The translations under genes and the position numbers were made by a program. Positions 1-64,000 of a stretch of DNA of 64,000 nt are shown here, one piece after another. The notes under the pieces were generated by a model. That model was not told the origin of the DNA, did not search any database, and saw only the letters and a list, made by a program, of their open reading frames with translations. This DNA is from Peltaster fructicola. Its lineage: Eukaryota; Ascomycota; Dothideomycetes. Numbering within the stretch: position 1 is the first letter of the stretch; each line of letters opens with the position of its first letter. The DNA lies in assembly GCA_001592805.2 (NCBI GenBank), contig CP051140.1, positions 2,853,501 through 2,917,500 on the forward strand. The letters are read 5' to 3'.

Positions 1-176
1 CAGTTCCGTTTCTCGATCGTGGCTGACCAAAGCTAGCAATCTTATGGGTATGGATCTCGACATGGATCTTGATGTTTGAGCACCCCGGAAGTGGACAATG
101 GTCTTAGCGTGGCGTTTATGAGGGTGCTTCCTAACGAAATGCTCGTTCGAATGTCTCGAACCATTCTCTGTGTCTG
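1..176. other. Window edge, no gene assigned
   Basis: Only 176 bases lie between the window edge and the stop codon of the first gene. I see no open frame or RNA signal; it is presumably the 3' flank of the F-box-like gene or the end of an unseen neighbour. Confidence 0.5.
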
Positions 177-893
177 TCAGTCATGAATATGCATGTGTAA
201 TTCTGTGACTTGCGCTCCTGTCTCAAGACAAAGCCTTTTCACAGCATGTGAGATGTCGGTTCCACAACTCGACCTTCGAAGCTCCACTTGAACGTCACCT
301 TTGCATCTAATAGTGAGAAAGGCGAAGAGGATGTTGTTGATAGTCGGTCCAGATAGTCGACTTAGTCGTGGCCTGATCGTGAGCGAGCGGACCTTGCTGA
401 AATCTTGCGTCCACCTCATGAGCGTCTCGATGTTGTAGAGGATCTGCTGGACATCAGGCCTCCGGTGATCTGCGTGTATCACTAGCTGTACATAACGCAT
501 GTGCAATAAGAATGTGACATTAAGTAGACTAGGGTGATGTTGTCTCATATTCTTGGCCACAATTCTTCTAAACACCGCGCGTTGCTTTCCTTTGATGTTC
601 CGGATGTCAAAGTGAAAGGTAGTGATGTCGTAGAGGCGTGCTGCAACCTCGTGTGCGAATCGCTTACACACCAGAGCGAGTGATGGTGGGTGATTGAGCC
701 CATGCCCGGCCAGCTCGCCCACTTCATAGGAGCGACGCAGAGTGAAGACACGAGCGTATGTCATGAAGACCGATCTTCGTTGTGGCATGAGTAGCGCGAT
801 AATCTCTCCAAGCAGCTCCGATGGCAGAGACAAGATGCCTGAGTCTGTCGAGTTTACTACTCTAGTAGGGCGTGGTGGAGTGGTCGGAGGCAA
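177..893 (-). CDS. F-box-like hypothetical protein (start uncertain)
   Basis: The open frame encodes about 238 residues. Near its N-terminus 'LSLPSELLGEII' matches the LPxELLxxI core of fungal F-box motifs, and 'LALVCKRFAHEV' about 50 residues later resembles the L..VCK.F segment that ends such motifs. F-box proteins usually recruit substrates to SCF ubiquitin ligases; no leucine-rich or WD repeats are visible, so the substrate-binding part is unknown. The first in-frame ATG lies downstream of the F-box-like motif and the open frame begins without an ATG, so an upstream exon is likely and the 893 boundary is only the limit of the open frame. It could be an unexpressed family member. Confidence 0.5.
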   Translation of the reverse strand: MPPTTPPRPTRVVNSTDSGILSLPSELLGEIIALLMPQRRSVFMTYARVFTLRRSYEVGELAGHGLNHPPSLALVCKRFAHEVAARLYDITTFHFDIRNIKGKQRAVFRRIVAKNMRQHHPSLLNVTFLLHMRYVQLVIHADHRRPDVQQILYNIETLMRWTQDFSKVRSLTIRPRLSRLSGPTINNILFAFLTIRCKGDVQVELRRSSCGTDISHAVKRLCLETGAQVTELHMHIHD

Positions 894-1733
894 TGGGCCT
901 ATGAAGCCAGGTCCTATGTTGAAGTCAATCGTTTATCCTACCTTTTGTGATCTATCAAGTCAGGTTGCAGTCGTCAGTCAGAAGGCAGTTGTGTTCGGTC
1001 CATCGGCCGTCTCCTAAGTACAGATCAGACAGCTTGCCACGTCACTACAACACCTTTCCGACGCGGCCATTGAGGTCTGCCTGAGGAAATGGCTTCGAAA
1101 GAGCTGATAATTTGTTATGATAGATCCACAGCGCATCAACCGTGACCAGAAGTACAGTCCTTGCTTGGTAATGGAGTAATATTTCCGACAGCGCTGGCGA
1201 GTTGTTATGATATGCCCAGCGTAGCGATATGTGTCGGCAGTGATGTTCCTGCTTGGAGGTTGAGGAGGGCATTGGTACATCGTCACGAATCTCACAGCAT
1301 GACATGACGGTCTCAGCGAGGCAAGCTCTGTCGGTCACGCCTGTTGTTGTGTCAAGAAGCTTAGAGTACGCTTTGAAGGTGTGAAGCTGGCTGTTGAAGC
1401 GCAGACCTGTTTCTTGTTATGACGATCCCCATGTTGGCGATCTTGCTGCAGAAGGAAATGCGAAGCGCTTCGCACGAAGCAAGCTACTCCTGATACTTAC
1501 TCTGGGTGTAATGTCTGCTAGCTATGGCGAGGCAGTTGTGTAAGGTGTCGCGTGATGAGCCACAAACGCGAGCTGTGAGGTTCAAAAGTTGCTTTCGTGC
1601 ACGGATCCACACAACACGCTAGCGGCCTTGGCGCTCTAGAATTGCACACACACCTCCAAATCTCGCGAACACAAACTGTTTAGCTTCAGTCGACCATTCA
1701 GCGTTTCTTCATCACACACCCCCAACCGCCACG
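894..1733. other. Intergenic region upstream of RPS6
   Basis: This 840-base gap separates the divergent F-box-like and RPS6 genes and must hold both promoters. Short frames on both strands lack recognisable domains. The last 60 bases before the RPS6 start are pyrimidine- and C-rich, as in many fungal ribosomal-protein leaders. A missing first exon of the F-box-like gene may lie at the left end. Confidence 0.5.
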
Positions 1734-2618
1734 ATGAAGTTGAACATCTCATTCCCAGCCAACGGCTCGCAGAAGCTCATCGAAGTCGAAGATGAGCGCA
1801 AGCTCCGTGTCTTCATGGAGAAGCGCATGGGACAAGAAGTTCCAGGTGACTCCGTGGGCGACGAGTTCAAGGGCTACATCTTCCGAATCACTGGCGGCAA
1901 CGACAAGCAGGGCTTCCCAATGAAGCAGGGTGTCATGCACCCAACCCGTGTCCGACTCCTCCTCGCCGATGGCCACAGCTGCTACCGCCCACGACGCACT
2001 GGTGAGCGCAAGAGAAAAAGTGTTCGTGGATGCATTGTTGGCATGGATCTGTCCGTCCTCGCTCTCTCCGTGGTGAAGCAGGGTGACAACGACATCCCTG
2101 GCCTGACCGATACCGTACACCCAAAGCGCCTTGGTCCAAAGCGCGCAACGAAGATTCGACGATTCTTCGGTCTTAGCAAGGAAGACGATGTGAGTTCCTC
2201 CCAAGAGGCTCTACTCCTCTTCGCCAGCCCGCAACCGTGCATTATTGCTGCGGCGGGCTGAGTCTGAGACTTTGAGCACAATGCTAACTGTAGTCTGTTC
2301 TGTAGGTCCGCAAGTTCGTCATCCGTCGTGAGGTCCAGCCAAAGAAGGAGGGTGCCAAGCCATACACCAAGGCTCCTCGCATTCAGCGTCTCGTCACACC
2401 ACAGCGTCTCCAGCACAAGCGACACCGAATCGCACTCAAGCGACGCAAGGCAGAGGCCAGCAAGGATGCTGCTGTGAGTTGAATGCTGTACTTCACGCGA
2501 CATATCACTGACAATGCAACAGAACGAGTATGCACAGCTCCTGCACAAGCGTGTCGCCGAGGAGAAGAGCAAGCAGACTGAGGCCCGTAAGCGACGTGCT
2601 TCCAGCATGCGCAAGTAG
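1734..2618 (+). CDS. RPS6: 40S ribosomal protein S6 (eS6)
   Basis: Three exons (1734-2189, 2306-2473, 2523-2618) encode 239 residues, the usual length for fungal eS6, a structural protein of the small ribosomal subunit and a target of TOR/AGC-kinase signalling. The start '[18 protein letters not shown]', the '[20 protein letters not shown]' region and the basic central domain are near-invariant in the family. The C-terminus 'KRRASSMRK' keeps the RRxSS phosphorylation motif. Intron 1 (2190-2305) has GTGAGT, a GCTAAC branch site and TAG; intron 2 (2474-2522) has GTGAGT and CAG. Both joins keep the frame. The ATG follows a pyrimidine-rich leader. There is no ambiguity about the product. Confidence 0.97.
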
Positions 2619-2981
2619 ATCTTCTTTGAGCGGCGTTTGTCTGTTTAGCGGTCTCTATACGATCGGCTCAACGATTGTGGCCTCGCTCTAGAATTCATGG
2701 AATGACTTGCATGGCGTGGGCGAAAAGCTAAAGGAGTCAGTCTTTGTACCATCATATAAGACTGGCAATCAATCTTCCCCAAAACTCTCGTGCCAATGCT
2801 TGTCATCTGAAGATTCTTGTTGTCGCGGTGCAAGTAATTGTGGCAGATTTCGCAAGCAAAGCTCGGCCCGGCCCAAAAATCTGCACATGCTTCACTGCAT
2901 GACCACGACCTCGACTGCCTTTGATTACTTTCACTATGATACCCTCTGCTTTTTTGACGAACTGCCACAACTCAGCCGGAG
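2619..2981. other. Intergenic, RPS6 3' flank and PRPP synthetase promoter
   Basis: These 363 bases lie between two genes in the same direction. They should contain the RPS6 terminator and the PRPP synthetase promoter. I see no ORF with domain support. Confidence 0.5.
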
Positions 2982-4131
2982 ATGGCTACAAACTCGATCA
3001 AGCTCTTGACCGGCAACAGTCACGGACACCTCGCGAAGCTGGTAGCTGATAGGTATGCTGTTGCGTCACTGATGAGGGACAATCCTGATCATGCAGGTTG
3101 GGCATAGAGCTCGCGAAAGTGCTAGTTCTACAATATTCCAACAACGAGTCAAGCGTCTCGATCGGAGAGACAGTACGAGACGAGGATGGTCGGTGAATAG
3201 GAGAAGTGCTATGCACAATGGCTGACTTGGTGCAGTCTTCATCATCCAATCGACCGACTCACACAAGATTAACGACCACATTATGGAGCTTCTCATATTG
3301 ATCAACGCCTGCCGAACAGCCAGTGCGCGACGAGTAACAGCAGTCCTGCCTAATTTCCCATATGCGCGGCAGGACAAGAAGGATAAGGGTAGAGCGCCTA
3401 TCACTGCTAAGCTCATGGCGAACATGCTGCAGACTGCTGGTTGCAACCATGTCATCACAATGGACCTACACGCCAGCCAAATTCAAGGCTTCTTCAATGT
3501 CCCAGTGGACAACCTCTATGCAGAGCCCAGCACATTAAGGTGGATCAAGGAGAACCTCACAGTGAAAGAGTGTGTTATTGTCAGTCCTGATGCAGGAGGA
3601 GCAAAGAGGTGAGTACAACGCATATACGCTACATGGAGACTGATCAGAGTAGGGCGACTTCTATAGCCGACAGCTTGGATCTCCCATTCGCTCTCATTCA
3701 CAAGGAGCGCGCACGACCTAATGAAGTCAGTCGCATGACACTAGTTGGAGATGTGCAAGGACGTACGGCGATTATCGTCGACGACATGGCAGACACTTGC
3801 GGCACATTGGTCAAGGCAGCTGATGTGGTGCTTGAGCACGGTGCCAAAGAAGCCATCGCCATAGTCACACATGGTATCCTCAGTGGTAATGCTATTGAGA
3901 AGCTTAATGGCTCGAATCTGAAGAAGCTGGTTGTCACGAATACTGTTCCTCACGAGGAGAAGAAGGCATTGTGTTCGAGGATCGAGACGATCGACATTTC
4001 GCCTACGGTATGTCGGAAAGATGTTTGCTGGTTCGAGTACTGACAAATTGCAGCTGGCTGAAGCCTGTCGTCGAACGCACAACGGCGAGAGCATATCGTT
4101 CTTATTCAAGCATGCACCACCGTCGGACTAG
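2982..4131 (+). CDS. Ribose-phosphate pyrophosphokinase (PRPP synthetase)
   Basis: Five exons (2982-3052, 3097-3188, 3236-3608, 3653-4007, 4054-4131) give 322 residues, the normal length. The enzyme transfers pyrophosphate from ATP to ribose 5-phosphate, making PRPP for purine, pyrimidine, histidine, tryptophan and NAD synthesis. Visible family motifs are '[20 protein letters not shown]', the ATP-binding '[15 protein letters not shown]', the '[12 protein letters not shown]' segment and the PRPP loop '[12 protein letters not shown]'. Introns are very short (44-47 nt). Intron 2 uses an unusual GTCGGT donor; it is the join that restores DEDVFIIQS in frame. The C-terminus '[15 protein letters not shown]' resembles the yeast Prs2/3/4 type rather than the insert-bearing Prs1/Prs5 type, but I did not assign a paralogue. 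Confidence 0.95.
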
Positions 4132-4481
4132 GAGAGCCGTCTGTAGGCTTACAAGTTGGGTATGAGCGACATGGAGTCGCGGATAATGATAGCCCCAGTT
4201 ATGGTGTAAACGCACAAGACCTTGAGAACAACCTGATAAAGGTAATGGCACATTGTTGGATGTGAGTCTCGTTATTACAATTAGCATAATCATGCTCAAA
4301 TGGACATCTACGGAGAAGCCCTTTCAAGCCGGATGGGGGCACAAAATGGTATCATTTTCGTATCGCTTGGCCTCAAGAATGCATCAAATAGGCTCTTGGT
4401 ACCACAATGTCGTGTAGAGACCTCGTCTTCTTCCCACCATAACAAGTCTTTCGTAGCTCGTACAATGCATGCTCGCTATCT
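4132..4481. other. Intergenic between convergent genes
   Basis: These 350 bases separate the 3' ends of the PRPP synthetase and CFEM genes, so only terminators are expected. No supported gene is seen. Confidence 0.5.
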
Positions 4482-5472
4482 CTACAAGACAAGGATGGCT
4501 AGAGCAGCGGCGCCCATGAAGGCTGGAGCAGCAGTGATCATGCCTGCCATAGCTGAGGAGCTGCTAGAGGTGGTTGTGGCTGCTCCGCCTGAGCCGCCCG
4601 AGGTAGTTGTGACTGTGGTGGTGACAACGCCTGAGCCAGAGGTGGAGGCTGCAGCTGCAGCAGAGCCGGATGCGGATGCAGAGGCAGAGGCGGAAGCAGA
4701 GGCAGCTGAGTCCGAGGCAGATGCAGAGGCAGAGGCGGATGCTGAAGCTGAAGCTGCTGCGCCATTGAGCTCGGAGGAGGCGTAGGTGGTGGAGAAGCCG
4801 GAAGCAGTCGCAACGACACCTCCGTTAGAGAGGACAGAGTAGTCAGTGCCGCTGAGAGTGTAGTCTGAGCCGCCTGCAGTCAAGGTTGTGCTGCCAATGG
4901 AATATCCAGCTGCACCACTGCTGACTGGGGCGACGATGCCACCAATGCCATTGCCGGAAGCGCCAGATGCTGACATGGTGGTCGAGGCTGCGCTCACTGC
5001 TGAGCCCGAGGTTGAGGCACTATGAAATTGTTAGATTCTGGTCCTCCTGATTGCGATATATCGCTTACGAGGTAGATGCAGAATCGGTTGCGGCGGCGCT
5101 GGAGCCTCCAGTGAAGGATGAGCAGACACTAGCAGACTCGGTTGGGAGAGCGCTGGCACAGTATGATGCGGCGTAGGAAATGGCAGCATCTGCTGCGCCA
5201 GTGTCCGAACCGCAAGCCTTTGAGAACAGTCCCTAACACCATAGCCAAAGTCTGGCTTGCAGCAGAAGCAGGTTGGGTTGTTTGGACAACCGTACTTGCT
5301 GTCTGTCTGCATGATTTCGATCATGTTGTTGATGCAGGTTTGCTGCGATCATTGTCAGCAATGCTGTGTCGTTCGCGCGGCTTTTGTGTATACATACTCC
5401 ACAGGCAGCCAGGGTCGTGTTTTGTGCAGAGACAGCAGCTGCAGTTGCAGCGAGAACGTACACGGCCTTCAT
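4482..5472 (-). CDS. CFEM-domain GPI-anchored cell-surface protein, one frame break
   Basis: Three exons (5472-5398, 5342-5069, 5019-4482) read as a signal peptide (MKAVYVLAATAAAVSAQ), a CFEM domain, an Ala/Ser/Thr-rich stalk and a hydrophobic C-terminal tail typical of GPI attachment. CFEM cysteines run from 'LAACGQTCINNM' through 'PTCFCCKPDFGYGVRDC' to 'ACGSDTG' and 'ASYCAS'. CFEM proteins sit at the wall or membrane; some bind haem, others act in adhesion or infection. Between 'RDCSQ' and 'ACGSD' the frame changes once, at an A-run on the coding strand (5219-5221). The total coding length of 887 is one base short of 296 codons. One missing base (DCSQ-K-ACG) explains it; see findings. Later ATG preferred over an upstream one because it begins the signal peptide. 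Confidence 0.88.
4651..4766. repeat. Low-complexity Ala/Ser-coding tract in the CFEM stalk
   Basis: On the coding (minus) strand this tract encodes alternating Ala-Ser runs such as 'ASASASASASASDSAAS'. Imperfect 6-bp units make it prone to length change by slippage. It forms an extended linker holding the CFEM domain away from the membrane anchor. On the plus strand it reads as an artificial Glu/Asp/Ala-rich frame. Confidence 0.8.
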
Positions 5473-6756
5473 CGTTGTAGATGTGAATTGTTTGATGCTG
5501 AGGTTGAAGTCTGTAGGAAGTCCAGGCTGGTTTCTGTAGGAAAACGAGGAGTGTCTCACAGGATTGTGTTTGCGAAAGGATCAGGAATCGTAATCGTAAT
5601 GTTTGTAATTGTGGCTGGGCTCTTAATTAAAGATCGCGCCTACTATGCACCACGAGCAGCATTAACTAGCTTCACCAGCGCGACGTCAGATCATGATCTG
5701 GCAGTGCCTGTGCGCGACATTTTTCTTCGCTCCTCCCTCGCTACTGAGCGCACATAGCCCATCACCTGATGCCCAAGCATTGTCGCGACCGAGTGCAGCA
5801 CATCTCCGCTTCCTTGCTGCAAGCTCATATACCAAGATTCAAGCCTGCCCTGGTCTTTAGCCTTGGATACTGGAGCACGAGCCATTCCCTGCGCCGCCCT
5901 GACTACGCATCGCACTACTGCAGCGTCCCTCGCAACCTTAGTGGACAGATAGAAACGAAATGATGGAATAGCGCTCCGCTAGGTTTCGAAAACACGGTCG
6001 GCCATTGGGAACACAATCGAATCGCACTGCACCCCATGAGAGATGTACAACCAGTGACGAGGAGGCGAAGCAGGTTTTCGTGAAACGCGCGATGAGGTCT
6101 ATAATGGCGAGACTCGCGGAGAGCGCGAGACGACATGGCTATGCCTTCCTCTTCAAAGTGCTATACTACCATGAACGTCCGCCTTTGCTGCATAGCCAGC
6201 GGTTCCCCATCTCGCCGCTCCACAAAACCGGTTATTAGGTGTTACAAGGACTAGCTACTTCGATGCAAGCAGTTATGCAAACAATTCACGCAGGTCGATC
6301 GGCATTACTGGCAACGAGCTTCGTGTGATCTAGGCGCAGGGGGCTGAAGGGCATGGACGAGACCATTTGCTGCAAGCGAAGCAAGACAAGACTAGCTCGG
6401 CACACATCGAGATGAAGGTGCTCATTGAGCTGTGGTGCAGCATTGTCACAGGCATCCAGAACCAATACGACCCGTGAAGTATTATACTTCAATTCCGATG
6501 CAGCTGTTACCGACACGATTGTTTGTCTACACATCAATGCAGCAGTTGGAATGTCACAGATGACAGTCTGAGGACACATCTGTCTTTCCAGCAGCCCCTC
6601 GAGCTCATGAGTCGACATGGCGGCTGACGTTGGTCCACCGTTCGTCGGTCTGTCTTCGGCGTAGATTTCGAAGCATAAACCTGATCTGCGCGAACGCATC
6701 GTGTCCGCACGTTTCAGCTAAGCTCGGCCTGCATCATCGACGTCATGCTAGAGACT
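5473..6756. other. Intergenic, CFEM promoter and YMR1 3' flank
   Basis: A 1.28-kb stretch. It should hold the CFEM promoter at the left and the YMR1 terminator at the right. A minus-strand frame at 6286-6699 starts with ATG and encodes 137 residues, but has no domain or compositional support, so I do not call it. Other frames are short and overlap. Confidence 0.45.
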
Positions 6757-9372
6757 TCACCTGTCACTAAAGGCGTTCTGCTGGGCGAATGCCGCAAAGT
6801 CCAACCCTCCCCGAAGACTAGGCAGTTGTGCTGGAGCCGTGCTCACGCTCAACGGATCGCCCTCTTCGATCTCCAAGGCTGCCACGTTCGGCACGATCGG
6901 TTGCGATGCGTTGGCATTGACAGACGGCGTTGTATCAGTAGACGAGCTGAGTTGTAAGCCTCCTTGTGCTACACTACTGAGCGCTGGTGTGCTCTTCGCC
7001 GTGCGGATGGTGCTCGTTGGCTCGCTTGCTCCTTCGTGAAGCGACACTGTCGAGACGTTCGACGATATCGTCGACATGCTGGTCACCTTTGGCACGTTCA
7101 TTTCCTCGTCTTTTCGCCCGAACAACGAGTGCCACCATCGTGGCTCCAGCTCACGCTCATATCCCTGCCGGCGAGGGAACAGCAACGGATCTGCGGCATT
7201 TGGTGCATACTCACTGTTCGTAAACTCCCGCCGGCGAGCCAGGAAATTTGCCCAGACAGAGGGAGTGCGATCGAGATACGTCTGCCGCTCCCTCTCGCAA
7301 TTGAACAAGAACTCTCCGTACTGCCCCGAATACGATTGGTAGAGCAGACGACGCAGGAAACGCTCATTGAACTCGAAAGCAGCAGGCTCCTGGTACAGTA
7401 GCTGGTAGACAGCATCCAGGAACTGATGGAAGACAGGCGATACCTCCGACTCGGACATCTTGTGCTCTTTGACGTTCGGCGACGGCATGGTGTGTAGTAT
7501 GGGATTAGGTGGAGGCGTTGACGGTCTCGAATGGTCCTCTGGACCAGTTGGCGGCTGCTTGAAGATGGTGCCACGGCTCTTCTCAAACCAGGTCCTCGCA
7601 CCAGACAGTGCTTTGCTACCAAGAGCCTGTAAATTGTCCGATTTGTCCTTCCGAGGAGGCTGGATACGCTCATTCTCAATCTCAAACCACCTTTCGCTGC
7701 CTGCAGTACCTTGTCGGTCCATGAACTTGTGGCCAAAAGACAGGAAATCCTTCTGTACCAGTGTGATGAATCCCTCGAGAGTCCTGTAGTGCGGATCGAG
7801 CATGACTTGCGCCAGAGCAGAGATCTGGGATGTCCTATCCCATCCATCTGAGCAGTGTATCAAGGCGTGACTACCACCAAGACCCACCACTCTGGCGACT
7901 CGCTCGGCACCATCCAGAATGCTTGCAATGTGGCCCAACCAGTCAGACTTTCGGAGCAGCTCTTGGTTCGGTGCAAGGTCTAGGTAGTCTGAATTACCGA
8001 GCGCATCGACAACCTTGCCCAGCGATGCTCTCATAACGTGGATGTTGTCAATGTTGAGAAAGACTACCTCCACTGGTGCATCAATGCCTTGGGAGTAGTG
8101 CGCGACATCCTCGACACCACCTCCTGTCGCTTTGTTTGCGATCATATTGATCCTCGGCCGTGCATCGACGAAAAGATTGCGTCGCGTGCTGCCGTACACC
8201 CTCTGCCGTGGTGTCTCTGTCTTCGAGTCGTCCAAGATCTGTATCGCTGGCACGTCAGTCTCCACTGCCTGAGCTGCTTGGCTTGGTGAGCCTTCTGGTG
8301 ATTGTGCCTTTGGACTGTGGCTACCGAAGATTGCAGTGACCAGCTTCTCGTCCTGCGGGTTCCTCTTCCCTGCTACACCGACCAGAGGTTGTGATGATCG
8401 TGTGATGCTGCCACCATTAGGGTGCAGGTAGGCCAGTGCTGGTATGCGAGCTTTGGATCGAAACTTCCCAGAGTACTTCAAGACGTTATCGCTAATCTGC
8501 TGCGGAACACAGAGCACGCGAGGGTACGTCGGCGAGTATGTGTGATCGTTGTTGATGTCTGTAATGCGCCAAGCGAGGCCGGGGCCTTCAGAGGCTTTCG
8601 GACTTATGCCCATGCGAGCAAACTCCTTTCGTGCATCGTAGACCTGACCTCCAATGGCAGTCTCCTCTCCTGGTGGCTTGAATGAGAACGCATACATCTC
8701 CTCCATCGACGATACACAGCATCTATCGCGCAGCGCATAGAAGACCTGGCGAGCGGCATCGTCTGGCGACTTGTCAGCCTGAGGACCGTGGAAGTGTAAT
8801 GCGAAGATGGCGAAATCCTTGCAACGGATCCTGATAGCAGGCGGCCGAGCACTGGCCTGTGTTTCTGCCATTACTGGTGACACTGGCCGTCGTGGCGGCG
8901 TGTATGGCACCGATCGAGTTGAGTCAGTAGATGGACGCGCATAGGTGCTCGTCCCATAAGTGGGTGGAAACATCTCATCATCGCCATTCTGCTGCAAGTG
9001 TGCATCTACAGAAGGACGCTGCGAGCTGACCGCAGTACTGGGCCTCAATCGGCAGTGGTGGATTAGAGGAAATGGGACGTAGATCTCCTTCGGTGGCCTT
9101 CTACTGGCTGTCACCGTCTGCCGACTTGACGCTGCGGATCCTGTGGATGTCTGGCTATGGCCATTGGAAGATGCTCCTGCCGTGAGATCTGAGCTGCTTG
9201 GACTTGTGGATGGCTGCGGACTCGACACTGCTCTTGAGCCTGATGTGCTGGGCTGATAGCTGAAGATTAAGTGATGTTGCGTCAGATAGAGCGTGCCGTG
9301 CTCTGGTTGTCCACGGCGATGCAAGCTCACATTGCGAACGCGAACGTCCTGACTGGACTTCTGGCCCTCCAT
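6757..9372 (-). CDS. YMR1: Myotubularin-family phosphoinositide 3-phosphatase
   Basis: A single 871-residue frame. An N-terminal PH-GRAM region (about residues 10-220, 'GTLYLTQHHLIFSY') is interrupted by a long Ser/Thr-rich insert. The catalytic domain follows ('YPRVLCVPQQISDNVL'). The active-site CX5R loop is 'HCSDGWDRTSQ', with Cys507 and Arg513, so the enzyme looks active. 'KDFLSFGHKFMDR' is a further family signature. The C-terminal ~150 residues are Ser/Thr-rich and probably disordered. The family removes the 3-phosphate from PI3P and PI(3,5)P2 and controls endosome-vacuole traffic and autophagy. I chose the ATG at 9372 (MEGQKSS...) because the GRAM domain starts just after it; the frame stays open upstream to 9645 without conserved sequence. 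Confidence 0.93.
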   Translation of the reverse strand: MEGQKSSQDVRVRNVSLHRRGQPEHGTLYLTQHHLIFSYQPSTSGSRAVSSPQPSTSPSSSDLTAGASSNGHSQTSTGSAASSRQTVTASRRPPKEIYVPFPLIHHCRLRPSTAVSSQRPSVDAHLQQNGDDEMFPPTYGTSTYARPSTDSTRSVPYTPPRRPVSPVMAETQASARPPAIRIRCKDFAIFALHFHGPQADKSPDDAARQVFYALRDRCCVSSMEEMYAFSFKPPGEETAIGGQVYDARKEFARMGISPKASEGPGLAWRITDINNDHTYSPTYPRVLCVPQQISDNVLKYSGKFRSKARIPALAYLHPNGGSITRSSQPLVGVAGKRNPQDEKLVTAIFGSHSPKAQSPEGSPSQAAQAVETDVPAIQILDDSKTETPRQRVYGSTRRNLFVDARPRINMIANKATGGGVEDVAHYSQGIDAPVEVVFLNIDNIHVMRASLGKVVDALGNSDYLDLAPNQELLRKSDWLGHIASILDGAERVARVVGLGGSHALIHCSDGWDRTSQISALAQVMLDPHYRTLEGFITLVQKDFLSFGHKFMDRQGTAGSERWFEIENERIQPPRKDKSDNLQALGSKALSGARTWFEKSRGTIFKQPPTGPEDHSRPSTPPPNPILHTMPSPNVKEHKMSESEVSPVFHQFLDAVYQLLYQEPAAFEFNERFLRRLLYQSYSGQYGEFLFNCERERQTYLDRTPSVWANFLARRREFTNSEYAPNAADPLLFPRRQGYERELEPRWWHSLFGRKDEEMNVPKVTSMSTISSNVSTVSLHEGASEPTSTIRTAKSTPALSSVAQGGLQLSSSTDTTPSVNANASQPIVPNVAALEIEEGDPLSVSTAPAQLPSLRGGLDFAAFAQQNAFSDR

Positions 9373-9714
9373 GATCGTCCCCATTACCATGCGATTATGT
9401 ATATCGTCATGGTCGACGATTATGCGAGAGATACGTGCGTGAGAAATCGCATCATGTGCAGGCGTGCAAGTGACTTCACTCACTGTGGGGCTGTGGGAAC
9501 AGCATTTTGCGTGCACTTGGAAGAACACCACATGCAAGACAATTGGCAACAAGCCTTGAGGTATTGTCACACGGCAGATACACTGCGAAATGGTCGACAA
9601 CTCAAATATATGGTACACAAGAACTAAGCATAGGGTATCAAACAAAAGAGAAGCCTAAGCTAAGTTTCGCCGTCTCATTCTTGATCGAACGCTTCCCACG
9701 GAGGGTATGGCAGA
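9373..9714. other. Intergenic, YMR1 promoter
   Basis: A 342-base gap between two minus-strand genes, holding the YMR1 promoter and the terminator of the upstream gene. The YMR1 frame extends into it, but the sequence there does not look conserved. Confidence 0.5.
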
Positions 9715-11724
9715 CTATTGACGAAAGCCATCACCTTGATCTAACGGCGGTCTTGACTGTCGCTCGTCAGGAAAGGAACTCCATCCATCATTGCCTGCCG
9801 AAGCTGGAAAGGCAGAGTAGGCACTTCGGCGGCGCTCATCATATAACGGTTGGCTTCGCTGAGATGGAAAGCTTGTGCCTAGGGTCGGTAGTTGTGGTGG
9901 CATGTTGACATTTGAGTACTCGTTTTGACCAGATCTAGTCGGTATTGGCCTACCACGCGAATCGTCTGGATGGGTGCTCGGTACTGTCTGTCGTCTAGAC
10001 TGGCGTCTGTCACTGTCATCTACGTCCGAGCCTGCTCGCGGATATGCTGCCGAGGATTGATGAGTACCATCGTAACCACCGGTATCACTTCGTGCATATG
10101 AGCTGCCACTGTTGCGTGGAAAGTTGTTGTTGTAGCTTACAGGCGGTGCCGTGCCTGGTCCAGTCGGCATACGACTTCGGCTCACGCTTGGCTGTGGATT
10201 GGGTGCGCCGTATGAGCTTCCCACATTCTGCCGTGTAGGACGATAAGACTCTTCTGGTCTACTTTGTCGATCTGGAGGCGATTCATGGTATTTGCCAGTT
10301 CCTTCTCTCGCGGTGTATGGCTTGCGTTCGCGCTCGATAGGTGCAGCTGGAGTTGCAAAGTCTTCATTCTCGAAGGAATTAGAGTTCGCACGCCTAGAGT
10401 AAGGCATCCTCCTGCGTTCTGGCACCTGTGCGGGAGGAGATATCACGTCCGCCTCTTGAGCTTGAGGTGGTGGAGGGGGCGGAAGAGAGGTAGGATTTCT
10501 GAGTTGAATCCTTGGTTCATGTGCCATACTTGCAGTCAACCTTTGTGCTGCATGGACATTGGATCTCTGAGGTAGAAGTCTTCTGGATAGCTCTTTGGGA
10601 AACCTGAATTTACGGTCCACAGCGCTCGACACCGGCATCTGCTTGACGGCTTCACTCAAGCGCTGGTACTCGTGGTCAGGATGTGCCTGGATGAGACAGG
10701 TCATGAAAGTTGCGAAGCCTCGCGGTGTGAGTGCTGGGACGTTGGGTGCACTGTGGTTGGGAACCTGAACCAGATGATGCTCCGCCAGGAGCCTTTGGTA
10801 GATTGTACTAAGTGATGTGCTTGAGACCTGTGTGAAGATAACATGCCACGGATACTGCTCGTCTGGCAAGGCAGTCTCGTGGAAGAAACGCTGCATTTTG
10901 ACTGGTGTCACAACCAGACTGTCCTTCGGCTCATACTCCTCGATCAGGTGTAATGCTAAGCCGCGCAGGAAGTGTGCAAGGCGAGGTTGTGGATCCCCAT
11001 TTCTGTCAAAGAGTGGTTCCCACGCTCTCTCGACTCCTGTCACATCATCCCAGTCTGAAAAGGTCGGAGACGACGCGAGGGAGTCAACACGCTTCTGCGA
11101 GGTATTGCTCATCGTCTTGTACAGTGGTTCTACGCCACTTCCTGCTCTACTAGAGCGTCCAGCTGTCGAAGATGGTCTTGGAGTGGCTTCATCACGCATG
11201 TCTCGATGAGAGTCACCCTCCTCAATGTCAAGTTCTCCACTGGGGATCATGGGCTCAGGTGAGCCGATCCCACTTCTGGTTGATCGTCCTCTTTCTTGTG
11301 ACACCTGACGGCTGTGTCTGGATGTAAATGATGCAACGCTTGACTGAGTGGGCGAGCGAGGCTCAGTCTCCTGCGAGGCAAGAGGTGGAGGGTACGATGT
11401 GCCGAGATCCTGTCTCGAGAGCTTCTCCGCTACCAGTACTACGATCTTGTCAAGCAAAGTGGGATCAATGTGAGGATCGACTGGTGCTTGGCTGATGGAC
11501 TCGCTGAACGCGCTTCCGACTGCATCGTGGATGGGCTGTGGTTGATGTAGGACAGGTCTTGGTCGCGAGGGCGCACGAGAACTGTGCCGCGAGGACGTAG
11601 TCGATCGTGCTGGTAATGAATCATGATCACTCTGCTGCGACTGGTCATCTGGAGAGATGTGCTGTGAGATTCGTCGTGGATCTGGAGGGAGAGGTGGTGA
11701 TATTGCGCGTCGGTAGTCTGCCAT
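9715..11724 (-). CDS. DUF7514-like fungal protein
   Basis: One exon, 669 residues. The N-terminal 225 residues are Ser/Pro/Arg-rich and disordered. Residues about 230-387 form the only ordered block, from 'AWEPLFDRNGDPQPRLAHFL' through 'YPWHVIFTQVSSTSLSTIY' and 'LIQAHPDHEYQRLSEAV' to 'FRFPKELSRRLLP'. I recognise this as the fungal domain named DUF7514, from memory. The C-terminal 280 residues are again disordered, rich in Arg, Ser, Tyr and Pro. No catalytic motif is visible. Proteins with this layout are widespread in filamentous ascomycetes but uncharacterised. The ATG at 11724 is the first in frame. It is transcribed in the same direction as YMR1, 342 bases upstream. Confidence 0.8.
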   Translation of the reverse strand: MADYRRAISPPLPPDPRRISQHISPDDQSQQSDHDSLPARSTTSSRHSSRAPSRPRPVLHQPQPIHDAVGSAFSESISQAPVDPHIDPTLLDKIVVLVAEKLSRQDLGTSYPPPLASQETEPRSPTQSSVASFTSRHSRQVSQERGRSTRSGIGSPEPMIPSGELDIEEGDSHRDMRDEATPRPSSTAGRSSRAGSGVEPLYKTMSNTSQKRVDSLASSPTFSDWDDVTGVERAWEPLFDRNGDPQPRLAHFLRGLALHLIEEYEPKDSLVVTPVKMQRFFHETALPDEQYPWHVIFTQVSSTSLSTIYQRLLAEHHLVQVPNHSAPNVPALTPRGFATFMTCLIQAHPDHEYQRLSEAVKQMPVSSAVDRKFRFPKELSRRLLPQRSNVHAAQRLTASMAHEPRIQLRNPTSLPPPPPPQAQEADVISPPAQVPERRRMPYSRRANSNSFENEDFATPAAPIERERKPYTAREGTGKYHESPPDRQSRPEESYRPTRQNVGSSYGAPNPQPSVSRSRMPTGPGTAPPVSYNNNFPRNSGSSYARSDTGGYDGTHQSSAAYPRAGSDVDDSDRRQSRRQTVPSTHPDDSRGRPIPTRSGQNEYSNVNMPPQLPTLGTSFPSQRSQPLYDERRRSAYSAFPASAGNDGWSSFPDERQSRPPLDQGDGFRQ

Positions 11725-13572
11725 TGTGCCCAATGATGCAATGTTTAAGCCAATCGGAGGCTACCTGCATGTGACGTGCATGCGACTGCCGGAGTTCGTG
11801 CGTATAGATGTGAATGTCTTGTCAGGGTGTGAATGTATACTGAAGATCGATCTTGTCTGGAGTCGAGGAAGTATTGAGTATCGTTCAGGATCTTTGCTAC
11901 GTTGCTTGTTGCAATAGCATAGCTGTCAAGGGCGGCTAGGCGCCTTCAGCCTCGTGGGCGAATGTTGTTATGGAGAGGGGTCCAAGGATGGATCTGTTAT
12001 GTTTTGCAGGACGCCTCTGCAGCGCGATCACGCAATAACAACTTGCGTTCGAATTTGCGCTCGTTGTGCTTCTTGTGTCTCTGAGAGAAGACCTGCCTGA
12101 GAGAGTCGAACAGGCTCGTGAAGGTCACTCGCTCGAAGTGGCTGAAATTGTTCTACGTCATATGTGAAGGCTGGCAAAACGGTCAGGGACCACCGGCTGT
12201 CACTCTGTACAGATGAGTGACGCGCGAGTGCCGTAGGGACTAGGAGAGGAAGAAAAGCAATAGGTGTCGAAACGTTTAGCGGTTGGATCTTGTGAGGCAA
12301 GGAAATGTCATCAAGACTCGCTAGGAGCATCGAAAGACCGCGCATGTCGTGGTTATATGTTATGTTGGCGCAGTGCTCTTGCTCGCTGTCCTTTTGCGAC
12401 CACGCGGCACAAGAGCCTTGCGAAGGTCGCCAAGGACAGTCCACATACTACTTACAGTGTAGTCTGGCTGGTATAGAATGATGCGATTGGATACTGCTGT
12501 GATAGCAGAGCTCGTGGTGTGCAGATACCGCATATAAGAGCACGCAAAGTGCCGATCGTGGGCCAAGATCATTCGTACACCCATCTTTTACGCCCCGTTA
12601 TGAGGAGCTCTTCGAAAGGCTCGGCCCTTCGATACGGCATGCGTGGCTTATGCAAACTGTTCACCGGTGCGTCTTGGATGGTCGTGGCCTGATGGAATCC
12701 TTATCTTTCGTCATACATCATGCCATGTGCTGCCCAGCGTGTCACGATCGGCGTACGTGCCGCCATGGACCTCTGCGTACATGTTGCGTATGACTGAGGA
12801 ACCGAAATAGCATCAGGCCATGTTTCCTGATCCTGAAAACCGAGGTGAAACAGTATGGTGTGCGGTGAAGGGCACAGAATGTGTTCATTGGTGACCTCGT
12901 GCAGCGAGCCAGTGTCGGAGTGAAGCAGATGAAACAGCGCCAGAAGGCCAGCTGGGCCCTCGATAGGTTCGCTTGCACGCCAAGCCCAGAATAGGTATAG
13001 AGTGGCAATGCGTAAGCGCGCGTATGGAGACCTTTGAGACCACTGTCTCATACACGCCGCATGCTCGACAAAGAGTTGTAGGCATTGTCACGCCTCAAGG
13101 CTCTCCGACTCCTGCTTTGTCGCCTCGAGACTGCTGCCGGTGCCGCGAACTTGTGGGCAGACGAGGCGTGAAAACATCATCATCATCAGCAACACTGCCG
13201 CCGGATCCTTGTCGAACGACCACCAACCATATGTACCGAGAGCAACACTTTGATTGACGATCCTGCAAGAGAATACTACCGCAGTACCCACACACTTTCT
13301 TTTCACTGACGCGCCGCCATTCCTTCCTACTGTCGCCGAGCGCACATACTGCCAGTCTCTCACAAATCCGCCCCCTGCTACGCCGCACCTTCGTACACTA
13401 CATGCCCTTATAGCATAGGTTGGCCTGTGGCCCGGTAGCAGACAGCGTGTCAAGAACTCCTAGGCCGGCCAGCACTCATCGCTGGTCTTGAGGACACCTA
13501 GGCAGTCGTGTGCCATAAGGTATACCATCTCAACCTTGGGGCCAGTACCCAGAAATACACATCACACACAAC
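11725..13572. other. Long divergent intergenic region upstream of STE11
   Basis: This 1.85-kb stretch lies between divergent genes and is the largest promoter/leader interval on the left half. Regulatory MAPKKK genes often have long leaders, and several short ATG frames here could act as upstream ORFs. A CATCAT microsatellite occurs near 13175. Frames on both strands (for example minus 12028-12444 and 12701-13051) lack support. I see no RNA gene. Confidence 0.45.
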
Positions 13573-16341
13573 ATGGCTGCAGTCGCGTCTCGACAGCCAT
13601 ACCCGGCCCCCTTATCAGCGACCATGTCGCAACCTCATTATCGAGTGGCAGGCACCACTCAGCCTGTCCAACATGCACACAACATGTTTACCAGTCCGAC
13701 GGAGTCGGAGTTCTCAGAGTCATACAGAGAGACTCCAGACACATCAGCACAAGAGTGGGACGAAGCACGAGTCAGCGACTGGCTCAAAGATATTAACTGC
13801 GCTCAGTACATCGAACTTTTCAGGAGGAACAACATCACAGGCGAGAATCTTATGGATATGGACCAGAACATGCTGAAAGAGATCGGCGTGAAGAAGATCG
13901 GTGACAGAGTCCGACTAGGCACACAAGTGAAGGTGCTTCGCAGCAACATCTACAAGAGAGGGAGCAAACGAAGTCACAACCGTAACTCCCTGGCTATACT
14001 TGATGGTAATGCGCAGTTTACACCTCCTTCGTCTGGTTCACCACGGACGCTACACGTATCACGACCCCCTGGCAAGCTCGAGAGGCGCATCTCACGACAG
14101 TATAGTGGTGACATCAAGGCACTCTCGCGGCCTGTGTCGCCTATGGTCGACCAGGAGAATAGGGCGAGGACGGCACGCAACGGCATGCCAAGTCCTCTAG
14201 ATCCATCACGAAAAGATCCCAACGCTTACATCGCACAGCCGGCCAGATACATTGCGCAGACCCCACGAACACAGATTGACACACCTCAGACTGCTCGCTT
14301 TGCGACAGTACGCTCAGCACCATCACTTGACAATATCAATACAACCAATGTCATTGGCGCATTGCCCAACGACAAACCTCTGATCCGAGTCATCTACGAC
14401 AACGGCACATCCTCAGTTGTCGACATTGGTGGCTTTCGCAATGCGGAGGATATCGTCAAGACATCCCTGAGAAAAGGCGGTCTCAACGAGAACCATGTTA
14501 GATCATACTGCTTCTATGTTCTCGATGGCACAGATCCAGACCCGGCTTTCTGCCGCCGCATCAGTGAGGCCGAGCTGGTCAAGCTCTCCAACGACCGCGT
14601 CCGCAGCGAACGTGGTCGACTCCTGCTTAGGAAGATACATGCTGGCACTCCTGACGGTGATCAGCTGAGAGCAGCGGCGAGGATAGCAGAGCAACAACTC
14701 CCTTCGCCTCCTGCTATCGAGGTGCAAATTCCATCAAGGAACAAGAAGGGCGTCAGCGAGCCACTCCAACCTCACAGCTACCCACTATCGCCCGCGAGTG
14801 AGCAGCAGCTCAACACATACTTCGAAACACAATCCGATCTATCTCGTAATGTCAGTGTCAGCACCACCGCCTCAGCACGAGCACGAAAACTCAAAGACTT
14901 CTACGGCGCCCGTCCTCCAACCGAGCTGATCACACAAGATCTGCAATCATACTTCCCAGAAGTCGCCAAAGAAGAGATGGACCGCACAGTCCGCATGTCA
15001 GTCCGTCGGTCGGTGCGCATGAGCAAAGCACTCAGCCGGCTGAGCATTGCAAGTAATATCAGCATGAACAGCATGATTGACAAGGATGCACCACCGATAC
15101 CGTCAATAGCAGACTCCTGGCTGGCAGGTTCTGGCAAACCAATACCTCGGCCGCTGAGTGTTGTCAGGCTCGCTCAAGCAAGCCGCGGATATCGAGACTC
15201 GATTGCAAGCAGCATGCTGGAGCCACTTGACGAAGAGTCGCCACTGGAACCAAACAGGAAGAGTTATGTGTCCATGAGTGGTGATGATGGCTCGGATGGA
15301 CTTATGCGAAGCACTGCAAGTATCAACGATGCAGAGGGCAGCACTGTCATGCAGCCTTATTATGACGGCAACAGCTCCCCCGAACATACGGAGGGTGGAA
15401 GCTTCAACTCCCGCCTGTCACAGTTCATCGCTGAAGATGGCGAAGAACCTGACGAGGAGCTTATGCAGCATCTCGAGAAGGACAACTGGGACGATCTGAA
15501 ATACATGAAGGGAGCTATGATCGGTCAAGGTAGTTTCGGCACGGTCTTCCTTGCTCTACATGCTGTCACTGCAGAACTGATGGCTGTGAAACAAGTCGAG
15601 ATGCCGTCGAGCGGAGCCATGGACGCCAAGAAGACCAACATGGTCGAGGCACTAAAGCATGAGATCTCTTTGCTGAAAGAGCTCAAGCATCCAAACATTG
15701 TCCGCTACCTTGGATCTAACTCTGACAATGAGCATTTGAACATTTTTCTGGAATACGTCGCTGGAGGCTCTGTTGCAACAATGCTTGTCAACTATGGTTC
15801 TCTCAATGAGCTGCTCATTTGCAACTTCGTACGACAAATCCTTGCCGGACTCAACTACCTTCACTGCCAAGAGATCATCCACCGTGACATCAAGGGCGCA
15901 AATATCCTTGTGGACAACATGGGCACTGTGAAGATTTCCGACTTCGGCATATCAAAGCGAGTCGAGGCCTCAACATTGCTCAGCAACCAGCCTAAAGGCA
16001 GAGGTGGACCTAGAGTCTCACTGCAAGGCAGCGTGTTCTGGATGGCACCTGAGGTCGTCCGCCAGACAGCGTACACCAAGAAGGCAGACATCTGGTCCTT
16101 GGGGTGTCTCGTGGTTGAGATGTTCACAGGCAGCCATCCACATCCGAACCTCACACAACTACAGGCACTGTTCAAGATTGGTCATTCTGGCGTCAATGCA
16201 GAGGCCGCCAAGCCTGATCTTCCTGAAGGTGCGAGCAAGGCAGCCAAAGACTTCTTGTCGAGAACTTTCGAGATCGAGCACGAGAAGCGTCCTACCGCAG
16301 CGGAACTCCTTGTCAGCGAGTTTTGCATGCAGAAAGTCTGA
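13573..16341 (+). CDS. STE11: MAP kinase kinase kinase Ste11/SteC
   Basis: A single 922-residue exon with the full Ste11 architecture: SAM domain (about 61-124, 'VSDWLKDINCAQYIELF'), Ras-association-like domain (about 267-355, 'PLIRVIYDNGTSSVVDIGGF'), disordered linker, and kinase domain (about 640-920). The kinase keeps the glycine loop 'GQGSFGTVF', Lys673 in AVKQ, the HRDIKGAN loop with Asp772, and DFGISK. In fungi it receives signals from Ste20/Ste50 and phosphorylates Ste7-type MAPKKs in pheromone, filamentation and infection pathways; the SAM domain pairs with Ste50. All key catalytic residues are present. A second ATG at codon 18 could also serve as start. It is convergent with CTF8. 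Confidence 0.96.
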   Translation: MAAVASRQPYPAPLSATMSQPHYRVAGTTQPVQHAHNMFTSPTESEFSESYRETPDTSAQEWDEARVSDWLKDINCAQYIELFRRNNITGENLMDMDQNMLKEIGVKKIGDRVRLGTQVKVLRSNIYKRGSKRSHNRNSLAILDGNAQFTPPSSGSPRTLHVSRPPGKLERRISRQYSGDIKALSRPVSPMVDQENRARTARNGMPSPLDPSRKDPNAYIAQPARYIAQTPRTQIDTPQTARFATVRSAPSLDNINTTNVIGALPNDKPLIRVIYDNGTSSVVDIGGFRNAEDIVKTSLRKGGLNENHVRSYCFYVLDGTDPDPAFCRRISEAELVKLSNDRVRSERGRLLLRKIHAGTPDGDQLRAAARIAEQQLPSPPAIEVQIPSRNKKGVSEPLQPHSYPLSPASEQQLNTYFETQSDLSRNVSVSTTASARARKLKDFYGARPPTELITQDLQSYFPEVAKEEMDRTVRMSVRRSVRMSKALSRLSIASNISMNSMIDKDAPPIPSIADSWLAGSGKPIPRPLSVVRLAQASRGYRDSIASSMLEPLDEESPLEPNRKSYVSMSGDDGSDGLMRSTASINDAEGSTVMQPYYDGNSSPEHTEGGSFNSRLSQFIAEDGEEPDEELMQHLEKDNWDDLKYMKGAMIGQGSFGTVFLALHAVTAELMAVKQVEMPSSGAMDAKKTNMVEALKHEISLLKELKHPNIVRYLGSNSDNEHLNIFLEYVAGGSVATMLVNYGSLNELLICNFVRQILAGLNYLHCQEIIHRDIKGANILVDNMGTVKISDFGISKRVEASTLLSNQPKGRGGPRVSLQGSVFWMAPEVVRQTAYTKKADIWSLGCLVVEMFTGSHPHPNLTQLQALFKIGHSGVNAEAAKPDLPEGASKAAKDFLSRTFEIEHEKRPTAAELLVSEFCMQKV

Positions 16342-17412
16342 GACGTTCACTCTAGGTGCGCTTCGGTCAGCGAGAGTGATAGCATTGAGCTTGTCTTCAG
16401 GAAGAGGAACACGATGTGTCAATTTGTACGCATGGCCTGACGAACACATATATGAAGCTATGCATAACGAGGCAAGAAAACAGCCTGTAATACATTCCGT
16501 CCTCGATGTCCCTTGATCCTTGCCGTCCTTGTTGACTCCATGTCATCGCTGTGGTGCTGTGTCTCTGTAGAATCTCAGTTCTGTGCAGGTGCCCCTGGGA
16601 GTATGTTGCCCAACGACCGTACTGAAGAACTTTGCAGGTTGAGATGATCAAGTACGACTCATCAGTTCTCACAGCTATTGCCCGAAGTAGTATCCCATTA
16701 CTCAGGTAAGGCTCATGCCATAGATCCTCATCGATGTATCGGGAATCGATTGTGTCCATTGGCAGACTTGACGACCTTCAAGACGAGTGAGCGGAATTGT
16801 CTCCTATCTTTAAGCAAGAATATCGACATAGACCGCTATTGCTATAGCGGAGATCGTCATATCCACCAGCAGACCTGGCGACCTTGACGACTGTCGTTGA
16901 TTCTTAGCAGTCCAGCAAGGATGTCGATATAGATTCCTATCTCTGTATTGTGGACTTCCTCTAAGACACCTCCGAGTCAGTAGCAGGTGTCGCCAGAGAT
17001 GCTTCAGATCGTGAATGAGGATGTTGTTGTATTGAGACCAAAGCTATACGGACTCTCTATCTCTGTTGAGCTTTCTCTGTCCTCAAGCAGTGACATCGTT
17101 ATGTGTCCCTGAGAACGCGTTGAGACTGTGGTTACAGCGACTTGACTGCTTCTCTTCGTAACGACTTGTAGTGTTGGTATCCTCCGTAGTGTAAGGTCAA
17201 ATTCTCACAACCAGATGGAGCATTTTCCTTTGCGAAGTCGCACCTTTAGCAGAAATGTAGCTCCGTATGATGTCGTCGAGCCCTGAGCCAAGTCTGGGAG
17301 CGCTGGGTCAATGAATGACCAAGGCCAATGCAAGATGCACCGAGGACAATGGTAGCTTGATGCTACTTGGTGCCTGAGCTGCAAGCCGCTGATCATTTAC
17401 AAGAGCCTTGAA
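16342..17412. other. Intergenic between convergent STE11 and CTF8
   Basis: About 1.07 kb where only 3' ends meet, unusually long for a convergent gap. It holds no supported ORF. Between about 16750 and 16960 there is a weak, roughly 105-base direct duplication: 'tgtccattggcagac' recurs as 'tatccaccagcagac', and 'atatcgacatagac' as 'atgtcgatatagat'. The differences are largely transitions. Confidence 0.4.
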
Positions 17413-17832
17413 TCAAGCTTCGAGTGTGGTGCCGAAAGGTTCTGGCCTATGTGTGAACATTATCTTGTAGTAAATAATATCAACCACCTCGAGATCCTCC
17501 TCAGCAGACGACTCCTGCTTTCTGAGGACAGCCACGGGATTAGGCAGTTTCTTCAGCTCCCCAGTGAGACGTTGATTGTTACCAACGTAGAGGTGTACCT
17601 TCTTTTGCCAGCTCGTCGACTCGACGGCATCTGCAGCGTTGTACAATGGGAAGGAGAGTTTTCCGATGTTAATCGCTGGTTGGCCGCCATCATCATTGTC
17701 GGAGATCGTGCTGTTCAGGGTCCCTTGTATCTCCAACAGAGCGAGTCCGCTTGGCGTTTTGACGATGCCCGGCAGAGGGTTGTCGACAGGGCTCGAAACG
17801 CTTGTCGTCGGAAAGATATTGATCTTGCCCAT
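17413..17832 (-). CDS. CTF8: Ctf8, subunit of the Ctf18 alternative clamp loader
   Basis: One exon, 139 residues. Ctf8 pairs with Dcc1 and Ctf18 in the RFC-like complex that loads or unloads PCNA and supports sister-chromatid cohesion. Recognition rests on 'TPSGLALLEIQGTL', 'IGKLSFPLY', 'KKVHLYVGNNQRLTGELKKL' and the C-terminal 'VDIIYYKIMFTHRPEP', all hallmarks of the family. The length is typical of fungal Ctf8. It lies 177 bases downstream of SEC17 in the same orientation, so the two may be closely spaced transcripts. An alternative product is unlikely. Confidence 0.93.
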   Translation of the reverse strand: MGKINIFPTTSVSSPVDNPLPGIVKTPSGLALLEIQGTLNSTISDNDDGGQPAINIGKLSFPLYNAADAVESTSWQKKVHLYVGNNQRLTGELKKLPNPVAVLRKQESSAEEDLEVVDIIYYKIMFTHRPEPFGTTLEA

Positions 17833-18009
17833 GGTGTATGGCGAGTGCTGAACGTTAAGTCAAGGCGTCAAAGTAAACAATACGCATGTTTCATACTGCG
17901 CGCGTACATTTATGACTGCTGCACAATCATCATTCACACAGAGTGTTCTGTATCATCAGTTTCTTCTCGTAGATCATGCTCGTGAGGCTACCTGGCATAC
18001 ATTCGCCAT

Positions 18010-18986
18010 CTATGCAAAGTCTTCGCCCTTCTCTTCTATGTTCTCCTTGACCCGCAGTAAGAGGGTTGTCTTCCACTTGTCCAGCTTGCTCATCTGATCA
18101 TACTGGAATAGCTTATCTGCGAACTTCTCCTGATCACCTTCTTCTACAGCTTCCGCCAGGTCGACAAGCAGCTGGTGCTCTCGAGTCGATGTGAACGTGG
18201 GGTCGAGGTCGCGATACGACTCCAGTGCTCTGTTCGTCGCTACACTGTCGTTCATAGCCAAGTGACATATTCCGCTCTTGAGCAGATACTCCTTGACAGA
18301 CCACTTCATAAGGTTGTTGTTGATAGCCGACTTTGCTGCTCGTTCGTAGTTTGCTATCGCCTTGGTGTAGTCAGCTGCTAGTGCTGAGAGGTCGGCCAGC
18401 TTCAAGTAGAGCTTGTTTGCGAGCCTGTAATTGTCAGTTTTGCCTAGTGCTGCATGTCTTGTACTCACGCCTCAGCATTGTCATTCTCATACCATCCTGC
18501 GGCCATTTCATACGCCTCAGCTGCTCTCTTCGCATCGCCAATTTCCACCTCATACAGCTCGGCCACGTTCTGCTTGTGTCCTGCTGCTCGTCTGAAGTTG
18601 CCCTTCAATGTGTAATGCTGAATGGCCTGCTCCAAGCATCTTGCTGCATCCTCGGGATCATCTTTTCGGTATGCCTTGAACGCTTCTGTGAGGGTGTTGG
18701 CGGCATCATCTGGCTCGTTCAGCTTCGACTGCTGTATCGAAGCAGCTTTCTCGAAACACTGTCCGGCTTCTTTGCCTGCTTTCTGCATGCGAAATGCGTT
18801 CGCGGCTTGTGTATACAACTCGACTGCATTTTCCAGCTTCTCCGTCTTGCCACCGAAGAATGAGAACCCACCGCCGGCTGATTGTGCAGCCTTGTCGGCC
18901 TGGAGCGATAATGTTAGTGATGCGACTCGCTATAGGTAACTTTGCGATCCCACCTTCTGGAGTATGGCTCGCGGATCTTGAGCCAT
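18010..18986 (-). CDS. SEC17: Alpha-SNAP (Sec17), SNARE disassembly adaptor
   Basis: Three exons (18986-18954, 18899-18469, 18424-18010) give 292 residues, exactly the usual length. Alpha-SNAP bridges SNARE bundles and the ATPase Sec18/NSF for disassembly after membrane fusion. It is a superhelix of TPR-like helical pairs; 'AVELYTQAANAFRMQK', 'GQCFEKAASIQQ' and 'GNFRRAAGHKQNVAELYE' are clear repeats. The N-terminal 'GGGFSFFGG' forms the membrane-binding loop, and the C-terminus keeps the acidic/leucine tail needed to stimulate the ATPase. Introns are 54 and 44 nt; both joins hold frame. It shares a 336-base divergent promoter with the Mus7 gene. Confidence 0.96.
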
Positions 18987-19322
18987 GATGTCGAGGAGTG
19001 ATAAGTAGTATGGACTGATGACCGAGTGGCAGTCTGTGAAGTCTTATACTGCTGGACAGCTTTGTTGTCCAACAGCTGTAACGTGTGCTATGTTGTTGCA
19101 ATGAGGGTCCTGCTGCTATTCGTAGCACATGCAGCTACATCATCTGTTGCGCCACAGACGGTCTGTGCCGATTGTGGCTAGACAGACTAACGAATCACCA
19201 TAGACGCGTCCCTAAATCGCAAAGCTCGTCCACGTCGATACAACCGTATGCCAGATCCTCATGCAGATGTTTGACTTTGCACGAAACCTGAGACAGTCTT
19301 CCAAGCATGAATAGCTGCTCAC
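18987..19322. promoter_or_regulatory. Divergent promoter between SEC17 and MUS7
   Basis: The starts of SEC17 (minus) and the Mus7-family gene (plus) are only 336 bases apart, so this segment must carry both promoters. I see no element I can name with confidence. Confidence 0.5.
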
Positions 19323-22300
19323 ATGAGGCGTTGGCAAGAGGACGGAGAGGTACAAGACTCAGAGGACGAAGAGCTCGGCCTGTCTTCGCACCCTCTAACA
19401 TCGTCGCCTCTCCAAGAGCAACCACAGGACGTGAGCTCCGAGAAACATGCAACCCGAAGACCGGTGTTGAAACCATCGCTTCGAGATGACCAAGGGAATT
19501 CCGTCATTTACCTCGATGGCACACCTTCACCCGATCAGGCGTCACATCGCTATCTGACGAGATCCGAAACGAAGGATGATCGAACAGCCTCTAGGACAAC
19601 TGGTGCTGTGCCCACAACAAATTGGCTGCTCGACCAGCTCAGTCCAAGTACTGCAAGTCAGGAGTCCTCCAGATCGGCCCTGTCCTCGGCAAGACAACAG
19701 GTTGCTATACAAGAACCGTTGAGCACACCTTCCAGATCTTCCACCAAGCCTAATGGCCTGTCGTCGTTGTCCTCGTCCCCACTCAGCGAGCTCACTGCAA
19801 CACCACCCAGTCCACCAAGGGCGGTCACACGAGTCGAAACTGTTCCCAACCTTTCCCTTCAGGACACCAATCATGATCCTGAGTATGAACAGATCCTACG
19901 AGCTCTCGAAGCCGAGAACGAACCAGAACATGTTCATGATCGATCGCTTCGTCAAAGAACTACCAAGCAGCTTCATCCTTTCCTTGTGGACAGAGCAAGA
20001 TACCTGCGGTTATGTAAGGATCGTGGCATGAGACCTGTGCGAGTTCTGGAAACGACACGGCCGGACGATCACACTCAGCTCGACTCGAGTCAAGACTTCG
20101 AATCACAGTTCTCGGCTCATCCACCGCACAGCTCACAGCGTGATCTGGGACTACTTCAGATCGAAGAGCTGCAGGACCAGGGCCTTAATTGCCTCGAAAA
20201 CGACTTCAGAGACGACGACGCAGCACGAAATCGAGCTGTAGTGCAAGGTGTACAGTCAGGCAGGAAGCGAAGGAAATTAGCTCACCCTGCACGAGATGCT
20301 CAGCACCAAGAACCTGCTGCAAGGTCCTACACGATCGATGTCCTCTCCGTACCACCTTCTCCGCCATTAAGTCCTTCGGAACCACTTGACGATGATGCTA
20401 CAAAACTGCCCCGACCAAAGTTCCGACTGCCACTCGGCATGACACCTAAAGCCTTACTGCCTACGCCTCAAGTGTCTTCGGAGCCGAGATCAAGTGGTTC
20501 AGATCAAGTACAGCTGGACTACCCACCCACGAGCAGAACCACTAGACGAAGTGCGATTGTGCTTTCGGATACGAGCTCAGCATCTTCAGATTCTGATGAC
20601 CAGCATGTCATGGCCGAAGTAGGAGCGGATCGTGGTCTCAATGCACAGAAGAAGCGCATTCGAGGTGTCTTGCCAGCGAGCTGGCTGAAGATCGATCTAC
20701 TGGCACAAGCTAAGCGTCAGGAAGTGCAACAACGGCCGGTGCTCGACGACGAGCGTAGTCCGCCATCGTCTCCATCGATTCCGCAGAAGGGAATAGCTCG
20801 CAAGATCAACAATCGTCAACATGTGCCGACACCCGGTAATGCTGTTCTGCTATCTGATGATGAAAGTCTTTCGGATGACGGCTCCAGTGCTACACAATCC
20901 AAACACTATCGACAGCAGCGGTTACACTTTGACGCGAGCGGCGACACTGATATGTTCGCCCACGTCGATGAGATGGAGCACGACTGGGTGGACCCAATGC
21001 TACAAGGATCAAGTTCTTCACGACACAAAAGGTCACATAAAAGACAGCCGTTGATCAGAGACGCCTTACTAAGATCTCGAGATGGGCAGGCCAGACCAAC
21101 GACGTTGGATGCGTCCGAGAGGACGGGAATCTCAAGACAACATAGACGGAGATCCAAAAGGCTACCGTGTCACGCCGAGCTGCACCACGTCTTGGCATCC
21201 TAGACATTCTTAGAAGTCCTGATGAGTCCATCCAGCAACCTCAATTCATGAGACTCGCAGCGCGTGCGGCTCGTAGAGCACCAGACGGCGCACGCCACTC
21301 ACCTACCTCCAAGTATGTGCACCTTGCGACAAGAGACGACACCGCAGAGGTCCAACAAACACTTTCAGCCTGGCGAGAGGGATCAATATTGCCAAGAGGT
21401 GCCACTCCAGCAAGGCAAGCAACTACTGCAGCGACCGTCGCTGTAGGAAGACCCACGCCAGTGCAGCCCAAGCCTCGTCGACCGCTGTTGCCAGATTATC
21501 GACCTCAACCCCGTCCTGCTCAACTGGAGAGTCTCGAAAGTGACTACAGCCGACTATCTCGTGCTGCCGCCTTTCAACGACGCATTAATGTGTTGACGTC
21601 AACATTGTCTAGACAGGAGCTCTCGAGAGCTGCTATACAACGTTGGCAGGTTGAGAGCAGCAAAAGACCACCCCAAGAGCAGCAGCAAGAAGATCTAGGA
21701 GCCGGCTGTAGGCCTGAACCTTCAGATAGTGCTACATTGCAATCGGAACATCTTCAACCACGAACGCGCACAGCACACAATGCCCGTTCACGCAAGCGAG
21801 TATCTAGGCGTGTTGCTGTTGAGCAGGAGCAGTTCGTGCAAGCCCAACCATTAGTTGTAAGGCACCAGTCTCCTAGTCCACAGCCAGCAATGGTCAGCGA
21901 GCAGCGTCCTGTACTCGACATGAGCAATTTCAGCTATTCATACGCGGCAGATCTCGGTGTAGAACCATTTGCTTATGGCACGGCCTTTCCACAATCGACA
22001 TTCGTTGGTAGTGGTGATTTTGCCGCCAGCTTGAGCTTAGCAAATCGACCACTATATGGGACGTCTGGCAGAATCTCAATCCAGATCGGCGACCAGCTTT
22101 ATCACTGGGCGGCATGGACTGAGGAAGTGAGAGCAGGGCTTTTCCAAATTCCTGAGCTGATTGCAACTGCTATCGCAACCATCAGCTTGTTCAGCACAGA
22201 GGACAGGTCGGAAGGAATCGCAAATGTGGCAGCCAATGTCACATATCTGCTACAATCGATCGTCAGGTACTGCACTCGCTGCTTGTACTTCCACGATGCG

Positions 22301-25300
22301 ATCGACCGGCAAGCCTGTGTGGAGTCTCTTTGTCGTTTCTGCGATGACATCCACATATTGGCAACAAGTGATGGACTGATCGGACTTGATGACCAAGGTA
22401 TGAAGATCATGATGCTCCAGTATGCTCTGGCGCTTGCTGCATATACCACTAGGTTGGCGACCAACGAGACGATCCGTCCTGTGATTCGCACGAGGTGTGA
22501 AGGCTCTATCAGGGTCATCGCCACAAGTCTTGCGAACGGGATTGTCAAAGACGGAAGCCTCTCGCCGACTTATCTTACAACTCATCCAGAGGGCTCGCAA
22601 GTGTTGCAGAATGGCTCTCTCGCCAGTTCGATCATCGTCCTGCATCACTCGCTACAGCTGCGAACCTCTGGCGTGTCTTTCTGGCAGGTAATCAACAGCG
22701 TACTCAACGACGCGGTCGAGATCACGACACATGCCAGAACGATCGAAACAATATGGCAAACGACATTCCTCCTGCTCCCATTTCTGGACTTCAGCGATGA
22801 TGGCACAATACCGGTCAGATCTAAATACCAAGGCTTATCCGACGACTGGGCCTTGCTGAAGCTCGCTGCCGAGCGAGTATTCAAGCTATATGACAACACA
22901 GTAGCCATTCCTGGTACAAAGATCAACAGCTACATTCGCACAATGTTCCATCGATCAATGAGCCTGATCACACACTGGCGCTGGTGGAAGTGTGAGGCTT
23001 GGCTTGCTACAATCTATGACTTCTTCATCTCTCGCAAGCTCGCACCCCTCAAGGGCGAGGTGTCAATGGGATCGCCTGCATTCCTTGACGCTCTGACGAC
23101 GGTGCCTGATCTACACATACAATCCAGTGATTCATCATATACCATGTTCCTTAAGCTTGTGGCAGTCGGGATTGGATCCATGCACAAAGAGTCTGTATAC
23201 ACTGACAAGAAGACAGTATCGCACTATTGGCGACTCATTCCCGGTGCTCCAAAGACCTACCGTAAGGATGCGGACATTGCTCAAATCGAGTTGGACTCTC
23301 TACGCAACCATTACGATCTGCTAAGCACGCTATATTATGCATCGCCGTCGAGCAATCGCTTGCCTGTAAGCGTGCTGACCGGTCTCGTCGACCATAAGAC
23401 CTCTCATCGCGCAGCTTGCCGCATCAGCGTCAAGACGTGGACACGACTTATGAGCTTTCAAGCGTCTCTCGATGAACCAGTATTGAGGCTCGACGACTTC
23501 TGCGGTTGGTTCCACGAGATCAAGAGCAGCACAGTCACACAATATCGACTGGCGAGGACGGAAGCAGAAGAGGACTTCCTTCGCGCAAGGTCGAACACAT
23601 CATCTGTCGTCACAATTGCACATCTTGAAACCGTTGTTGCTAGCAACCAGAATCGGATCGCTGCTACATTGGTTGACATCCTGGCAGGCGTCGAGCGATC
23701 GATCACGAGTGCAAGAGACCTGAGCAGAGTCCTACATCTGGCCACGAACCTCGAATACTGGAAGATCTTCGTGGACTCTGATGTCACAGAACGGCCGCTG
23801 AAACCCGTGATCATGGAAGGCCTTAAAACAGTGCATGCCTGCCTTCGTCGTGTCGAAAGCGCATATTCACTGGTCTTCCAGCAGACAGACGAAGACAGCC
23901 AAGACTATGGCGATGCGTCCTTGCTGGATCAATACATGCCAGACGCCGGAGCGCCTTCGAATGAGACTGCCGATCTGGTCTCTCTTCATGTCACACCAAT
24001 GGCTCACTTGATATCCAATGCATTCGGCGCTGAGCCACCACCTGAGGACTCAATTTTAAGCAAGGCGATTGATGTATGGTCGTTGCTGCTGAAGAATATG
24101 GTCAAGCTTCGCATCACCACATGGGATGATGTCCTTGAGGGATACAGTCCCGTTTCTTGGCGACAGCTTCGAGACACCGCTCAGTATCGCATTTATACTC
24201 CGAAGCTAATCTCCACGATCATATCCAACGCAGACGATGCAAAAGCACTGCCATTCGGGCCCATCTTGACGGCCTGGCTGACATCGACTGTCGAACGAGA
24301 ATCAGTTCTCAAATTCCAGCATGATCTGACCACCGCGATGCTCAACAACTTCACCCGCGATGCCGTCCTCTACAATCTGCCGTTTTCTCAGACGGGAGCA
24401 GGTATATTCCGCATATCCATGCACGAGTTGAGGCAATGTCGCTTGGCGTTGCTCGCAGCGGTCTTCTCCAACATGCGCGACCACTTAGACATCGCCTACA
24501 CCGTTCGAGGTCAGGATCAGGAACGACGACGACTATATGCCGATACCATACGTGAGATGATGGTTGCAATGCGTAGGAACTACGTCGAGACCCAGCCCTC
24601 AAACACATCTGTCGCGGACGCCGGTACACAAGACTCGTATGTGGAGTTTGTACAAGCTGTCGTGTCCCTGATGCAACAACATACCAGCCGCATATGTCCT
24701 GTCGATCGCTTCTTCACAGACTCAATCGCATTCCCACTGCCAGCAGATGATCCGACATATCTGGTAGGGCGACTCAAAAGCTATTCACCGGAACTCGGAC
24801 AGACGAAGACACAGAAAGAGCTGACAGTGTTCCTGCGGACGGTGTGTGAACGAGCTCTGGTTGACGATCAGCAACCATATCTCGTCAGTCAACTTGTGAT
24901 GGCCGTGGGTGGCGATATCGAGCAGGGTTGTGCAAGTACGCCAAGCCTCAGATCTTTTCTACTCAATGCTATCCTCCCAGCATATATCAACCTCTTACTT
25001 GCACATAGCGCCGCGTGGAGGCTCGCGAGCCCAATGCTTGACGTTGCGAAGAGCCTCGTTGAGGGAGCAATGTACGCCATGGACATCAACAACCCAACAA
25101 GCATGCGGGCTATGGAAGACATGATCTGCAGTATCGTTCGCGCGACCACTTCTGCTGGCACGGACATCATCATGCGCGATACGGCATCAAAGGAGGGAGT
25201 CGACCAGGCATTGCTGCGTCTGATCATGCTCTCCACGGAAAGCATGCCTGTGGTGGAGTATTTGATCCGACTGGGACACGCAGCACACGCAGCCAAGCGT

Positions 25301-25723
25301 TTGTCGTCGTTCAACAAACTTTGTGAATGGTATGAGCAGAAGCATCAAGGCCTTGAGAGCGACAGCGAGGTGGAGAGGATCTCCCGAACAGACAATGCAA
25401 TTGCTGACACTGCCCTCCAAGCCACAGCTCATATGCAGACCGTGGAGAAGACATGGGCAGAGGCGCGTCGCTACATGCAGGACCAGGTCTCGAAGTCACT
25501 CACCGCGGATTGGAAAAAGGAGGGCAGCAAGTTTATGATCCGGCGCGGTACGACGTGGAAGACGGTCTCAGCTCTGCCTGTGGACGCTGGCGCTCCGTCT
25601 GTCCTTGATGTCGTTCGTCAGTATACCAGGACATACAGAGCTCTCTTCACTCGTCGTCCATACCGACAGCATCGAGAGCGAAAGGACCCATCGCTAAGCA
25701 TGAGCTCAGTGCTGGTGATATAG
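19323..25723 (+). CDS. Mms22/Mus7-family DNA-repair scaffold, one frame break
   Basis: Two frames read as one protein of about 2,130 residues. The start 'MRRWQEDGEVQDSEDEE' and a disordered Ser/Pro-rich N-terminal third, followed by 'AAPRLGILDIL' and a long helical region, match the fungal Mus7/MMS22 family. In yeasts Mms22 works with the Rtt101-Mms1 cullin ligase to restart damaged replication forks. The first frame runs to 21203, the second is open from 21146. At the A-run 21156-21159 one missing base would give RRRSKK-ATVSRRAAPRLG without a gap, and 6,401 bases plus one is 2,134 codons. No intron with acceptable splice sites fits. The C-terminus 'VLDVVRQYTRTYRALF' is intact. Confidence 0.85.
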
Positions 25724-27596
25724 ATACCGGCACTATGTGTACACGATTAACGTATCAGTAGTACTCGAGTGATTGATAACTTTTCACAGAGAGTCTTGTC
25801 CAAGTCCACTGTCGAGCCTGTGGCTGGCACATGCAGCTCAGGCTACCATCACGCGGACGAGTCGCGTTCCCAGGAGCCGCTTGAGTGAGCAAAGTGCTGC
25901 AAAGAGTGAAGCAGCAAGCTCATGCAATCGTCTCCTTGCCAGGCTGGACGCGTGTGAAGCTGTACGTTGTGCGAACAGTTGTTGCTGGTGACATCGAGAC
26001 ACCCGGTGCAATTGAGAACCGGGTTGCAAGTGCGTTTGACAGCAAGGCCGTCAAGTCATGAAGGAGTGCTGTATCGAGCAGCATATACTGTTTTCGAGGT
26101 ACGCTCTTAGGTCCTCTCAGCTGCTGTCCTGGCGTGAAGGACGCAAGATGGCTAATGATAGTCTTCCTCTCAAGTCTTGATGACCCTGCCAGAGAGCGAC
26201 TCACCTATCAGGACATCTCTGTACGACACCGAATCTGCTGGATAATAGTCATTGGATGTAATTCTCACCGTCAAATGATAAGCATCCGAAAGACACAAGT
26301 CTTGACCATCGCTGACACGTGTCAGCGTTATCTAGATTTACACGTTCGCAGCAAGCTGGATTTGCCCATCAGTATATCATGATGTTCACATGGAGCTATG
26401 GCCCTGTCACTTTCGCTACATTATTCTCTCAAGACCTTGTCTGTCGCAGCAGGCTGAATCCATGGTCAAATGCAGGGCGCAGCCATCAGGCTCGTGTTAC
26501 GGGCGATGGCGGCTGACAGTGGGTGAGCACAGCATGCTCTGGTGACGAGCAGGACAGCTCTGGTTGGCTTGATCGTCGCCAAGCAGCCGTGAGCCCAGTG
26601 GGATCGCTGTTCGTCTCGTACAGCCATGACGGCAAAGCGAAGACAATTGCGAGCTTCGGCAATCTGAGCCTGGGTGTCTCTACTGCAGTCTGTCGACCAG
26701 TTGCGAGCTCAGCAGTGACGGACGACTTTATGCTCAGGATGGCGTCATAGCGAGTTGGCGACTCGGATTGATGAAAGGCTTGATGTAAGGCGAGTGCCGC
26801 GTATGACAGGCACAGCATGGAAACATCCGGTCTGTCGTCTCGACTAATACCGGCGGAGATGTAGATATGATGCTTCTCTTCTCGCCCGGTGGCCTGACAA
26901 GCGGGATGACGGCTCTGGCCGCCAGTAGCCTAATTTCGAAGCTCCAGATGACCATCACATGCCAGTTTCTCACATGCTTTCACGGCCGTATCCAGAGCAT
27001 AGAGCGTCACGCTCTGCTCTGCTCTACGCTGCTATACAGCTCACGCACATTGACGTCCTCCCACTGCCCTGCTCACTTTCGAAGCTAGCTGACCTTCAAG
27101 ACATACCGACTCAAAATACGTTCATTCACGCTTTCGAGCGCGCTGTGAATTCGAGTCAGTGAAGAACCTTGTTGCTTGCTGCAGCTGTACGCATATTTGG
27201 ACGACGACCTCATCTTGGTGCACACCCGTCTCGTCGCGGACCGGTGAGTGGACTCGACTGATCAACGTCACGTTTGCTATCCGTGAAGTACCCGAGCTGA
27301 TCTTTCATGTTAAGCTTCAGACAACCTCTCGTCTCAGCTCAAGACGTACCTGGCTCTGCAACAGGCGCATTCCGACACGCAAGTAACGCCTACGCCGCAT
27401 AGTGTTGAGACCGACCGTCGAAGAAGCTGCCGCTGAGGGCCATGCCCAGACCTAGTGGACACCAACCGCGCCTTATCGAGATCACGATCTTAGATTGGTA
27501 GAAACAACTATAGAACACTTAAGAGTAGGGTCGAGAGGACCTTTATATGAAAGCAAGCATATTGGACCTGATAGCACAGGCAAGCTGGCGCTGGTA
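25724..27596. other. Long intergenic region upstream of the bHLH gene
   Basis: About 1.87 kb between genes on the same strand. Overlapping small frames occur on both strands, none with domains. The right half is probably a long bHLH leader; a frame starting at 27495 runs in phase into the bHLH first exon, so a longer N-terminus is possible. No tRNA-like or repeat signal was found. Confidence 0.45.
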
Positions 27597-29319
27597 ATGG
27601 CCCAACAGGGCCGCAACGGCCACCATCAAGACAATGGCGCAGGTGAGTGCTGCAGAAAAGACGATCGGAAAAGGGTCGATCAATGTCAAGTTCACCTTGA
27701 GAGCTAACCCATTGATGTGCAGACACGACATCCTACATTTTCAATCCCATGTCGTACAACTACTCCCAGCATCATGCCACAAGTCCGCTCACCGTGCTCA
27801 GTCAACAAGATGCTACCGTCATGGCAGACTTCTTCAATAACCCGGACACCACGTCGAACGATAACGCCTACATGCCTTACGGCGTCGAAGGGAAGCCTGA
27901 CTTCACGAACAACATCACCTCCGATTCCACAATGACCAATCATCAAGTGCAACAGTCACATGCCAATTTCACTTCACACTCCATGCCTCAGGCCAGCCGT
28001 ATACCGGTGAATATATTTGATTACAGCCCTTCCTTCTTGCAAAACAACCACAATCAGCAAGCATCGAACAATCAATCTGCTGGTGACGCTGTCGCAGGCG
28101 CCTCTGCCCTTCTGGGACTCTCCTCTTCGCAAGAACAAGCTAATCTATTGGGTGCCAACAGCTATATGACCTGGCCGAACATCGTTGGTGCTCACCTACA
28201 AGCTCCAATGAATAATCACAACGTCAACAACAGCTCGCAGAGCAACGGCTCTCCGATGCGTAATCCACCTGTCAAGTCTCACAGCACTTCGCAGATCCAG
28301 ACTCAGATCCAACCACCGCCGACTCCAGCTACTTCCTGGGCAGACATACAGGCTCAGGAGATTGCTATGCGCACCCGTCATCCCTCTCTGCAGCTTGACA
28401 CGACCAGCACACATTTCCCATCTCATCAGCAGTCTTGGCAGAACGCTCCAATGTCCGCTGCACCACACGCTGGCCGTCGTCCCCCTATGATGAAGTTCGG
28501 TAGTGACAATCACTTCAGTCCGCACGGCTTCACTGGTCCGACCAATCAGCAGCAGGAGGAGAAGGAGAATACCCTGTTGCATATGGCCACTGCTGGTGAT
28601 CTGGCAACAAATGCTTCCGATGCTGCTCAAGCTCAGCGTACCATGACTAGTCTTGGCCATCGCCATAGCATCACTGCCGGAATGCCGATCATACCAACTG
28701 CTCACCAGTCTCCAGTCATGGTTAGTGGCATGGGTAATTCACAGCTGCAGAACACATTCCATACTGGCCACAGCACTGCTGGCAATAATCAGAGCCGCAA
28801 GCGCACCTTCAGTCAGGTCGAAAACAGCAGTACAGCACAAGTCGGCCACGACACCACCGGCCAGGCCTTACCACAAACCATCAACGGTCAGCGTGGTGCC
28901 AGTACTTCTGGCCATTCCAACGGTACAAGCAATGTCACCTCTCAAGCTCGTCAGCCTACTCCCCAACAATCCGCGGCATCTACAGGCCCTCCTGCTTCTC
29001 GCCGCCGCACTAATGGGCGGGAGCCTCGTGCACCACGACAGAACCTTACCGATGCACAAAGCGCCAGAATCACATCGCTTCCGAGCAGAAGCGTCGTGAC
29101 ACCATGAAGACCAACTACGAGATCCTAGGTCAGCGCGTCCCTGCTGTCCGTGATGGTGGAGCCATGAGCCGCAGCGAAATCCTACATCATGTTGCAAACC
29201 ACATGGAGGCTCTTATTGCCGGCAATCAAGTCATGTGTGGTCTCGCCGGAATCACACTGGCGCAGCTCGACGAGTTACCAGACTCTGAAGACGAACAGAG
29301 CGATGGTGGAGAAGACTGA
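27597..29319 (+). CDS. Basic helix-loop-helix transcription factor, one frame break
   Basis: Two exons (27597-27642 and 27723-29319); the 80-nt intron has GTGAGT, GCTAAC and GCAG. The product is about 547 residues. Residues 1-440 are Gln/Asn/Ser-rich and look like an activation region. At the C-terminus lies a bHLH domain: basic region 'NHIASEQKRRDTM' with the His-Glu-Arg pattern of E-box binders, then 'TNYEILGQRVP', a loop, and 'SRSEILHHVANHMEALIAG'. It ends in an acidic tail. The frame changes once at the A-run 29058-29060: adding one A gives TDAQ-KRQ-NHIASE, and the total of 1,643 plus one base is 548 codons. Without it the DNA-binding domain would be lost. The basic region resembles Ino4-like fungal factors, but I cannot name an orthologue. 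Confidence 0.87.
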
Positions 29320-29753
29320 AGCCTTGATGCTCTCCGGCCCGGCATCCTTATTGCTGGCCTGTTGGCTTAATGATGCTTTGCACTCACTGTACTATCAGTG
29401 CTCAACGACTTATGACCAATGTATTCTTTCACATCACTATCACGCACCCTGCACTGCACCACATCTGCTGCAGCATGCTTGTCCATCGCACGCAGCTGCA
29501 AGCACTGTTGCGCAGTGCCATCAGCTCAATAATGGAGTTCAGGCGGGATATACCATTGGCTACCTACTCGGGTGCGCGAGAGACAGAGTCCTCGACATTT
29601 GTGTACTGTTGTGGTCAAAGCACTTCACATGGGTCAGTTATTGCTACTCATCACAAATGGTCGATATTCTGCTAGGTCATCTCGATACTTGTACTTTATC
29701 TCTGATAGCACATCAACTCATGACTAACTACCAAATGCGTGACTAGGAGTTCT
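29320..29753. other. Intergenic between convergent genes
   Basis: These 434 bases separate the 3' ends of the bHLH and TauD-type genes. A plus-strand frame here is without support; terminators are expected. Confidence 0.5.
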
Positions 29754-30917
29754 TTAATTGGCGGTTATGTCATCTTCGAAAGGTGTCTCGTAAGGTCGTT
29801 CTGCTTGCGGTGTAAGCCGCGCAAGGTGTCGACGATGACCATCTTCCCAATCCAAGATGGCAGAGTGGGAAGTCACACGATTGTCCCAAACTACGACGGT
29901 GCCCTTCTCCCATTTGACTCTTGCTTGGATGTCAGCAGACTGAGCGATATGCTGATACAAGAAGTTGAGTAGGAAATCGCTCTCCTCCTTCTTGAAGCCC
30001 ACAATGCGGCGTGTGAACTGTGGATTGACGTAGAGAGCCTTCTCGCCAGTGGCTGGGTGTGTACGCACAAGAGGGTGGATGTTGCTGACTGGCTCGCGAC
30101 GTACGATGCTCTTTCGTGCCAGTGCTGCAGCAGCTTGTTCGTGGCCAGAGTGCACTGCCTTGAGGCCGTGTAGTCGCTTACGGAACTCTGGACTCAGTCG
30201 CTGGTACGCAACGGCAAGATTGGCGAAGAGAGTGTCGCCGCCAGCAGTTGGTCCGTCAAGGAGGTACAAGAATGTGGTCCCTGGTGGCTGAATCTCGTAT
30301 GAGACATCTGAGTGCCATGTGATGCTATTAGTCCTTTCTTGGAAGAAGTCGTGGACTGTGGTGTCGTCTGCTGAACGATGGACGAGGTGAACCTTGGGGA
30401 ATCCTTTCGGCGCACCGGATGCAGGATGGATGTGAGATGGTCCGTAGTACTCGGCGAACTCAAGCGCCTTGTCGATTGGCAGATCAGCGAAATCCTGACC
30501 TCGGAAAGCAACGACTTTCTTCTGTGCAACAAGGAGTGCCAGCTCGTCCTTGCCCGCCTTGCTGAGCTTTGAGAGCTGTACGCCTCTCACTTCTGCACCA
30601 GTGTTGCCAGTAATGTCTTCAATCTGCGCACCAGCAAGCAGGTTCTTGAATGTCGGGTCGGCATCCTTGCCGTGCTCAACAGCTTGGAACGGCTCGAGAG
30701 GAGCGTACTTCACATCATCCCAGTAGGGCAAGTAGTTTGGATAAGCTGCCGGAGGGTGCTTCGATGTGCCCTCGAGTTCATGTTTGTAGTCGGTTGTCTT
30801 TGGACCTTGCTGGAACGCCTCCTTGTACAGGCCACCTTCAAGCTTGTCTTGCTTGTACACCTTCTCGGCTAGCTCCTGAGAGCGGTCGGGAACGCTTTCA
30901 AGGATACCTGGTGCCAT
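29754..30917 (-). CDS. TauD/Jlp1-type Fe(II)/2-oxoglutarate dioxygenase
   Basis: One exon, 387 residues. The TauD fold is clear: 'EVRGVQLSKLSKAGKDELAL' near the start, the iron-binding 'WHSDVSYEIQPPGTTFL' with His202 and Asp204, the distal His351 in 'VTSHSAILDW', and Arg362/363 of 'GHRRHLARLTP' for 2-oxoglutarate. Such enzymes hydroxylate taurine or other sulfonates, releasing sulfite for use as sulfur source; yeast Jlp1 is the model. Some fungal members act on other substrates, so sulfonate specificity is an inference. Start at 30917 gives 'MAPGILESVPDRSQEL'. It is divergent from a Dal5-family transporter 969 bases away, supporting a joint uptake and cleavage role. Confidence 0.92.
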   Translation of the reverse strand: MAPGILESVPDRSQELAEKVYKQDKLEGGLYKEAFQQGPKTTDYKHELEGTSKHPPAAYPNYLPYWDDVKYAPLEPFQAVEHGKDADPTFKNLLAGAQIEDITGNTGAEVRGVQLSKLSKAGKDELALLVAQKKVVAFRGQDFADLPIDKALEFAEYYGPSHIHPASGAPKGFPKVHLVHRSADDTTVHDFFQERTNSITWHSDVSYEIQPPGTTFLYLLDGPTAGGDTLFANLAVAYQRLSPEFRKRLHGLKAVHSGHEQAAAALARKSIVRREPVSNIHPLVRTHPATGEKALYVNPQFTRRIVGFKKEESDFLLNFLYQHIAQSADIQARVKWEKGTVVVWDNRVTSHSAILDWEDGHRRHLARLTPQAERPYETPFEDDITAN

Positions 30918-31886
30918 GGTGGAATGAGAACGAGGTGTCAATGATAGGAACAACTCAAGGAGAATCTTGTGAAGCGATGCAGAGACTCATACGTCAACTT
31001 ATCTTTGTTGCCTCGCCGATCATCGGCTCAGTGTGTCATGTAGCTACCACGAGGGATCTCGTGAGAATGCGATCGGCACAGCTGTCTGTTGGTGCTCTGC
31101 CATATCAATTTTACATGGCGTGGGTGGCTGCGGCGAGCACGCAAGAGCTCTGTAGCTGCGCGGTACGGTCTCATGTTGCAGGCCGCTACGTGCACCAACC
31201 TCTATACGGCTGCGCATGAGGTCGCCACATCGCGTGGCCGGCATGTAAGGTTTCTGGTGTGGGATCAATGGAGTGATTGCTTGAATGGTTGCCTCATGCA
31301 GAGGTAGATGGATGATGACAATGTCGGAGCTGATGGCGTGACAACCTCCGCTAATCCCAAAAGGGAAGCTGAAGACTTGGCGAGCTCGCAGCATCCTGTA
31401 ACATCTCCTTGATCTAGCTGTGAAAGTCCTGCATGTGCGTCCCATGGATAGCTATGCCACATGGCGTTGAGCCGCTAGCATACGACCAACATAGCACAAC
31501 ATCAGGTCTCGTGTTGACGTTTGCGCAGAGAAGCAGCCGCTAGAGATTTTTCTGATCACGATATGAGCTTGACGCCCTCTGCTCGCGACAGACCTTCCGA
31601 ACCCTTGAGGTCGTACCAACACCGAGCGAGACTATCCATGCATAGACTTCTTATCGCTTGTCCCAGTTCTTGCCACGCGGCCACCACTAGGTCAAGGTAA
31701 AAGTCAATTGAGGCGCATCACCTCATCAAGCCACAGCGTTGCACTTGAGCATCGACATACGCTCCGCACTGTTCGGCCACCCGTTACAGAGAATATATGC
31801 TTCGATTTGCGTCTGTTCGAAGCGCAGCAAGCTCCTCAAGTAGTCCTGAGGCAGTACCTTTGCTTGGTGAAACTCCAGACTGGACG
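30918..31886. promoter_or_regulatory. Shared divergent promoter of dioxygenase and transporter
   Basis: A 969-base region between the starts of the TauD-type gene (minus) and the MFS gene (plus). If the pair is a sulfur-scavenging module, sites for the Cys3/MetR bZIP would be expected; I found only partial matches to the ATGRYRYCAT consensus (for example near 31035) and do not call a site. Confidence 0.4.
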
Positions 31887-33789
31887 ATGGCTGCTCACGA
31901 CCTCAGCTCCAATGGTGACACTGCCAAAGATGGCACCAATATTGCTTTCTCGCCAGAAGCCAAGGAGTACACTCAGTCGCCGCCGTCGTATCACAGTGAG
32001 CCAGATAGCAAAGGCTTTCTGGCTGGATCTCAGAAGACAACATTTGCCAACGAGTCCCTGGAATCATTCTACAAGCCTGTAGAGACGTATGAGGGCTACC
32101 ACAGGTTCGATCCAGACTTTGAGTGGGATCCGAAGGAGGAGAAGAAGGTCGTTCGAAAGGTATGCTGTGTATAATGCTTGAGGACACCATGGCTGATCGG
32201 TCAGATTGACTATAGAATCTGTACTTGGGTATGCCTGATGTTTTTTGCATTGCAACTCGATCGAGGCAACATCAACCAGGCGTTGACGGACAATCTATTG
32301 GACGATCTTGGGATGAACACTAATGACTACAAGTTAGTAGAATCGCCCTGTGTATTGTACTTACTGATAGTCCGCCTAGCCTTGGTCAGACTCTCTTCTA
32401 TATCTGCTTCCTGTTCGCAGAACTGCCCTCGCAGTTGATATCGAAGAAGCTGGGTCCGGACAACTGGATGTAGGTCGTGTCGCAGACCTGTGATGCTCTT
32501 AACGCTGACTTTGACAGCCCGATACAAATGGTGTCCTGGAGTATCATTGCAAGCTCTCAAGCTTTCTTGAAGAACAAGAGCGGATTCCTGGCGACTCGTG
32601 CGCTCCTCGGCATGATCGAGGGAGGCTTCATTCCAGACAATATCCTCTATCTCTCCTACTTCTACACCGGCAGCGAGTTGCCAGTCCGTTTGTCGTTCTT
32701 CTGGGTCGCCTATCAATCGACCAACATCATCTCTGCTTTCTTTGCTTACGGCATTCTTCATCTTCGTGGCCTCAATGGCCTCCCTGGATGGGCCTGGTTG
32801 TTCGCCTTGGAAGGCATGTTGACCGGGATCATCGGTATCCTCAGCTACTTCTATCTTCCTCCTTCACCAACTCAGACAGCTTCCTGGTTTCGGGGCAAGA
32901 GTGGCTGGTTTAATGAAAGAGAGGAAAAGATCATGGTCAACAGGATTCTTCGTGACGATCCGGGTAAAGGCGATATGCACAATCGCGAAGGTCTTTCCCT
33001 GACCATGCTTTGGCGGACTCTCTGCGATTGGCATATGTGGCCGATCTACGCCTTAGGCCTCATGTGGCTGTTACCGAGCACTCCGAACACTGCGTACTTG
33101 ACCCTCAACCTCAAGAATGCTGGCTTCTCCACTTTCGAGACCAACCTGCTCACCATACCAGCTTATTGCATATTCATCATAGCTCTCCTTTTCTGGACAT
33201 GGCTCTCGGAGAAGCTGAACGAGAGATTCTTGCTGGCGACCGTCAGTCAATTCTGGTGTCTGCCATTGCTGATATCGTTGGCTGTCCTTCCTCCATCACG
33301 AAGTAGCTGGACGGTCTGGACACTGACCACACTGCTGTTCGGGCAGCCATACGTCCACGCAATCATCGTCGCCATCACCAGTCGCAACGCTGGCTCTGTA
33401 AGGACTCGCACTGTTGCGTCAGCAATCTATAACATGACTGTGCAGGCTAGTAACATTATTGGGTCGAATGTAAGTCCTGGGCATGCTGCAACGACCTCTT
33501 CTGACGGTGATAGATATATCGAGATGATGACAAGCCGTACTACTATCGTGGCAACAGGGTGCTCATAGGAATTTGCGTCGCGAACATATTTTTGTTCGTT
33601 GGTGCTAAGCTGTTCTATGTGCTCATCAACAGGTTAGTGGATACCTGTTGCGCCGAGTCGGCACACTGACTCCTTGACAGACATCGTGAGAGAACCTGGA
33701 ATGCCATGAGTCGCGAAGAGAAGGAACATTACCTTGCAACGACCACAGACCAGGGTAACAAGCGTCTTGACTTTCGTTTCGCTCACTAG
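31887..33789 (+). CDS. MFS transporter, Dal5/allantoate-permease (ACS) family
   Basis: Six exons (31887-32159, 32205-32332, 32380-32469, 32518-33469, 33514-33632, 33681-33789) give 556 residues; every join keeps frame. The N-terminal ~95 residues are cytosolic, then about twelve membrane helices follow. '[20 protein letters not shown]' is the conserved first-helix segment of the anion:cation symporter family; '[20 protein letters not shown]' and '[15 protein letters not shown]' are also typical. Family members move allantoate, nicotinate, pantothenate, biotin, or (Soa1) sulfonates and other sulfur compounds. Divergence from a TauD-type dioxygenase favours a sulfonate. Introns are 45-48 nt. 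An in-frame ATG at 31797 is an alternative start. Confidence 0.92.
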
Positions 33790-34059
33790 AGAGCCGTACC
33801 ATAGGTATGCTGGTAGTAGAGCTAATGCTCAGTTCTTATAGAGTAACGACAGTCATGCATAGTCTATCGGCATCGGTAGATCGTGGCGCAAAGAATGTAG
33901 CGTGAAGTGCTGTGCATCATGAGGCGAGACGAGCCCTGAAGCATAACAAGGCCTCTACTTTTGTCAAACATGACAAAAGTCATGACCTGCCGTAATATGT
34001 GAGCCTGCGAAAAGTATTGAACATCAAACATACAATTCTTGCGTGTTACGGTCGCTATC

Positions 34060-35984
34060 ATGGACGCCGCTTCGATTATACAGATGAACAAGGTCCGCGC
34101 ATCTGTCGGACTTCCTTTGCTTCCAGTCCCAGGACAGGCTTCAAACGAGTCGCAGTCCAACGATGCAGCAGACGCAGAAAGTGATGATGAACTCAGCACA
34201 CTTGATAAACGACAAGCGGCCGCAGACAAGAACTGGCAAAAGCTCGAGGAAGAGCGTCTGGACATGATCGCCCGTCAGAAGCGAAAAGATGCTGCGAAGA
34301 AAGCTCGAGATACGGCTGCTCGTTTCGCGAAGCTCGAAGGCAAAGGTCTTGGAGATGCTGACGATGACGCTGGCGACCTCGATACAAGAAGCTGGTTGCT
34401 GCAGCAGAAGAAACGTCAGAAAAAGATCGACCAGGCGCGCAGACTAGAGGCCGAGCTGGAACAGCGCGAACGTGAAATGCAGGCCGAGTATACCTCCAAG
34501 GACCTTGCTGGCGTGAGAGTTGGTCACGAAATTGACGAGTTTGACGAGATTACTGGAGAGAAGATTCTTACACTCAAGGATACACAGATCGGCGAGGAAA
34601 GTGAAGACGACGAGCTTGAGAACCAGGAACTTCGAGATCAAGAGAAGATTCGTGAACGGTTACAGCTCAAGAAGAGACTCCCAGACTACGACCCTACGGA
34701 GGAAGGAGAAGAGAATACAGTGCTTTCAAAATATGACGAGGAGATCAACGGCCCAAAGCAGAAGCGATTCAAGCTTGATGGACAAGGCACTTCAGCGGAG
34801 GCCAAGCAGCAACGTGTCGAGCGCGAACAAGCTGCAAAGCCTGGCAAAGGTGTTAAGATCAGTTTGGACATGCTTGAGGATGATACACCTGTGAACGACT
34901 ATCTCGATCCATCCAGCATCAAGGTGAAGAAGCCCAAAAGAAGAAGGAGAAAACTCGGCAGAGGGCAGCAGATGACGATGAGATCTTCCCTGTGTCCAGT
35001 ATGGCTGCCACGAATGATGATGCAATGGACCGCGATGCACCGTCTAAGAAGCGTGCGCTCGACTTCGATGATGATGATCTTCAATCAAGACTTGCTCAGC
35101 AACGCCGAGAGACATTGAAAAAGCGGAAGAAAGTGGATGCAGCTGAGCTCGCAAGACAGATGCGAGAGGAGATGGCTGTTGATGAAGACCAACTTGAAGA
35201 CGGAGGTCTTCTTATCGATGAGACTTCTGAGTTCGTCGCGAAGCTGAAGAGACCGGATACGCCAGATCAAGAAGAGGATGTACACGAAAGACAAAGACTA
35301 CTAAAGGTCGAGCACGATGATGATAGCGACGCCGAAATGGCTGAAGAGCCATACGCTCCCATCGACGACAAGCCTGATGCAAATCTGACAGCCGCAACAG
35401 CAAACGGACTGGAAGATGAGGAGACCATGGCCGGTCAAGGTCTTGGTGCAACTCTAGCTCTACTGCGCAAACGAGGCATTGTTCAAGATGGCGATGCTAA
35501 GAGCATGGCCATGAAAGAACGTCAGCGACAGCGCTTCTTGAGCGAACGACAGAAACTCATCGAAGAGTATGATGAGCACGCGAAGAAGCAACGAGAAGCA
35601 GATCGCAGATCCGGTCGCCTCGATAAGATGACACATCGCGAGCGTGACAACTATCAGAAGCAGCAAAACGACCTGCGCGAGCAGTTCTTGGCACGAGCGC
35701 AGGCTGATATGTTCAATGCCGAATACAAGCCGGATGTAAAGCTCGAATATCACGATGAGTTTGGACGAAACTTGAACCAGAAGGAAGCGTTCAAGCACTT
35801 ATCTCACGCTTTCCACGGCAAGACCAGCGGCAAACAGAAGACCGAGAAGCGTCTCAAGAAGATTGCTGACGAGCGGAAGAACGAGGGCAAAGGTATGCTC
35901 AACGTCAGTGAGAGCAGCGGTATGTCTTACATCCAGGGTCGTGAAGGCAAGAGGACAAAGCAGGCTGGTGTGCGACTCCAGTGA
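34060..35984 (+). CDS. SNU66: Snu66/SART1-family tri-snRNP splicing factor, one frame break
   Basis: The product is about 641 residues. It starts '[20 protein letters not shown]' like other Snu66/SART1 proteins, and is rich in charged coiled-coil. '[20 protein letters not shown]' and the C-terminal '[20 protein letters not shown]' through '[12 protein letters not shown]' are family hallmarks. The protein bridges U5 and U4/U6 in the tri-snRNP and is needed for spliceosome activation. The frame changes once at the A-run 34936-34939: adding one A gives '[19 protein letters not shown]', and 1,925 plus one base is 642 codons. The gene is otherwise intact and likely essential, so a missing base in the assembly is likely. 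Confidence 0.9.
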
Positions 35985-36358
35985 GTGATACAAGGTATGT
36001 GCATGCACTATGCAGAACATCTGAAAACGCCTGTATTTACTCTTTTCATTAGCTGTTCTCCGGAACACAGTGGCCTTGCGCTGCTTCGAGGTGAGTTGGT
36101 CATTTCATTGCCCTTCTCATTACTGCTCTTCGTGGCAGTTCAATCCGACGTGGACCTGAGATGACTGTATCGCGTCGCACGAACTCGCACGGTGGTAAGT
36201 CGAGCGATGTCTCGTTTTGATATGCCGTTCGTGACCTGGCAGTCACGTAGAACCGCCCTGTCGACGTGGCGAGCCATGTCAGCTGCGCTGCGAACGCCTA
36301 GACTTGCGATCGAGATGACCCGTCTGTAGCAGTTCTCTGTCTCATAGTTTTGGTATGA
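35985..36358. other. Intergenic between convergent genes
   Basis: These 374 bases join the 3' ends of SNU66 and the GatC-like gene. An extra exon of either is not excluded; no supported gene is seen. Confidence 0.45.
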
Positions 36359-36931
36359 TCAATCTTTGTCACCTTGCACGACGAAGAATCTTCCCACTCT
36401 CCGTTCAGCATGCCCAAGGACATCCCACTTCTGATATTGTGATGCTGGTAACTGATGACGGCGACGCCGAATGCGTTGGTGGTACTGGCCAACAACTTCC
36501 TCCTGTGCGAGAGCATCCTTCAAGGTCTCGACGGTGATCTCAGCTTCCTTTCTGCCCTCGGCAGTCTCATCACGGAGACTCTGCAGAGGTTCGACATCCG
36601 TGGTGTCGACGTTCTGGATCGCGTTGACGAATTGTAGCTGTGATGACAGTGTCTGAAGCATATTGTCCTCCTCGACTTGATTCTTTGGCGGCGGCAATGC
36701 TGCAAGCCTCAGCAAGTGATGCAGCTGCTTTGATGAGATCTTGGGCAATTCAGATACTGTAGCTCCTGCTGGGAGTAGACTAGCTACTGCCCATGTTGGC
36801 TGAGATAGTGCTTTCTCGACCGTTGCCATGCTGCTATGCTCTGCATATGCGATGGATGTAGAGCTGAAGCATCTCCGATGGATAGCAGGCAGCGTAGATA
36901 TGCGTGCTGCTATACAGGCCTTTGACATCAT
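36359..36931 (-). CDS. GatC-like subunit of mitochondrial Glu-tRNA(Gln) amidotransferase
   Basis: A 190-residue frame from the ATG at 36931. The N-terminus is basic and Ser-rich ('MMSKACIAARISTLPAIHRR') like a mitochondrial presequence. The middle, 'LHHLLRLAALPPPKN', 'QLQFVNAIQNVDTTDVEPLQ', matches the GatC helix-turn-helix pattern (VxHLxxLA ... L.F..x.x.VDT..VEPL). The C-terminus 'WDVLGHAERRVGRFFVV' is typical of the fungal Gta3-type extension. GatC stabilises the GatA/GatB core that converts Glu-tRNA(Gln) to Gln-tRNA(Gln) in mitochondria. The frame continues upstream to 37018, so a slightly longer start is possible. It is divergent from a small membrane-protein gene 207 bases away. Confidence 0.78.
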   Translation of the reverse strand: MMSKACIAARISTLPAIHRRCFSSTSIAYAEHSSMATVEKALSQPTWAVASLLPAGATVSELPKISSKQLHHLLRLAALPPPKNQVEEDNMLQTLSSQLQFVNAIQNVDTTDVEPLQSLRDETAEGRKEAEITVETLKDALAQEEVVGQYHQRIRRRRHQLPASQYQKWDVLGHAERRVGRFFVVQGDKD

Positions 36932-37138
36932 CACGACAGCAGACGTCGAACCTTGAAATGGGCATCGAAGTCGTGCAACATGAGTAGGAGAAGGGTTCTT
37001 CGAGATGCTGAACCTCAATGTCGGATTCCCAAACAGGGAAGGCGGCGCATTGATTGACGACAGTCCAGATGCTATGAAGCATGTTGAATATTGTCACCAC
37101 GACAACCTTGGGCGCTTCTTCTTACAAAGGCTCACGAG

Positions 37139-37426
37139 ATGTCATCAGCATTGCGCAACAACATTGTTCCCTTGACTCTGGTCACGGTCTGTGGTGTAGC
37201 CACAGCGTATGCAGCCTTCCAGCCTGAACTGAAGAAGACTCAAGACGAACGGCTTGGTGTCACCGTAGCAGCGACATCAACACCTGCACAACCACAAGTG
37301 GCAGACGATGCAATCAGCAAGGCTATTGCAGACGACTTCCGCGAGGCCGCGAAAGAGCTGAGAGACACTACCAAAAAAGGAGTGGCTTGGGGCATCAGAG
37401 AAGCTATCTTTGGCAAGAGTGGGTGA
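37139..37426 (+). CDS. Small single-span membrane protein, unknown
   Basis: A 95-residue protein, 'MSSALRNNIVPLTLVTVCGV' at the start. One hydrophobic segment covers about residues 9-28, followed by a short proline/threonine-rich stretch and a C-terminal amphipathic helix (about 60-90) ending 'GIREAIFGKSG'. This layout fits a small inner-membrane mitochondrial or ER protein with most of its mass on one side, but I do not recognise a named family. The divergent GatC-like neighbour is mitochondrial, which is only suggestive. The ATG at 37139 is the first in frame. Confidence 0.65.
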   Translation: MSSALRNNIVPLTLVTVCGVATAYAAFQPELKKTQDERLGVTVAATSTPAQPQVADDAISKAIADDFREAAKELRDTTKKGVAWGIREAIFGKSG

Positions 37427-37626
37427 TTCATAATGCATACAGCTACGACACGCAATGGTAGATGAACACAGAGGACACAGAACGACGGCATGCAATGGAT
37501 GAGTGTGGCAAATCAATCTCGAACGTTGAGGGATTGATGAACAAAATCTATGTACACATTACATTGGTGGGTCGTCAAGAAAGCTTTTTGTCACAGAAAA
37601 GAATGGCAGAGTCGGGATCCAGCTCT

Positions 37627-39909
37627 TCAGAACCTGAGATCCCATCCCATCTTAGGACCGATTGTGGGCAACTCTTCAGCCACAGACTGGACATCCTTGT
37701 CACCTCTGCCTGACAGGCAGATGACGATGTTCTGGTCCTGTTTCATGGTCTTCGCAAGCTCCATGGCTCCGAAGATCGCATGACTAGTCTCAAGAGCTGG
37801 GATGATACCTTCAGTCTCGCTTAGTCGCCTGAAGCCGATGAAAGCTTCAGTGTCAGTGGCGGCGATGAACTTCGCTCTGCTGCTGTCCTTCCAGCCTGAG
37901 AGTTCAGGTCCCACACCTGGATAGTCGAGGCCAGCCGACACCGAGTGTGTGTCGGTAATCTGGCCCTCTTCATTCTGCAGGATGTACGTTCGGACACCGT
38001 GGAGCACTCCTGGCTTGCCACCAGTAAGTGTTGCGCTGTGGCGGTCGGTGTCGACACCATCGCCTCCTGCCTCCACACCAAGCAGCTTGACGCTCGGATC
38101 GTTCGAGAAAGGATAGAACATGCCAACAGCGTTGCTGCCTCCACCGACACAAGCGACGACGGCGTCTGGCAGACGACCGGTCTGCTCCGTCATTTGCTCC
38201 TTCGTCTCATTGCCGATGACGCTCTGGAAGGTCCTTACGATCGTTGGGAACGGGTGAGGTCCAATTGCTGAGCCGATGATATAGTGCGTTGTATCGAGCT
38301 TTTCGACCCATTTTCTCATTGCTTCATTGACAGCGTCACGAAGCGTTTTTGTGCCTGCATCGACTGCTACGACAGACGCGCCAAGCAGCTTCATACGGAA
38401 GACGTTGAGTGCTTGTCTTCGTACATCCTCAGCACCCATGAAGACCGTACACTTCATTGCCATCAATGCGCAGACAGTTGCAGTAGCAACACCATGCTGA
38501 CCAGCACCGGTCTCGGCTATGATCTCTGTCTTGCCAAGTCGCTTCGCCAACAGTATCTGTCCGATTGCGTTGTTGATTTTGTGTGAGCCTGTGTGATTCA
38601 AGTCCTCACGCTTGAGATATATGTTAGCTCCGAAGCCTTCCTTGCTCTCTTTCCTAACGTAGTTGGTCAATCGAGAGGCTTTGTGCAGAGATGATGGTCG
38701 TGACATGTAAGAGTAGTATGATCGGTACTCTTCCCAGAACTTCGGATCGTTTCGTGCTTCGTCAAAACCTCGTTCTAGTTGTGCTAGGCAGTCCATCAGC
38801 GATTCAGGCACATATTGTCCTCCAAACTCGCCGAAGCGAGATGGTATGAGCTCAGGATCTTGCTCATCTGTGTTCAGCGCCTCCAGCTGGTCAACCAGGT
38901 TAGGCCCCTTCTGTTCGGTGATGACTGCGTCGACATGCACCATGCCGTTCTCAGGATCGCTCGCACTAGCTGGCTGCTTCGTAGGGTCTGCATCAGTGAA
39001 TTCCTTGGGTGAGCTGCCGTTCTTGTGAGAGATCCAGCCACTTCCATCACCATTGGGATTCGCGTCTGTGCTGATACCACCACCATTCGTCTGAGCAGCT
39101 GTGGAAGCAGCCATGTTCCGCCGTTGTGTGATGGAGTAGCAGTAGTCTTCAACAGCCTTAGGCCTCTGACCAGCGGATGCGTTTTTCAATGTGGTGATGA
39201 TTTGCGAGCCAATGACAACACCTTCAGAGACCTTGCCGACCTCATCGAAATGCTCTTTAGTACTAACACCAAAGCCGACTGCTGCCGGGATGCCATTCGA
39301 GTACTTGTGCACGCGATCAAGGAACTCTGGTAGACCCGAACTCAGAGCACCAGTTGCGCCAGTGACACCCATGCGCGACACAACGTAGATGAATGAATCT
39401 GCAATACTGCACAAGGTCTTCATTCGCTTCTCTGACGTTGCTGGTGCAATCAGTGGGATGTAAGACAGACCGTAGCTTCGGCAGTGTCCTCTGAACCTGA
39501 CAGCCTCCTCAGGTGGCAGATCGACCATGATGAATCCATTCACACCAGCAGCCTTGGCGTCTTGCAGCATCTTCTCCTCACCGTAAGCAAGCAACGGGTT
39601 GTAGTATCCCATGAGCAGGACGGGTGCCTGAAGGCCCTTGCTTCTTGCATCCTTGACGATCTTGAGACATGTTTTGGTCGAAACACCGTTCTCCAGAGCC
39701 TTCGTGTTTGCTGCTTGAATCGTGGGTCCGTCTGCGATTGGGTCTGTGAAAGGTGTGCCCAGCTCGATCACGTCTGCTCCGCCGGCTTCCATGCTCAGCA
39801 AGATATCTGGTGTCTCAGCAATCGATGGGTAGCCTGCAGTTGTGTATGTGACCAGAGCAGGTCTGTTTTCGCTCTTCGCCTTGGCGAAGGCGTTCTTGAT
39901 CCCCTCCAT
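37627..39909 (-). CDS. TRP5: Tryptophan synthase, fused alpha-beta
   Basis: One exon, 760 residues, catalysing the last two steps of tryptophan synthesis. The alpha domain (about 1-255) has '[17 protein letters not shown]' with Glu49 and Asp60, the same numbers as the bacterial catalytic pair. The beta domain (about 355-755) has 'GGQYVPESL', the PLP lysine Lys444 in '[11 protein letters not shown]' and the phosphate-binding '[10 protein letters not shown]'. A linker of about 95 residues (263-357), rich in Ser, Thr, Asn and Gly, joins the domains. The protein is about 50 residues longer than the yeast and Neurospora enzymes (near 707), and the extra length lies in this linker. I see no intron there. 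Upstream are two perfect Gcn4/CPC1 sites. Confidence 0.97.
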
Positions 39910-40027
39910 TGTTGTCAGTGTCTCGAAGTCTCGCTGGGCTGATGAAGTATGTAGGATGCGGTAGAGATTGCTGCAGTCTCTTCTCGTAATGCGATCAAGG
40001 TTGTCAGACAAGAGAAAGCAAGGGCAT

Positions 40028-40034
40028 TGAGTCA
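40028..40034. promoter_or_regulatory. Gcn4/CPC1 general-control site (TGAGTCA)
   Basis: A perfect 7-base palindrome-type TGAGTCA, 119 bases upstream of the TRP5 ATG. This is the binding site of Gcn4/CPC1/CpcA, which raises amino-acid biosynthesis genes on starvation. Its position and a second copy 37 bases on argue against chance. Confidence 0.75.
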
Positions 40035-40064
40035 AGCAAAGAAGCTATAACAATTTCCAATGGA

Positions 40065-40071
40065 TGACTCA
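40065..40071. promoter_or_regulatory. Gcn4/CPC1 general-control site (TGACTCA)
   Basis: A second perfect copy, in the opposite orientation, 156 bases upstream of the TRP5 ATG. The pair of sites suggests strong general-control regulation of TRP5. Confidence 0.75.
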
Positions 40072-40266
40072 AGAGTGCTGCAGGGTCTCCGCAATCGATA
40101 ATGCTCCAACACGTGTGGCGTGCATAAAGCTCTCCAGCCACAGCCGTTCTGTACACCCGATCATTGCTCCAACCACCGCGTTTTCAGCACACCTTCCCAA
40201 GCCGTCCAGTGACGAAGACTTTGTACAGCCCTGCTCGCATGCAGGAGGCTTGCGATCCATATAGCC

Positions 40267-41955
40267 ATGGCCACGGCCACGGCACAGATGCAATGTACAC
40301 CACACAACCAACGCTTTTCTCACGCGACCAGCACACCGCTGGAAAACCACTCACCGCACGTCTGGCACTTCCCAGGCCCATCATCACGCTTCAATCAGCG
40401 CGAGCGCGCAAACACACACTCTCGCGGCAATTCCACGCATGCAGTGACTCCGTCATTGTACACGGAACGACGCGCGCATCGACGAGCGCATAGCTCATAT
40501 CACCTACCTACCTCAGCACAGCTTGATCGCGCCGCGGCGCGCAAGAGTCTCAACCCACATGCGCGATTCACGTCACCATATTCTCCAGCATCAAGTGAAT
40601 CAGCTCGCAGTCCTCTGAGTCGCTTTCCAAGCTTCACTTCTGCAACCATGGCGGCCGTTACGCCAGGCAAAGCGCCGCCATCATCCAAGCTTCAGGACTC
40701 ACCATTCAGCGATTACTTCACCGACGACAACCGATCGATCGACGAAATCGCATCACAAACTCTGCCAGACCTCGAGACACAGCAACTTCTGGTGCGTTTG
40801 AACAGAGTGCAAAGTGCATTGATGCGCCGTGGCAATGACTCGCAAGCGCTCTACCTTGTCGTCGGACGCAGAATGAGCGAGATTGAGAATGAGATGGAGT
40901 CGCTACATTCACAAAGTCGACAGCCACCTGAGCTTGACGATTCCGGGTTGTTCATGCAGGAACCCGAAGAAGTCGAATGCGAGCCGGTGAAGAAGCAGAT
41001 TCTCACATCATCCCTCGATGGCGCTGCTGACGAACGTCCCCCATGCATAGTTGAAGCAGATTCTGAGGACGAAGCTGATGAGCAGGAGGTTGTCACAGGA
41101 AAGGCGCACGACGTTCTTACTTCCGTCACATTGGCACATCAGGAACTGCAGAAGCGTTTTGAAGAGGTGCGACTGATGCGTGAGCGGTTCACAAGAGCGA
41201 TGAAGGAGAAGGAATCCGAGCTACAAGCACTGCGTACCGAGAACGAACACATGCAACAGGATCTGAAGCTCGACCATGGCGACTTCGTCTTGCTTGATGG
41301 CCAGCTAAGGCTGATTCAAAGTCAGGTCCAGCAAATCAATGCCGATGGAGATCTCAGTCTTGCCTTGGACGCCATGCGAGCTGACTGCCGTAAAGCTATC
41401 GAGAAGGTCAACAACAAGCGCATACGCTACTCGAAGTGTCGAACTCGTTCGGGCGACCAATATGCGGAGGGTCTCAAGCTTGGTCGCTGGAAGATGGATG
41501 TCGTACGTCATCCTACTGGCCGTGTCGACTCCATGGTCCTCGAGCGACTGTCTATTGATGACGAGAACGCAGCTCCCCAATTTGAGATCTCAGAAGTCTC
41601 TGCCAAGGCTATCGGTCCTTGTCAAAAGCTTCTCTACACAGACCAAGGCATGCAGGTTGATGTGCCGATCGCATCAGACTCCGACATTGACGAGCCTTCT
41701 GACGCTTCACAAGAAGAGTACGACCCACGAGAAGAGCTTAGGCAGGCTGCCTTGAAGGAAGGTCTGTACAGCCACGAATGCGCCATCTCAACATCACCAC
41801 CATCTGAGCATGACGAAGATATGACAGACTATGACAACATGAATCCAACGAAGACTGTAAATGCACTGACAGAAGCAGTCAAACAAAAAAGCGCATGGCA
41901 GGAGTTGTGGAATGGTATGGCAGAACTCGCTGGTGTCGGAGAGCACAGATGGTGA
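40267..41955 (+). CDS. Coiled-coil hypothetical protein
   Basis: One exon, 562 residues, not recognised. Residues 1-135 are disordered and rich in Ser, His, Arg and Pro. A helical segment follows ('QTLPDLETQQLLVRLNRVQS'). A clear heptad coiled coil spans about residues 285-345 ('QKRFEEVRLMRERFTRAMKE'). Acidic patches flank it, and a short C-terminal helix ends the protein. The layout suggests a structural or adaptor protein. Another ATG, 'MAAVTPGKAPPSSK', at codon 127 could be the real start, since the first 126 residues look less conserved. It is divergent from TRP5 but shows no sign of a related job. Confidence 0.6.
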   Translation: MATATAQMQCTPHNQRFSHATSTPLENHSPHVWHFPGPSSRFNQRERANTHSRGNSTHAVTPSLYTERRAHRRAHSSYHLPTSAQLDRAAARKSLNPHARFTSPYSPASSESARSPLSRFPSFTSATMAAVTPGKAPPSSKLQDSPFSDYFTDDNRSIDEIASQTLPDLETQQLLVRLNRVQSALMRRGNDSQALYLVVGRRMSEIENEMESLHSQSRQPPELDDSGLFMQEPEEVECEPVKKQILTSSLDGAADERPPCIVEADSEDEADEQEVVTGKAHDVLTSVTLAHQELQKRFEEVRLMRERFTRAMKEKESELQALRTENEHMQQDLKLDHGDFVLLDGQLRLIQSQVQQINADGDLSLALDAMRADCRKAIEKVNNKRIRYSKCRTRSGDQYAEGLKLGRWKMDVVRHPTGRVDSMVLERLSIDDENAAPQFEISEVSAKAIGPCQKLLYTDQGMQVDVPIASDSDIDEPSDASQEEYDPREELRQAALKEGLYSHECAISTSPPSEHDEDMTDYDNMNPTKTVNALTEAVKQKSAWQELWNGMAELAGVGEHRW

Positions 41956-42104
41956 TCCTCTATGAGCACTCTCCACACCAGCTCTTCGATCCAACGTACC
42001 TTAGCTCACATCAACTGTACAATGAATACCCTACCGTACTCGACGTGCTCCCAGTGAAGCGCCCCTGGCATCGTGATGTTCTTGTTCATATAGTTCTACA
42101 ACAC

Positions 42105-44890
42105 TTACTCCCAATCCTCCTTCCATTCCAGCGTGATATGGCGCAGCTCTCGGGTCAGTCTCCGTCTACTCTCCTCATCATCGACACCACCGCCACGAGC
42201 AAGACTTTCCACACGCTCAAGTCGCTGTATCAGGCCCGTCTGCTTATCTTGCAGTCTTAATTCTGCTTCTCTCCTCTCCTTAGCCTTGCGCGCAAGATAC
42301 TTGAGGTCGTTGTCCTTGATCGATCTCGCGAACACTCGTCGCATTCGCGCCGAGTAGAGCTGGCAAGACGTACCAATGCTCTCGCCATAAGCAGGTTGTA
42401 TGGTCTGGTTGAAGCGTTTGGCAATGTCGACGCCCTTTCTCACCTCTGGCTCAATCACCTCCTCGTAGCACTCTTCACACACTGTGAATGCTGGTACTGC
42501 GGGTATGTAATGCCACAGGCCGCCAAGGATGAGGGAATCGCGCTCACACTCTCGAAGACTAAGCTTGCGCTCCACCAAGAGCACGAATGGCATGGGGTTT
42601 GGCAGTGTCCGCAATGTGTGTGCTTGATCGTGCATTTCGATGATGGTGTTGAGGTATTGAGTGAACCTGTTTGTTGCTGCACGGAGAGAGCACCGCTTTT
42701 TCTCCCAAGACGATCGGCCTGGCAGCTTCTGAAAGAAGCCACTAAACGTAGGGAGCAGTCTCTCAAGCTTGCGTACATCGGTGTAACAGACTTGGAAGTC
42801 CCTGACAAACAGTCCTTCATTATCCTTCAAACCATACCATACGCGTACAGCTTCTTGACCCTTCGGACAAGGATCGGAGTTCGCATCGATATCTGCCAAG
42901 TCTCTAAACAGCTGCAGATCTGCGAGTCGTTGTTGCACTGTCAACAAATATGCTAGCCTGATCCAGGGAGAGCCGAATGCGCAGGCAATCTTGGTGTTGA
43001 GGTCGCAAGGAAGTGCTCGCCTGAAGTACTTCCTATAGACTGTGCGCTCAAAGATTGCTTCTATACACTTAGGACAGAAGTTGAGAGCTGGTGCACCGAC
43101 CATTGTGTACCAATCATCACGATTGGCGATGGGATCTGGTCGAGAGCAGTCTGGCAGACCTCGCTTGAGCATAGCTTCGGCTTCTTGCTTGGTAGGTCCT
43201 ATGACGTTAGCGTGAGACGCTCGAGAGACGAGCTCTGGACGGGATCCCGGTGCTCTTGGCTCGGTCGGGGAAGTACTTGTGAAAGAGTGACGCGCTGGTG
43301 GTGGTGGTCTGTTTGGCCCTCCAGCCACCACAGCCGATGCTGGAGCATAAGTGTCTGAATGATATTCTGGTACAATCGGTTGCCCAGGCCTTGCAGGAGG
43401 TAGCCACTGGTGATCTTGTTCGATTGGCATGTATACCTCAGGAGTCATTGGACCTTCGTTGACGGGATAGGGAAGTGCAGCTGGTCGAGATGAAACCGAT
43501 GCCAACCGTGGAACGCCAGGCGATGAATCTGCTCTCATGGAAGTGGACAAGCGAGATGGCGGTCTGGCATTATTGGGAGCTGCGCCTCTCCTTGTTGCGT
43601 TGGCGGCCAACAACTGATTCCAATCCAGGTCAGACGATGGCATCTGAGGCATACGAGGCATTGCTACGCTAGCAAATGGTGGCGGAGAATTGGTGCGAGA
43701 ACCTGCTTTCGAGCTCACGGCAGAGGCTCGTCTAGATTCCGGCGAGCTGTTCTGCTCCTGCGGCATCTCCTGGCTGTAACGAGGAGATCGAGCTGGTGGT
43801 GAAGATGACCGATGCGAATGCACTGAAGCTGCGGGTGATGTAGTGCGAGAACCAAGGCTTGACTCGCGATGGAAGGCTGGCGGATTCAGAGAAGCACTTT
43901 TGGAGCGAGATCGTGAGCGACCTTGGTTGCAGCAGCAAGTGCACTCGCCACAACCAACGGCGAAGGTCGGTATGAATTGTCGAGGTTTCGTGGTGCTTGC
44001 GTAGATGCTGCTGTATCTGTAGCACGTCTGGTGTCTCGAGAGGATGCTTCCTGAATGATGGATCGTCTTGTACCACTACCTTTCAGTGTCGACCGTCGGG
44101 TGTCATCGTCGCCATCGTCGATGACCATATCGTTCTTCCCACGATCCAGGTAGTCCTTTGCAGGTCGAGAAGGCGATGCACGCGGGCTGCGATCCTTGTG
44201 TGTGTCATGCAGAGTAGAGACACTAGGAGACAAGAGCGCCTCATTTGGAGCTGTATGTTGCCGCAAGGCTGTAGGCCTGGACATTGCATAAGGCGAAGCG
44301 GTCCTTTTGGGTAGTCCGTCCCGAGCATCGCTGAACTCGGTGTTGATCCTTGATGGTCTTCTGCGAGCCTTTCTGAGCCGCTCATCTTCGCTTGTGGGAG
44401 GTGTCAATACGCCTCGCTGACTCTTTCTGCCAGACTCTGAGTCTGACACCATGACGAAGCGACGCTCATGGAGGTTGGCATACTCCGCAACCTCTTCAAT
44501 CACAGGATCCTGATCGATGGTGCCTCGCGATGGTATCTCGTTCCGTGCCGAGTCTCGCAGGGCCCTGCTTCCACCCAGCTCTCTTGCCAGCGATCTTGCT
44601 TCACTCTCTACTGTTGGCTGCGGTGGCCATGTGTGGCGTGGCCGTCGTGGTAGGCCAGCTTGGCGACTTCGCTGTTCATCGGAGGAAAGTCCAGAATGTG
44701 GTGATCGCTGCCTGCTATTGTGATACCGTCCATCTGCTCTTCGTGCGTCGTGTCGACCAGAATCCGAGCCATAGGATTTCTCGTTGCGTACCGTCGTAGG
44801 ATTCAGATATTCGCGAGGCTTTGTGAATGAGTCGTGTCGTCGTGGAGGGCGGTAGTCGTGTAATTCGTAACGTGGGTCGTAGGAAGACAT
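42105..44890 (-). CDS. Unknown protein with paired CxxC motifs, one frame break
   Basis: Two minus-strand frames read as one protein of about 928 residues. The first 330 residues are Arg/Ser/Asp-rich ('MSSYDPRYELHDYRPPRRHD'); then comes an RS-like stretch 'GRSRSRSKSAS' and more disorder. The ordered C-terminal third has 'FCPKCIEAIF' and 'TVCEECYEEV', two CxxC pairs that could form one zinc site, then a basic coiled coil near the end. The first frame stops at 43886; the second is open well before that point. Lengths fit a single missing base (2,786 plus one is 929 codons), placed somewhere in about 43886-43990. I do not recognise a named family. Two separate genes are possible but would leave the second without an ATG near its start. 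Confidence 0.65.
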
Positions 44891-46085
44891 GATGGCGAAC
44901 TCAATACAAACTCGAAAGATGGTCGAGAAGTTGGGCCATCCTCGAGCTGACGCAAGGGATCAATGGTCCGGTGAGGTGAGGAGGATCGTGCAGTAGGAAC
45001 TAGAATCGATATATGTCAGCTTGAGAGGCCACTCTCTGCTGAGCGCCACGTCGTGCGAAGAAGAGCTGTGGGAGTCCGAAAATGACTGTGGTCGAATGTT
45101 GTGTTCTGTTAGGCGTCCATAGCGAGCAAGGAGTAGCTGAACCAGCCTGGATCAGAGTTCGAGCATTTACTGCGGCGGCACAGGCGTAGCGATCCTTCAA
45201 CATGTTGATTGGCAATGGTAAGCGCAAGTTATTTTGCTGCAGGGACACAAACGAAAGAGACGCCCTCACCGCTGTCCGTTACAACCAAGTACATAATCGA
45301 GACTATGACATCTCGACGTCTCGATCGCTCTACATGGGAGGCCTCACGAATCCTCATTATCTCCCACCCATGCAGTGGGCTTGCACCGGTGTTCACATTG
45401 AGACCGGTCAACGGGTAACAGCATCGATCGATGAGGCGACGAAGAAATAATGGTTTGCTTGCTATGTGCCATGTCACATCCCCAACCTGTGCTCCCTCGG
45501 GCACACAGGAGTGGATAATCACTGTCTTGGGAACGAGTGCTGCGTCATGCTCCGTCTTCCACTGTGGATGGACTCGAAAGTGGATGGGATGTTGTGCTTT
45601 AGCGTTGGCCACTGGTGTCTGACCGAATGGAACAACACGAGGAAGTCTGCCGAACCTTTCGTCATGCATTGAAAACCACCAGAAGCCGAAAGTCTGGCAC
45701 TGATGTATGCCAAGACCGACACGCAATTGATACGAGGCATGTCCGTGCTACCGAACAGTATTGCAATCTCATCGGAGTATCAGCGATGAAGGTTTCCGTG
45801 CCATGCAACCACAACGCAACCACGAGTCCTCATAGCGAGAGGTATAGCCGATTACAGTGGTAAGCTGTGCATAAGCTCGAGAGCTTTGAAGGAGATGCCT
45901 TCAGGCTGCCAAATAGTGATGAGACCGGCATGTTTCTTACACGCAGGCATCATTCCTTCACATGTATGTCCACGTCTATCACTGTGGTTCTTCAGCCAAG
46001 CAGAAAGCTTCTACCTGGTCAGCATGCTGCAGCCAAGAAGGCAAGAGAAAGCCACGGATCAAGGCGGTCGTGGGTCGAGCTGCAT
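44891..46085. other. Intergenic, no supported gene
   Basis: About 1.2 kb. It contains the promoter of the CxxC-protein gene. A minus-strand frame from an ATG at 45669 to 45229 encodes 146 residues without recognisable domain; it may be chance or a gene remnant. No RNA or repeat signal was seen. Confidence 0.4.
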
Positions 46086-46953
46086 TCACCATGGATATTG
46101 CTGTTCAGAAAGGTCAGCAGAGGCCGCCTAAATGTACAAGAGCCTCATACCTCATTCTGCCAGGTCCAGAAAGTACCGTTATCCTCTGTAGTCCTATCCA
46201 TGATGGTCTTGAGGCACTGCTGCACACTCTCGGAGACTGTCATCTGTCCTTGGACTTCCCAATCAACCATGATGTCAGCCATGTCAGTCCGGACCTCGCC
46301 TGGATGGAGGGCTATCACTGCCGTCGAGCTGCTTCTCTTCTTCAATTCTGCCGCCATATGCCGTAATGCCTGGTTCAATGCTGCTTTGGACGCGGCATAT
46401 GCAGCAAAACCATCTTCGAAATCATTGAACCTCGATGCTGAGCCAGAGTCGCTCGAAATGAAAACTATTAGCCCGATCTTGATGCCGGTGGCTAGTAGCT
46501 TCTGTGCAGTGATAATGGGGCCAATCGTGTTTGTCTGAAGATGTAGCATGAAATCCGAGTATGATCTTGTAATGTGAGGAGTGAAAGGATGTATACCAAT
46601 AACTTACGCCTCTGTCGCTCTGTTAGGATAACGCAGTACGCCTGCATTAATGATGAGGTAGTCGAGCTTCTCTAACCTCATCGTCGAGAGTTCCGTGGCC
46701 AGGTTCTTCGCCCTGATCAGTCACAGACTCTGCCTTCGAGATGATCTCTCACCTCAATGCTGGCCTCTGAGAGCATATCGCAGAGATGTAGGGAGCATTG
46801 CCAGGATGGAGTTCTCGGCCATAGTTGTTCGACAGAGGCTTCACTTCTCACAGTTGCGTAGACTAGGTCGTTGCCAGCCTCGAGTATCTGCCGAACAAAC
46901 TCATGCCCTATGCCCCGAGAAGCACCAATAACAGCCCACCTCTTTTGACTCAT
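46086..46953 (-). CDS. Short-chain dehydrogenase/reductase with tiny last exon
   Basis: Four exons (46953-46753, 46705-46608, 46565-46151, 46100-46086) give 242 residues. The NAD(P)-binding motif 'VIGASRGIG' is at residues 8-16, 'LIINAG' follows, and the catalytic pair is Tyr156/Lys160 in 'YAASK'. The last coding exon has only 15 bases and supplies the conserved ending '...EQYPW', matching the GTFWTW...YPW tail of carbonyl-reductase-like members. Without the last intron the frame ends a few residues early. Introns are 42-50 nt; two use AAG acceptors. Substrate unknown; the family reduces carbonyls or oxidises alcohols in the cytosol. Gene is divergent from cytochrome c. Confidence 0.85.
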
Positions 46954-47473
46954 GGCTGGTATCGTGCCTGCTGGTGAAGTAAGTTGTCGCGTGCTAGACA
47001 AGATCGTAGATTACGAGCATCGTGGCGCAACAACGACGTCAGCAACCGGGTGTGACAGCCTGGCGACATGTACGCCACAACAAATGTCCCAGTTCTCAGT
47101 CAGAGCCTCGGATCAGCATCTCGGACAACCCAGAATTAGGCTCGTGAATGCGCAATAGCAGATTGAGTTCGTTGATTTGCCATCCACGGCTATAGTGGCA
47201 GCGGGTGCACCGTGTTATTGCCAGCGTTATGTTGGCAGGGAGGATTCGGAGGAAATCAAGCTGTAAACGAAAATGTTGTGATTGGCTACGTTTGCGGCGA
47301 TTCAACCTGGCTCCCTGCCTGTGCTCGGAGGTGATCACTTTTTTGTTTCTATCCCATCACTTTCATCTGACACTGTATTCCAACCACTTATCAGTCCCAT
47401 ACGACAATCACATCCTGATCGCCTCGAGCATCTTCAATAAGTCGAACCACACTACGAACCACACATCTTCACA
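46954..47473. promoter_or_regulatory. Divergent promoter of the dehydrogenase and cytochrome c genes
   Basis: A 520-base region between opposite starts. The right part is a pyrimidine- and CA-rich leader before the cytochrome c ATG. A CCAAT-type element could be expected for cytochrome c but I do not call one. Confidence 0.45.
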
Positions 47474-47996
47474 ATGGGCAAGGAAAGCTTCTCGGAAGGT
47501 ATGCTTCGCCCCAAGAGACGGCGTGGATCTGCGTATCGAGCATCGGGATGTCAAGCATCACCTGTTGGATCACCGCGGATTCATCGCTTTGTCGTCGCTG
47601 CGTCTGCAGGATTGTATCTGACTGGTATCGATAGGTGACGTCAAGAAGGGTGCCAACCTCTTCAAGACTCGATGTGCGCAGTGCCACAACCTCAAGGAGG
47701 GCGAGGGCAACAAGATCGGTCCAAACCTTCACGGTCTCTTCGGCCGTCACACTGGTCAGGTTGAGGGCTTCTCATACTCCGAGGCCAACAAGCAGAAGGG
47801 CATTGAGTGGAACAACGATACCCTAGTAAGGATGAAAAGCACGAGACGAAAAGGCAATCGCTGACATCTATATCAGTTCGAGTACCTCGAGAACCCAAAG
47901 AAGTACATCCCAGGAACCAAGATGGCATTCGGAGGTCTGAAGAAGGGCAAGGACAGGAACGACCTGATCTCTTTCCTTGCAGCAGAGACAAAGTAG
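47474..47996 (+). CDS. CYC1: Cytochrome c
   Basis: Three exons (47474-47498, 47635-47825, 47877-47996) encode 111 residues. It carries electrons from complex III to complex IV in the mitochondrial intermembrane space. The haem-attachment motif is Cys22-A-Q-Cys25-His26 ('[20 protein letters not shown]'), and the sixth ligand is Met88 in '[11 protein letters not shown]'. The N-terminus '[19 protein letters not shown]' is typical of filamentous fungi. Intron 1 (136 nt) and intron 2 (51 nt) have GTATGC...TAG and GTAAGG...CAG ends. The first exon is only 25 bases, and intron positions keep the frame. It is convergent with the seryl-tRNA synthetase gene. Confidence 0.97.
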
Positions 47997-48198
47997 AGGA
48001 GCACATGAGCAGCGAACCTGTAAAACTATCACCTGAGATGCATTCGAGATACGATAGACGGCGTGTAGACATATGCGACCTTTAGAACCGGGCCCAATCC
48101 ACACCTTGGAAGTCATCAGGGAGTTGTTCCACCTGGTGGGCTACGAGCCATGCAGATGAGACCATTTGGTGTGCTATAAAATGAATCTTCGCTCTACT

Positions 48199-49679
48199 TC
48201 ATTTCTCTCTGGCTATGAATTCAAGCTCGCCTGGCATCCACTTTCGCAAGCATTCGGGCACTCTGACAGCCTTCTTTGGCTCTTCCCAGCCATTCTCGAT
48301 GATTGCAGCAGCACTCTGGGCACAGCCAGCGCAGTGCCATTGATGGTCCATGGGAAGCTTAGTCCGGATCTGCCCTCTACCTTCAATCTTGTGCCAAGGC
48401 GTCTTGCCTGGTAGTCTGTGCACATGCTGGCGCTGCTTACTTCGCCGTAGCCATCGTCAATGCTTGTTCTCGAAGGAAAGAAGGCCTCAATATCGATCTT
48501 GCGAATGGATGAGGCACCGAGGTCAGTCGTAGGCATCTCCAAAATGCGAGCATGTAGCCCAAGAGTCGTCAGGATTTCTGCTTGGATGGACAGGAGTTCG
48601 TTGAACACCTCATCTGACTGACTCTGCTCGGTCTCACCACTGTCAAACCGTGGTGCCTCCTCAGAAGAGTCGTATGATGGCAATGTCCATGCAAACATTT
48701 CAACTTTGGTGAATTCGTGGACTCGATACAGTCCTTTGGTGTCGACACCTCTGGCTCCAGCCTCTGCTCGATAGCAGCGTGACGCACCGATTACCTTGCG
48801 AGGTAGATCTGATGCTGTGAACGTCTTGTTGGCTTGTGAGCCTGCAAACGCGATCTCTGCTGTTCCTGAGAGGACTAATCCTGGCTTGTCGGCGTCTGCT
48901 TGTATCGCATAAACTTGCGTCTCGCCATGCTGATCCCTAGGCATGAAGCCACAAGCAGCGGCGATGTGAGAGTAGACCAAGCTTGGCGGTGTCTGCACAG
49001 TCCAGCCATGTTTGAGGGCAACTGAGATAGCATACTGCACCAAAGCTTGCTCCAACAATGCTCCCTCGTTCTTGAGGTTGTAGAATCCCCAGCCACTTGT
49101 GGTTGCACTGCCTTCAAAGTCGAGTATATCAAGCTCTTTACCGATGTCCACATGGCTCGGCCCTGCTGTGCGCGACTTCTCTTCATTGATGAAACCTTTC
49201 ACATCAGCTGTCTCACCTACTGGCGACTCGAGTGAGCTGAGGTTGGGTAATTCCAATGCTAGTGCTTCCATCTCGTCATGTGTAGCCTTCTCTTCCTTCT
49301 CGAATGCTGTCAGCTCTTCCTTGAGTTGTTTCGCCTCTTGCAGAAGCGCGTCGCGACTGGTGATGGCATCCTTCTGCTTCAGCTGCTTGCCCAATGCATT
49401 GTTTCGTTGACGAAGCGTAAGAGCTTCTCTTTGACGATCAACTAGAGCATTGTGAAGCTCGAGGATTCGCCAGCCATTACGGGACTGCTTTGGATAGTTC
49501 CGCTGCTCGCAATTCGTCTCGTAAAGTCCAGGATTCTGTCGAATATGTTTCAGATCGAGGACGGGCTTGGGCGCAAAGGCCGGTCGTGTGTATTGCTTCG
49601 TCGTGCAGCCGCCGACAGTAAGTGGCACTCTCAGCGATCGAGCATGGCGAAGACAACAAGGACCAGCTCGCGCTGGCAT
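48199..49679 (-). CDS. DIA4: Mitochondrial seryl-tRNA synthetase, one frame break
   Basis: About 493 residues. A basic presequence (about 1-40) precedes 'VLDLKHIRQNPGLYETNCEQ' and a long antiparallel coiled coil that grips tRNA(Ser). The class II core follows, with motif 2 around 'ASRCYRAEAGARGVDTKGLY' and 'RVHEFTKVEMFAW', and motif 3 'SFPWTINGTALAVPRVL'. The frame changes inside motif 3: one more base at about 48309 gives 'VL-AAIIENGWEEPKKAVRVP' and the family-type end, and 1,481 plus one base is 494 codons. Without it the last part of motif 3 is lost. The plus-strand reading 'gattgcagcagc' would be expected to have a doubled C. Start at 49679 is the first ATG. Likely a dedicated mitochondrial enzyme. 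Confidence 0.9.
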
Positions 49680-50458
49680 TGACAAAGATCTGTCAATAAG
49701 ATTTTATGAAGTGTTGTGTTTGGTATGCAGCTGGCTACAATTCCAAGCTATGAACATGAAAAATGCTTACTCATCGCATTCGAGCTGCACCATCAAGTCT
49801 TGCCTGATCATGTAGCAGTCGAATTGGAGCGAGCCGAATACATGAGTCCTCTCGCCATGTGCCGTCAGTCGTGCTCCGATGTTGTGCATATTTGCCTCAT
49901 CTTCGTCCGGATCGCCCAAGCAGACTTAAGCTGCCAGGAGAGCGCAGTGGTTCGTGTCATAACCTGACGATCTACTTTCGGACAAGGAGCGCACTCGCAT
50001 CGTGCAATATGTAGCATATCCGGTCTCTCTCAGGTCTACTGATACCACACGGACGGCAAGCCTGTAAGAAGCCTGGGCCTTATTGCGTGTGAAGCTCATC
50101 TGCTATTGAGATTATTGTGAGCAAACAACCACATCAACCTTGACTGCAAGCCGACGATATGTCCTAGCCTCCTTCATTTGCTTAGAAATGGAGCTGTCAT
50201 ATGAACTCAATACAACACTTGGAGGCGAAAATGATTGGCAGTGAATGAGCGAATACGAAGAGGATTGCGGCGTAGCGTCAGGACGGCAAGCAAACACTCC
50301 TTGGGGTTCTGCTGCTAGGCGGCAACGTCGTCAGCGTCTCGTCCCTACAACCACACCCTTTCTACTTCACGCTTATCCTTCTCTTCTTCCTTCTACTACC
50401 ATTTCAGGTATCGCATTTCATACTACACTACCTACAGCTACATCTCCAGCCCGTCAAG
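49680..50458. other. Divergent intergenic region
   Basis: These 779 bases separate the starts of the seryl-tRNA synthetase (minus) and a membrane protein (plus). The last 120 bases are a pyrimidine-rich leader ('cttctcttccttctacta'), common in well-expressed fungal genes. No gene is seen. Confidence 0.5.
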
Positions 50459-51664
50459 ATGTCTGGCGTTGCGGCTCAGGCCCTTTCTCATGTCGTTCGT
50501 CGCGGTCTCGAACACATGCCAACCACAACAGATGGCCTCGACGACCTTACCAGGCTTGATTTTTCAATCTTCACTCTGATCCCGGTCGCCGTTGTCCTTA
50601 TCACCACCATTTTCTTGATCTGTTCGGTGGGTAACCCGGCATGTATACTGCACTAGTACTAACGAACAAAGGTCGATTACACTGTGGGATCCGTCATGGC
50701 CTCTCTTACAATGATCGAATCTCCTTCTACCACTACCATCGTCGAGACAGCACCACCAGCATACTCTGATGAGCCAGATGCCCCACTCGAGAAGAAGATG
50801 GATGTTGCAGATGTCGAGGTCGTTGTGATCGATCACAAGCCAATTACCGCCAGCGTCGTTGGCACCATCAAGCACCTACACCGTATTGGAGGCTTCCGCG
50901 CTCGCTGGAGAGGTCTGGGCTGGAGCATCATCTACCACTTCGCTGTCAACTTCGTCGGCCATCTCTTCGGCGGACTATTCTCTGGCGTGTTGGGACATAT
51001 CCTCGCTCAAGGTCTTGGTTATACCCTCTCTGTTGTCCTCATGTGCCGTCTGCACATGGTCTGGACACACGCCATGATCGCCACACCAACCAGCACTTCC
51101 TGGTCTGAGCGATTCATTCCACGCAAGCAGTGCAAGCCACTTCTGCTCGCATCCCTTAACTACGCTGTTGCCCAGCAGTCAATCATTGTTCTGCCAGCTA
51201 TGCTCCTCCTCGTTCTCTCGCCAATCGTCTTTGCATTCCCAGGACTCACACAGGCCAGCACTCTCCAGGTTGCCTTCCTCGCCTTCCACGTCGTGGCACT
51301 CCCAACCATCGCAATCCTTGCAGCTCTGTTCATTTACCTTCCGGCGGCAAGCACTCTCGCACGCGTTGAGGCTTGCCTTCTTCCACAAGGTCGAGAGACT
51401 ATCGTGCCATTCGACCGCATGGCCATTGTCGGAGACCTCGACCTCAATGAACGTGGTAGCGCAAAGAAGCTCAACGCTGCTGCTTGGAAGTCTTTCACCA
51501 ACGCAACTCGACTCCGACTCGTCAAGCTTTTCGTCAAGCTCGTCGCTTTCCAGGTCGCTGTCATTCTGGTCTCCCTTCATGTCCTGGGTGCCATCGCATA
51601 CTTCAGCAACCCTGAGCAGGTTTCGGCTGCATTCCGACAGCTGTCGTCCAACATGCCTTGGTGA
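50459..51664 (+). CDS. Multispan membrane protein, conserved fungal type, unknown
   Basis: Two exons (50459-50626, 50672-51664) give 386 residues. The 45-nt intron has a perfect TACTAAC branch site and an AAAG acceptor. About six hydrophobic segments are visible, the first around residues 36-55 ('LIPVAVVLITTIFLICS'), others around 'GLFSGVLGHILAQGLGYTLS', 'IVLPAMLLLVLSPIVFAFPG' and the C-terminal 'LVKLFVKLVAFQVAVILVSL'. A soluble segment near residues 70-115 contains 'GGFRARWRGLGWSIIYHF', with a basic R-R-G pattern. I do not recognise a named transporter or enzyme. Codon use is biased to C-ending codons, suggesting good expression. Confidence 0.75.
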
Positions 51665-52188
51665 GTGATTGCGGTGCATCGCATCACTTGGTAAACATGA
51701 GTCATACCACATTTAGACTATCCGGCGCACATCCTGTGCAGATACTCCCGTCATGTAACATGTATACATTCTCTTTGGTGTACCATGACCCAGTACCTAG
51801 TCGTTGACAACGCTGCCATGTGACTGTTCCTTACCTATAACACCGATATGCTCTGCCGTCTAGGACCTCGCAGCAGATGTGCTCTACCCTGTGCTCCACC
51901 TGTGCTGACGATCGACGAGCCGTGTGCAGATGCTGCTGCGGTTCTGTCTTGTGTTCACAAATAAGTGAATTCCCATCAATGTCTGTACGGTATTGCACAT
52001 GAATAGCGTCTACGGCCTTCGCTCGCCAACGACATTGTGACGACGCCTCTCTCGACAGCAGAGACAAACACTCTCGGTGAGCTCCATGGCAAGAAAGCAC
52101 AAAAAAAGTACAGTGATTCGATTGCAGGTTATGCACTCCCAATTGTGCCTAGAGATTCCAGACTGCACGACGTAGAAACCTCCCTTTT

Positions 52189-52318
52189 CCACACGATGGG
52201 ATTCGAACCCACGACTTCGCCGACTTAAACACCTGCTCAAGACCGTAGTTTTGTACGCCGTACCCCGGGTAACCAGGGCTGGCGGTCGGGGACGTGTAAA
52301 CCACTTCACTACGCGTGG
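52189..52318 (-). tRNA. tRNA-like sequence, possibly intron-bearing or a pseudogene
   Basis: On the minus strand an A box 'TAGTGAAGTGG' (52301-52311) and a B box 'GGTTCGAATCC' (52199-52209) both fit Pol III consensus. A T stem-loop is present, and the outer arms CCACGCG (52312-52318) and CGTGTGG (52189-52195) pair over all seven positions with one G-U. The D-arm pattern (GTG...CAC) resembles Ser/Leu type. The 130-base span needs an intron or an insertion of about 45-55 bases. I could not place an anticodon loop with the invariant U33, so the anticodon is unknown and it may be a pseudogene. Confidence 0.45.
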
Positions 52319-52639
52319 AAGAATCGGTGGAAGGACGGCTGCAAATGCGGTACAGATAGTATGCGAAGCATGTGATCAGCGGCCAGTGCGGCTTGTGTAC
52401 TATTCGTGCCGCCTACCTTCTTGGTGTCAATACACAGGTCATGTCTTAAGACACTCTGAGCAGCGACGTACCTTGGAAGACGCAAAGATGCCTTGCATAG
52501 CAGTACTCAACCTTACCACTCAGTCCGCGTGCCAGGCGCAGTAGAGCCCTTCGACATCCTCACCGGACTGTCGACTGCGTTATGCTCTGAAGGACGCTTT
52601 GCCGAACACCACCACGATGTTGTGCGCCGGTGATGCGTG

Positions 52640-52813
52640 CTAGGTGTACCAGAATGCCTCAACACCAGCCTCGGAGCACTCAAGTGTGTTACAGCCTCGT
52701 TCGTGATTGTCGAATCGACAGGTGAGATTGGACTTCCCGCAATACAACATAACAGAATGCCAAGAAGAAGCACAAATGCTGACGACGCAGAAGAAGCGAA
52801 GTAAAACAAGCAT
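52640..52813 (-). CDS. Candidate small secreted cysteine-containing protein
   Basis: A 57-residue frame with an ATG. The N-terminus 'MLVLLRFFCVVSICASS' is hydrophobic like a signal peptide. The mature part 'YCGKSNLTCRFDNHERGC' and 'NTLECSEAGVEAFWYT' has four cysteines in about 33 residues, spaced C-x6-C-x8-C-x4-C. This is a familiar style for small secreted fungal proteins. No homologue is recognised, the frame is short, and a frame overlapping it is also open, so it may be chance or one exon of a larger gene. Confidence 0.28.
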   Translation of the reverse strand: MLVLLRFFCVVSICASSWHSVMLYCGKSNLTCRFDNHERGCNTLECSEAGVEAFWYT

Positions 52814-54112
52814 ACCTACAGCATATTCCACCTCAGGCCTATGCTCATCATCCCTGGCAGATCATGGCAATCCTCCTCATCTTCGTTCCGCGGAGCGCTT
52901 CGAACACCACGATTTCTGCTGTAAGCACCAGAGGATGAGTGCGTATCAGTGAAGCGAAGTCTAGATGAATCTGAGTGGGGTCTTGCTGATGAACAACACC
53001 AGCCTCGCATCCAGATCCTATGCTAATAGCATGGACGTCTCCTGCGTTCAAGAGGGACGAAGCCAATGACAAAGACGATCCTCGAGACGAAGCGGTTCTG
53101 CCGACAAAGGATGGAATGAAGATCATGACCTGCCGCGTGCTGCCGTTGCGCACTCATTGCGACGTCGACAGCGTTGCTGTGTTTCAGGTGCAAGGTGAGA
53201 CGGGCCTAATGAGGTCAGCATCTAGTCTCTAGGATGAAGAGAGGATAAGTGAAGTCAAGATCAGATGAGGCTGAGGCTGTGCAAAGCACTTCAGCACACA
53301 ACCATACCAAATGTGGCCACAACGCTATCTACCGGATCCTACTTTTAGCAACAACTCCACTGCCGGCCGCGTCTATCCTCATCGTACCTCTACCCGCCCG
53401 AAGATAGCTTTGCAGTACGCCGTACCGGACGCGTCGTCTGCGGCCATCGCTGTGCCCTGCGATCGGTCCAGAGCCGTACCGCAGCGGCGAGTATGCGGCG
53501 GCGATCGAGAGTGAAGCACAGCGATAAGGACGAGAGCTCAAGCAGCATGCCTGACATTGGACACACCAGCTGACAGACTGTTCATTGTACGATGGCTGAC
53601 GGTCTCGTGTTGTTTCAAGCCGTTCACGTGGCGACGAGGAGGCCGCATATAGGTGACTTGCAATAGTGCAGTGCCACAAGGCCAACCTAGAGGTAGTACT
53701 TGCGCTACTTCTACTCCTGAACATAAGAATAGGTGGCTTCAGCGCACCCTAACTCCAACAGCATGCAGAGCTGCTTACAGTGGTGCATCTCAGCGAATCG
53801 CGTGCAGGCATCACTTTTAACCAACTATACGCCTGCTTGGCAAAGGAGCGCAGGTCGAAAAGTCAGTTTGATCGCTACGGCATGAGCCCTGGAGCGATCG
53901 CGCCCTCGCCGCAGCAGTGTCATGTATAACTCGAGAGCTGCACTCCTCCTCGCTTTAGCAGAGGAGTCTACGACTTGTTTCACATTTCTGATCATGTACC
54001 GACTGTTTCGATAGAGACCTCTCAAACCACAGGCACGAAGGGCCTCATCGCGAAACCGTCTGCTAACCGCAACACGTTCGTCTGATAGCACACGACGCAT
54101 GGTGCTCCCACA

Positions 54113-55105
54113 ATGGCTCAGACACAGGCATTCGACATCTTGCTTCAGGCGTTGCCTTCAGCTGCTGCCAGCAGTCTGGCAAAGCAATTGAGCTCACCGC
54201 ACTCATCGACATTGAGCTTCTTCACATCTCAAACCACATCCCAAACCACGTTCTCGACCGTCGTGTCTCAGAGCACACTCACATCCAGTGCCGACCCGTC
54301 CACGAGTGTATCACAAAGCACGACCACGAATCTGGCAACAGCATCGGCTGCATCAATGGCCGCGCAGACCACTGGAGCAGCGTCAACGGCAGCTCTAAGC
54401 AATCCTGGACTGTCACCCGGTGCCATTGCAGGCATTGCATTTGGCAGTGTTGCTGCGGTGCTGTTAATGCTCTTCGTTCTGTTATTCTTCGTTCGATCAC
54501 GTCGAGAAAGAGGTCATCAACGAAGTGGCTCTCAGACGTCGCTTCTTGGTAGTATCACAGGAGGGGCTGCGAAGAAGAAGAAAAAGACGTTCCCAGAGGT
54601 CGCATGGCTGTATGATCCCGTCCGATCAGCGCCACAGAGTGCGACGATACATTCAAACAGGAACAGCAGGCCACAGATGGGTGCCAATGCACCTTGGAAC
54701 TCACGGCCCAGCACCACCGCCGAGTACGAACGGACGTTGACAGCACTACCCAGCGCCAGCGTGGCCGAAATGTCGGCTCTACCAGGTACACCAGGCTTCC
54801 TGCGAACCGCCGATCTCACACGACAACCATCCTATCCCTTACGAACCACATTTCCTGCAGAGAATGTCACACAAGAGACGATGTCGCCACTGTTACCACC
54901 CCTTCCAAGGACGGCTGTCAGGGAGGGACGTGAGTCACTCGGACATCACGCCATCACTACCGACGAGAATGTTCACTTACGTGCTCGTGAGCCTGCATGG
55001 ACAGGAGCTTTCAGAGGGACTGCGGTCAGGCCGTCAATGGATGGCCGCCCACAGACCAGGCATGGCATGCCGCCCGTGCATCGACCAGGACCAGGCGCAT
55101 TTTAA
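54113..55105 (+). CDS. Ser/Thr-rich single-pass membrane protein
   Basis: One exon, 330 residues. A Ser/Thr-rich region (about 18-100, 'TSQTTSQTTFSTVVSQS') likely O-mannosylated and extracellular precedes one membrane helix ('AGIAFGSVAAVLLMLFVLLF', about 108-127) and a basic stop-transfer 'VRSRRERGHQR'. The cytosolic tail of 200 residues is disordered, with 'AAKKKKK' and Pro/Arg-rich stretches. This is the layout of Mid2/Wsc-type surface sensors, but no WSC cysteine domain is present and the N-terminus lacks a clear signal peptide, so the sensor idea is an inference. The K-run sits on an A-rich stretch that could hide length errors, but the frame is intact. Confidence 0.7.
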   Translation: MAQTQAFDILLQALPSAAASSLAKQLSSPHSSTLSFFTSQTTSQTTFSTVVSQSTLTSSADPSTSVSQSTTTNLATASAASMAAQTTGAASTAALSNPGLSPGAIAGIAFGSVAAVLLMLFVLLFFVRSRRERGHQRSGSQTSLLGSITGGAAKKKKKTFPEVAWLYDPVRSAPQSATIHSNRNSRPQMGANAPWNSRPSTTAEYERTLTALPSASVAEMSALPGTPGFLRTADLTRQPSYPLRTTFPAENVTQETMSPLLPPLPRTAVREGRESLGHHAITTDENVHLRAREPAWTGAFRGTAVRPSMDGRPQTRHGMPPVHRPGPGAF

Positions 55106-55250
55106 GCAACATGATACCCAATTTCCTTTGAAACACATTCGGAATGTTATAACGAAATCGAGCGAGCATTCAGCAATTTAGCGTGGCATAGCTTGCATGA
55201 TACATAGAGATATTGCACAGATAGCTGCCAAATGAGACAATGACCAAGAC

Positions 55251-56392
55251 TCAAGTACGCTTGCCCTGAGCAATCTCAGTAGTTGCGAATCCTGCTGGCA
55301 TGGCTGAAGTATCCATTCGTCGCTCTGGCAATTGCAGCAGCGACTGGCTCAACCATCCTGGCCATCCCTTGATGGTGGAAATCCAGTTTGCTGGAGGGCT
55401 GAGAACAATGTGACGTCCACGACCAGCAAAGATCTGCTTCAAGATGGCATCGGTGACCTCCTCTGGTTTGAGCACTCGCATACGAGCCTTCTTGAGGTTC
55501 TGGGCGTTCGCGCCGACCATGGCGGTCTCTGCAAAGGTTGGGTGCACAATGGTAAGCTTGACTTCAGGTGCCTTGTAGACAGTGCGAAGCTCAGTACCAA
55601 GACCTTCGTGCAGACTGAGCACACCGGCCTTGGTTGCGCAGTACGGTGAGAGAGCGACTGGCGTGATGTATGCTGCCATAGAGGAGACAGAGACGATGTG
55701 ACCCTTCTTTTGCTCGACCATGGCTGGCAAGAATGCCTGGAGAAGGTAGTAGTGGGAGATGATGTTGACCTTGAAGATCTTCTCCAGCGATTCCGGCTTG
55801 GCAGCAAGCACGGTGTGTGTATAGGCGATGCCAGCATTGTTGATGAGAATGCTTGGGTTACCGTGCTCGGCACGGACTCGCTCACCCAGTGCCTTGACTG
55901 CCTCTGGGTCTGTGATATCAACCTGGTAGTAGTTGATCTTGCGCAGGTTGCGAACCTCCGGTGGCATCTGGGCAGCCACATCGACGGCGATGACCTTGAC
56001 ACCCTTCTTGGCGAGACCAGCACAGAGAAGCTTGCCCTGTTGTGTGTCAGCAGTGTATACCACATAAACCCTCTCTTCCCACTTACAAAACCACCTGCAG
56101 CTCCAGTCACAACCGCAATCTCACTTGGCCAGTTGTATCTGTGCTTTTCGGACCTCAGTCGCCAGTTGTTTTGTCCCAATTCTGACAGGAATGATGAAGT
56201 CTTGCGTAGCAGTCCAAGGACTGTCAACCACTTCAGTCCAGTGATTATGCGCTCAATAGTCTCCTCTGACAGGATCTTGCTTAGACCGACAAGCAATGGC
56301 ACTCGAACGTGCATCGGCGCTTCTGTCAAGGCATAGTAGAGCGGTCCTGTGAAGAGCGGGTTGAGTAGCGATGGCTTCAGAATGCTGGGCAT
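55251..56392 (-). CDS. Short-chain dehydrogenase/reductase, membrane-associated type
   Basis: Two exons (56392-56087, 56036-55251) with a 50-nt intron give 363 residues. An N-terminal region of about 85 residues, with a hydrophobic stretch ('LKWLTVLGLLRKTSSFLSEL'), precedes the Rossmann fold. The cofactor motif TGAAGGFG lies at residues 96-103 across the intron; 'ILINNAG' follows and the catalytic Tyr234/Lys238 are in 'SPYCATKAGV'. This layout is like fungal members of the 17-beta-HSD11/RDH10 group, found on ER or lipid droplets and acting on retinoid, steroid or lipid carbonyls. The substrate here is unknown. All key residues are present. Confidence 0.9.
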
Positions 56393-56833
56393 GATTGCGT
56401 CTGCGTGAGGTATGAAGCTGCCGTGTGTGTAGAAGGAAAACTTCAGGTGGAAGTACAAGTCGCTGCCTGTTGTGTTAGCACTCTGTTCTTGCGCGCAACG
56501 AATGCCGGCCAAGTATCTTCCTCGGCACGACTGAGGTAGGTTGTCTCAACATCCCGAGTGCGAGGGCATGGAGGACCACCGAAGTACTTACCACACTGAT
56601 GTTCCGATGTTCCCGACAGCTGTAACTCCTCTGTCCTAGCCTATGGTCGAGAAGGAGAGAAGACTCGTGTTGACACTCGGCGTAACGAGCATGAGCTGTT
56701 CGTGACCTCGGCACTATTGCAGCAGGAGGCTAGTGCGGCAGGCTGTCCCTGGAATGGCTAGTGCCTCGCGTGATATCATACCTAAAATTGATCAACATTC
56801 ATCGACCCATCGACCGGCTTTGTCGACACGTTC
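56393..56833. promoter_or_regulatory. Divergent promoter of the dehydrogenase and MTG2
   Basis: These 441 bases lie between opposite starts. I see no named element or RNA gene. Confidence 0.45.
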
Positions 56834-58564
56834 ATGAATCTGCATTGTGGCCTGCGACAGCTGTCTGGAAGCCTCAATGCCACGCGTAAGCTGTGGTCAC
56901 TTCCAAGAGGTGCCAGAAACTCATTGCGCCATGCCTTCGAAAGGAGCATCCTCCAGCCACGGATACAGGACTTGACAACGGTCGCCACGCCTGCAGAGGA
57001 TGATGATACACCCAGTCGATCGATAGACGTCAATCAGTATGATCATCTCAATCCACGACCACTGGACTACTCTTCGACGCCCTTCACGGATGCCTGCACT
57101 GTCACATTAGCATCAGGCGCTGGCGGTCATGGTTGCATATCCTTTCTGAGGGAGAAATACATTCCAGATGGACCAGCGAACGGTGGCGATGGTGGTACTG
57201 GTGGTAATGTCTATATACAGGCAGTAAGAGGCGAAACGTCACTCCATAAGATAGCCCGACGACGCATGATCAAGGCCGGACGAGGCAAGAATGGTCAGGG
57301 AGCAATGAAAGGCGGCAAGCGTGGCGATGATGTGATCATTGTCGTACCTGTGGGCACTGTCATTCGCGAAATCAAACGACGCGATCCTGTTGAGGATGAG
57401 CTCGCCAGAGACCGAAGAGAAGAGACCGCCTTTCGTCGTAACGCAGAAGAGGAACCTGCCGAAAACGAGGAGATGGCCGAGCAGACCCCTAGATGGCAAC
57501 GAGATAAATGGCTACTATATCCTGGCACACTTCCAAAGAGCTTTACATCTGCGGAGTTCCCTCCGCTACCTCGTGCTCGACGTTCGAACATAGCTCTCAC
57601 AGCACCACCTGCGCCAATTCGATTTGACCTTGACACGCCAATGTCAGCACCTATGCTACTCGCTGCTGGAGCAATGGGTGGATTAGGCAATCCGCACTTT
57701 GTCACGAAGTCAAGTCCTAGACCAAAGTTTGCGACGAAGGGTGACGAGGGTGTGACACTAGAGCTACAGCTAGAGCTCAAGCTGCTCGCAGATGTAGGCC
57801 TTGTAGGCCTGCCGAATGCTGGTAAGTCTACGCTGCTCAGAGCTCTGACGTCGTCGCGAGCGAGGGTTGGTGATTGGGCATTCACAACCCTAGCACCAAA
57901 TATCGGCACAGTCGTGCTTGATTCCATGTCGGGCCCAGCAACGCATGCGCGGCAGCTTCGTGACACCCTGACAGGTGAACTCAGAACGCACTTTACGATC
58001 GCAGACATTCCTGGCTTGATTGAGGGCGCACACCTTGATAAGGGTCTCGGTCTAGACTTCCTCCGGCATATTGAAAGAGCAGCAGTCTTGGCTTTTGTTG
58101 TGGATTTGTCAGCAGGCGATGCCGTACAAGCACTCAAAGGTCTTTGGACAGAATTACGAGAGTACGAGAAGCTACGCCAAGAAGGCCGTCCTCAGGCGAT
58201 CGATGCTACGGCATACAAGCCGTTCGCCTCGACAATCTCACCATTCCTCGAGGAAGAGGTGAGCAGTGAATCAGCTGCGTCTACGCCTGCTGCTCTACCT
58301 CGATTGGTTCTGCCACCTTTGGATTCTAAACCGTGGCTGGTTGTCGCTACTAAAGCTGATCTCGACGACAGTCGAGACAATTTCCTTGGACTGCAAGCAT
58401 ACCTGTCACGTGTCAAAGATGGCACAGAGGAACACCCAGCGAAGAGTGAGCATGCATGGCGGGCTACATGCGGAGCTGTCCCAGTATGCGCGATGAGGAA
58501 AGAGAACACAGAGCAGGTTCTAGACGGTCTTGTCAAGCTGCTTGAGCGTCGCGAAAATGCATGA
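56834..58564 (+). CDS. MTG2: Mitochondrial Obg-family GTPase Mtg2
   Basis: One exon, 576 residues. A mitochondrial-type N-terminus (about 1-50) precedes the glycine-rich Obg fold, starting 'SGAGGHGCISFLREKYIPDG' and 'GGDGGTGGNVYI'. A charged insert of about 95 residues interrupts the Obg fold between 'VPVGTVIREIKRRD' and 'GAMGGLGNPHFVTK'. The G domain (about 317-574) has the P-loop 'GLPNAGKST', the switch 'DIPGLIEGAH' and 'ATKADL' for guanine recognition. Mtg2 helps assemble the large mitochondrial ribosomal subunit. All GTPase motifs are intact. Confidence 0.94.
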   Translation: MNLHCGLRQLSGSLNATRKLWSLPRGARNSLRHAFERSILQPRIQDLTTVATPAEDDDTPSRSIDVNQYDHLNPRPLDYSSTPFTDACTVTLASGAGGHGCISFLREKYIPDGPANGGDGGTGGNVYIQAVRGETSLHKIARRRMIKAGRGKNGQGAMKGGKRGDDVIIVVPVGTVIREIKRRDPVEDELARDRREETAFRRNAEEEPAENEEMAEQTPRWQRDKWLLYPGTLPKSFTSAEFPPLPRARRSNIALTAPPAPIRFDLDTPMSAPMLLAAGAMGGLGNPHFVTKSSPRPKFATKGDEGVTLELQLELKLLADVGLVGLPNAGKSTLLRALTSSRARVGDWAFTTLAPNIGTVVLDSMSGPATHARQLRDTLTGELRTHFTIADIPGLIEGAHLDKGLGLDFLRHIERAAVLAFVVDLSAGDAVQALKGLWTELREYEKLRQEGRPQAIDATAYKPFASTISPFLEEEVSSESAASTPAALPRLVLPPLDSKPWLVVATKADLDDSRDNFLGLQAYLSRVKDGTEEHPAKSEHAWRATCGAVPVCAMRKENTEQVLDGLVKLLERRENA

Positions 58565-58784
58565 CACTTCTGGATATGATAATATGTAATCGGAAGAGGC
58601 GTGCAACTACGCTCATCGCGTCTCTTTCTTAAGCTCTGTACAGAATATAGTTCTCTCTCTTACCAAAACTTGTACGACGATGTGCACATGAGACCTCTCT
58701 GTGTCATGCTTGTCGCGTGTCTTCACTCTTCTCGGCCTCGTGTCGTTACTCATGATGACGTGGATCTGCTCATGGCACATTGTT

Positions 58785-59422
58785 TTATGCGCGGACGGGA
58801 TCGTAGGGCAAAGGCCTGCCTACAGGTCTCGCGGTAGAGTCCGGCGGCGAGACGCCAGTGATGTTGTTTCGAGTGGACTCTTGAGATCTTCTGGTTGGCA
58901 TGGGTTCTACGGGGACCGTGTTTGTTGGTGGGATGCCACTCTCTCTCTCTTGTATCACGCTGCTGCCAGATCGCTTGTTACGTCCATCTCGATATCGGAA
59001 GCAGTGATAGAGCATCCAGCGAATGATCCAATTGCTGTCTGTACTTCCTCCTGGCTCGCGTCCGCGGTCGTAGAGTGCCCTTGTCTCTGCACCGGCACGA
59101 GCGTAGATAGAAGCAATGGCCTTGTGTATTGCCGGCTTGTCAATTTGTGTGTATGCGTATCGTGGCTTGGTTGGATCGTCGTGCTCGTCTGCTGGTGACA
59201 TTGCGCGTCTGTCCTGGATCACACTCCGATATTCCTGCACTGCTTCTTCCTGGTAATAGGAGCACAGATTAGCACATGTCAGGAACACACTCCGACTCGA
59301 CGACATACTTTCATGAGCTTGTACAGTCGCTCGTGCTCTGGCTTACCGAGCTCGAAGCCCAGGGCAGCCATGAAGGCGACCTTGGATTCGCTCGCTGCTA
59401 TGGCAGGTATTGCATCAGTCAT
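58785..59422 (-). CDS. Unknown small protein, two exons
   Basis: Exons 59422-59309 and 59249-58785 with a 59-nt intron (GTATGT...CAG) give 192 residues. The start 'MTDAIPAIAASESKVAFMAA' leads to a helical region ending 'HERLYKLMKEEAVQEYRSVI'. A second ordered block, 'YAYTQIDKPAIHKAIASIYA' with 'NWIIRWMLYHCFRYRDGRN', follows, then a disordered Ser/Pro-rich tail. I do not recognise a family, and I see no signal peptide or membrane helix. The intron join restores one continuous helix, which supports the model. Its 3' end faces MTG2. Confidence 0.62.
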
Positions 59423-60031
59423 TGTTATCAAGAAGCTCCGTGGAAGAGAAGCATGTGCTGGACTCCATTTGTAGCCTCCAGGTAGAGGCGTCAGTAAGGT
59501 TTCATGTTGACATGCATGATCGCAGGTGGAAAGTACGGAGCATGTTCCGACAGTTTTATAAAATTCCAGAGACGGGACTGCCACCCTACCAGTCACTGCT
59601 TGTGCTGCCTTGCTGATGGTTGGGCCACACTCGTCAACACCATTTCGCCAACATTGTTCAGTCAATGTGCGAGCGCTTTTGCCGGGAGAGGGAGAGCAGC
59701 ATGAAGAGGGTGCCGGATGCGATCGATCGATGACATCGGAGATCTGCTAGCTGGTCACCTGTAGAGAAACCTGAACAGCGCTCGTCCCATTTGGTTTTGA
59801 TACAGGGACTTGGCTTGCATTAAACGATCGTAGATCTCCAGCGAGAAAGCGTGCGAGAGTCGTTTGCGTGTATATGCAAGAAGAGCATCTGGCCAGGGCA
59901 TGTGCAGTTGGGAAGTATGGGTGAAACGGGCTGGTGATTGGGCCAAAGCTTTTTCTTAAATCGTCATTCTCCTCCTCCTGCTACTAGAACCAGTCAAACG
60001 GCAGCTTCCAGCTCCGACGCAGCCCTGTCTC
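59423..60031. other. Intergenic, no supported gene
   Basis: A 609-base gap between two minus-strand genes. It holds the promoter of the small unknown gene and the terminator of the Zn2Cys6 gene. Short frames are without support. Confidence 0.5.
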
Positions 60032-62214
60032 TCAACTTCTCTCGCGCACAAACATCTCATCGAATGTCCCGCTTGCCATCTCAGCTAATGTGGTCGATCC
60101 GCTGCTCAGGCCTAGATTGAGATCGACCAGATGCGCGGCCCTGGTGGTATCAATGCGTAATCTATCATGCGTCTGGAGCCTCTTCCAGATATTATTCGCC
60201 TCCGCTCTATCGACGATCTTCTCGTGTAGAGCCAAGCAGATGATCACCTTTATGTGCTCGAACGCCAGAGGAAACGCGGACAGGACATCGAAGTATGAGT
60301 CTACACAAAGACGAAAGTAGAAGAGTCGATCTGTCGCTGTGTATGCTGCTCGCAGTACACAGTTGACGATGTTAACAAGCGCAGTGTGCCATAAGACTGC
60401 ATTTCGTGGAAACGGCTGCGAGAACCGTAGCCTGATGACCAGTGCCTTGAGCTGGTCGAGAGATGCGATGAATAGGTATTCAGCATTCCTGCTTGCCGGC
60501 GCTATAAGGTCATCTGGAGATCTTCTGTTGACAAATGGCCGGAAGAGGTCCATCAGGACGATGTGATACCACATACTAAAAACTTGATATTAGTCTTGGA
60601 AGGATACACGCGGAGCTGAGTCGACTTACTGGAGGACCAATATATGGTACGGCGCTCTTTCACGCTTCTGGTGTGCTTCGTCAAGATCGTCTACCCAGGC
60701 AAGCAGCTCAACGTACTTCCTGCTGACGAATTGCAAAGGTACAAAGTCTGATATGGCTTGCCCGGCCGCTCGATACCCTTCAAAGGTGCGTCGGATCTCG
60801 TGCTCGATCGTCCGAAGCTGTGTCAACTCCTCGAAGGCATCTGTCGAGCGAGCTGTCTCGTCGCCTGGAGTTCTTACTGGCAGCTCGAACGCTGGCTGAC
60901 ATGGTGGCGCTGACTTACCATAGTACCGATAGAACAGCATCTTCCAGTTGAATGTTGCCCAGCCAACGTGCGCCATGCCCTTGAGATCGTCGCTAGTCAA
61001 GGGCGGCCTGTACAGCTCGAGCTGGTCTGGGTGCTCTGCAAGATCGTTCAACCGATCCCACATGAATTGGCTTAGAGCATCGACATTGTCCATCAGATCG
61101 TCAACACCGCCTACCATGCAGGAGTAAGCCAGCAACTGAGATGCAGCCAGTGTGATGGCACCATCGATCGGTTGGTCACGAGCCCACAATCGTCGAGCAT
61201 CGGCGAGGAACTCAGCACGAAGCAAGCGAAAGCGTGCACTGGAGCCTGCGCGTGATTGCTACGTAGTGGGTCAGCGAGAGGCTGTATCGGTTGAGTGGGA
61301 TGTGCGCTTACGCATGTGGTAAATAAGATGGTGGTCACCAGCAGCTCTGAGCAGAAGCGTGTACGGCCAGATAGCAGATCTTCAATGAATAGTTCCGTCT
61401 CGAACATAATCAGCACAAGATGTTCCGTCGCTAGGAACTCGACAATCATTTCGATGGCAAGAGCGTCTGGAATCTGCACATGTGTCCAAACACCGATCCG
61501 CAGCCCTCTCAGACGAGTGCCAAGCGCTGCCATATGATCGTCAAGGCTTCCTCCGTTATAGTCTGGTTCCATAGCCGTCTGTCCCAAGTGCGAGCTGACG
61601 AGCGAGTCGGTCAACATTGGGAAGCCATTGCAGAATATGCTCTGGAGCATGGACAGAGCGCACGGATACGCTGCGGGATGCAGTCTGGCCAGCTCATACT
61701 CTCGATCCAACGATGCTCTTGGCGTGTCAAACCTGGAAGCATAAACAAGCGGGACGCCGGCAAGAGGCCGCTGGTGCAAACGCGCGAGTGCGTCGAGAGG
61801 TTCTGAAGATGTCAATACGTGCTTGGTCAGGCGCAGCAGCTCAGCATCAGTGACAGAAGTGAGTGTGCGGAGTGTCTGGGCAATGTCCATCAACTGCTGA
61901 TTGGCATCCTCCCGAGCTCGAGATTGGGCGGCCTGCCTAGTCTCATCTGACTGCACATCGAACTCGTATATGCATGCTCTATCGTGCGTACGACAGCGGG
62001 TGCATGCAGGTTTCAATCCATCGCACTATACAAGTGTGTCAGTCCCTTCTAGACATCAATGTCGTCAATATGACCTCGACACACATACCGCAGTCTTGCG
62101 TCGTCGACAACCGTTACACGCAACAGGGATGCTCTTGTAAACACGCTTCTTCCGACCACCCGAGGGTAAGGCTGCTCGTTCGTCTGACTGACCCGCTCTG
62201 AGTCGTTGGCTCAT
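60032..62214 (-). CDS. Zn2Cys6 fungal transcription factor
   Basis: Four exons (62214-62089, 62025-61312, 61258-60630, 60575-60032) give 670 residues; all joins keep frame. The binuclear zinc cluster has Cys33, 36, 43, 50, 53 and 60 (C-x2-C-x6-C-x6-C-x2-C-x6-C), split by intron 1 after residue 42. A basic run 'GRKKRVYKS' precedes it. The middle has a fungal-specific regulatory region, with 'LSMLQSIFCNGFPM' and 'LRAEFLADARRLWARD' as typical helices, and 'MWYHIVLMDLFRPF' near the third junction. This is close in style to the nitrate/xylanase-regulator-like families, but the target genes cannot be told. Neighbouring genes give no clear hint of a cluster. Introns are 63, 53 and 54 nt. Confidence 0.9.
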
Positions 62215-63174
62215 TGTGAAGTCATAAGGGAAGGTGACAGGCGAGCGTGTGCAGCAGGTTCCGATCGTTGCGTCACCAGTTTCGGGACGAGTGCTGCGTA
62301 GAAGCGAGGAGTGCGTTTAGATTACTGATTTTGGAAGGAATCTATGCGCCATGTTTTAGAAGGAAGTTGTGTCATATACTATAGTCTTCCGTCTGAGAAC
62401 TTGATCGCAGCATATAGTGTAGAGAGTGCGATGATACCGCAATGCCGTTACCACTTGCTTGAATGCTAGGCAATCGCCAAGATAGGGGCCATAGGTCCGT
62501 CGGCGCTGCGATGCACATCGTAGCTGTTGCGAACTGGTTGGAAGAATGTATGTCACTCTGAACCCACCTGTGGTCGGTATGTGCTCAGTGTGGCTGCATA
62601 TCACATCTCCGATTTCGAGAGCATTGATCGCAATCGACTCGTGCGGAAGTCACTCCGTTTGCTTGCCGGACCTTGCGACATTGTGCTTCGCGTAGCTGAG
62701 CCTTCTGCTGCGCATCCACGACATAGTGGTTTTGTGGCACGAAGGGACTGATGTTCAGAGCAAAGGCGAAATCGCCACGGTGACTAACGCACGATTCCGC
62801 ATCAGGTAGCCACAAGCCATGTGGCTAAACTACGGTACCGACTTCGGCTGACTAAGAAATCTCTTCGCCGCCCAGTCGTCACTTTCCCTTGGCCGATGCC
62901 TTTCTAAGCCAGTGCCTCGATCGTGTGATACCAAAAACACCTCATACCCTAAGAATTCACGAAGTTTTAGGAGGGCGAGATGAGCATCAAAATCGCTCAC
63001 GATGGTATAAGTATGGCCTTGATTCCTTGTCATGAATGATCTCCATCACACAACACAACACAATACAGACAACCAGATCAGATTATCATCTCTACTAGCT
63101 ATCAAACAGCTCCTCAATCAATCATAATACACATATCCAAACCACTACCACCAACACTTAATCAACCAATCGAA
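62215..63174. promoter_or_regulatory. Divergent promoter region
   Basis: A 960-base interval between the Zn2Cys6 gene and a small plus-strand gene. The last ~120 bases are an A/C-rich leader ('cacaacacaacacaatac'), typical of highly expressed fungal genes. No gene is seen inside. Confidence 0.5.
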
Positions 63175-63396
63175 ATGGCATTCTTCGGCATCTTCAAGAA
63201 GAACAACTCCACTGAGTCTGCTCAAGCTGAAAAGCAGCCAAAGCCATCCATCAGAGATCTTCAAGCTCGCGCCTTCGACAGATGGGCAGCAGATGGATCA
63301 GTTGAGCCAAAGGCTCGACGAGTCTCTCACTTCGAGGAGGAGCGCGCTCGCCGCCACTCCCAGGAGAACAGTGTGGTAATGAGGACTTCCATGTAA
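63175..63396 (+). CDS. Small charged hypothetical protein
   Basis: A 73-residue frame, 'MAFFGIFKKNNSTESAQAEK' at the start and 'SHFEEERARRHSQENSVVMR' near the end. It is highly charged, with no signal peptide or membrane helix. The ATG sits in an A-rich context after an A/C-rich leader, and the codons are C-ending, which both suggest real expression. The style resembles small, often stress-induced fungal proteins, but I do not recognise a family. Confidence 0.6.
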   Translation: MAFFGIFKKNNSTESAQAEKQPKPSIRDLQARAFDRWAADGSVEPKARRVSHFEEERARRHSQENSVVMRTSM

Positions 63397-63783
63397 ATGG
63401 CACCTCGAACCGGTCTGGCGTTTTGAGCATTATTGCGAAGGGTATACCCACAGTCTACTGTCTGCATTGTCTTGTAGCAAATAGCATCTGAATTCATCAT
63501 CATGCAACACTATCTCATAGTGTCCGTCTGATCTCGTGAACTCGTGTCAAAAGCGTCCTCTGGTCCGTGCGCGATACGCGAACTTCCATGCTTTCGCGGT
63601 CAAAACAATGACTTCAAACAGCTCTGCATCACAGCACCACCGTCAGGCAACGACCACCGTGTATTCCAGCATTCTCAACCTGTCCTGCAGCACTTACAGT
63701 CATGCGTTATACCTAGTGATCACTACATCCTAGTCCGTAAAGGCATTGTTTACAACCAAGATAAACATACCAACTTCAACAAC
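63397..63783. other. Intergenic
   Basis: These 387 bases lie between two small plus-strand genes. The region must hold the promoter of the last gene. No other feature is seen. Confidence 0.5.
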
Positions 63784-64000
63784 ATGGCTTCAAGCACACA
63801 AACTCGACACGCCTTGGCGTCGTACGAGTGGATTAAGGACGAGAGAAGCCAGGCCAGCGACGAGACAGCGAAGCATATCGAAGACTTCAGCTACAGTGTC
63901 ACTCATGAGCTCGAATGGCTTAATGAGAAGATGGCAGAGGTCTTCAGCGCAGACCCCAAGTATGTTGCGCATTTCTATCACAGTAGCACTAGCTGACACG
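63784..64000 (+). CDS. Partial gene at the window edge, unknown
   Basis: From the ATG at 63784 the frame encodes 'MASSTQTRHALASYEWIKDE' and a helical 'ETAKHIEDFSYSVTHELEWL' segment. At 63960 a GTATGT donor follows 'SADPK'; a GCTGAC branch-like site comes near the edge, so exon 1 probably ends at 63959 and the gene continues outside. Reading on without splicing gives a stop at 63996, which would make a 70-residue protein. I do not recognise the family. Confidence 0.5.

Follow-up and report, generated by a model that had tools for sequence, protein, structure and literature searches.

Results

Six genes in the window each change reading frame once

We analysed a stretch of 64,000 nt of Peltaster fructicola DNA (hereafter, the window), which corresponds to positions C2:2853501-2917500 of an 18,987,130-base, five-contig genome. 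Six genes in the window each shift frame once: a CFEM-domain gene (4485..5472, minus strand), a Mus7/MMS22 gene (19323..25720, plus strand), a bHLH gene (27749..29316, plus strand), an SNU66/SART-1 gene (34084..35981, plus strand), a gene for a CxxC-type protein (42108..44890, minus strand) and the gene for mitochondrial seryl-tRNA synthetase (SerRS; 48202..49679, minus strand). The initial annotation had noted these six frame changes, and comparison with relatives, Pfam profiles and a gene model agree in confirming them at or near the places given there. Other genes in the window, namely those for a myotubularin-like protein, a SAM/Ras-binding protein kinase, TauD, tryptophan synthase, the OBG GTPase and GatF, match their families in one frame. 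No hits were obtained when the window was scanned against Rfam and for tRNA genes.

The SerRS frame change, which lies in a CTG repeat, is placed at base 48309 by alignment: in nine of ten relatives, the match in frame -3 ends or that in frame -2 begins at this base. Six of them (P0004, P0007, P0011, P0014, P0063 and P0067) both end and restart there with consecutive residues, and the gene is therefore one base short. P0003, P0005 and P0017 do one or the other, and P0002 overlaps both sides. The break cuts a conserved C-terminal segment, and the PDB match to a mitochondrial SerRS stops at residue 459. All ten relatives are single proteins of 492-579 aa, known as predictions rather than from their DNA. 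The database protein from the window's contig that matches SerRS is the printed 488-residue frame, and the protein database held no separate near-identical SerRS attributable to the older Illumina draft of the species. The genome contains no intact second mitochondrial SerRS, the sole other SerRS-like match being 32% identical and located on C3.

Profile searches gave a similar picture for two further genes. In SNU66, the SART-1 profile (PF03343) is split over two frames, with profile positions 1-235 and 229-585 meeting in an A-rich stretch at 34938-34962; the HMM gene model described below called the change at 34939. SNU66 is single copy, with SART-1 matching nowhere else in the genome. The search for second copies covered SNU66 and mitochondrial SerRS. 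In the bHLH gene, the HLH match (PF00010) begins at 29059, adjoining a short A run, in the frame of an ORF at 29014-29316, while the upstream ORF (27716-29104) is in another frame. The HMM call for this gene fell at 29081.

For Mus7, all five relatives cover the frame-3 ORF and then continue in frame 2 from 21158-21173, at a short A run (P0140 being counted with its upstream piece). The first-frame matches of the relatives end between 21062 and 21167, apart from that of P0142, which ends at 21473. The PF09462 profile falls in the second frame, and the HMM call was at 21146. The public model of this gene (AMS68_003289; 2,080 residues) bridges the break by splicing out 158 nt at 20988-21145 on the plus strand as an intron, such that residues 1-555 of the corresponding protein, P0139, map to 19323-20987 and residues 556-2080 to 21146-25720. 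The donor of this intron, GTGGAC, departs from the type found in 41 of 53 predicted introns of this genome, and on reading the sequence of 20988-21145 we found no consensus branch site. Moreover, three of the five relatives (P0141, P0142 and P0145) align right through the 158 nt. We conclude that the intron is implausible.

The CxxC-type protein matched no Pfam family. Seven aligned relatives, of 922-1003 aa, pass from frame -1 into frame -3 within 43934-43880, close to a stretch that is G/T-rich and contains CTG repeats. Since the length of the linker also varies among the relatives, we count this shift as one base short modulo 3. The HMM gene model made no call here at a penalty of -8; at -6, it joined the two halves by two extra-base calls, which amount to the same net shift modulo 3. 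The database protein from this contig, P0121, has 518 residues, spans only 42108-43661 and keeps to the frame as printed. The weakest of the six cases is CFEM, whose gene start and introns were assigned by reading and whose pieces were searched apart. Positions 10-46 of the 66 in the CFEM profile (PF05730) match in one frame, and the match, which at 19.5 bits is below the Pfam cut-off of 22, stops at base 5220, adjoining a short A run on the sense strand. The HMM placed a one-base-short change at 5235.

All six frame changes are in the direction of a missing base

The HMM gene model gave missing and extra bases equal priors, with a penalty of -6, -8 or -10 for each frame change. At -8, it called five short and no extra bases in the window, covering five of the six genes; at -10, four short and none extra; and at -6, five short and two extra, both of the latter being those that join the halves of CxxC. 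The model placed the SerRS break 100 bases early. In synthetic genes (100 per class, penalty -8), 98 missing and 98 extra bases were recovered, and there were no calls in intact genes. The first versions of the model were rejected, as they failed to tell a frame break apart from a split gene or a low-cost spurious intron; the version used here was improved by imposing a minimum intergenic length and by including splice and branch motifs from 53 predicted introns (window and L003-L021). Among these introns, 43 are 43-60 nt long, 41 have a GTRNGY donor and 44 have a CTRAY branch site. Three predicted introns lacking a branch site sit at or near the Mus7, SNU66 and SerRS break sites.

As the initial annotation had stated, the direction is always a loss: each of the six genes is one base short, with CxxC counted as described above. 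Six changes of one sign out of six have a one-sided probability of 0.016 if both signs are equally likely.

Sequence context of the break sites

Loss of bases from A/T runs had been proposed for at least four of the six sites. Four sites do have short A runs, but the printed runs there are merely 3-4 bases long, and the other two sites are not A/T runs, SerRS lying in a CTG repeat and CxxC near its G/T-rich and CTG stretch. Runs of at least 3 bases are common, and the probability of this coincidence ranges from 0.0007 to 0.05 depending on the site width chosen. Between 5,001 and 48,500, the ratio of A/T runs of at least 4 to those of 3 is no lower than elsewhere (Fisher p 0.34), which indicates that there is no bulk shortening of A/T runs in this patch. 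Across 264 kb (the window and L002-L021), no A/T run exceeds 7 bases, and the counts resemble those of second- or third-order Markov simulations. We noticed after the fact that the sense-strand motif C-A(3-4)-G is present at four of the six window sites and at a kinase gene break described below. This motif does not by itself cause a shift, since 470 copies of it are present within 212,790 bases of predicted coding sequence. The proposed explanation is supported in part: assembly error is the best reading of the six changes, but the "systematic" and "homopolymer" elements of the proposal go too far, and systematic homopolymer undercalling is not supported.

Frame breaks outside the window are rarer and of mixed sign

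At a penalty of -8, the gene model made 12 short and 10 extra raw calls in 260 kb outside the window (L002-L027), and no frame-change calls in a further 30 kb (L028-L030). We sorted the 22 calls into eight that are intron-like, one with no break, four that were kept as real or probable (L004:5948, L025:4277, L026:7519 and L027:961) and nine that were neither kept nor dismissed (L006:6538, L007:4865, L008:4851, L010:16, L013:7062, L022:5655, L026:29, L026:120 and L027:5272). Four of the intron-like calls looked like introns on reading (L006:4471, L007:4284, L012:7085 and L023:6388) and the other four coincide with introns that had already been predicted (L007:3725, L007:7187, L008:5234 and L019:5681). 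Reading L008:2806 revealed no break.

Of the four kept breaks, a single one lacks one base, two are of opposite sense and the fourth is complex. A Het-C gene on the minus strand of C3 (L025 near 4275) is one base short at a short G run, with profile positions 20-181 and 168-559 matching in two frames. In a TPR/DnaJ gene on C4 (L026 near 7517), a change of opposite sense, equal to one added base or two missing ones, falls at a TG repeat. The change in a bZIP gene on C5 (L027 near 961) is of the same kind and falls at a GCT repeat; we regard it as probable only. In the isocitrate dehydrogenase gene at C1:365012-366242 (L004 near 5948), the conserved C-terminal part shifts frame between profile positions 273 and 268, with a surplus of about 8 bases relative to the profile. 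Thus, the sign of the breaks is mixed outside the window, unlike inside it.

We also scanned the whole genome for kinase domains, scoring 127 of 135 candidates and obtaining 141 matches over 76,839 aligned bases, with one overlap and some short introns counted in. The count of breaks refers to those between neighbouring matches, as opposed to domain edges and solitary partial matches. There were 37 pairs of neighbouring matches, two of which are too close for an intron. The kinase gene at C2:1049563-1050227 (L031 near 190-200) has two long ORFs in different frames and is one base short, at a short A run. The candidate at C4:1838888 was intact on reading and was rejected. At the window rate of 6 breaks per 39,973 predicted coding bases, 11.5 breaks would be expected in the 76.8 kb scanned for kinases, in which there is one (chance of one or fewer, 0.0001). 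Other families were scored genome-wide for only some of their candidates and were excluded from the rate (MFS_1, 9/240; Sugar_tr, 9/168; AMP-binding, 14/47; DEAD, 37/67), and WD40 matches (150/354 scored) are too short to reveal breaks.

The excess in the window is smaller when set against the directly sampled sequence, where five of nine curated events are in the window (p 0.016, a value that leaves aside the nine unsettled candidates and the selection of the window for its breaks). For the flanks of the window on C2 (30 kb; 20,584 coding bases), the expected number of breaks is 3.1 and none was confirmed (p 0.046); one candidate there, L022:5655, is among the unsettled. Were all nine unsettled candidates real, little of the window's excess over the samples would be left; the kinase scan does not depend on these candidates. 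We conclude that other chromosomes also have breaks, at a lower frequency. We regard the 43-kb stretch as a possible hot spot only, since the window was chosen for its breaks.

Discussion

The assembly from which the window was taken is almost certainly the published nanopore assembly of P. fructicola LNHT1506. Contig C1 has 4,890,228 bases and begins with CCCTA repeats, and C5 has 2,770,634 bases; the text of the genome paper describes five chromosomes, 2.77 to 4.89 Mb long and adding up to 18.99 Mb, with TAGGG telomeres (PMC7181583). In addition, a protein encoded on the window's contig carries the name AMS68_003289 [Peltaster fructicola]. According to the same text, nanopore reads were assembled with Canu and Illumina data were incorporated with SPAdes, followed by rounds of Pilon, Nanopolish and Pilon, the first Pilon round using ~256x Illumina reads (PMC7181583). 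In nanopore data, deletions are described as the commonest error, and the lengths of homopolymers and short repeats tend to be underestimated, with runs below 5 mostly well read (PMC8486125). Frame-shifting indels that survive polishing are described in the Homopolish paper (PMC8011154).

We propose, with a probability of about 0.87, that the six frame changes are local consensus errors of the nanopore-based assembly that survived polishing. In favour of this reading are the common sign of the six changes, the intact relatives (those of SerRS, Mus7 and CxxC match both sides of the break), the lack of a second copy of SNU66 and mitochondrial SerRS, the one-frame matches of other window genes, the sequencing platform, the much lower rate in the kinase scan and the public Mus7 model, which works round its break. 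Single bases would have been lost from the nanopore consensus in short runs and repeats, and polishing would have corrected most of the genome while leaving some of the losses in this stretch. The three rounds of polishing would account for the clean appearance of most of the sample. The underlying genes are then most likely intact, and we would expect accurate reads to disagree with the printed sequence. As a guess, polishing might have failed locally where Illumina mapping was thin or ambiguous, for example in a region that the earlier Illumina draft lacks. The legend of Figure 1 in the genome paper states that linker regions of the new version are marked relative to the Illumina draft, which is 0.85 Mb smaller (PMC7181583). 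If the linker regions are taken as absent from the draft, the stretch studied here may be one of them. Two considerations count against consensus error: three rounds of polishing should fix most such errors in single-copy DNA, and the printed runs are of 3-4 bases only, with two sites that are not A/T runs and no A/T shortening in the patch.

A second explanation is that the frameshifts are real, the genes being decaying pseudogenes or the sequenced culture having carried true deletions. Genuine slippage also removes bases in short runs, and the genome paper reports deep Illumina polishing and a compact genome with reduced gene families (PMC7181583). However, this would require that six near neighbours of unrelated function each lost a single base, and two of them, mitochondrial SerRS and SNU66, are without an intact second copy. 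An aerobic mould would not be expected to survive without charging serine in its mitochondria. In addition, no further frame change was called in the six genes at a penalty of -8, and the extra calls at -6 serve only to join CxxC. Coding signal persists past every break called by the gene model; hence, the called genes have neither the several disabling changes nor the lost coding signal of pseudogene decay, with CxxC being judged from its relatives. We therefore consider real frameshifts unlikely.

It is also conceivable that the breaks are genomic and are read through, by -1 ribosomal frameshifting or by transcript slippage at short A runs. Programmed -1 ribosomal frameshifting joins two overlapping frames, with one base re-read. 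Five of the eight one-base-short breaks (the six in the window, Het-C and the kinase gene) are at a sense-strand C-A(3-4)-G, a coincidence with a chance of ~6e-7 for a 12-base range per site, calculated for a motif picked after seeing the sites. However, very few frame changes were called in the 212.8 kb of predicted coding sequence that contains the same motif 470 times, and two of the sites have no A run. Moreover, no zero-frame slippery heptamer (X XXY YYZ) is present in any of the six site ranges, taken as 12 bases either side (43915-43950 for CxxC), and the SerRS relatives are predicted as single proteins. Read-through is thus very improbable. The related idea that the printed bases are correct and the fungus restores frame in its RNA or on its ribosomes, at a set of short A runs and repeats, is more improbable still, and we know of no such recoding habit in filamentous fungi.

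Unrecognised introns are just as improbable an explanation as read-through: frame changes elsewhere do look like short introns (L007:4284, L012:7085 and L023:6388) and the public Mus7 model uses one, but a search for phase-compatible introns with a consensus donor, branch site and acceptor found none across the six site ranges (weaker signals being outside the scope of this search), and relatives of SerRS, Mus7 and CxxC align up to or across the sites with no stretch removed.

If the six changes are consensus errors, as we favour, the consequences extend beyond this locus. The assembly is the published reference for a genome described in its paper as the smallest among Dothideomycetes, and it is used for claims of gene loss (PMC7181583). 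Breaks of this type turn intact genes into truncated or oddly spliced models and distort claims on gene content. Counts of gene loss and fragmentation from this assembly need to be rechecked against reads.

The frame changes can be compared with three known systems. Programmed -1 frameshifting would likewise join overlapping frames; it differs in that no slippery heptamer is found here and that the SerRS relatives are single predicted proteins. The residual indels described for Homopolish (PMC8011154) are, like the changes reported here, frame-shifting single-base indels that persist in conserved genes after polishing, many of them in short runs; in the present case, however, the runs are of only 3-4 bases, two of the sites lie outside A/T runs, and the errors are few and unevenly spread, with no systematic pattern. 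The closeness to nanopore length underestimation lies in the dominance of deletions and the underestimation of short repeats. Since runs below 5 are mostly well read in that description (PMC8486125), the breaks in the window would be rare survivors.
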